Shown in pieces: positions 1-30,359 of a stretch of DNA of 30,359 nt. This stretch comes from a virus. Where the stretch lies: positions 1-30,359 of IMG/VR virus record IMGVR_UViG_3300024335_000033. One strand, given 5' to 3'. The position numbers and the translations under genes are program-made. The notes beneath the pieces were generated by a model, which searched no databases, had not been told where the DNA came from, and worked only from the letters and a program-made list of their open reading frames with translations. How positions within the stretch are numbered: position 1 is the stretch's first letter; the number at the start of each line of letters is the position of its first letter.

Positions 1-57
1 GAACTCGAAGTTCAGCTACTTTGCGCTTTAATCGGCACGAACTCGAAGTTCAGCTAC
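1..57. repeat. 19-bp direct repeat pair
   Basis: The 19-mer gaactcgaagttcagctac occurs at 1-19 and exactly again at 39-57, a 38-base period. Each copy contains an interrupted palindrome (GAACT, 3-base centre, AGTTC), so each could be a protein-binding site. The 19 bases between the copies look unrelated. Two copies are too few for a CRISPR array. The first copy starts at base 1, so further copies could lie to the left. Candidate operator, packaging or recombination site; function unknown. Confidence 0.6.
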
Positions 58-64
58 CAAGCGG

Positions 65-153
65 AAAAATAAGGTCTTAGTAAGGGCGCAAATATTCGCT
101 ATTTGCTTAGGTCTCAGACACGCCCTTTAAGACTATTACAAGCCTTATTTTTT
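65..153. other. long nested hairpin overlapping a gene end
   Basis: Three stems nest inside one another. The outer 10-bp stem pairs 65-74 (aaaaataagg) with 143-152. The middle stem pairs 74-79 and 82-88 with 121-133, with a 2-base bulge at 80-81 (base 74 can join either stem). An inner stem pairs 89-93 (caaat) with 101-105. The outer right arm covers the stop codon (145-147) of the minus-strand gene ending here, so on that strand the fold would form across the end of its message. It may be a terminator, a 3' stabilising fold or a small structured RNA. Pairing was read by eye; no energy was computed. Confidence 0.5.
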
Positions 154-555
154 AGCCGTTGCGTTGTTTTGGCGTTTTACCTTTTTCGCTATTTGGTATT
201 TCGGGTTTAATGACCTTAACGCCATTGACCCGCCCCATAATGAAACATACTTAGAGGTATAAGCCTTTTTAAAACCTGCAAAGGTAGGAAATTTACGCCC
301 TGCTAATTTGTGGGTCAACTCTTCAACGGGTGTTGAATTACTTTGATACTCACGCTTTAAAGTAGCGTACACAAAGCGCAAAGATTTTTGTTCCTGCTTC
401 CTTAGTGCGTTTTGGTAGCGTTGCACTTCATAGCCCGTTAAATTGTCAACACCTTTCTTTGATAGTGTATCAATAGTTAGCTGTACCTTTTCAGTAGGTG
501 TCAACTTGTTTTCTGTTGCTGTTGCTGTTGCTGTTGTTGTTTTAGCTGTCGCCAT
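145..555 (-). CDS. hypothetical protein with Ala/Thr-rich N-terminus
   Basis: I do not recognise this 136-residue protein. It opens with a low-complexity Ala/Thr stretch (residues 2-14), partly encoded by three copies of a six-base unit at 514-531. A soluble, strongly basic body follows, rich in Lys/Arg/Gln, ending in a Lys/Asn/Ala tail. No membrane segment or signal peptide is seen. The basic charge would suit a nucleic-acid-binding protein, but no motif proves it. It is the only minus-strand gene at this end and is divergent from the virion module. Its start codon is preceded by a perfect 15-bp palindrome, and its stop codon lies within a long hairpin, so it looks independently regulated. 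Confidence 0.75.
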   Translation of the reverse strand: MATAKTTTATATATENKLTPTEKVQLTIDTLSKKGVDNLTGYEVQRYQNALRKQEQKSLRFVYATLKREYQSNSTPVEELTHKLAGRKFPTFAGFKKAYTSKYVSLWGGSMALRSLNPKYQIAKKVKRQNNATAKK

Positions 556-556
556 A

Positions 557-581
557 ATAAATAGTATTTATGCCCGTGGGC
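557..581 (-). promoter_or_regulatory. palindromes in the leader of the 136-aa gene
   Basis: Directly upstream of the ATG at 553-555 lies a perfect 15-base palindrome at 557-571 (ATAAATA, G, TATTTAT). A compact GCCC-GT-GGGC inverted repeat at 572-581 follows immediately. Together they occupy the leader, where an operator or an RNA hairpin would control expression. I see no convincing Bacteroidota promoter (TTG, spacer, TAnnTTTG) nearby. Confidence 0.4.
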
Positions 582-725
582 GTTTTAATTAATAATAGTG
601 CAATTTACCGCTTTTAATTAGTATTTTTTTGAATTTCTTAATTTTTTTTCAGTCCAGTAACTTAACTCATTGATTTTCAGTTAGTTAGCTATTGAAATTT
701 TTTTTCCTCAAAGCATCAATACAAA

Positions 726-875
726 ATGTTTTTCTGTTGTGCAATAGGTAAAAAGTACTTATTTGCTACGATTCACCCCGAAAAAATAAGTAAAAATACC
801 TATAAAATAAGTGCAAAATTATTTGGTTATATCAAAAAAGCGTGTAAGACCGACAAAAAACCGAGAGGATTGTAA
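726..875 (+). CDS. possible small basic protein, 49 aa
   Basis: An ATG at 726-728 opens a 49-codon frame ending in TAA at 873-875. The product is Lys-rich (ends KKPRGL), with a short hydrophobic start (MFFCCAIGKK) and no recognised motif. No good ribosome-binding sequence precedes it; the upstream bases are ...atacaaa. It overlaps the ATAGGTA/ACTTATTT inverted repeat, so part of this sequence may serve as a DNA site instead. A chance ORF of this length is possible in AT-rich DNA. Confidence 0.25.
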   Translation: MFFCCAIGKKYLFATIHPEKISKNTYKISAKLFGYIKKACKTDKKPRGL

Positions 876-911
876 GCAAGCAACTCTGAACGGGGGGAAG
901 GTTAAAATAGA

Positions 912-983
912 ATGCCAAACGCACCATTTGGAAGATTGTATTATAATACATACTATTATAATAATAGTAGTAGAGTAAAGTAG
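912..983 (+). CDS. possible Tyr-rich leader peptide, 23 aa
   Basis: An ATG at 912-914 follows a G-rich stretch (ggggggaagg) that resembles a Shine-Dalgarno sequence, rare in this window. The frame ends with TAG at 981-983. The peptide begins MPNAPFGRLYYNTYYYNN and reads through two AT palindromes, so its Tyr/Asn richness follows from the tattataat repeats. It could be a leader peptide whose translation affects downstream hairpins, or a chance ORF. Confidence 0.2.
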   Translation: MPNAPFGRLYYNTYYYNNSSRVK

Positions 984-1045
984 TACTATTATAATAATAC
1001 TTTTACTATGGAAGTAAAAGTATTATAATTAGTTTATTATAATAA
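938..1045. promoter_or_regulatory. cluster of AT-rich palindromes and a 13-bp hairpin
   Basis: Four elements are packed into about 100 bases. They are a perfect 12-bp palindrome at 938-949 (GTATTATAATAC), a 19-bp odd palindrome at 951-969 (TACTATTAT, A, ATAATAGTA), a hairpin with a perfect 13-bp stem (994-1006 with 1014-1026) and 7-base loop, and another TTATTATAATAA block at 1034-1045. The word TATTATAAT recurs in nearly all of them. The hairpin loop contains an ATG that starts a 6-codon frame. Candidate operator array, promoter or origin unwinding element for the plus-strand module. Confidence 0.5.
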
Positions 1046-1106
1046 AGATGAATGCTTAGATGAATGTTGCATTCAAAGATTGTATATTACCTTAAACAAC
1101 TGCTTG

Positions 1107-1382
1107 ATGAAAGAATTGCTATTAGAGTTAGCTCAGAAGAACACGGTTAGGAACAAGAGGGTTAAGGCTGATATGTTTGGGTTTTATAATTCTATGGTTG
1201 GGAAGAGTAAATACTTCCCAAAGGCTGAGAATCCAAAGACATCTTGTGGGTCGTGTATCCAAAGGGTGAAGAATAACATTTGGAAGTGGTATCATTACGA
1301 TGAGACTGCACCCACATATGATGAGTTAGAGTTCACTGGTAAGTTGGGTATACACAACACACCATTATACAGAATCAAATAG
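1107..1382 (+). CDS. small conserved-looking protein with CGSC motif, upstream of terminase
   Basis: This 91-residue protein starts at ATG 1107; a TTG at 1080 would give 100 residues. I prefer ATG because no ribosome site favours the TTG. It is basic, with KNTVRNKRVKADM near the N-terminus, a Cys pair in TSCGSCIQRVK, and an aromatic stretch (WKWYHYDE). I believe similar short proteins sit next to terminase genes in Bacteroidota phages, but their function is unknown to me. The two Cys alone are too few for a classical zinc site, although His residues lie nearby. It ends 9 bases before the terminase small subunit, so it is probably cotranscribed and may help in packaging or late gene control. 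Confidence 0.7.
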   Translation: MKELLLELAQKNTVRNKRVKADMFGFYNSMVGKSKYFPKAENPKTSCGSCIQRVKNNIWKWYHYDETAPTYDELEFTGKLGIHNTPLYRIK

Positions 1383-1391
1383 AAGGCTTCT

Positions 1392-1838
1392 ATGGGCGTT
1401 AAAAGAAACAAGAAGGGTAATATAGTCACAGGAAGGGGAAGTGAGCTTACAGAGCTTCAAAACACCTTTCTCGAAAGGATTAAGGGTGAGGGTATAGAGA
1501 ACGGAGGCAAGATAGCCAAAGATTTGGGATATACCAACTACTATCGTGATAGGAGAACGGAGGGTACGGCATTCTACCGTGAGGTGATGAAGTTTGTAGA
1601 GAGCGAGGCCAAGAGCATTGAAGCTGCAAAGGGAACAAACCTCAGCAAGTTGATAAGCATTCGTGATGCTGCATTGGCTAATGGTGAGATGAAGGTAGCT
1701 ATGGAGGCTATAAAGATTATCAACGATATGCAGGGGTACAAAGCACCAACTAAAGTGGAGCAGACCAAGTTAGATATTACAGCAACAATCGACCTCACTA
1801 AACAACCTGACGAGGAACAGGGGTATATAGATATATAG
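1392..1838 (+). CDS. terS: terminase small subunit
   Basis: This 148-residue protein would recognise phage DNA and recruit the packaging motor. The N-terminal part (about 15-65) has a helix-turn-helix-like arrangement around GGKIAKDLGYTNYYRDRRTE. A helical middle (about 85-115) would be the oligomerisation region. The C-terminus (about 115-130) has the GYKAPTKVE stretch common in phage small terminases. Its stop codon directly abuts the start of the large subunit, which strongly supports the call. The length fits the family. The exact DNA-recognition subfamily is not assigned. Confidence 0.8.
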   Translation: MGVKRNKKGNIVTGRGSELTELQNTFLERIKGEGIENGGKIAKDLGYTNYYRDRRTEGTAFYREVMKFVESEAKSIEAAKGTNLSKLISIRDAALANGEMKVAMEAIKIINDMQGYKAPTKVEQTKLDITATIDLTKQPDEEQGYIDI

Positions 1839-3089
1839 ATGCAGATTAAGCTATACAATCCTACTGAGCCGCAAAAGGACTTTCATCGGCTCGTACACGA
1901 AGACAAGCCATTTATCAGTTGCCTTGTAGCAGGAAGACAGACAGGGAAGACTTTCTTTATGCAGAACGATGCTGTGATGAGGGCTTTAAACAACCCTAAA
2001 CACCGTATGTTTTGGGTCAGCCCAATACAAGACCAAGCTAATAAGGTGATGAAGGACATTGAAGGGATGTTCAGTAACCACCAAGACTTGTGGACTAAGA
2101 TTATAAAGAGGTACGATAGAAAGGCTAACGAGATGTATTTTTATAACGGAAGCTTTATTAAGTTCCGTTCCGCTGATAGTGGGGACAACCTTCGTGGTGC
2201 TACCCTTGATTACATCTACTTGGATGAGGCAGCGTATATGAAGTTAGACTTTATCAACGAGGTGCTGTTGCCTATGGTTACAAGGACAGGTGGTAGGGTG
2301 GCTGCGGCAAGTACCTTCAATGGCCCTAATTGGTTTTTTGATTGGTACAAAGATGGACAGGTAGAAAGTAACTGGGAACAGATTAAGAGCATAAAGAAAA
2401 CATACCTTGACCTCAATGATGTTGATGTAGAGAAGACGGTGCTTGGTATAAAGAAGTCAATGACCAAGGCTCAGTTCGACCAAGAGTTTTTATGCAAACC
2501 TGTAAGTGCAAATGCTTTGTTTAGCAATGTAGAGGAGGCTGTAACTACAGAAGTATTTAGCGACTACAAGAGGCTTTACATAGGAATGGACATTGGTGTC
2601 GCCCAGGATTACACGGTACTCACGGCAATGACCGAGGATTTTAAGGTTGTTGATATAGACCGATTCAATTACAAGGAAGAGGGGATGGACTACGAGGAGT
2701 TCAAAGAACGCATAAAAGCGTTCTACCTAAAACACGACAAGCTGTTAGCCGCTGCCTACTTTGAGGTAAACAATAACGACCTGTTGTTTGATGACTTGAC
2801 AGATGACGATAGATTGTACAAGCTTATACCGTTTATCACCTCAGCGCAAAGTAAGCCCGAAATTATAAGAAACCTTATCAAGCTGTTTGAAGACAAGAAG
2901 ATTAAGCTGCCTAAGAACGATGATTTGATAAAAGAGATTTACGACTTCAAGAGCAAAAGGAACGCCATTACAGGAAACCTACAGTTCAGTAACACCGATG
3001 GTAAGCACGATGATATGGTGATGTCCTTGGCAATTTGTGCATACTGCGCTGTGGAGGAACAGGACGGTGGAGTAACTTTGTTTTTATGA
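1839..3089 (+). CDS. terL: terminase large subunit (packaging ATPase-nuclease)
   Basis: This 416-residue protein is the DNA-packaging motor. Walker A is GRQTGKT at residues 32-38. Walker B is YIYLDEA at 125-131, with D129 and the catalytic E130. The C-terminal RNase-H-like nuclease shows MDIG with D251 and the terminal HDDMV with D391/D392, both expected metal ligands that cut concatemeric DNA. The ATG follows directly on the terS stop codon. The stop TGA overlaps the ATG of the next gene (ATGA at 3086-3089). The length is normal for a HK97-type large terminase. Confidence 0.95.
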   Translation: MQIKLYNPTEPQKDFHRLVHEDKPFISCLVAGRQTGKTFFMQNDAVMRALNNPKHRMFWVSPIQDQANKVMKDIEGMFSNHQDLWTKIIKRYDRKANEMYFYNGSFIKFRSADSGDNLRGATLDYIYLDEAAYMKLDFINEVLLPMVTRTGGRVAAASTFNGPNWFFDWYKDGQVESNWEQIKSIKKTYLDLNDVDVEKTVLGIKKSMTKAQFDQEFLCKPVSANALFSNVEEAVTTEVFSDYKRLYIGMDIGVAQDYTVLTAMTEDFKVVDIDRFNYKEEGMDYEEFKERIKAFYLKHDKLLAAAYFEVNNNDLLFDDLTDDDRLYKLIPFITSAQSKPEIIRNLIKLFEDKKIKLPKNDDLIKEIYDFKSKRNAITGNLQFSNTDGKHDDMVMSLAICAYCAVEEQDGGVTLFL

Positions 3090-3802
3090 TTACATTCAGA
3101 GAACACATTGAGATTAGTAAGTACATAGAAAAGAACAATACTATCTCAGAATACATAGACAAGCAGACCCCCGAAAAAAGGATTGACCTTGTAAGGAGGA
3201 TAGCAGAAACATATCCATTGAAGAAGGATATAGACTCAGACCTAAAAACCCTTAAAGGCAGAAGTATATCCGACAATGTTTACAGGTTAGTTCTTGGGCA
3301 ATTCATAATGATAGAGCAGATTATCACAGGGAAAAGTACTTACGAGTACGAGGCTATAAACGACCTTGAGTTAGCAAAGCTTATTATAAGGCCAGACCAT
3401 CACGATGTATTTGACAACGGTGATGATGAAGAAGAAGCACATAACGAACAGGCAATACTAAACGCCTCTGTTCAAGATGTGTATGCTGTTCTACAGAAGT
3501 TTTTAAAGAACAGGGATTTGGTTTTGTTCGAGCAGTTTAAGGGTGTGTTTTATGAAGTTCCCGATGAAGAAGAGGATGATGAGGATTCTACAGAAGAAGA
3601 AAGAACTGCCGAATCTTTATTCCAACAACAATGGTATTGGTACTCAATGGTTCGTATGTTAGCCAAAGAAGACATAACAAAGTACGAAGAAATATATATG
3701 CTTAACATGAGTACGGTAATGCCTGAGATGAGCTATCTTGCTCAGAAAAATAAGATAGAAGCAGCAAGGCAAAGACAGCAACAAGCCTTGAGCAAATTGT
3801 AA
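3086..3802 (+). CDS. probable tail assembly chaperone
   Basis: The ATG at 3086 overlaps the terL stop, giving 238 residues; an upstream TTG at 3035 would add 17 residues inside terL and is rejected. The protein is helical with two acidic linkers (about 110-120 and 172-190). Its C-terminal third has a WYWYSMVRMLA motif followed by a Gln/Arg-rich helix, resembling chaperones that coat the tape measure before tail assembly. Position upstream of the tape measure fits. I see no programmed frameshift site that would produce a G/GT-type pair. Assignment is by pattern and context, so it is moderate. Confidence 0.5.
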   Translation: MITFREHIEISKYIEKNNTISEYIDKQTPEKRIDLVRRIAETYPLKKDIDSDLKTLKGRSISDNVYRLVLGQFIMIEQIITGKSTYEYEAINDLELAKLIIRPDHHDVFDNGDDEEEAHNEQAILNASVQDVYAVLQKFLKNRDLVLFEQFKGVFYEVPDEEEDDEDSTEEERTAESLFQQQWYWYSMVRMLAKEDITKYEEIYMLNMSTVMPEMSYLAQKNKIEAARQRQQQALSKL

Positions 3803-3806
3803 ATTT
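3794..3806. promoter_or_regulatory. AATT-GTA-AATT element, copy 1
   Basis: AAATT-GTA-AATTT is a perfect palindrome around GTA. It overlaps the stop codon (3800-3802) of the probable chaperone and lies 13 bases before the ATG at 3819. It is one of six related sites at gene ends in the virion module. Confidence 0.45.
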
Positions 3807-3818
3807 AATAAATGAACT

Positions 3819-4256
3819 ATGGACGGTCTTTCATCTCTATATAATAAAGTCAAAGAATTTGCATCAGGGCATAAAATGGTCAATGAGTTTTACTTTGCAA
3901 GAAACGAGCAAGAGCTTAGAAACAAGGAGTTTGACTACAGAACTATTGTTTTAATGCCAACCGAAGGTAATATATCAAGAGACTTAAACTCTCCTATATA
4001 CACCATTGATTTCGCTTTGATTGTCTTGGATAAGGCTATATACGGTGACGATGCTAATGCGGTGAATGTTATAGAAGAAAACATATTTGTGATTGGTCAA
4101 CTTCAAGATTATCTTATCAAAGAAGACTACAGTGTTGATTTCGAGAACATTGACATAATGACTATGAACGATGAGAACTATACGGTATCATCAGCGATAG
4201 CGGACTTCTCTGTGCAGTTAGCGAGAAAGCCATATGTAATGGACACGAATAATTAA
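3819..4256 (+). CDS. putative tail terminator / head-tail joining protein
   Basis: This 145-residue protein has mixed alpha/beta composition. The central YTIDFALIVLDKAIYGDD and the following helix (NVIEENIFVIGQLQDYLI) resemble small tail-terminator proteins that cap the tail tube and set where elongation stops. I infer this from the pattern and from the location upstream of the tape measure, beside another neck-like gene. There are no catalytic motifs, Cys pairs or membrane segments. Its final TAA shares one base with the next ATG, so the two are probably translationally coupled. Another neck role is possible. Confidence 0.45.
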   Translation: MDGLSSLYNKVKEFASGHKMVNEFYFARNEQELRNKEFDYRTIVLMPTEGNISRDLNSPIYTIDFALIVLDKAIYGDDANAVNVIEENIFVIGQLQDYLIKEDYSVDFENIDIMTMNDENYTVSSAIADFSVQLARKPYVMDTNN

Positions 4257-4954
4257 TGGCAACATCATCAAAGCAGATAGCAAACAGGGTAAGAACTGTA
4301 ACGGCATTTGCGGTAATCAAGGAGTTTAGAAGGTCTAAGATTATTGAAAATATTGTTAAGTCGGCTCAAGCTAATGGACATATAGCTACAGGAGATTTAA
4401 TCAGCCCCGAATCTTCTAATTCTATAGTTCCGTTTCGTGATGACCTATGGCTTACACCAAGAAAGGGTGTTAAGCAGATAATCAAGGTAAGGGTGTACCA
4501 AACAAAATTTGGTATGCCAAGCACTATAAATGTAACTGTAAATCTTGGTGACTACGGTATACACAAAAGATACTCGGCACTATCTAAAGAACAAGTGCCT
4601 GTGCATAATCGGAATCAAGACTACTCGTCTTTTGACAAGGGAGATATGATAGAAAGAATTATACACTGGATGGAATACAAGATGGACAGGGGACATAGGT
4701 TTTACTACTCAGTAAAAAAAGGAGAAACAAAAGTATTGTCTCAAGGGGATGAGATATATAAACCAACAGCAGCGTTTGCGATAATGAGGTCTTTGGCTTC
4801 TAAGGGGCCTGACAAGACTAATTTTGCAAAAGCATTTAATGATTCAAGGTATGGGGTGCAGGCTACTCTTAGAAGAGCTATACCCATAGTAGAAGACAGA
4901 ATCTTTGAATCAATATCAATGAGCGCAGTTAATCACATAGAAACAATATTCTAA
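4256..4954 (+). CDS. putative neck/tail completion protein
   Basis: I do not firmly recognise this 232-residue protein. The N-terminus is basic and helical (QIANRVRTVTAFAVIKEFRR). The middle contains beta-strand-like segments (KQIIKVRVYQ, STINVTVNLGDYG), and the C-terminus is helical. It is coupled to the previous gene through a TAATG overlap and ends one base before the tape measure ATG. Genes in this slot commonly encode HK97-gp10-like or other neck proteins, so a structural role at the head-tail junction is likely. No enzymatic motif is visible. Confidence 0.5.
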   Translation: MATSSKQIANRVRTVTAFAVIKEFRRSKIIENIVKSAQANGHIATGDLISPESSNSIVPFRDDLWLTPRKGVKQIIKVRVYQTKFGMPSTINVTVNLGDYGIHKRYSALSKEQVPVHNRNQDYSSFDKGDMIERIIHWMEYKMDRGHRFYYSVKKGETKVLSQGDEIYKPTAAFAIMRSLASKGPDKTNFAKAFNDSRYGVQATLRRAIPIVEDRIFESISMSAVNHIETIF

Positions 4955-4955
4955 T

Positions 4956-7900
4956 ATGGCATCAAAAAGTAAAGCCTCAGAAAAAATACTACAGCTACAG
5001 CTTGAGTTAAACAAGGTTGTTCTTGAGTTAAAGAAAATGACTGAAGAAGGCAATAGTGGTGTTGCTGAATTTGAAAAGTTAAGAAAGAAGTTTGAGCAAT
5101 TATCAGGCGTTGTTAAGGGGGCTGAAGGTTCTGTAAAGAGGTCTTTTGGTCAGACTAAAGACTTAGAAAAGTACAAGGATAGGCTTCAACAATTAATTAC
5201 TGCTTTTAATAAAATCAAATCTGCTAACAACGAGATTGATAAGCAGGTTAAGAGACAAACTGAAGAGCAAACAAAGCGTAGAAAAAAGCAAATAGAGTCA
5301 GAACAAAGACTTCTTAGAAGTTCTATTAAAGAAGGAAATGCTCGTAGAACTGCTGCATTGAATCAGTTTGAAGCTCGTCAAAAAGAATTTAGAAGAAGAA
5401 GGGCTGCAAGGGAAAAGCAGATAGAAAGGGAAATAACCAACAACGCCATTAAGGAACAGAAGAGGCGTGACCAAGCAGCTAGCCAAGCATCTAAAAGAAA
5501 GGACTTTAGAGGTGGTTTTGGAGCGCAATTTACTCCAAGAGCTATTGGTGGTGCTATAGGTTCTTTGACTAAATACTTAGGTATATTTAGATTAGTAAAT
5601 GCAGCCACACAACTTTTTACAGAGTTAACATTGGGTTCTGCAAAACAAGCCATTGAATTTGAAAAGCAAGTAGCTAACCTTGGTGCTGTTGCAGGTGTGA
5701 GCGGAGAAAAGTTAAAAGAGTTAAGTAACAACGCTTTGGATGTAGCAGGTTCCACAAGGTTTACAGCAACAGAAATTATCGGGTTACAAACCGCTTTGGC
5801 TAAGTTAGGCTTTACATCAGAAGAAGTTATTAAGTCTACACAGTCAATAGCTAATGTAGCACAGGCACTTGGTTCTCCATTAGATGCTACCGCAGAACAA
5901 ATAGGTAAAGTTATCAATCAGTTTGACTTGCTTGTAGAGCAAGCAGATTTTGTTGGAGATGTTTTAGTTACAACGATAAATAACAGTGCTTTATCATTTG
6001 ACAGCTTTGGAACAGCTATTCAATATGTTGGGCCAATAGCAAAAAACTTAGGTCTTAGTTTTGAACAAACAGCAGGGGCTATGGCTGTGTTAGCAGATAA
6101 CGGATTTACAGCTTCTCGTGTTGGTACTGGTCTTAGGGGTATATTTACTGAACTTGGTAAAACAAGTGCTGATGTAGAAAAATCTTTAAAAAGTTTAGCG
6201 CAGCAAAACCTGTCTTTAAGTGAAGCCGTTGAGCTTGTAGGAAAAAGAAACGCAGCACAGCTTATAACACTTCTTGACAATATAGATGCCCTTGATGAAG
6301 GAACAGGAAAGTACTATGAGCAAGGAAGGGCTTTAGCGTCTTCAGCTCAACAATTAGATACTTTCTCAGGACAAATGTCACTTTTAAATTCAGCATTTAG
6401 AGAAACACAGATAAGATTTGGAAGCTTTATATTAGAGAGTGACTTAGTGTTAGATGTCCTTGGCTTATTAAGCCGTGAGGCAGAGGGTCTTGGTCGTGCT
6501 ATGAAAAACATTAACGAACTTGGATTCACTAAATTTAATGAAGGTGTTGAGAGTATATTAGCAGGGGACATAAAAGATGAGGAATTAGCTATAGAACTTG
6601 TAGCTAAAAGAACAGGTAAGTCCATAGAAGAAATAACCAAGAAGTACAAAGCGTATAGAGACGGTGTAATAGAAAGTACCTATGACCCAACTATTGGAGA
6701 AAGAAGAGATATGCTCATACAAAAAACTACGGATGAAGCCGTAGAGGTAGAGGGTCTTGTGGAGGAGATAAACAAACTTGTTGAAGCAAGAGAAAAGGAT
6801 TTTGCAATATCTCAAGGTCAAGCTGAGGCAACTAAAATTTATAGCAAAGAAGTAGAAGACCTTGTAGACAAATCTTTAAAAGGTGTTAATGTTAATAAAG
6901 AAGCAGACAAATTATACAAAGACCTTCAAGCAGGTATAAACTCTTATAGTAGAGCTTTAAAGTATAATAAAGATTTAACAGAGCTTCAAAGAGTAGAATA
7001 TGAAGCAGCAATTAAAACATTAAAAGGATACCAAGACCAAGTAGCAAATACACAAAGAACAGAAGAAGACCTTTCCAAAGAGCGTGAAAGGGCAAGAAAA
7101 AAAGCAATTAGCGAGGAAAAGAAAAGAATACAAGATGCTATAAAATTTGCTGATATAGAATTTAAAAACCAAGAAGATTCTATAAACAGACAGGCTGAAT
7201 TAAGAACAACTGCACAACAACAAATATTAGAAAGTGAAACAGCTACAAATGAAGAACGCAGAGCTGCTATAGAAGCTATCGCTGATATAGAAGAAAAAAG
7301 ACAGCAAGATGTTAGTGATGCGTACAAAAGAAAGGCTGAGGCTATACAACAAATAACCATACAATACGAAGAGAACGAAAGGGTTATTGATGCTGCACTT
7401 TTAAAAGCACAGCAATATGCGGTTATATATGACAATGATATTGTGAAAGATGCTTCTGCCGCATTGAAAAACTTTAGAGCTGAAACATCAAGGCTTACAA
7501 AAGAAAGAGAGGCAGGTAACATCAGCCAAGAAGAATACAATACCGCTATTCAACGAACCCAAGATGATTTTGAAGTTTATATTAAAAACTTGATAGCGAG
7601 TAATAACTTGGGAGAGGATGCTGAAAAGATATTGCTTAATATGGTTGAGGCATTCGATAGAATGGGTATAAGCATAGGTAATATCGGTGGAGAGGCTGCT
7701 GTTACTTCTTTAAAAGAATTTGCCGACAAGCTAAAAAATGACGAAGAGTTTCGTAGAGAGTTCTTTGGAGACCTAATGTCTAAGTCTGTAGATGCTGCTG
7801 CTGAATCCTTTAGCGCATTTAATGATGTAGCTTTAGAAAACACAAAGAACAGGTTAGAAAGCGAGTTAGAAGAAATAAAGAACAGGTATAAGATTGAAGA

Positions 7901-8600
7901 AGATATACTAAAAGCTTCTTTAGACAATCAGATAATCACAGAAAACCAGTACAGAGCAAAGCAAAAGGAACTTCAGAAAGCACAGATTGCTGAGGAGAAT
8001 GCTTTGAACAAACAGATATTTGATGCTGAGAAAAAGCAAGATAGAAATAGTGCTATCATTGATGGTACTGCTGCGGCAGCACAAGCCTTTGTGAACGCAT
8101 ACAAGACTGGTGAGCCTATAACGGCAAGTGTAAGAGCAACTCTTAGTGCCTCTATTATTGCTGCTCAAACGATAGCTCAAGTAGCAGCTATCAATAGTAG
8201 AAAGTTCTTCCCTGTGAAATACGAGAGTGGTGGTGTGGTCAATGGGCCAAGCCATTCGTCAGGCGGTGTTCCATTTACTGTGCAAGGTCAAGCAGGTTAT
8301 GAGATGGAAGGTGGTGAGTTTATTGTAAACAAGAAGGCTACTGCTATGCACCGAGACTTACTTGAAAGAATCAATGGCTCAGACAAAACTAATCCAAAGG
8401 TTGGTAAAACACATTTCCAATCGGGTGGTTTAGTTTCCGCTGTAAACAACGAAAGTGTAAATTACCTAAAGGCTATCGCAGAAGCTACCACATCAACGGC
8501 TATAAGCTCAAGTAAACCTGTAAGAGCCTTTATATCTTCTAAAGATTTGAGGTCTAATGAAAACGAAAGAAGACTAAGAGATAGAAACGATAGAATCTAA
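4956..8600 (+). CDS. phage tail tape measure protein
   Basis: At 1214 residues this is the longest gene in the window. Residues 1-180 are a Lys/Glu/Arg-rich coiled coil. Residues about 226-400 match the TP901-type tape measure core, including IEFEKQVANLGAVAGVS and a glycine-rich end (GTGLRGIFTEL). A second long coiled coil runs to about 1025. A hydrophobic Ala-rich segment (about 1031-1078) may insert in the host membrane. The C-terminus has a Gly-rich region (VPFTVQGQAGYEMEGGEFIV), typical of this family. The protein sets tail length and is expelled during infection. At roughly 1.5 angstrom per residue the tail would be near 180 nm, an estimate from a general rule. Confidence 0.92.
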   Translation: MASKSKASEKILQLQLELNKVVLELKKMTEEGNSGVAEFEKLRKKFEQLSGVVKGAEGSVKRSFGQTKDLEKYKDRLQQLITAFNKIKSANNEIDKQVKRQTEEQTKRRKKQIESEQRLLRSSIKEGNARRTAALNQFEARQKEFRRRRAAREKQIEREITNNAIKEQKRRDQAASQASKRKDFRGGFGAQFTPRAIGGAIGSLTKYLGIFRLVNAATQLFTELTLGSAKQAIEFEKQVANLGAVAGVSGEKLKELSNNALDVAGSTRFTATEIIGLQTALAKLGFTSEEVIKSTQSIANVAQALGSPLDATAEQIGKVINQFDLLVEQADFVGDVLVTTINNSALSFDSFGTAIQYVGPIAKNLGLSFEQTAGAMAVLADNGFTASRVGTGLRGIFTELGKTSADVEKSLKSLAQQNLSLSEAVELVGKRNAAQLITLLDNIDALDEGTGKYYEQGRALASSAQQLDTFSGQMSLLNSAFRETQIRFGSFILESDLVLDVLGLLSREAEGLGRAMKNINELGFTKFNEGVESILAGDIKDEELAIELVAKRTGKSIEEITKKYKAYRDGVIESTYDPTIGERRDMLIQKTTDEAVEVEGLVEEINKLVEAREKDFAISQGQAEATKIYSKEVEDLVDKSLKGVNVNKEADKLYKDLQAGINSYSRALKYNKDLTELQRVEYEAAIKTLKGYQDQVANTQRTEEDLSKERERARKKAISEEKKRIQDAIKFADIEFKNQEDSINRQAELRTTAQQQILESETATNEERRAAIEAIADIEEKRQQDVSDAYKRKAEAIQQITIQYEENERVIDAALLKAQQYAVIYDNDIVKDASAALKNFRAETSRLTKEREAGNISQEEYNTAIQRTQDDFEVYIKNLIASNNLGEDAEKILLNMVEAFDRMGISIGNIGGEAAVTSLKEFADKLKNDEEFRREFFGDLMSKSVDAAAESFSAFNDVALENTKNRLESELEEIKNRYKIEEDILKASLDNQIITENQYRAKQKELQKAQIAEENALNKQIFDAEKKQDRNSAIIDGTAAAAQAFVNAYKTGEPITASVRATLSASIIAAQTIAQVAAINSRKFFPVKYESGGVVNGPSHSSGGVPFTVQGQAGYEMEGGEFIVNKKATAMHRDLLERINGSDKTNPKVGKTHFQSGGLVSAVNNESVNYLKAIAEATTSTAISSSKPVRAFISSKDLRSNENERRLRDRNDRI

Positions 8601-9163
8601 TGAGTGATTACAATTTTTTACACAACCCTGCTATAAACCAAACCTTTAGCGGAACTGTTTCGGGAGAAGTTATAACCTTATCTTCGGGAAGCTTTGATAC
8701 TGGCGATGCTATCCACATAACCATAAGCGATACAGTAGGTGTTTATGCTTACTGTACCGATGGTGCTGCAAGGACATTTAAGTTTGACAGCGAGATATAC
8801 CAAAATGTGCCTGCTACCATTACAAACAAAACAGGTGAGTATTGGGAAGGGGTAAGTGATTTGGTGTACGATGATGTAGATTCTTACAGAATCGCAGCCA
8901 ATGTTAGTAAAGGGTTGTATTCCGATTCTTACTTGGTGTATAAAACATCTGTTGATTACAGCTTAACAATATCTTCAAAAAGAAGAGAGTTCTTTGAGAA
9001 CACTGCTAATAAGTCTGTGAAGAATTTAGTACTTGCAAACAACATTATATTTACCGACACCTGTAAAGAAGTGGCTTATAAGGTTTCTTTTAGAGACGAT
9101 GAGTTTGACTTTTTCAATAACAAGTTTAGGTCTTCATTAGAGTTTAATATCGCAACACGATAG
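8600..9163 (+). CDS. tail protein downstream of tape measure (distal-tail-like position)
   Basis: This 187-residue protein is rich in Thr, Ser, Asp and aromatic residues with alternating strand patterns, as in beta-sandwich virion proteins. No specific motif is recognised. It overlaps the tape measure stop by one base (TAATG) and is followed one base later by the large tail-tip protein. That is the slot of distal tail proteins in many siphoviruses. A role in the tail tip is therefore inferred from position. Cys residues occur singly, and no signal peptide or membrane helix is visible. Confidence 0.5.
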   Translation: MSDYNFLHNPAINQTFSGTVSGEVITLSSGSFDTGDAIHITISDTVGVYAYCTDGAARTFKFDSEIYQNVPATITNKTGEYWEGVSDLVYDDVDSYRIAANVSKGLYSDSYLVYKTSVDYSLTISSKRREFFENTANKSVKNLVLANNIIFTDTCKEVAYKVSFRDDEFDFFNNKFRSSLEFNIATR

Positions 9164-9164
9164 T

Positions 9165-11864
9165 ATGATTTTTAAATTAGAAGTTAGTACACAGCCCACT
9201 ACAGGCTTTGAAACCGTTGACCTGTTTCCTAACCAACAGTTAAATTACGATATTGACTTTTATGACTCTTTAGATGTAAACAAGGTTGCTGTGCCTTTTT
9301 CCACAGATATGAGGATTCCCTTGACAGACATAAACATAAGTGTGTTTGGGTACAATCCTTTTACCTCAGCAGTCGCAGATTATCCAAAAGAAGATTACTA
9401 CTTTAAGATAAGTGTTTACGGTTCTGCTACAACAACCTTGCAAGGTATGATGAATATTCGTTCTATAGAATATTTGTCAAATGAACCATACATTGAGATA
9501 CTGCTAAAAGACTTTGTTTCAAAGTACATTAGCGACTTAAAAGAGACAACTCTGGCTGAGGTATACGATAGCTATGCGAGCAGTTGGACAAGCACTATAT
9601 ACAGGCAAAACAGAACAATGAATACCTTCTTAACCAACAGCGTGGTAGCAGGTGGTGAAAGAGGCATACTAAACCAAAACCCTTTAGACAGGCCAATTAT
9701 ATTTCCCTTTGTAGACTTCTGCAACGATGTACACGGAAAGTTTGGTTATGCGGCAAGGCAGTTTACTGAGTACGGTGTGGGTATGGATAGGGCAGGAATC
9801 GTGCCAGTATTCTCTGTAAAAAACTTTCTAACGACTATAGGTGATTGGTTAACATCCGAAGGGTTTAATACTCGTGTAGATTCTAAACTTTTTGGGTTAA
9901 ATTACACATCAGCCATAGAAGACTTTCAGCCTGAGAAATTACATATGGTTTTGCCCTGTAAGCTTGAGGCTGATAAAGATGTAAAGACAAGGGAGTTTCA
10001 CTTGAACCAAGCACCATTTTGGGTAGGCACAAATGAGAATATGTCGGGTATAAAAAATGCAGACAGTATTAGAAAACAAATAATTACTCAATGGTTTTAT
10101 CACAACGAAACATTTGGCAACTACGGCACGCATACTGATGGTGAGGGAGAACTAACAATATCTAACACAGTGGGAGCTACTTACGGCCTTGATGTTACCG
10201 ATGCACCATATCCCGATGACGGACAGGATGGTAGAGCAGGTAATGAAAGAGGATACTTTGCTCCATATATGTCTTTTGATGCAGACATAACATACCTTTC
10301 GGGAAGTGCTTTTGCGGAAGTGGCTCAGATACAATACGAAATTCCCATATTTGATGAGGATAGAATGACTTATCAAATCAAACAAACACACGAAGACAGT
10401 ACAATGACATTTGGTGTTTTTATAGGTATTTATGAAAATGGTTATCAAATCAAGAAGTTGCGATTAGAAGATTCTAATGGTGACGCTGTGGTTCTCAACG
10501 CATCTGATGCAACAGTACAACAAGGTAATAGTGATAAGACAAGCCATCAGTCTTCTCCTACACATCAATTTTTTTATGATGAAGACTTTACTGAGTTTGT
10601 AGTGTTTGACTCTAACTATCAAACAGTACAAGATATGCTTGTATGGGAAGAAGTCCCTGCTTTATATATTCCTTCTGATTTAGAAATAGAAATAAATTCA
10701 GAATCAAGATACGGAGTTAATTATTATATAGAGCCTGTTGATGGAGAGCTTAGGGCTGAGGTAGGGGTGACATCAGTTAGTCACGGAAGCCATTGGCTAA
10801 TAACCCAAACAAATACATTTAACTACACAACAGCAGACATAAGAAAGGCAATCACAAGGATACCCGACTACGCTAACCTGGACTTAAAGTTTGTAGCAAA
10901 CGCAAATTACAATCCTTACTTTATTAATGACGAAACTAATATAAAGGAATCCTTAGAAAATACAGCCAAGGTAACGCCTTTCAAAGTTTTAGTTGATATA
11001 TGCAAGAGGTTTGGATGTGGTTTGTTTTACGAGTATGATTCTTCCCTTAACAAAAATATACTTAGGGTAGACCCTTTACACTTGGTAAGAACAGGTACTG
11101 AGAACATCAATAGTATGGTTGACGACCTTAAATCTGTAAAGGTTTCTATAGGTGGCAGCAGGGTTAAAAACCTTGTAATAGAAAATAAAGACTTTAATCT
11201 ATTCTTTGATGATGAGGATGGGGATGATGTAACCATAGGAAGTACCACACAAGAAATAAATGCTGACGGCACTAATGATATTGAGATTAAGTTAGATTCC
11301 TCTATATACTACAAATCTGTTTGTGGAAGCTCTATAGATAATCCCGACAACCAAAACTTAGAAAATAAGATTATATCAGAGGCCGAGATTGGTTTCACTA
11401 AAAACCTGTTTACTAAGCACCAAGATGTAGGTGTGAGATTTGCTTATGTAGATAAGCCTATATACAAGACAAGGTTGAAAAGACCAAAGGTTGTAAACTT
11501 CACCCACAGACCCAACATATACACCCTTACCCAAAAGATATACGAGGACTGGGCATTACACACATTTAACGGTAGATTATTCCACTACAACACCGCAGGG
11601 TACAATCTACTTGCTGAGGACGAGAGTGGTAACACAACAGACTACTACGACCTAATTTCTCAAAACGAAAAGGTAAAGTACTCTGAAAGCCCTACCATAG
11701 AATTTGATATGGTGGTTAGCATAGATAAGTTAGCATCTTTAGATTTCTTTGTTAAAACACTAAACTGCTCAAGGATAAATGCTGCAAGTATACTTGTTAA
11801 GAATGTAGAGGGCGAAGTCTTTGAAGACTATGCTTACTTGACTATACAAGGATTATTACAATAA
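9165..11864 (+). CDS. large tail-tip / baseplate hub-like protein
   Basis: This 899-residue protein is the second largest here. The N-terminus (about 20-130) has DLFPNQQLNYDIDFYDSLDV and a proline/threonine-rich strand region, a layout I associate with conserved tail-hub proteins of Bacteroidota phages. The rest is a long beta-rich body with acidic loops. The region about 580-680 (KVTPFKVLVDICKRFGCGLFYEYD) resembles baseplate-hub folds in which a helix precedes strands, but I cannot prove this. It lies between the tape measure cluster and head genes, and stops just before an AATT-GTA-AATT element. A tail-tip or adsorption-hub role is inferred. Confidence 0.55.
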   Translation: MIFKLEVSTQPTTGFETVDLFPNQQLNYDIDFYDSLDVNKVAVPFSTDMRIPLTDINISVFGYNPFTSAVADYPKEDYYFKISVYGSATTTLQGMMNIRSIEYLSNEPYIEILLKDFVSKYISDLKETTLAEVYDSYASSWTSTIYRQNRTMNTFLTNSVVAGGERGILNQNPLDRPIIFPFVDFCNDVHGKFGYAARQFTEYGVGMDRAGIVPVFSVKNFLTTIGDWLTSEGFNTRVDSKLFGLNYTSAIEDFQPEKLHMVLPCKLEADKDVKTREFHLNQAPFWVGTNENMSGIKNADSIRKQIITQWFYHNETFGNYGTHTDGEGELTISNTVGATYGLDVTDAPYPDDGQDGRAGNERGYFAPYMSFDADITYLSGSAFAEVAQIQYEIPIFDEDRMTYQIKQTHEDSTMTFGVFIGIYENGYQIKKLRLEDSNGDAVVLNASDATVQQGNSDKTSHQSSPTHQFFYDEDFTEFVVFDSNYQTVQDMLVWEEVPALYIPSDLEIEINSESRYGVNYYIEPVDGELRAEVGVTSVSHGSHWLITQTNTFNYTTADIRKAITRIPDYANLDLKFVANANYNPYFINDETNIKESLENTAKVTPFKVLVDICKRFGCGLFYEYDSSLNKNILRVDPLHLVRTGTENINSMVDDLKSVKVSIGGSRVKNLVIENKDFNLFFDDEDGDDVTIGSTTQEINADGTNDIEIKLDSSIYYKSVCGSSIDNPDNQNLENKIISEAEIGFTKNLFTKHQDVGVRFAYVDKPIYKTRLKRPKVVNFTHRPNIYTLTQKIYEDWALHTFNGRLFHYNTAGYNLLAEDESGNTTDYYDLISQNEKVKYSESPTIEFDMVVSIDKLASLDFFVKTLNCSRINAASILVKNVEGEVFEDYAYLTIQGLLQ

Positions 11865-11874
11865 TTGTAAATTA
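11862..11874. promoter_or_regulatory. AATT-GTA-AATT element, copy 2
   Basis: TAATT-GTA-AATTA begins with the stop codon of the tail-tip gene (11862-11864) and ends 5 bases before the ATG at 11880. The 15 bases before the ATG (TTGTAAATTAATACA) are identical to those before the portal gene. Confidence 0.5.
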
Positions 11875-11879
11875 ATACA

Positions 11880-12677
11880 ATGGCTACATACAACGACTAC
11901 CCACAATCTGCATCAAACAACGCCAAGAGAGTTCTTGAGTGGAAAAAGAAGTATGGAAAAGAAGTTAAAGGAATGACTTCTGTGGGGTGGACTCGTGCAA
12001 ACCAATTAGCCTCAAAAAGTAAACTATCCTATGAGACTATTGCTCGAATGGCTGCGTTTAACCGCCATCGCAAGAATGCTAAAATTGACCCTAAGTATAA
12101 GAGTACGCCTTGGAAAGATAGAGGTTATGTTGCTTGGCTTGGATGGGGTGGCACAAGCGGAGTTAACTGGGCGATTAGAAAAGCTGAGTCTATCCGAAAA
12201 GGACGGATTAAGGCAAGTGCTACAGTATCTGATGTCCCGTGGGGGAATCGCAAAGCTAAGGTTAAAGAACCAAAGGAGAAAAAGGATTACGCTACTCAAG
12301 GAAAAGATGGTAGCATTAAAAAGTCTCCCAAAGCTCCTAAGAGTAAAACTCCTGAGAAGAATCCTAAAGGTGTTGGAAAGGGTGGAAAGCTTTCTCCAAA
12401 GATTATTAAGTCTATAAACTCAAAGGTTAGTAAGCACAATGAAAAGTATCCCGACAAAAAGATTGGTACAGCGGCTGCAAAGCGTGTTGTCCTTCGTGGT
12501 ATGGGTGCTTTTAATACATCCCACTCACCAAAGGTTACCTCAGCGGTACAATGGGGATTGGCAAGACTAAACGCATTTATGTACTTGGTAAAGAACGGTA
12601 ACCCTTCTAACCCTAAGTACACACAAGACAACGACTTGCTACCTAAGTGGCACAAAAAAAGTAAGAAGAATGGATAA
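11880..12677 (+). CDS. DUF5824-like basic virion/maturation protein
   Basis: This 265-residue, very basic protein has three parts. The N-terminal domain (1-110) has SNNAKRVLEWKKKYG, VGWTRANQLASKS and LGWGGTSGVNWAIRK, a pattern I associate with domains attached to phage prohead proteases. The middle (about 115-170) is a Lys/Pro/Gly-rich linker. The C-terminal domain (about 185-255) has VLRGMGAFNTSHSPK and LARLNAFMYLVKNG, matching my memory of DUF5824. It overlaps the XkdF-type protease gene by 8 bases, so the two are probably coupled in head maturation. The basic linker might contact DNA or the acidic scaffold tail. Function is not established. Confidence 0.6.
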   Translation: MATYNDYPQSASNNAKRVLEWKKKYGKEVKGMTSVGWTRANQLASKSKLSYETIARMAAFNRHRKNAKIDPKYKSTPWKDRGYVAWLGWGGTSGVNWAIRKAESIRKGRIKASATVSDVPWGNRKAKVKEPKEKKDYATQGKDGSIKKSPKAPKSKTPEKNPKGVGKGGKLSPKIIKSINSKVSKHNEKYPDKKIGTAAAKRVVLRGMGAFNTSHSPKVTSAVQWGLARLNAFMYLVKNGNPSNPKYTQDNDLLPKWHKKSKKNG

Positions 12678-13698
12678 GTTACCATTATTTGATATAACAT
12701 TAGATGACATCGAACAGGGGATGTACAAGATTTCTTTGGTAGACAAACCTGCTATTGAGGAAAACTTTATCTACTTCAATGAAGTTAAGAAAATAGAGAT
12801 GTTTTCTAATGATGAAAGAAAAGAGGTTGTAGGGCCTATTATGATTCCTAACAAGGAAATCCTACGCCACAGTCCTGATATGGGATATTACTATGTACGG
12901 TTCACGGAAGATACTATCCGTGATATTATGTATAAGTATTCTAAAGAAGGGTTGTTTAACGCATTTGGCATCAACCACGCTCACGATACTGAGGATGTGG
13001 TTATGCTTGAAGTTTGGATGAAAGAATCAGAGAACGATAAGTCTAAGGACTACGGCTATAATCTTCCAAACGGTACAGTATTCGTAAAGGCTAAAATTGA
13101 GTCTGACGAATTGTTTAGCTCAATCAAAAGTGGGGAGATAAATGGTTTCTCCATTGAGATTAAAGCAGATATTAAACCAACAAATAAAGAAAATCAAATG
13201 AGTGAATTTGTTTTTGCAAAAGAGTTGGGTAAATTGGAGGCTCAATTTGAGGCTACAGTAAGCCAATTCAATGCTAAAATCGAAGCCTTGGAGAATGAGA
13301 ACGCATCTCTTCTCGAAGCATTGACATCTTTTGAAGAAAGTTTCGCAGGAGTGGATGAGTTAAAGTCCGCTATCGAAATGATTCAAAAGCACATCTCTTC
13401 TATGGGCGATATGGCTAAAGAAGAAGATGAAGAAGAAATGAAACATACTCCCGACCACAAGGAAGAAGAAAAGGAAGAGGAGATGAAGGAAGAAGAAAAG
13501 GAAGAGGATATGATGAAGGACGATGAGGACAAGTATTCTGCTACAGAAGAAACCACTGAGGCTGAGGTTGAGGAGCAATTTGCTGCTGAACAACAAGCAC
13601 CAGAGGTTGAAGAAACAGTAGAAGACAAGACTGTAGTCTTTGATGCTATTACTCCCGAAAAGATAGAAATTATCAACAAGTTCTTCGGTAAAAAGTAA
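12670..13698 (+). CDS. XkdF-type prohead protease fused to scaffold
   Basis: This 342-residue protein joins two functions. Residues about 50-168 match the XkdF putative serine protease family: VVGPIMIPNKEILRH, the His-containing NHAHD (H103, H105) and GEINGFSIEIKA, where S161 is the likely nucleophile. Residues 185-245 form a coiled coil and 250-320 a highly acidic Glu-rich tail, typical of capsid scaffolds that are degraded in maturation. An in-frame ATG at 13198 (residue 177) lies exactly at the domain border and could give a scaffold-only product. The gene sits directly before the major capsid gene, as expected. Confidence 0.8.
   Translation: MDKLPLFDITLDDIEQGMYKISLVDKPAIEENFIYFNEVKKIEMFSNDERKEVVGPIMIPNKEILRHSPDMGYYYVRFTEDTIRDIMYKYSKEGLFNAFGINHAHDTEDVVMLEVWMKESENDKSKDYGYNLPNGTVFVKAKIESDELFSSIKSGEINGFSIEIKADIKPTNKENQMSEFVFAKELGKLEAQFEATVSQFNAKIEALENENASLLEALTSFEESFAGVDELKSAIEMIQKHISSMGDMAKEEDEEEMKHTPDHKEEEKEEEMKEEEKEEDMMKDDEDKYSATEETTEAEVEEQFAAEQQAPEVEETVEDKTVVFDAITPEKIEIINKFFGKK
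13198..13698 (+). other. possible internal start producing scaffold alone
   Basis: An in-frame ATG at 13198-13200 follows the A-rich stretch aataaagaaaatcaa and would encode the 166-residue coiled-coil/acidic half without the protease. Nested scaffold starts are known in lambda (C/Nu3). The A-rich leader resembles leaders of other genes here. This is inference from position; no experiment is visible in sequence. Confidence 0.35.
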
Positions 13699-13712
13699 TT
13701 ATTGTAAATTAA
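13699..13712. promoter_or_regulatory. AATT-GTA-AATT element, copy 3, capsid leader
   Basis: TTATT-GTA-AATTAA starts directly after the protease/scaffold stop codon and opens the 47-base leader of the major capsid gene. The rest of the leader is A-rich (aaaataaaatataaaATG) with no Shine-Dalgarno sequence, as in highly expressed Bacteroidota genes. Confidence 0.5.
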
Positions 13713-13745
13713 GTAAAAGAATCGTTTTCCAAAATAAAATATAAA

Positions 13746-14726
13746 ATGGCAAATTTAAAATTCGATAATGTTGATGTAACAAACGCAGGTGACTGGGGTA
13801 ACCGTCAAGCAGGTTTGTTTATTGATACTATGATTAAATCAGCGGCTGTACTTGACCGCTTCACTATCGTTGATGGTGTAAAAGACAAGTTGAATGTTCC
13901 TGTATTCGCTATCGCTCCCGATAACGCATCAGGTGACCCTGTGGATGGATTCCGCACAGGAGCTAACTGTACTTTTGATGACAACTGGACTGCTGACATC
14001 ACTGAAAAGGAAATGAGTGTAACAACATTTGCTTGGGGCTTCAAGAACTGTAAAGATGCTCTTGAGTCTTCTTACCGTAGCTTGATGCTAAAGAAAGGTC
14101 AGTTGAATCCTGAGACTTTAGATGCTGAATTCCGTTCTTGGATGTTTGACCGCTTCTCTAAAGTGGCTGCTGAGAAAGCATTGTTACTTGCAGGCTCTCA
14201 GCTTACTACTGCAATGACAACTGGTGCTGATGCAGTTGATGCTGCACAAACTATAGTTGTTTCTACAGATGCTGCTACAGGTGACCTACAAAAGTCTGCC
14301 GAGATATTAGATGTTCTTGAATTAGCTTACTTGGCTATGAGCAGCGAAATGGCTTCTGCTGTTTATGGTGATGCTGACCGTGAGTTTAAACCTGCAATCT
14401 TCTTAGGTACTACTGCTTACCAAGCATACCAAATTGCTATGGCTCAGGACTTTAAGAACGCTGCTTTAGCAACAAGCGATTCTATTTCTCGTGGTGCGCT
14501 TCCTGCTTACTACGGAATGGAAGTTATTCACTTTGCTCCATTAGCTGCTGACACTGCATTTATCACTCCTCCAAGTAACTTGGTGTTGTTGACTGATGAC
14601 TACAATGATGTTCGTGCTATCGGTTCAGAATACGAGCCTCGTGAACACGCTGAGTACTTGTACGGAAGATTCAAATTAGGTTTTGACTATATGCAGTCTA
14701 AGAACATCGTTCTTATCAAACCTTAA
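13746..14726 (+). CDS. major capsid protein
   Basis: This 326-residue protein follows the protease/scaffold gene and is the expected HK97-fold shell protein. The N-terminus includes WGNRQAGLFIDTMIKSAAVL; the middle has a long helix (about 105-155) and Ala-rich spine-like segments. The C-terminal part (about 255-326) contains YYGMEVIHFAPLA and a terminal strand ending NIVLIKP, common in this fold. The fold call comes from size, composition and context, since capsid sequences diverge quickly. A 47-base A-rich leader upstream and a strong hairpin downstream suggest high, separate expression. No cleavage site can be fixed by eye. Confidence 0.8.
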   Translation: MANLKFDNVDVTNAGDWGNRQAGLFIDTMIKSAAVLDRFTIVDGVKDKLNVPVFAIAPDNASGDPVDGFRTGANCTFDDNWTADITEKEMSVTTFAWGFKNCKDALESSYRSLMLKKGQLNPETLDAEFRSWMFDRFSKVAAEKALLLAGSQLTTAMTTGADAVDAAQTIVVSTDAATGDLQKSAEILDVLELAYLAMSSEMASAVYGDADREFKPAIFLGTTAYQAYQIAMAQDFKNAALATSDSISRGALPAYYGMEVIHFAPLAADTAFITPPSNLVLLTDDYNDVRAIGSEYEPREHAEYLYGRFKLGFDYMQSKNIVLIKP

Positions 14727-14743
14727 CAAATTAACTAACTAAT

Positions 14744-14763
14744 GGAAGGGCTTCGGCCCTTCC
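14744..14763 (+). terminator. UUCG-loop hairpin after the capsid gene
   Basis: GGAAGGGC (14744-14751) pairs perfectly with GCCCTTCC (14756-14763) around a TTCG tetraloop, an exceptionally stable fold. No T-run follows (tataat instead), so it is a weak intrinsic terminator at best. It may instead stabilise the capsid mRNA 3' end or give partial termination. Confidence 0.65.
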
Positions 14764-14781
14764 TATAATACCTCATAAATT

Positions 14782-15324
14782 ATGGCTTGTACTGTTACAT
14801 TATCAGGAATCACTTACGGATGTGATGACTTAGGTATTGGTGGTATTGTTGAGCTTCACCTTGCTTCTAAAGCAACGGTTTTGGATGCCACTACTGCTAT
14901 TACAAAAGATGATGCTACTCGTGTTATTTCTGCTGCTTCCGCCAATCCTTCTGACTTGGTTGAAATTCAGTTTCACCTAAAAGATGGATTCTCTGTCTTT
15001 AGCGAAGTGAAGACTGTAAACCCAACAGGCGGATTCACTACCGTTCCAACTATTTCTGTAGAGCTTCCTAAGATGGATGCTACTAAGATTAGTGCTTTAG
15101 ACCAAATGTCTAATGGCCCAAAAGAAATGGTAGCTTTCGTTAAGACTGCGGCAGGTACTTACCACGCTGTAGGCTTAGACCACGGAATCTATGTTTCTAC
15201 TGTAGATGGTAATTCGGGAACTGGCCGTGCTGAAAAGAACCGCTTCCAACTCACCCTAACAGGTGAGGAGGATGGATTGTCTTACAGCATGACTGAATCC
15301 GTATATAACGACCTTACTACTTGA
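14782..15324 (+). CDS. tail-tube-like major virion protein, paralogue 1
   Basis: This 180-residue protein has the N-terminal layout MACTVTLSGITYGCDD followed by a GGI turn, which I associate with an abundant virion protein of Bacteroidota phages. The C-terminal half (RFQLTLTGEEDGLSYSM) resembles the end strands of tail-tube proteins. The gene at 16539 shares both features and looks like a paralogue. It lies between two hairpins (14744-14763 and the terminator at 15347), so it may form its own transcript. A tail-tube role is likely. A head decoration role is the alternative, since the gene directly follows the capsid gene. Confidence 0.6.
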   Translation: MACTVTLSGITYGCDDLGIGGIVELHLASKATVLDATTAITKDDATRVISAASANPSDLVEIQFHLKDGFSVFSEVKTVNPTGGFTTVPTISVELPKMDATKISALDQMSNGPKEMVAFVKTAAGTYHAVGLDHGIYVSTVDGNSGTGRAEKNRFQLTLTGEEDGLSYSMTESVYNDLTT

Positions 15325-15330
15325 TAACAA

Positions 15331-15343
15331 TCTTGTAAATTAT
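15331..15343. promoter_or_regulatory. AATT-GTA-AATT element, copy 4 (degenerate left arm)
   Basis: TCTT-GTA-AATTA lies 7 bases after a gene end, but here no gene starts directly behind it. CTTGT (15332-15336) can also pair with ACAAG (15345-15349), which shares three bases with the left arm of the terminator that follows. Confidence 0.35.
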
Positions 15344-15346
15344 AAC

Positions 15347-15378
15347 AAGGGGAGTGGAGTAATCCTCTCCCCTTTTTT
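15347..15378 (+). terminator. strong rho-independent terminator
   Basis: AAGGGGAG (15347-15354) pairs with CTCCCCTT (15367-15374). After one T-T mismatch, GGA (15356-15358) pairs with TCC (15363-15365), closed by a GTAA (GNRA) tetraloop. A run of six T follows the stem C's (15373-15378). This is a textbook intrinsic terminator separating the first tail-tube-like gene from the decoration gene. Confidence 0.85.
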
Positions 15379-15393
15379 AATATAAATATATAT

Positions 15394-16527
15394 ATGAATT
15401 TATCAAATAAATCTATACAATCTACAGTAGGCAACTTGTTGACTATTGGTTCTGCCGCAGGTACACCAACTACAGGCACATTGCAGAATGGTGTAGGTCA
15501 AGATGTAACGAGTCTTACATTAGACGAGTTACAGGTTAATAGACTTGTACAAACACAAGCTACTATCGCTGCTAACGGCACTACTTTATCAGGAGCTACC
15601 TTGTTATCCGCAGGGGTAAACCTTGTAACATCTGCTGACTCAAGCAACATAGCGGTTAAGTTACCCGACTCACAGTTAGGGTTAATAGTTAATGTAGTAA
15701 ACACATCATCAAGAGATATTGAAGTTTTCCCCTTTGCTGCTACACACAGCTTAGTAGGATTGTCCGCAGGAGCTGCGTTTACAGTACCTGCTGATAATCA
15801 GTTGTATCAGTTTGTTTGTGTACAGAATCCTGTGGTGGGTGTGTGGAGTGTTACTACACCAATAGGTAATAACATTGTAAAGAAGAGTGTATCTGTAAAT
15901 TTAGTAGCAGATGGAACTCATTCTATTGGAGACACATCTTATTCATCTTCTCAAATTTATGGAGCATCAATAACAAGTTACCCACTTCAAGGAGGCACTA
16001 TTCATATTATGGATGCCCCTGCCACAGGTGTTGATTATTTTGACACACCTGAGTTTAGCACTTATAATAAGGTGAAAGCAACAAATATGACGCTCAAGAC
16101 AAATATTGCAGCAGGTAATTTAACTAATGATGTAAATCAATATGCTACAGTTCTTATGGGTCTTGCAGCTAACCAATTTAGCTTTGGTTGGGATTTAAGA
16201 TTAGGTCAGCTTGTATCATCAAATACTGTTAATACTACTAATTATCAGTCGTTTGCACCTTATTTTTACAATGATTATTCTATTTATGCTAACGCAGGAG
16301 CTTCAACAGGAGCAGTTAGTCATTATGCAGGAGCAGGTGGTTTATTTCAAAAAATAGATTTAGCAATAAACACAAATTGGATAGATACTAAAGACGCTAA
16401 TGGTAACAGAGCTGTGCATTTTTCTCCACATATACAATATGGAAACAATGTATCTGCTTATAGCGCATACCCTTCAGGATTTTCTTTTGAGGCTGAGATG
16501 ATTGTTGACTTTGAATTTTCAATGTAA
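15394..16527 (+). CDS. putative virion decoration or fibre protein
   Basis: This 377-residue protein is rich in Thr, Ser, Asn and Ala and has almost no charged clusters, as in external virion proteins. The region about 45-155 (SGATLLSAGVNLVTSADSS, VNVVNTSSRDIEVFPFAAT, AFTVPADNQLYQFVCVQ) matches a beta-rich module I know from phage structural proteins near capsid genes. Residues about 170-377 are a distinct, unrecognised beta-rich domain with many Tyr and Asn, possibly exposed for binding. It follows a strong terminator with only a 15-base leader, so its promoter should lie within or just before the terminator region. Head fibre or decoration is my best guess. Confidence 0.5.
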   Translation: MNLSNKSIQSTVGNLLTIGSAAGTPTTGTLQNGVGQDVTSLTLDELQVNRLVQTQATIAANGTTLSGATLLSAGVNLVTSADSSNIAVKLPDSQLGLIVNVVNTSSRDIEVFPFAATHSLVGLSAGAAFTVPADNQLYQFVCVQNPVVGVWSVTTPIGNNIVKKSVSVNLVADGTHSIGDTSYSSSQIYGASITSYPLQGGTIHIMDAPATGVDYFDTPEFSTYNKVKATNMTLKTNIAAGNLTNDVNQYATVLMGLAANQFSFGWDLRLGQLVSSNTVNTTNYQSFAPYFYNDYSIYANAGASTGAVSHYAGAGGLFQKIDLAINTNWIDTKDANGNRAVHFSPHIQYGNNVSAYSAYPSGFSFEAEMIVDFEFSM

Positions 16528-16538
16528 AATAAAATAAT

Positions 16539-17072
16539 ATGGCTTTTAACTGTTCTATAATACTTAGCGACATTGACATCAACTGTAACAAAAGGGTTAC
16601 AGGTGGTATCAAGAAAGCTATCTTAGCTCTTCAGAGCGACATAACAATTACATTTAATCCAAGTGATGAAACTGAAGTGACTAATGTAGATTTGCTTGCA
16701 GCAGATACCGCTGTGTTTGAACACAACACTAAAGATGCAACTACTAACTTTACCGAAAGTAAAACCACTTCTAATGGCCTTGGAGTTATAAGCACAAACA
16801 TAACTATCCAGGCTCCTTGTGTAGACAATAAGATTAACAAGATAGACTATATGTCTCGCAGAGAGGATATAGTATGTGTCTTGTTACACAATAACGATAC
16901 TGTAACTATCTCAGGATGGATGGATGGACTAACAATGAACTATGAGGCTAATAGTGGCGTTGCTACTTCAGAAAAGTCTTATGTGAATATCACGCTAACC
17001 ACCGAAAGTGGTATTGCATCATTAGCTCTTGATAGCAAATCAGTATTTAGTGACCAAACCATTTTTGATTAA
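16539..17072 (+). CDS. tail-tube-like virion protein, paralogue 2
   Basis: This 177-residue protein shares the arrangement of the 14782 gene: MA, a Cys, an LS-I motif, a second Cys, then GGIKKAIL. It also ends with similar strands (SYVNITLTTESGIASLAL). The middle has NFTESKTTSNGLGVISTN and a Cys near residue 92, features I associate with an abundant tail-tube-like protein of Bacteroidota phages. Overall identity to its paralogue is low by eye, so the duplication would be old. It overlaps the next fibre gene by one base (TAATG), which suggests a tail role. One paralogue may be the tube and the other a decoration or tail-end variant. Confidence 0.6.
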   Translation: MAFNCSIILSDIDINCNKRVTGGIKKAILALQSDITITFNPSDETEVTNVDLLAADTAVFEHNTKDATTNFTESKTTSNGLGVISTNITIQAPCVDNKINKIDYMSRREDIVCVLLHNNDTVTISGWMDGLTMNYEANSGVATSEKSYVNITLTTESGIASLALDSKSVFSDQTIFD

Positions 17073-18388
17073 TGGGATATTTAACAAATTCGGGTACAGG
17101 CTTTATGAAGGATGCAGTAACTACTGTGTCTAATGTAAAATCTTACCTTGTAAACAAAACAGGATACCTTGTTGATGCTATTAGAGTAGGCATTGGTGAC
17201 TTCGGTCAAAGGGTGTTAGACGATGGTGGTACTGTAGAGGCATCTGCTGAGGCTGCTGCATCGTACAGGGAGATTACAGAAACTGTATTTGATTCTGCAT
17301 CTTTAGTCTTGTTTCCTTCAGGATACAAGGAATCTAAAGTATATTCCCACAAGCCTATAAGTGGTGATGGAGATTTAATATATTCTCGTGGTACGGATAC
17401 TGCTACAAGGGTTAACGAGCAAGGATTGATAGAAAAGGAAAGCGATGGCTTAACAGATTCTATGCCTCGTATAGATTACACAGGAGGAGAGCCTTCTTTG
17501 TTATTAGAACCTCAAAGAACTAATCTACTTCCATATAGTGAGGATTTTAGCCAATGGACTATAGATACAGGGGTTACATTAACATCTAATACTACAGACC
17601 TTGTGAGTCCTGATGGCACTAATAACGCATCTAAGTTTACAAGCTCAGTATCAGATAAAGGCTTCTACAAGGGCGGATTAAGCTCAACTGCTCAGTCAAC
17701 AAGAAGCATCTATTTAAGGGGTGCTGTAGGTGGTGAGCAAGTTATATTAAAAGACCCAAGTGGAAACGGAGGAAACACACCTGTTACACTAACAACATCT
17801 TGGGTTAGATACACACACAAAACCGATAGTGGTTCTTCTTATCAAGGTCTTTATATTGACGATATAGCATCTACAGATACAATATATGCTTGGGGAGCGC
17901 AATGGGAAGAAGGTGATGGAGAAACAAGCTACATACCCACTACAGGTGCTTCAGCTACAAGAGCTGCTGATAGCTTTAACACCCTAACATACGCTGATAA
18001 CTTTAATAGCCTTACCTTTTATGCTGAGGTAGAAATGAAAGATGTTATTAGAGACGATATAACATCAGCTATTAGATTTGGAGAGCAGTCAGGTAATAAC
18101 GGTTCTATAAGAATATTTAGAAGTTCATTACTGAATCCTAAAAGAGCTGTAGTAATAGCAAGGGATTTAAGTGGCGATAATATTATAAACTATACTGTTA
18201 CTGAAGATAGAATAAAAATAAAACTAACTTACGACAGAAGCCCTGATGGAGATTGGGAATTGTTTATCAACGGAAATTCGGAGGCAACAGGAACAAGCAC
18301 AGACTTCAACGAGTTTGATACACTTGAGATTAGTGGTGTAGGTGGACAAGCAAGAATCTACAAAATGTACATAAAGAACAGTATTTAA
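17072..18388 (+). CDS. receptor-binding fibre protein, cassette 1
   Basis: The 438-residue protein begins with a short helical anchor (about 1-70) likely to attach it to the virion. It continues with DSASLVLFPSGYKESKVYSHKP, SRGTDTATRVNEQGLIEKE and PSLLLEPQRTNLLPYSEDF, a module typical of phage tail fibres. Residues about 150-280 look like a carbohydrate-binding beta-sandwich, ending in TSYIPTTGASATRAAD. Residues about 300-438 resemble a concanavalin/LamG-like lectin domain (FYAEVEM, WELFINGNSEATG). It shares this order with the 20085 gene. Each fibre is followed by a related small protein, so the pair forms a cassette. Host-surface glycan binding is inferred. Confidence 0.65.
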   Translation: MGYLTNSGTGFMKDAVTTVSNVKSYLVNKTGYLVDAIRVGIGDFGQRVLDDGGTVEASAEAAASYREITETVFDSASLVLFPSGYKESKVYSHKPISGDGDLIYSRGTDTATRVNEQGLIEKESDGLTDSMPRIDYTGGEPSLLLEPQRTNLLPYSEDFSQWTIDTGVTLTSNTTDLVSPDGTNNASKFTSSVSDKGFYKGGLSSTAQSTRSIYLRGAVGGEQVILKDPSGNGGNTPVTLTTSWVRYTHKTDSGSSYQGLYIDDIASTDTIYAWGAQWEEGDGETSYIPTTGASATRAADSFNTLTYADNFNSLTFYAEVEMKDVIRDDITSAIRFGEQSGNNGSIRIFRSSLLNPKRAVVIARDLSGDNIINYTVTEDRIKIKLTYDRSPDGDWELFINGNSEATGTSTDFNEFDTLEISGVGGQARIYKMYIKNSI

Positions 18389-18389
18389 T

Positions 18390-18713
18390 ATGAGGCAGTT
18401 CCGTAAATACGAGTTCGGTAGCAAAGGTGCTGCCACCACAAAGATAAACGCTTTAGGCGTAGACGAAGAAGGTAACCCTACACACAACCACATCATAGCA
18501 CACTTAGGTGAAATAGAAGGCTCTAAGAGCTACCATATAGATGTACTATGGGATGGTGAGGCAGACCCTAATTGGAATAAACAAATGATATGGTGTGAGC
18601 CAGTAGGACTACATACCTTTGGTGCTAAATCAGCACAAGAATATACAGCAGCGTATTACGAGGCTAATCCTGAGATGATACCTGTTGTTGAAGAAGAAGA
18701 AATAGAAGAATAA
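18390..18713 (+). CDS. fibre companion protein, cassette 1
   Basis: This 107-residue acidic protein starts one base after the preceding fibre. It shares a full-length pattern with the 22252 gene: RKYEF near the start, a helix, DEEGN, a buried LG, then DVLWDG, a Trp, WCEPVGLHTFG and a Tyr-rich EYTAAYYEANP end. It closes with a Glu-rich tail (VEEEEIEE). Because both copies directly follow a paralogous fibre gene, it is probably a fibre chaperone, cap or attachment adaptor. I know of similar small proteins in Flavobacteria phages but not of a proven function. Confidence 0.6.
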   Translation: MRQFRKYEFGSKGAATTKINALGVDEEGNPTHNHIIAHLGEIEGSKSYHIDVLWDGEADPNWNKQMIWCEPVGLHTFGAKSAQEYTAAYYEANPEMIPVVEEEEIEE

Positions 18714-18723
18714 TTGTAAATTA
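18711..18723. promoter_or_regulatory. AATT-GTA-AATT element, copy 5
   Basis: TAATT-GTA-AATTA begins with the stop codon of the companion gene and lies 13 bases before the ATG at 18737. It is identical over 13 bases to copy 2. Confidence 0.5.
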
Positions 18724-18736
18724 AATAAAGAATAAT

Positions 18737-19012
18737 ATGTCTTTCGAGAATATAATTAAAGACGGTAATTTCTACCAAGCAAGTACAGGAGACTACGGAT
18801 TTAAGTTGATTAGTGCAGGTGAAACAGCTACAGGTAGTTTTCGTTCTATCCAAGTGTTAAATACTAATGCTGAATTAACTGCTGTTTGTGCTGTAGGAGA
18901 TAGTATAACGACTAACCTTACAATACCTAAAGGTGCTGTAATCTTAGGTAAATTTACATCTATTACATTGTCTGCATCTTCAGGTAAAGTAATCGCTTAT
19001 CTTGCATCTTAA
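18737..19012 (+). CDS. small virion protein of receptor-binding block
   Basis: This 91-residue protein has a beta-rich pattern: GSFRSIQVLNTNAELTAVC, a TIPKGAVILGKFTSITLSA segment and an end in GKVIAYLAS. I recognise this as a short structural protein common in marine phages, where it sits among fibre genes and ends in a hydrophobic strand. Its role is unknown; it may be a base plug or decoration subunit. It shares one base with the following gene (TAATG), so the pair is likely coupled. Confidence 0.5.
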   Translation: MSFENIIKDGNFYQASTGDYGFKLISAGETATGSFRSIQVLNTNAELTAVCAVGDSITTNLTIPKGAVILGKFTSITLSASSGKVIAYLAS

Positions 19013-20076
19013 TGGCATTTCTTAATACACTTTCTACATCATATTTAAGTGTTTCAAGAAGTTCATTAGGTACAGGTGCTGCATTAGATGAGTTCGGACA
19101 AAACGCTTTATTCGGTTATTCTTTACGAAAAGTAAGGGATGATTCGGACAAGTGTATCCGTGTGGTTAGAGGCGATGGAGATAATGTAGAGCAAGATATT
19201 GGCTTTACTTCAGATGGTGTTGTAGACATAGAAGCTATAACTACTTTTGCTCAAGGCTTTCCTTGCTATGTAAAGCTATGGTACGACCAAGTTGTATCAG
19301 GAGGTACTTTTCATCTTGGCTCTACTGTAGAGGCTCAACAACCACTTATTGCAGGTAACAGCGACCATATATGGCAAGATATGGAAGACCTATGGTACGC
19401 TTCATACGACACTTATGGGTATGTATATATAGACCCTTCTAACAACCTACCTTACATATACTTTGGTGAGGGTAGATATTTTCAGTTTGTAGAAACAGGA
19501 GGCAACTATGCGGACTCAAGCGGTTGGTCTACACAAGTTACAAACCTGACTAATGATTATAGCGTATTCTTCTTAGGTCAGTCCGATAGATTTGGAGGCA
19601 CAGCCAATATACTTATTGGTGATGGTGGTAACGACAGGGTTAACTTGTCTGATGATGCATCTGTTTATAGCGTTAACGGAACAGGAGCTGCAATAAGTTT
19701 GTCTGATGGTCTTAATAACCCTTATGTTTGGGAAATAGAAAGAGATGCCTCTAATAACTTATCATTGTACAGAAACAATACTAATTTAATTACAAGCACA
19801 ACAACAGCACCAGGGGAATTTACCATAGATAAAATAGGAGAGTTCTTTAATGGTGATGTATTTGAGATATTGGGCTATAGTGCTACACAGGTAGAAAGAG
19901 ACGATTTATATGATAATATAGATGAGTATTACGGAATAGAAACCTATACTTCTTTAGCCGCTGTATATGCTGATGTATTCCTTAGTCGTATACAACTTGA
20001 TGGAGGAGCTATGGAATCGCCTTCTTGTTTAGCTAAGGATTTATCTCCTATGTTAAATGATGATGAACCACAATAA
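19012..20076 (+). CDS. virion protein with arabinofuranosidase-B-like domain
   Basis: In this 354-residue protein, residues about 31-120 (FGYSLRKVRDDSDKCIRVVR, NVEQDIGFTSDG, YVKLWYDQVVSGG) follow the pattern of the alpha-L-arabinofuranosidase B (GH54-type) catalytic region, where a YDQ motif is conserved. I know similar modules in phage fibre proteins, where they probably bind or trim glycans. The middle (about 130-290) contains lectin-like strands, and the end is acidic (SPMLNDDEPQ). Catalysis is not proven: I cannot confirm that the catalytic acids are kept. Position between two fibre cassettes supports a role in host attachment or capsule degradation. Confidence 0.6.
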   Translation: MAFLNTLSTSYLSVSRSSLGTGAALDEFGQNALFGYSLRKVRDDSDKCIRVVRGDGDNVEQDIGFTSDGVVDIEAITTFAQGFPCYVKLWYDQVVSGGTFHLGSTVEAQQPLIAGNSDHIWQDMEDLWYASYDTYGYVYIDPSNNLPYIYFGEGRYFQFVETGGNYADSSGWSTQVTNLTNDYSVFFLGQSDRFGGTANILIGDGGNDRVNLSDDASVYSVNGTGAAISLSDGLNNPYVWEIERDASNNLSLYRNNTNLITSTTTAPGEFTIDKIGEFFNGDVFEILGYSATQVERDDLYDNIDEYYGIETYTSLAAVYADVFLSRIQLDGGAMESPSCLAKDLSPMLNDDEPQ

Positions 20077-20084
20077 ATTTATAT

Positions 20085-22247
20085 ATGAGTTTTTATAACG
20101 ATGCAAGTTTAGTATTCTTACCAAGCGGTGGTGCAGGGAAAGATGGGAAGGCTTATAGTATGAAGCCTGTTCCCGAATATGGTAGCGAGTTAGTTACTAA
20201 TGGTGGTTTTGATACTGATAGCGATTGGAACTTAACATCAGGCGGTACAGACGCAAATATATCTAACGGCAAGGCTAACTTTGTAAATGCTGTCAAAGGG
20301 CAGAGGATTCAACAAAACTTTAGTTTTACAGCTGCGAAAACTTATAAAGTAGTTTTTACGGTTTCCAATTATACAAGTGGTTTATTAGGATTTTATATGG
20401 GTGGTGTTTACGCTGTCTCTAATATTAACGCAAACGGTACTTATACTTATTTGGTTACACCAACAAATAATGCAGAAGCGTTTTTAAGAGCTATGCAGAC
20501 AGGGGTGTCGCATAATTTTTCAGTAGACGATATATCAGTTAGAGAAGTAGTTGTAGGAGATGGAGACTTCACCTTTTCAAGAGGTTCAAACCTAACGGCT
20601 ACAAGGGTAGATAGCAACGGACTGATAGAGAAAGGAAGGGAAAACTTGCTTACTCAAAGTAATAATTTTAGCGATTCGGATTGGACAAAAGCAACGGGTA
20701 ACATTGTTACGGGTGGTCAATCGGGTTATGATGGCTCTACCGATGCTTGGGAAATTGAATCACCTTCCAATAATTATATTTTTAGAAGAACGAATACTCA
20801 AGGAGGAGTACAAACTTTAAGTATATATGTAAAGAAAAATACATCTTATGGTATTCGTTTGTATGCTTTTGGAACTGATAACGCTAATGTTTATTACGAC
20901 CTAAATACGGGTGTAGTTGTAGCGAGAGATAGCGATGTCATTGATGATAGCATAACCGATGTTGGTAATGATTGGTGGAGAATCACAATGACTTACAATC
21001 AAACTAACACTCAATTATATTTCTATGTTACTGATAATTCAAATACTTTAGTAAGTGGAGGGACTCTTGTAGTCCAAGATGCCCAATTAGAACAATCTTT
21101 AGTAGCTACTGAATACATTGAATCGGGAGCGACAAAAGGCAAGGCAGGTATTTTAGAACACTCCCCAAGATTTGACTATAGCGGTGGGGCAAGTTGTCCG
21201 AGTCTTTTACTTGAACCGAGTAGGACTAATAGCTTTAATTATAGCGAATATTTCGGAGGCTTAACAAAACTTAACGCTACTCTTGAAACAAATAATACTA
21301 CAAGCCCCGAAGGTTTACAAAACGCATCAAGATTTCTTTCAGCAGAAAATGACACGCTTTCAAAGTACATTGATTTTCAAGGAAGCGCACCACCTTCAAC
21401 AGAAAATCAAGTATTTTCATTATTTGTCAAAAATTATAACCATAGATACATTCAGCTAATTAACAATGGGGATGCTGATTTATATGCAAATTTTGATATT
21501 GCAAATGGTATTATAGGAAATTATGGTAGTGGAACAACTGCATCTATTGAAGACTACGGCAATGGATGGTACAGATGTACTATTGTTTGCGATGGCTCAC
21601 AAAACAATATAAATAGTGCGTGTAGAATTTATTTAGTAGATAGTCTTACACAAGGATATGCTAATCAAACAAATGTAGCTTTAGGTAATGGTGTGTATAT
21701 ATGGGGAGCAATGCAAGAGAACAATGCCTCTTACCCAACAAGCTACATACCTAACCATAGTGGCGGAAGCGTTACGAGGGAGGCGGATTTTTGTGAAGGT
21801 GCTGGAACCTCATCTACCTTTAACGATGCTGAAGGAGTTTTGTATGCGGAAATAGCGGCTTTAGCTGATGATGGTACAAATAAATACATAAGCATAAATA
21901 ATGGAGGTACGGATGATTATCTTTTTTTAAGATACAGAAGTGATAACAGGTTCCAAGTAAGATACAGAAGCAACAACACTGATAGTTTAAACGAAACCTT
22001 TGACTTATCTAATAATTTAGATTTTAATAAAATAGCGGTTTCCTATAAAAGAAATGAGTTTAAGATTTTTGTAAATGGCTCACAAATAGGTAGTACAGAT
22101 ACAAGCGGAACGATTTTTAATGTATCAGTAGATAATTTAGACTTTGAATCATTTAATGGAGGTAGTAATTTTTACGGCAAAGTAAAACAAGTTATTGTAT
22201 TTAATACTGCCCTATCCGATGTTGAATTAACTGCGCTAACCTCTTAA
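20085..22247 (+). CDS. receptor-binding fibre protein, cassette 2
   Basis: This 720-residue protein is a larger relative of the 17072 fibre. It starts with DASLVFLPSGGAGKDGKAYS and has two carbohydrate-binding-like repeats. The first covers about 35-155 (ELVTNGGFDTDSDWNL, then SRGSNLTATRVDSNGLIEKG) and the second about 185-560 (ENLLTQSNNFSDSDW; PSLLLEPSRTNSFNYSEYFG). The end (about 585-720) looks like a LamG-type lectin domain (KIAVSYKRNEFKIFVNGSQI). The N-terminal anchor of the smaller fibre is missing, so it may attach in another way or on another fibre. Expected to bind host surface sugars. A paralogous companion gene follows 4 bases later. Confidence 0.65.
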   Translation: MSFYNDASLVFLPSGGAGKDGKAYSMKPVPEYGSELVTNGGFDTDSDWNLTSGGTDANISNGKANFVNAVKGQRIQQNFSFTAAKTYKVVFTVSNYTSGLLGFYMGGVYAVSNINANGTYTYLVTPTNNAEAFLRAMQTGVSHNFSVDDISVREVVVGDGDFTFSRGSNLTATRVDSNGLIEKGRENLLTQSNNFSDSDWTKATGNIVTGGQSGYDGSTDAWEIESPSNNYIFRRTNTQGGVQTLSIYVKKNTSYGIRLYAFGTDNANVYYDLNTGVVVARDSDVIDDSITDVGNDWWRITMTYNQTNTQLYFYVTDNSNTLVSGGTLVVQDAQLEQSLVATEYIESGATKGKAGILEHSPRFDYSGGASCPSLLLEPSRTNSFNYSEYFGGLTKLNATLETNNTTSPEGLQNASRFLSAENDTLSKYIDFQGSAPPSTENQVFSLFVKNYNHRYIQLINNGDADLYANFDIANGIIGNYGSGTTASIEDYGNGWYRCTIVCDGSQNNINSACRIYLVDSLTQGYANQTNVALGNGVYIWGAMQENNASYPTSYIPNHSGGSVTREADFCEGAGTSSTFNDAEGVLYAEIAALADDGTNKYISINNGGTDDYLFLRYRSDNRFQVRYRSNNTDSLNETFDLSNNLDFNKIAVSYKRNEFKIFVNGSQIGSTDTSGTIFNVSVDNLDFESFNGGSNFYGKVKQVIVFNTALSDVELTALTS

Positions 22248-22251
22248 ACCG

Positions 22252-22620
22252 ATGGATATAACAAGAAAATACGAGTTCGTAGATGAGGCAGAAGCTAATG
22301 AAGCTATTGACCTTTTAAGAGATGAGGAAGGAAACCTTACCGAATCGGTGGTTAAGTTAGGCTACCTAACCATTACACCAGCGCAATATGATGAGGAAGG
22401 CAACACCATAAAAGAAGCAGTAGTATCTACTAAATACGCAGTAGATGTAAGCTGGTCAATAACACCTCTACAATCTTGGGAGGCTTATATCGTTTGGCCT
22501 ACGCCTATGGGTATTCACAATTACGGAAGCAGTAGCCAAAGAGATGAGTACGCTAAGACCTATTGCGAGTTATATCCCGATAGTGAGTATTGTAACCCAC
22601 CCGAAATAACTGAAGAATAA
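22252..22620 (+). CDS. fibre companion protein, cassette 2
   Basis: This 122-residue acidic protein is a paralogue of the 18390 gene, with TRKYEF at the start, LRDEEGN, KYAVDVSW, WEAYIVWPTPMGIHNYG and a Tyr-rich end followed by PPEITEE. It carries an extra insertion (TITPAQYDEEGNTIKEAV) relative to the first copy. Like its partner, it directly follows a fibre gene. A dedicated chaperone, cap or adaptor for its own fibre is a reasonable inference, and differing inserts could reflect adaptation to each fibre. No enzymatic motif is seen. Confidence 0.6.
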   Translation: MDITRKYEFVDEAEANEAIDLLRDEEGNLTESVVKLGYLTITPAQYDEEGNTIKEAVVSTKYAVDVSWSITPLQSWEAYIVWPTPMGIHNYGSSSQRDEYAKTYCELYPDSEYCNPPEITEE

Positions 22621-22623
22621 TTA

Positions 22624-22959
22624 ATGAAGCGTCTTAAAACAGGAGTTGTAAATACTTTGTCTTTTGTAAAGTTATCATCGTTTGCTATTAACAGCTTTGA
22701 TGTAACTTTGGAAAAAGTTGTAGGTACTGGTAGCTTAACTATCACCAACTTAACAGATACTAATAGTTTGGATTCCTGTAAAGATTTCATCAGACTAAAC
22801 ATTGATTTAATAAACAATGATTTAGAAGGTGGTGAGTATCACCTTACGATTACCAATGATGGCAACGACTATGTTTATCTTGGTACAGTAGAAAGCTATA
22901 CAACCACACAAACAGGAGCAGGTGTTTATTCATCTACTGTTAGGTTTACAGACCTATAA
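22624..22959 (+). CDS. small beta-rich virion protein
   Basis: This 111-residue protein has an immunoglobulin-like strand pattern: SFVKLSSFAINSFDVTLEK, EGGEYHLTITNDGNDYVYLG, and a closing strand (STVRFTDL). I associate the EGGEYHLTI...G type of segment with small phage structural proteins of unknown role. It sits between the second fibre cassette and the portal gene, three bases after the companion stop. It may be a virion surface protein; a head-tail role is also possible because of the adjacent portal. Confidence 0.45.
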   Translation: MKRLKTGVVNTLSFVKLSSFAINSFDVTLEKVVGTGSLTITNLTDTNSLDSCKDFIRLNIDLINNDLEGGEYHLTITNDGNDYVYLGTVESYTTTQTGAGVYSSTVRFTDL

Positions 22960-22970
22960 ATTGTAAATTA
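22958..22970. promoter_or_regulatory. AATT-GTA-AATT element, copy 6, portal leader
   Basis: AAATT-GTA-AATTA starts within the stop codon of the preceding gene and ends 5 bases before the portal ATG. The 15 bases preceding the ATG match those at 11865-11879. Confidence 0.5.
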
Positions 22971-22975
22971 ATACA

Positions 22976-24217
22976 ATGGGACTAATAAAAAACATTACAG
23001 AATTTTTTGCATCTAACACTTATGTTAATGCTACGCAACACAATGTAGCATCTAATGCTTTAGAAAATTCTATTCGTGACCTAAACAACCAATACAAGCT
23101 TGGTCAAACAACTATTGGTGATTACATTAAGTTTGGTATCAACGATGATTTCCCTATCATCCTTGAGAAGATGCTAAGACAATCTCCTGTACACAGCGGT
23201 ATATTAACCAAGAAGGCTAAAATGGTAGTCGGTAACGACATATCTTTTAGCGATGAGTTCTTATCTACCAAAAAGTCTAAAGCTGAGTTAAAAGCGTTCT
23301 TAACACACTGTGGTGGAAACAACAAGGGAATGTATGAGGTTCTTACCCACGCTGCTTTCCAGTATGAACACAAGGGAGCTATGGCTTTGTATGTTCGTTG
23401 GAACAAGGAGAGAACTAAGATTATAGAATTAAAATCACTTGACCCGAAAGGTGTTCGTGCTGCTAAACCAAACGATAAAGGTGAGGTAACACACTACATT
23501 ACAAGAAGAACATTCGGTTACAACGCAGGAGCTGTACAGCACAATGACCCTAAAAAGATTAAAGCATTTAATAAGTTTGACAAGAACGCTACTGAGGCGT
23601 TGCTATATGTATGTAATCCATACTCAGGCAACCCTTATTATGGAGTTCCAAACTACATCTCTGCTTTTCATTATATTGAATCTGATTTTGCATTTGGTAA
23701 GCATATTAAAAACTCTTCTGAAAATGGATTTACACCAAAGGTATTAGCTACCTTTATTGGTCGTAACATGAGTAACGAACAGAAGCGTGAAGAGTACCTT
23801 AAATTCAAAGAGTCTTTTACTGGCCCTGATGGTGACAACTTTATGGTGTCTTGGGTAAAGAAAGAAGAAGACGCTCCTAAGTTTACTACCTTAGATGTAG
23901 CTAACTTAGACAAAACTATTGATGTACTTTCAAAACTAAACGATGCAAAGATTCTTACTGCCCATAATGTTACTTCTCCTACCCTTTTTGGTGTTATGGT
24001 TTCGGGAAAACTTGGAGGTACAGGTAACGAGTTGGTTACAGCGTACCAAATTTTTAGAGCTACTGAAACGCTTCCGAACAGGGAGGTTCTATTAGATTCT
24101 ATAAACAGGGTTCTAAGCACTGTTGGTTACGATAAGATGAACTTAGGTATTGTAGAGGAAGATATTAACTTGGAAAGCATCAAGGGTGCTAACACAGACG
24201 ATATAACAAATGGTTGA
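22976..24217 (+). CDS. phage portal protein
   Basis: This 413-residue protein would form the dodecameric ring at the capsid vertex through which DNA is packaged and ejected. The order fits HK97-type portals: an N-terminal wing start (DYIKFGINDDFPIILEKM), a central region with NPYSGNPYYGVPNYISAFH, and a C-terminal stem/clip region with NVTSPTLFGVMVSG followed by GNELVTAYQIFRATE. Length is typical. It is unusual in lying about 20 kb downstream of terminase and after the fibre genes. It overlaps the connector gene by 8 bases. It is preceded by an AATT-GTA-AATT element that may drive its own expression. Confidence 0.8.
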   Translation: MGLIKNITEFFASNTYVNATQHNVASNALENSIRDLNNQYKLGQTTIGDYIKFGINDDFPIILEKMLRQSPVHSGILTKKAKMVVGNDISFSDEFLSTKKSKAELKAFLTHCGGNNKGMYEVLTHAAFQYEHKGAMALYVRWNKERTKIIELKSLDPKGVRAAKPNDKGEVTHYITRRTFGYNAGAVQHNDPKKIKAFNKFDKNATEALLYVCNPYSGNPYYGVPNYISAFHYIESDFAFGKHIKNSSENGFTPKVLATFIGRNMSNEQKREEYLKFKESFTGPDGDNFMVSWVKKEEDAPKFTTLDVANLDKTIDVLSKLNDAKILTAHNVTSPTLFGVMVSGKLGGTGNELVTAYQIFRATETLPNREVLLDSINRVLSTVGYDKMNLGIVEEDINLESIKGANTDDITNG

Positions 24218-24752
24218 TGTAATTTTTATAGACGATAACTACCTTTACCAAAACTTTCCCTTACCTAAGAGAATGGATAGAGGCTCATTACTTGCCTTGA
24301 TACAACTTGAGCAATACACTTCTATACAGGATTTGCTTGGCACTTGTTTGTATGAAGACATAGAGGCTAAGGTTTTAGCGGAGTCATTAAGCACGGCAGA
24401 ACAAGGGTTGTTTAAATTAGTGAAGTATTCTTTAGCAATGTTTTCTGCTAAGGCTGCTATATCAATCCTGCGCACAGAGACAGCAAGAACAATAAATGAA
24501 GAGGGTAAGCAAGACCAGTATGTGTTAGACACTATATCTTCTACAATAGAGTCAAAGCTTTCTTACATAAACAAAAGAATAACAAACTACATTCTTGACA
24601 ACGAAACAATAAAAACTATTGCCACAGCAGAAGGCTGTACTGATGATGTCTTTGAAGAAGACGATTCTTACCAGGGTTCTATATACTATCCACAGGACGG
24701 TAAAAACGACAACGGATGTGAAGATGGCGGTATAACAATCACTCTGAACTAA
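24210..24752 (+). CDS. head-tail connector (DUF6712-like)
   Basis: This 180-residue mainly helical protein (LLALIQLEQYTSIQDLLGTC, LYEDIEAKVL, then AMFSAKAAISIL) resembles the connector family DUF6712 found beside portal genes in Bacteroidota phages. The C-terminus is acidic, with a Cys-containing, Asp-rich tail (DDVFEEDDSYQG). It overlaps the portal by 8 bases and the next membrane-protein gene by one base. The role is probably to join the portal ring to the tail. The family call rests on remembered pattern and context. Confidence 0.6.
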   Translation: MVDVIFIDDNYLYQNFPLPKRMDRGSLLALIQLEQYTSIQDLLGTCLYEDIEAKVLAESLSTAEQGLFKLVKYSLAMFSAKAAISILRTETARTINEEGKQDQYVLDTISSTIESKLSYINKRITNYILDNETIKTIATAEGCTDDVFEEDDSYQGSIYYPQDGKNDNGCEDGGITITLN

Positions 24753-24913
24753 TGGATTCTACAGACCTAAAAGTATTAACCTTCAACGCAGCAACAATGG
24801 CTTTGTCTTTCTCTGAATTGGAGGAGATATTAAAAATATTACTTTTAGTAGCATCCATAGGGTACACTGTACAGAAGTGGTACTTTATGAATAAAAAAAG
24901 AAAGGAGAGCTAA
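24752..24913 (+). CDS. small membrane protein, 53 aa
   Basis: The ATG at 24752-24754 shares a base with the connector stop (TAATG), and TAA lies at 24911-24913. The 53-residue peptide has an acidic/polar N-terminus, one hydrophobic helix (about 27-41, ILKILLLVASIGYTV) and a very basic end (NKKRKES), predicting N-out/C-in topology by the positive-inside rule. It is the last plus-strand gene, directly facing the minus-strand holin. It may be a second holin/antiholin-like protein or a small virion membrane protein; neither is proven. Confidence 0.6.
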   Translation: MDSTDLKVLTFNAATMALSFSELEEILKILLLVASIGYTVQKWYFMNKKRKES

Positions 24914-24978
24914 CGCCCTCCCTTTTGTTTACAATTCGTACCTAAACAGGTACATTCTATTGGTGCAATATCGCACCA
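24901..24978. terminator. hairpins in the convergent intergenic region
   Basis: Three small hairpins sit between the two convergent operons. AAAGGAG (24901-24907) pairs with CTCC/TTT at 24918-24925, with one bulged C and TTTT at its end, and would act as a weak plus-strand terminator. GTACC (24938-24942) pairs with GGTAC (24949-24953). TGGTGC (24961-24966) pairs with GCACCA (24973-24978), close to the 3' end of the minus-strand holin gene. Together they probably stop transcripts from both sides. Confidence 0.45.
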
Positions 24979-24980
24979 CT

Positions 24981-25343
24981 TTATTTCACCTTGGTTCTCT
25001 TGTCCACGCTTCTTACTGCGAAGTAACCGCCTATCACTGTTACGCTTACCATTTCCCATAACCCTATCCATCTCTCGTTAATACTACTTATACCAAATCC
25101 TTCAAAGAAAGTCATTAGTACAAGAAATATCATAACGGTAGCAAGAGTTAGTGGCCTTACATTCTTGGATAGCCAAGAGTCTGTTAATCCATCTGACTCC
25201 CAACGCTTGGTTATCTCAGCTTCTATGCTTTGGCGAATAGCTTCTTTTTCTTCGGGTGTAGATACAAATCTATCTACCACATTGGCAACCGCTTCCACAG
25301 TTTCCTTCGCACCCCCTGTTAGTATTCTTTTTACTATGCTCAT
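24981..25343 (-). CDS. holin (3TM-type/GTA-like)
   Basis: This 120-residue protein has a charged, amphipathic N-terminus (1-60, rich in Glu/Lys) followed by two hydrophobic helices at 64-84 (PLTLATVMIFLVLMTFFEG) and 92-113 (IGLWEMVSVTVIGGYFAV). The basic end is RSVDKRTKVK. This fits the holin family of 3TM type, with sequence before the first helix like EKEAIRQSIEAEITKRWESD. Such a protein makes holes in the inner membrane to release the amidase. It is the last gene of the minus-strand unit, downstream of the amidase. A 41-codon gene lies between them. Confidence 0.75.
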   Translation of the reverse strand: MSIVKRILTGGAKETVEAVANVVDRFVSTPEEKEAIRQSIEAEITKRWESDGLTDSWLSKNVRPLTLATVMIFLVLMTFFEGFGISSINERWIGLWEMVSVTVIGGYFAVRSVDKRTKVK

Positions 25344-25348
25344 AATTA

Positions 25349-25474
25349 TTAGCTACCACACGCTTCACACTCTGGATTATCAATGGAGCATTGAGCGTTA
25401 TTATTTTTCTCATCATTAGTCATTTCATCTACGAAGTCAGCAAAGCTATCGCTGACATCAAAGTCATTTTTCAT
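25349..25474 (-). CDS. small Cys-rich acidic peptide, 41 aa
   Basis: ATG at 25472-25474, TAA at 25349-25351. The 41-residue peptide starts MKNDFDVSDSFADFVDEMTN and ends with C29, C36 and C39 (CSIDNPECEACGS). It is acidic and has no membrane segment. It lies between the amidase and holin, 5 bases before the holin start, so it is likely cotranscribed with the lysis genes. The CxxC could bind a metal or form a disulphide. A lysis regulator is only a guess. The pattern looks non-random for an intergenic ORF. Confidence 0.5.
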   Translation of the reverse strand: MKNDFDVSDSFADFVDEMTNDEKNNNAQCSIDNPECEACGS

Positions 25475-25481
25475 AAAAGGG

Positions 25482-25916
25482 TTATTTATTAATTAAAAAA
25501 CTGTACTCTTGTTGTACATCAAAGCTTGGACAAGCCTTGTTAGCAAACTCATTGTGTCCGTGTAGCGTAGCTATAGGGTACATCTCCAATAGCGCAGACA
25601 GCAGGTTGGTTAGTGCGGTATCTTGTTCGGGAGTTCTTGTGTCTTTAGGACTCATATCCTTATCACACCCTCCTGCATAAACAACACCTATACTTCCTAC
25701 ATTATGATTTATGGTATGTGCGCCTACCATCTGTACGCTACGACCTTCTTCTATTGTGCCATCAAGCTTAACGATATAGTGATAGCCATTGTTTCTCCAT
25801 CCTCTGTTCTTGTGCCATCGAGTGATGTCTGCTGCATCTACATCTCTACCTTCAGGAGTAGCGGTGCAATGTAATATAATTTTAGTAATTTGTCTAACTG
25901 ACTTGATTAGCTTCAT
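25482..25916 (-). CDS. N-acetylmuramoyl-L-alanine amidase (endolysin)
   Basis: This 144-residue protein cuts the amide bond between muramic acid and the peptide stem of peptidoglycan to lyse the host. It matches T7 lysozyme (Amidase_2) well. Zinc ligands H16, H121 and C129 correspond to T7 H17, H122 and C130; Y45 and K127 correspond to T7 Y46 and K128. The middle contains RGWRNNGYHYIVKLDGTIEEG. There is no signal peptide, so it needs a holin, which lies downstream. The residue-level match is strong. Whether it also binds RNA polymerase, as T7 lysozyme does, cannot be seen. Confidence 0.9.
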   Translation of the reverse strand: MKLIKSVRQITKIILHCTATPEGRDVDAADITRWHKNRGWRNNGYHYIVKLDGTIEEGRSVQMVGAHTINHNVGSIGVVYAGGCDKDMSPKDTRTPEQDTALTNLLSALLEMYPIATLHGHNEFANKACPSFDVQQEYSFLINK

Positions 25917-25933
25917 AGGTATTTTAATCTACA

Positions 25934-26182
25934 TTATTCTGAAACTAACTTACGATACGACAGCTCTGCTATAAAAGCTGTATAAATGGCGTATAAGGGG
26001 TTTTCTCCAATGAAAGCATACAAGAGTAAGCTTGACCAAAAAGAGAAGCACAGAACGCAGTTAAATGGCTTAAAAGGCAATAGTCTTTCCATTACCCAAC
26101 CATAGGGTTCAAATACAAATAAGAATGCAAACATCAATCCGATGCTGCTCACTAATATCCAGTCGTTATAAATTTCCATCAT
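25934..26182 (-). CDS. small multi-pass membrane protein with CxxC motif
   Basis: This 82-residue protein has three hydrophobic stretches: about 8-24 (WILVSSIGLMFAFLFVF), about 44-58 and about 60-75. The KPFNCVLCFSFW motif (C42, C45) sits between the first two. I recall such motifs in small phage membrane proteins with CxxC of unknown function. It lies between the sigma-like gene and the amidase; its ATG overlaps the upstream stop (4 bases). A role in lysis or membrane alteration is possible from position. Confidence 0.65.
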   Translation of the reverse strand: MMEIYNDWILVSSIGLMFAFLFVFEPYGWVMERLLPFKPFNCVLCFSFWSSLLLYAFIGENPLYAIYTAFIAELSYRKLVSE

Positions 26183-26592
26183 AATTGTTCACTTAAATAA
26201 GAATCTTTAGTATATCGGGTAAGTCGTGTAAACCTTTCTCCACTTTCTATACAAACAACATATCCTTTTATATTATGTCCGTACACATCACTGTGGTTAA
26301 GGCTGACTATCTTGTTGGTCATAGTACTATATATAATACTAATTATTAAATTTGCTGCACTCTTGCCTTCTTTGTAGTAGTGCAAGAACTTTTCACAAGT
26401 ACGCATCACAGCAGAATCAATAAGAGCTTGATTAAGCTCCTTGTTTCCTTCGGTTACAAAAGCAGAACCTGCAATCTCAATACACCTTTGCAGGATAAAC
26501 CTACCAATTTCTTCGGTTAGGTATCCCTGCTTTGCAGATTTTATTGCTTCTTGTTCTATGAGAACTTTATCGTATCTCGTATTCTTGTTCAA
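26179..26592 (-). CDS. possible gp55-like late sigma factor
   Basis: This 137-residue protein appears to start at TTG 26592. An in-frame stop lies upstream and no ATG lies nearby; a TAAGG sequence precedes the TTG. The pattern LTEEIGRFILQRCIEIAG, KELNQALIDSAVMRTCEKFL, then SAANLIISIIYSTMTNKIVS resembles region-2-like parts of T4 gp55-type late sigma factors, where the second stretch recruits polymerase and the third melts promoter DNA. The last 40 residues differ. It is followed by lysis genes, which fits a late switch. Family assignment is tentative. Confidence 0.4.
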   Translation of the reverse strand: MNKNTRYDKVLIEQEAIKSAKQGYLTEEIGRFILQRCIEIAGSAFVTEGNKELNQALIDSAVMRTCEKFLHYYKEGKSAANLIISIIYSTMTNKIVSLNHSDVYGHNIKGYVVCIESGERFTRLTRYTKDSYLSEQL

Positions 26593-26785
26593 CCTTATTG
26601 AGTATCGTTATTATTATTGCAAGATAATCAGAAAGCTCATTAGGCTCTACGCCAAGTTCGTGTCCCAATCGTACCAATGTGACTGGCTCAAGGTTGTGTA
26701 CCAACCTGTTGATGACTTGGTATATGTCGAGAATGAAATTAGCTTCATCACTTGTAAGGTCTTCGTAGTATTCTTCAAATAACAT
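26567..26785 (-). CDS. small protein with possible helix-turn-helix
   Basis: This 72-residue protein is acidic at its N-terminus (MLFEEYYEDLTSDEANF) and has a helical second half. TLVRLGHELGVEPNELSDYL resembles a small helix-turn-helix. No DNA-binding basic cluster is obvious. It overlaps the sigma-like gene by 26 bases, so the pair is probably translationally coupled. An antisigma or regulator role is an unsupported but testable idea. Confidence 0.5.
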   Translation of the reverse strand: MLFEEYYEDLTSDEANFILDIYQVINRLVHNLEPVTLVRLGHELGVEPNELSDYLAIIITILNKVEQEYEIR

Positions 26786-26787
26786 AA

Positions 26788-26991
26788 TTAGTAAGAGGAG
26801 CGTAGGCTGTTAGCTTTGTTTTCGTCAAGCTCTGCAATCTTTTCTATAAACTCCTGTTCTTTTTCGTAGGCTGCTTTTACTTCTTCGGGTGAAGAATCAG
26901 TGCCTAAGTTAGTAAACAAACAAGCCATCTCGTAAAGATAGATGTCTATTGTGTTTCTAATTAATTTACAGTTCTGATAATTTTTCTCCAT
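26788..26991 (-). CDS. hypothetical helical protein, 67 aa
   Basis: This small helical protein has a heptad-like end (SPEEVKAAYEKEQEFIEKIA) and no recognisable motif or membrane segment. It overlaps the RusA-like gene by 26 bases and ends 2 bases before the next start, as in a coupled operon. The function is unknown. Confidence 0.5.
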   Translation of the reverse strand: MEKNYQNCKLIRNTIDIYLYEMACLFTNLGTDSSPEEVKAAYEKEQEFIEKIAELDENKANSLRSSY

Positions 26992-27337
26992 AGCATTTAA
27001 GTTTTACTTTAAACGAATCTTTTGGAAGCTCTTTGTCCACACGGATGTCAAGCCTCTTGTAGTACTTGTTGCCATCGTCTTTAACGATACCCATAGCAAC
27101 GAGAGTATCCGATAGGAATTTTGAAACAAGAATGATGTTATCCACATCGTGACGGCTATTATAGCTAATATGAAGCTCATAGGTATTGCAAGTAAACGCA
27201 TCATACTTCTCAAGCTCTTCTTTACAGAATTTACTATATTCATCTTTTTGTTTTTTACGGATTGCCCAGTGCTTACCTGCGTAGTATTGGTTTAAGCTTG
27301 GTGGCTTAGGCAAGTCAATTTCTATTTCGTTATACAT
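26966..27337 (-). CDS. rusA: RusA-like Holliday junction resolvase
   Basis: This 123-residue protein begins with a family-typical strand and PPSLNQYY motif. It then shows HDVDN with D64 and D66 and GIVKDDG with D87/D88, which match the RusA metal-binding aspartates (D70, D72, D91). It would resolve four-way junctions or trim recombination intermediates during replication and packaging. Its length fits the RusA family. It lies next to a second nuclease gene (8-base overlap) and a DnaB/RecA-like ATPase, which fits a replication-recombination unit. Confidence 0.85.
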   Translation of the reverse strand: MYNEIEIDLPKPPSLNQYYAGKHWAIRKKQKDEYSKFCKEELEKYDAFTCNTYELHISYNSRHDVDNIILVSKFLSDTLVAMGIVKDDGNKYYKRLDIRVDKELPKDSFKVKLKCYGEKLSEL

Positions 27338-27851
27338 CTAAAGATATTTTATCATATATTAAGTCTTCAATATCTGTAAATCTTAGATAAGTAAAAACAT
27401 CTTTACTGTTCCATCTGCCCAACCATTTCCCAAGACCGTCATAAGGTTTTATTCTGTTCTTTCTAATTACAGAATCTTCTGAATATGGCTCACACAATCC
27501 TATGGCTCTTCTGCGTATTGCTGTCTTTTCAAAAACATAAAAAGCATCAGGGAACTGAAAGGCTATGTAGTCTGCTTTAGATTCCTTAGCACACCACCCG
27601 TGATTACCCCACACATTCATAAACTCAAGCAATACATATCCTTCCTTGTGCATAGGCTTTGGGCCTTTTACATCAACCCTTCTTCCGTCCCAGTAGAAAT
27701 CTATATGTTGCTTATCTTCCTCAACTTCTGTTTTCATAGCATTAGTGAGTTCTTTAAACAAGTCCTCACCTTGTGAGCCTAAGCTAACGCAATGTTTAAC
27801 ACGCTCCGCATCTAACTTCCTTGAATCTGATAAGTATTTATCTAAACTCAT
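27330..27851 (-). CDS. PD-(D/E)XK-family endonuclease-like protein
   Basis: In this 173-residue protein the motif HIDFYWDGRRVDVKGPK (D51 and D60-V-K62) follows the PD-(D/E)XK nuclease core, with an upstream Glu in SQGEDLFK (E29) as a further metal ligand. The middle has EFMNVWGNHGWCAK, with conserved-looking aromatics. Such proteins cut DNA in phage recombination, host DNA degradation or restriction-like roles; the exact role cannot be chosen here. It shares one base with the upstream gene (TAATG). Confidence 0.65.
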   Translation of the reverse strand: MSLDKYLSDSRKLDAERVKHCVSLGSQGEDLFKELTNAMKTEVEEDKQHIDFYWDGRRVDVKGPKPMHKEGYVLLEFMNVWGNHGWCAKESKADYIAFQFPDAFYVFEKTAIRRRAIGLCEPYSEDSVIRKNRIKPYDGLGKWLGRWNSKDVFTYLRFTDIEDLIYDKISLDV

Positions 27852-28111
27852 TACTTATCTCTTAGTGCAACCTTCAGTAATATCAAGTATCCAATAAGGT
27901 CTTGCACAGTGTCTTCTGTTTCATCTGTAATGCCACGCATCTTTATACGCATAAGTTTATCATCAATCCTACAGCATAAGTTTTCAATAGCATTACCCCT
28001 TGCAAATATGTTTGCAGGGTTTAGTGCTGAATCACCATATGCCTCGTTCTTTTCAAGAAGCAAGTCTCTAACTGCTTCTGACTCTTCAAGTATTAAATCT
28101 CTTGTATCCAT
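27851..28111 (-). CDS. DUF1599/MazG-like nucleotide-related protein
   Basis: This 86-residue helical protein has the pattern KNEAYGDSALNPANIF, then CCRIDDKLMRIK and TEDTVQDLIGYLILLKVAL. I associate this with DUF1599 (nucleotide modification associated domain 1) and related MazG-like folds, in which Glu/Asp residues bind metal and a nucleotide. A role in dNTP clean-up or DNA base modification is possible. No modification partner is visible in the window. Confidence 0.6.
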   Translation of the reverse strand: MDTRDLILEESEAVRDLLLEKNEAYGDSALNPANIFARGNAIENLCCRIDDKLMRIKMRGITDETEDTVQDLIGYLILLKVALRDK

Positions 28112-28125
28112 AGTACTAATATACT

Positions 28126-28431
28126 TTACTCATCGTATAAATCAACATCAAGCTTATAAACTTTACTAACCCCATTACCTTCTATAACAAATCTTCCTGA
28201 TGATGAGTTATAGAATATGTAGTTTGGTGTAGCTCCTGTGTAATCATTGACATCAAACTTGTAGTAGTTTCCATTGATTGATATGTTACCATCCTTCTCC
28301 ACAACGATGTTTAGCGCATCGCTTACATTGAACCGTAAGTAAGCCCTCACCAAGTTGGCAAAGGCTGTCTTACGCTCAAGAATTAGGCTGTGGATAGGCG
28401 TACTGCTTTTCTCCTCTACTGTCGATTTCAT
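28126..28431 (-). CDS. hypothetical protein overlapping the ATPase gene
   Basis: This 101-residue protein has a helical N-terminal part (LILERKTAFANLVRAYLRF) and a beta-rich part (NYYKFDVNDYTG, YIFYNSSSGRFVIEG). No motif is recognised. The ATG at 28429-28431 lies within the ATPase gene, so the two share 56 bases in different frames. This is unusual compared with the 1-26-base overlaps elsewhere. No later ATG is available before the conserved-looking core, so the overlap is probably real. Confidence 0.55.
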   Translation of the reverse strand: MKSTVEEKSSTPIHSLILERKTAFANLVRAYLRFNVSDALNIVVEKDGNISINGNYYKFDVNDYTGATPNYIFYNSSSGRFVIEGNGVSKVYKLDVDLYDE

Positions 28432-29305
28432 AGTATCTGTTTTTCATTCTATCATAATATAATGTAACTTTACCTAACTTACCTACAATCTTAGGCTTGG
28501 CCTTAACAACGGTAATCTCAACTTGGTTTGCCTCATACGGCACACCATTGCTATCCTCCAATCCAAAGGGGCAACGCCATACATTGACAATCATCATACC
28601 TTTCCTTGACCACTGCATACCTCCTGCGATGTCATTCATAGTAGGCTTATCTACATAGGGTACACCGTTCTTGTACTTAGCTTGTTGGTGTTTAGTGTGT
28701 ACGGTAACTATGGTATGATAGTCCTTTTCAGCACTATGCTTACGAACCTTGGTAAGTACTTGACCAATAGCAATATCATCACGAACTCCACTGGACACAT
28801 CTGTCTTAATCTCAGTAAAGGGGTCAATCATACATCCATCAATGGTGATAAAGTTGTCGGACTCTATCTGCTCCACAGCAGTATAGAATCCCTCTACGCT
28901 GAGGTCTTGAAGACCGCTGTCAATAATATAGAAGTGCTTGTTGATAAACTCAATAGCCTTCTCTGTTTCCTCATCTGTTGCCGTCATATGGTCGTTGATA
29001 AGGAAGGGCTTACGAAGATATACCCATAGCAGTTCAGCAAACACCTCAGTAGGTGAGCCTGTTTCGGGAGTATACACTGCCCACTTCCAATCGCTGTACT
29101 CAGCAAGGTTCATCATAAGCTCGAATCCAAACTGTGATTTACCTTGATGCGCTCCTGCGTAGATGTAGGTTGTTGAACCTTTCTTAACAGAGTACTTGTC
29201 AAACAGGGAATCAAATCCTGTCCAAGCACCCTTCTTTACACCTTCCTTGCGAAGTGTTGATAGAGAATCTCTCACATCCTCTATCTTGTAAATAATGTTT
29301 CTCAT
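28376..29305 (-). CDS. DnaB/RecA-like replicative ATPase
   Basis: This 309-residue protein has Walker A as AGAHQGKS (50-57) with K56 and S57. Catalytic E81 lies in VYTPETG. The Walker B-like strand is DGCMIDPF (D161), and TVHTKHQ later acts as a sensor-type His motif. This fits the ATPase half of DnaB-type helicases (AAA_25/RecA core) without the N-terminal DnaB domain. Length and lack of a primase-binding domain suggest a short phage helicase or a RecA-like recombinase-ATPase. It lies upstream of nuclease genes. DNA replication or recombination is expected; which of the two is not settled. Confidence 0.75.
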   Translation of the reverse strand: MRNIIYKIEDVRDSLSTLRKEGVKKGAWTGFDSLFDKYSVKKGSTTYIYAGAHQGKSQFGFELMMNLAEYSDWKWAVYTPETGSPTEVFAELLWVYLRKPFLINDHMTATDEETEKAIEFINKHFYIIDSGLQDLSVEGFYTAVEQIESDNFITIDGCMIDPFTEIKTDVSSGVRDDIAIGQVLTKVRKHSAEKDYHTIVTVHTKHQQAKYKNGVPYVDKPTMNDIAGGMQWSRKGMMIVNVWRCPFGLEDSNGVPYEANQVEITVVKAKPKIVGKLGKVTLYYDRMKNRYYEIDSRGEKQYAYPQPNS

Positions 29306-29319
29306 TGCTCTTGTTTTTG

Positions 29320-29655
29320 TTAGTATTTATAATATAGGGAGTCACCCAGTTCTGTTACTTTGTAAACTTTTATCACACCGAAGTTACTAATGTTTGAACC
29401 TGTTAACCCATTACTCGCCATAATCTCAGCTATAAACCAAGGGTCTGTGTTCATCATTTCAAGTGTAGCTGCTCGGCTTACGAACTCTACATCTTTGTAG
29501 TGGTTTGTATATCCGTTGCCCTTCTTCTTGCGCCATCCGATTCGTGCCTCATAGAAGTAAATCATTTGCCTCTCACCTTCCTTCTTCTCAACAGGCTTTG
29601 CTGAGTTTGGGTTAATATCGAAGTGTTCGTCTAACGGCCCTTTTTCTTCGCTCAT
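29320..29655 (-). CDS. hypothetical protein, 111 aa
   Basis: Unrecognised protein. Residues 1-28 are charged and disordered-looking (MSEEKGPLDEHFDINPNSAK). The rest is beta-rich with MIYFYEARIGWRKKKGNG and a closing strand pattern (IKVYKVTELGDSLYYKY). No Cys pair, membrane segment or catalytic motif is seen. It ends 14 bases before the ATPase gene and starts 3 bases after the preceding gene, so it is a member of the replication unit. Confidence 0.6.
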   Translation of the reverse strand: MSEEKGPLDEHFDINPNSAKPVEKKEGERQMIYFYEARIGWRKKKGNGYTNHYKDVEFVSRAATLEMMNTDPWFIAEIMASNGLTGSNISNFGVIKVYKVTELGDSLYYKY

Positions 29656-29658
29656 ATA

Positions 29659-29844
29659 TTACATTTTTATTAGGCGCAATCTTCTTTGATACTTGCGTAT
29701 CAGAAGTGCGCTGTTGATTAATTGATTCTGTATTTCTTCTGTCCAACCAAATCTACTTGCTTGTATGGTTAGATTCACCTGGTCTATCATCAGCATATCT
29801 AAATACTTCTGAACTTCTCTTATGTGTTTATATTTTCTAATCAT
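29659..29844 (-). CDS. small basic helical protein, 61 aa
   Basis: Unrecognised. It is strongly basic at both ends (MIRKYKHIREVQKYLDMLM and IRKYQRRLRLIKM), predicted helical, and without a membrane segment. Its ATG overlaps the stop of the upstream membrane peptide gene (ATGA at 29841-29844). Possible nucleic-acid or protein partner, unproven. Confidence 0.5.
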   Translation of the reverse strand: MIRKYKHIREVQKYLDMLMIDQVNLTIQASRFGWTEEIQNQLINSALLIRKYQRRLRLIKM

Positions 29845-29966
29845 TGTAAACTAATTGTTGGATGCACATACACATACATCAATGCTAATACGCTTAGTGC
29901 TAAAGTGCAGATGGTAAATACCATCAAGGCAAATAGAATCTTTGTGGCTTTCTCTTGCTCATTCAT
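29841..29966 (-). CDS. single-pass membrane peptide, 41 aa
   Basis: ATG at 29964-29966, TGA at 29841-29843. The 41-residue peptide has a charged start (MNEQEKATK), a long hydrophobic helix (about 10-33) and a short polar end. It overlaps the upstream gene stop and the downstream gene start (ATGA at both ends), so it fits a tightly coupled operon. Its start lies within the 28-bp exact repeat. A membrane role is certain only in the sense of hydrophobicity; function is unknown. Confidence 0.6.
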   Translation of the reverse strand: MNEQEKATKILFALMVFTICTLALSVLALMYVYVHPTISLQ

Positions 29967-29987
29967 CTCTCTTTGGTGTTAAAGGTT
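29960..29987 (-). repeat. 28-bp exact repeat, copy 1 (stop/start junction)
   Basis: This copy of the 28-mer, identical to 30292-30319, spans the end of the 76-aa gene (TFNTKER, stop) and the ATG of the 41-aa membrane peptide. On the minus strand it reads aacctttaacaccaaagaga followed by gatgaatg, so it carries a purine-rich ribosome-binding-like sequence just before ATGA. Confidence 0.7.
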
Positions 29988-30193
29988 TTGTTGTACCAAT
30001 GGGTGATAGCAAATTCATCTGCTGCCATTACATTTCTGCACTTGTAGGCGAAGTCAACCATCACCTCTTTCTCTTTCTCAATCATTGATTCTGCTAACTC
30101 TACTATCTGTTCGTGCCACATAAATGGTTGCACATCTTCATCTTCTTGTCTCTTTCTAATTGCAGAAATCAAATCTTGCATTGGTGTTTTCAT
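29963..30193 (-). CDS. hypothetical protein, 76 aa
   Basis: Unrecognised charged protein with a helical pattern (MKTPMQDLISAIRKRQEDED; EQIVELAESMIEKEKEVM) and C-terminal HWYNKTFNTKER. The last seven residues equal those of the gene cut by the right edge, because both ends lie in the 28-bp repeat. It is led by a leader (about 30194-30217) that partly resembles the same repeat. Function unknown. Confidence 0.6.
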   Translation of the reverse strand: MKTPMQDLISAIRKRQEDEDVQPFMWHEQIVELAESMIEKEKEVMVDFAYKCRNVMAADEFAITHWYNKTFNTKER

Positions 30194-30294
30194 TTCTTTT
30201 CAGTTTTAAAGGTTATATGTCTATGCAAATGATTTGATGGAATTTCCCATCATTATACGCTTAAACACTTGTTAGTGGTGTAAATAAGCACCAT
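30194..30294 (-). other. non-coding leader between two replication genes
   Basis: About 100 bases without a credible gene; on the minus strand only a 8-codon and a 10-codon frame occur. It contains an interrupted stem (TGGTG 30276-30280 with CACCA 30289-30293). The minus-strand sequence aacctttaaaactgaaaaga just before the 76-aa start is a degenerate copy of the 28-bp repeat. No clear promoter consensus is seen. Confidence 0.4.
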
Positions 30295-30319
30295 TCATCT
30301 CTCTTTGGTGTTAAAGGTT
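30292..30319 (-). repeat. 28-bp exact repeat, copy 2 (stop/start junction)
   Basis: Second exact copy of the 28-mer. It holds the end of the gene cut by the window edge (TFNTKER, stop) and an ATG whose frame stops after 8 codons, so here the start looks vestigial. Confidence 0.7.
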
Positions 30320-30359
30320 AAAAAAGACCCCATTAACTGCGTGTACTTTGCAGAACCTA
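30295..30359 (-). CDS. partial gene cut by the right edge (C-terminal end)
   Basis: An open minus-strand frame enters from the right edge and reads GSAKYTQLMGSFLTFNTKER before TGA at 30295-30297. Only about 20 residues are visible. Its last seven residues match the 76-aa protein through the 28-bp repeat. Too little is visible to name a function. Confidence 0.4.
   Translation of the reverse strand, partial: GSAKYTQLMGSFLTFNTKER

Follow-up and report, generated by a model that had tools for sequence, protein, structure and literature searches.

A conserved box at late gene junctions of a small marine phage and a candidate gp55-like sigma factor that may read it

The virion genes of the phage represented by IMG/VR virus record IMGVR_UViG_3300024335_000033 (hereafter, the window, that is, the whole stretch of 30,359 bases that was analysed) are punctuated by a short, recurring element, which raises the question of what this element does and what reads it. 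The original prediction, made from the letters of the window, described six AATT-GTA-AATT sites at virion gene junctions as palindromes that could be promoters or operators, RNA processing signals or translation signals. All six sites are indeed present in the sequence. Our analysis indicates that the virion genes are quite probably expressed from late promoters that are read by the host RNA polymerase together with a phage-encoded, gp55-like sigma factor.

Gene content and likely host

The late genes occupy the plus strand, from ~1.1 to 24.9 kb of the window, and the minus strand carries early genes (primase/helicase-like and RusA-like) along with the lysis genes. The recognizable late genes, all on the plus strand, encode the terminase large subunit, TerL (1839..3089; phrog_2, E 5.7e-45), preceded in the same operon by gene 1392, which is in the position of the small terminase; the tape measure protein (4956..8600; phrog_28, E 1.6e-44); an S78-type head maturation protease (Peptidase_S78_2, 12670..13698; Pfam E 3.9e-14); and the portal protein (22976..24217; phrog_11226, E 3.2e-24). 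The product of 13746..14726 (plus strand), which has no family match, is a candidate for the major capsid protein by gene order, its gene adjoining that of the protease. The endolysin (amidase) is encoded on the minus strand (25482..25916; phrog_822, E 6.8e-58). The GC content of the phage is 38%, and the gene junctions are AT-rich, as is the element itself. An Rfam search of the window yielded no matches.

The host is likely flavobacterial because the nearest cultured portal protein, with 23% identity to that of the window, comes from Nonlabens phage P12024. A search of genome contigs with TerL returned no match, and the same search with the sigma factor candidate described below retrieved one 3.8-kb contig, from a MAG labelled Euryarchaeota, that is likely a misbinned phage piece; the host therefore stays presumed.

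A one-directional box at late gene junctions

Comparison with 160 related loci, which were collected by TerL and portal searches, identified the conserved unit as TTGTA[A/G]ATTA-N4-AA(G), located on the late strand and running in one direction only. The left AATT half of the original motif is weakly conserved, as A/T only, and is frequently supplied by a TAA stop codon, and the right side runs on, on one strand, as N4-AA. Thus, the element is asymmetric rather than palindromic, and a palindromic operator was rejected given the asymmetry of the conserved bases, the mere A/T preference in the left half and the strand-specific downstream AA. In the logo of the relatives, no base is conserved upstream of about -4 and no -35 element is apparent.

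On their late strands, the related loci and the window together contain 280 copies of the core TTGTA[AG]ATTA, compared to ~13 expected under a second-order Markov model. The great majority of these cores (252 of the 280) have a stop codon no more than 12 nt upstream, and 12 fall within a gene on the same strand, so that the preference for junctions that the original prediction proposed to check in the relatives holds. Nine control patterns, with rearranged or changed letters, were found at late-strand junctions either never (eight patterns) or four times (the ninth). The window alone contains five cores on the plus strand and none on the minus strand, with 0.27 expected per strand; the maximum among 400 Markov-3 simulations was two. 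When one mismatch was allowed, the window contained eight copies of AATTGTAAATT, compared to an expectation of 2.3, and each of 100 shuffles contained fewer than eight.

The larger records among the relatives mostly contain three to six late-strand cores apiece; the sole larger record without a TTGTA core (L133/G008) carries TCGTAAATTA at the same junctions instead. Most late genes lack the element. Core matches on the reverse strand of the relatives fall mostly within conserved coding sequence of early genes and were set aside, and GTGTAAATTA at 8455, inside the tape measure gene, is kept as coding sequence in the relatives and was left out of the promoter count. The box is not enriched in the first 50 kb of Tenacibaculum phage pT24. 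In the open full-text library that was searched, no paper contains TTGTAAATTA as a word.

Spacing and predicted transcription starts

At the 41 distinct junction sites that have no ATG nearby, counting from the first base of the core, position 15 is A in 95% of the sites, position 16 is A in 98% and position 17 is G in 66%. Where an ATG is close, the start codon most often begins at position 16, such that A16 is the A of the ATG; indeed, 83 sites have exactly 5 nt between the box and the ATG. Altogether, the distance from the box to the ATG varies (commonly, 5, 12-13, 30-34 or 47-56 nt), and the distance from the box to the AA pair is constant, in agreement with a -10-type promoter whose transcription start is fixed. 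Because the fixed spacing runs to the AA pair and not to the start codon, we infer that transcription starts at this pair, and with the start so placed, the box spans about -14 to -5. From the same two observations, the fixed distance to the AA pair and the ATG at position 16, it is predicted that the mRNAs of the portal gene and of gene 11880 have at most one untranslated base, that is, are leaderless. At the portal junction of the aligned relatives, pairwise identity is 96% for the box and 34% for the end of the upstream gene, and the box is retained although the upstream gene itself differs between relatives. Thus, of the promoter/operator suggestion, the promoter part is supported by the start-site signature and the spacing, and the operator part is not, given that the element is asymmetric and one-directional.

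Predicted late promoters of the window

Seven late promoters (P1 to P7) are predicted on the plus strand of the window. P1 (1080..1094), a weaker match (TTGTATATTA-N4-A; PWM 10.6) with a start predicted at 1094/1095, lies ahead of the operon of gene 1392 and TerL (1839-3089), and relatives have similar TTGTA[GT]ATTA boxes ahead of the first late gene. P2 (3797..3811; TTGTAAATTT-N4-A) precedes the operon of gene 3819 and the tape measure gene, at a junction where a cluster of 40 relatives has TTGTAAATTA in the same place. P3 (11865..11879) belongs to another junction represented by a cluster of 40 relatives, and its A16 coincides with the A of ATG 11880, predicting a leaderless mRNA. P4 (13702..13716; cluster of 20 relatives) would leave a leader of ~30 nt to the capsid-position gene at 13746. 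P5 (15333..15347) is conserved in relatives and has a perfect core. P6 (18714..18728; PWM 23.0) is located ahead of 18737. Finally, P7 (22961..22975), covered by the aligned portal junctions of the relatives, has as its A16 the first base of the portal start codon (ATG 22976), and again a leaderless mRNA is predicted.

The original list of six sites was thus real and incomplete: it missed the box at 1080 as well as a minus-strand box at 25934 (ATGTAGATTA). The site at 15331 that it called degenerate matches the TTGTAAATTA core perfectly and differs only in the non-conserved left bases. The leaders at 11865 and 22961, reported as identical, are so (TTGTAAATTAATACAATGG); these two sites, however, do not precede a real leader, as the start codon falls on the predicted transcription start.

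The minus-strand variant ATGTAGATTA (25925..25934) lies ahead of the endolysin gene. In the relatives, ATGTA[AG]ATTA was found at minus-strand junctions in 23 cases and inside a same-strand gene in one. The variant box of the window might serve as a late promoter for the lysis cassette, which is encoded on the opposite strand.

A terminator-like, G-rich hairpin followed by a T run (15348..15380, plus strand) begins at the predicted start of P5. The hairpin is conserved, with 8 pairs in 12 sequences, three of which (pairs) have changes on both sides. Such a structure directly after the box is odd for a promoter and counts against the promoter reading of this site. It could be either a protective 5' hairpin of the transcript of the next operon or a terminator of the upstream operon whose overlap with the promoter is tolerated.

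A candidate sigma factor without region 4

A -10-type box without a -35 element points to a sigma factor lacking region 4. An ORF that lies among the minus-strand early genes (26179..26592) is present in 66 of the retrieved loci and is kept in all relatives that reach this region, with one likely exception. It encodes a protein of 137 amino acids for which the AlphaFold model (pLDDT 81, pTM 0.70) predicts a sigma region 2 fold, with no further domain and, in particular, no region 4. The top Foldseek match in the PDB is 7d7c_F, that is, T4 gp55 in the gp55-RNA polymerase-promoter complex (probability 1.00, E 0.068; TM 0.57/0.59, rmsd 2.0 over 97 columns); the next better-supported PDB matches include region 2 of sigmaE and SigC, and the viral structure matches include proteins named late-transcription sigma factors as well as a protein of Tenacibaculum phage pT24.

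At the sequence level, the resemblance is faint. Searches of the candidate against Pfam, PHROG and PDB sequences produced no significant match, and only 2 of its 36 members matched a late-sigma PHROG (best E 0.0058). The profile-profile comparison with gp55 using hhalign was colinear and marginal (probability 4.7%, P 0.0086), with a score of 22.3 compared to a maximum of 19.2 among 100 column-shuffled controls; comparing the lone gp55 sequence with the alignment of the candidate was uninformative. The C-terminus of the candidate is conserved (KDDYLSEKL-like). By its predicted fold, the protein is gp55-like, and we do not claim homology as proven.

Next to the sigma gene, on the minus strand, lies a gene for a helical, HTH-like protein of 72 amino acids (26567..26785; model pLDDT 83). 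A fold search with this model gave no convincing PDB match and did not support the identification of the protein as gp33.

Co-occurrence and joint change of the sigma candidate and the box

Each of the 60 loci that include the sigma gene together with one or more late junctions has the box; the remaining six of the 66 loci with the sigma gene, which lack the box, begin inside the portal gene. Two related genomes, G008 and G020, carry a different box, TCGTAAATTA-TAAA-AAG, at the same junctions as the usual one. Their sigma candidates are 45% identical to that of the window and have G in place of T95 and D in place of N98, in a helix that is otherwise strongly conserved; T95 is nearly invariant, and N98 is invariant among the phages with the TTG box. 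That the box and the sigma factor changed together in the TCG lineage, a single lineage with two genomes, is suggestive. Divergence of the sigma candidate alone does not alter the box given that L069, with a candidate of 48% identity, retains the usual TTG box. A 53-kb relative, G019, has good TTGTAAATTA boxes and no recognizable gp55-like gene in the sequence examined. The sigma gene is missing also from G011, where the contig ends at the place the gene would occupy. Together with the modeled fold, the distribution of the gene makes it probable that protein 26179-26592 recognizes the box.

Alternative explanations

The box could be a promoter that is read by a host sigma factor (Bacteroidetes sigma-ABfr), or by a different phage factor, and not by the gp55-like protein. 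We consider this unlikely. The TAAATT within the box does line up with the -7 element of Flavobacterium when A16 is taken as +1 (PMC6847099), and G019 combines boxes with the lack of a recognizable gp55-like gene. However, T-6 G-5, near-invariant in the host element, is absent from the box, which has a fixed TTG added upstream, TANNTTTG shows no enrichment in the window (40 occurrences vs 37.5 expected), and the other suitable relatives do have the gp55-like protein, which is diverged where the box changed. More generally, no clear excess of host TTTG/TANNTTTG promoters was detected in the window, and E. coli-type promoters numbered 53 against 61 expected. A search of 10 records for a single-subunit phage RNA polymerase (PF00940) found no match and failed to detect its positive control as well.

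An action of the box in RNA is less plausible still. Cleavage of the polycistronic late mRNA behind stop codons by an RNA endonuclease acting at UUGUAAAUUA, which would define the 5' ends and would be a form of the RNA processing that the original prediction offered, is compatible with the sequence and explains less than a promoter does. The position of the box just behind stops, its set distance from the conserved AA and the location of the 15333 site directly before a conserved hairpin all agree with cleavage, and a start and a cut are indistinguishable by sequence alone; yet most sites have no conserved structure around them, a sequence-specific nuclease would be needed and none is seen, whereas a sigma-like protein is, and a variant box precedes the lysis genes on the other strand. 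The geometry of the box and the AA pair agrees with that of -10 elements, and because it matches the T4 late promoters, the phiEco32 promoters and the Flavobacterium -7 element, the promoter is favored over an RNA signal. A role of the A/T-rich leader as a translation enhancer of highly expressed virion genes would suit the many boxes located 5 nt ahead of an ATG and the lack of Shine-Dalgarno sites in Flavobacterium, which prefers A at -3 and -6 (PMC6847099), but the box-to-ATG distance commonly ranges from 5 to 56 nt while that to the AA pair is fixed, most late genes are without the element, and at 15333 a hairpin intervenes between the box and the ATG; the translation signal of the original prediction thus appears very improbable. 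There is hardly any chance that the box is an artefact of composition: it is AT-rich, like the junctions of this phage with its 38% GC, but the ~20-fold excess is confined to one strand and the control patterns are flat.

A possible late-gene switch and its relationship to known systems

Under the promoter reading, each late operon would be headed by one TTGTA[A/G]ATTA box that serves as a -10-type element without a -35 element. The host RNA polymerase, carrying the small phage sigma factor (26179-26592, minus strand) with its gp55-like region 2, would read the box and begin at the A pair that follows it after four bases, yielding transcripts that start with AAG or, in the case of the portal gene and of gene 11880, leaderless transcripts that start with A(A)UG. 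The absence of region 4 from the sigma candidate agrees with the missing -35 element. The sigma factor would be a product of the early operon on the minus strand and would subsequently activate the virion operons of the plus strand and, probably, also the minus-strand lysis cassette, through the weaker ATGTA[A/G]ATTA box.

Most likely, a very small phage unrelated to T4 here employs a late-gene switch of the T4 style. In the T4 late promoters, an 8-bp box precedes the start by about one helical turn and there is no -35 element (PMC2988020), and the promoters predicted here similarly have a single AT-rich box of 8-10 bp about one turn upstream, without a -35 element, at virion genes (PMC2988020, PMC7892883); the predicted region 2 fold without region 4 likewise resembles gp55. 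Unlike in T4, the box is TTGTAAATTA and not TATAAATA, with 6 of 8 positions matching in the best alignment (TGTAAATT), and the phage, at ~38 kb, is outside the T4 group. According to a review of T4 late transcription, coupling to the sliding clamp is found only in T4 relatives (PMC2988020). A search of eight records for the bacterial-type beta-clamp family found no match and detected its positive control; a search for the T4 gp45 family, which had no working control, found no clamp either. Most likely, then, late promoters served by a phage-encoded gp55-like sigma factor represent a known principle, of the T4 type, in a new variant with a different box. More tentatively, a gp55-like sigma factor might, with no phage sliding clamp, drive a cascade of late mRNAs that are short and in part leaderless, in small marine phages that are abundant and whose hosts are presumably flavobacterial, the sigma factor and the promoter having changed together, from TTG to TCG, in at least one lineage.

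Sequence-family searches alone reveal neither this regulatory map, of seven late operons and the lysis genes, nor the sigma candidate, which together apply to a large and uncultured group of marine phages. With a gp55-like sigma factor in a ~38-kb phage in which no clamp was detected, the role of the sigma factor could be examined independently of that of the clamp. That the box and the sigma candidate changed as a pair suggests natural orthogonal promoter-sigma pairs for Bacteroidetes and, if true, the joint change from TTG to TCG provides a natural series for reading the sigma-to-box code.

Other systems show partial resemblance. The phiEco32 sigma factor gp36 reads single-element promoters (tAATGTAtA) with starts 6-8 bp downstream (PMC8948821); the two phages share a sigma factor of their own without region 4 (here, a candidate), a single -10 element and opposite directions of the early and late genes (PMC8948821), and differ in the sequence of the box. 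In the Bacteroidetes primary promoter (-33/-7, sigma-ABfr), the Flavobacterium -7 element TAHHTTTG comprises T-12 A-11 and T-8 T-7 followed by the near-invariant T-6 G-5 (PMC6847099); the TAAATT of the box is placed equally relative to the start (PMC6847099), but the box reads TAAATTA-N, without T-6 G-5 and with the extra upstream TTG. Nonlabens phage P12024S differs in its box and its portal protein is only 23% identical, yet it, too, has a box just ahead of the ATG of many genes (TTTCCGTTAATATA) and a sigma-70 region 2 gene, comparable to the candidate sigma region 2 protein of the window.

The start site predicted for P5, a putative late-promoter box at 15333..15347 (+), is the exact first base of a conserved G-rich hairpin with a T run (15348-15380). 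Relatives share this type of arrangement, with a hairpin and T run beginning at the predicted start site, and two related loci, L042 and L055, each contain a second site of this kind. Directly 3' of the gene in the capsid position lies a short hairpin (aagggcttcggccctt; 14727-14781) that lacks a strong T run and is possibly a partial terminator. The tape-measure gene of relatives keeps an internal, box-like GTGTA[A/G]ATTA; the window copy (8455-8464 (+)), which we classed as coding sequence, may be an internal start.

The gene for the predicted gp55-like sigma factor adjoins, in the window and in most relatives, a gene for a 72-aa helical, HTH-like protein (26567-26785 (-) in the window), a possible counterpart of gp33, the T4 late-transcription coactivator. 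In the relative G019 (L262-L264, 53 kb), no gp55-like gene was recognisable despite the same boxes; a different or displaced sigma, if present, would be informative. A sigma relative, 58% identical, is encoded on a 3.8-kb contig (L291, JABJFP010000307.1) of a MAG labelled Euryarchaeota; the contig is likely a misbinned phage piece.

Nonlabens phage P12024S (L175, NC_018271) has its own repeated motif, approximately TTTCCGTTAATATA, immediately 5' of the ATG of many genes (at 3031, 5412, 23961, 25201 and other positions), and its gene B617_gp33 carries a sigma-70 region 2 annotation; together, these probably represent another phage-specific promoter system.
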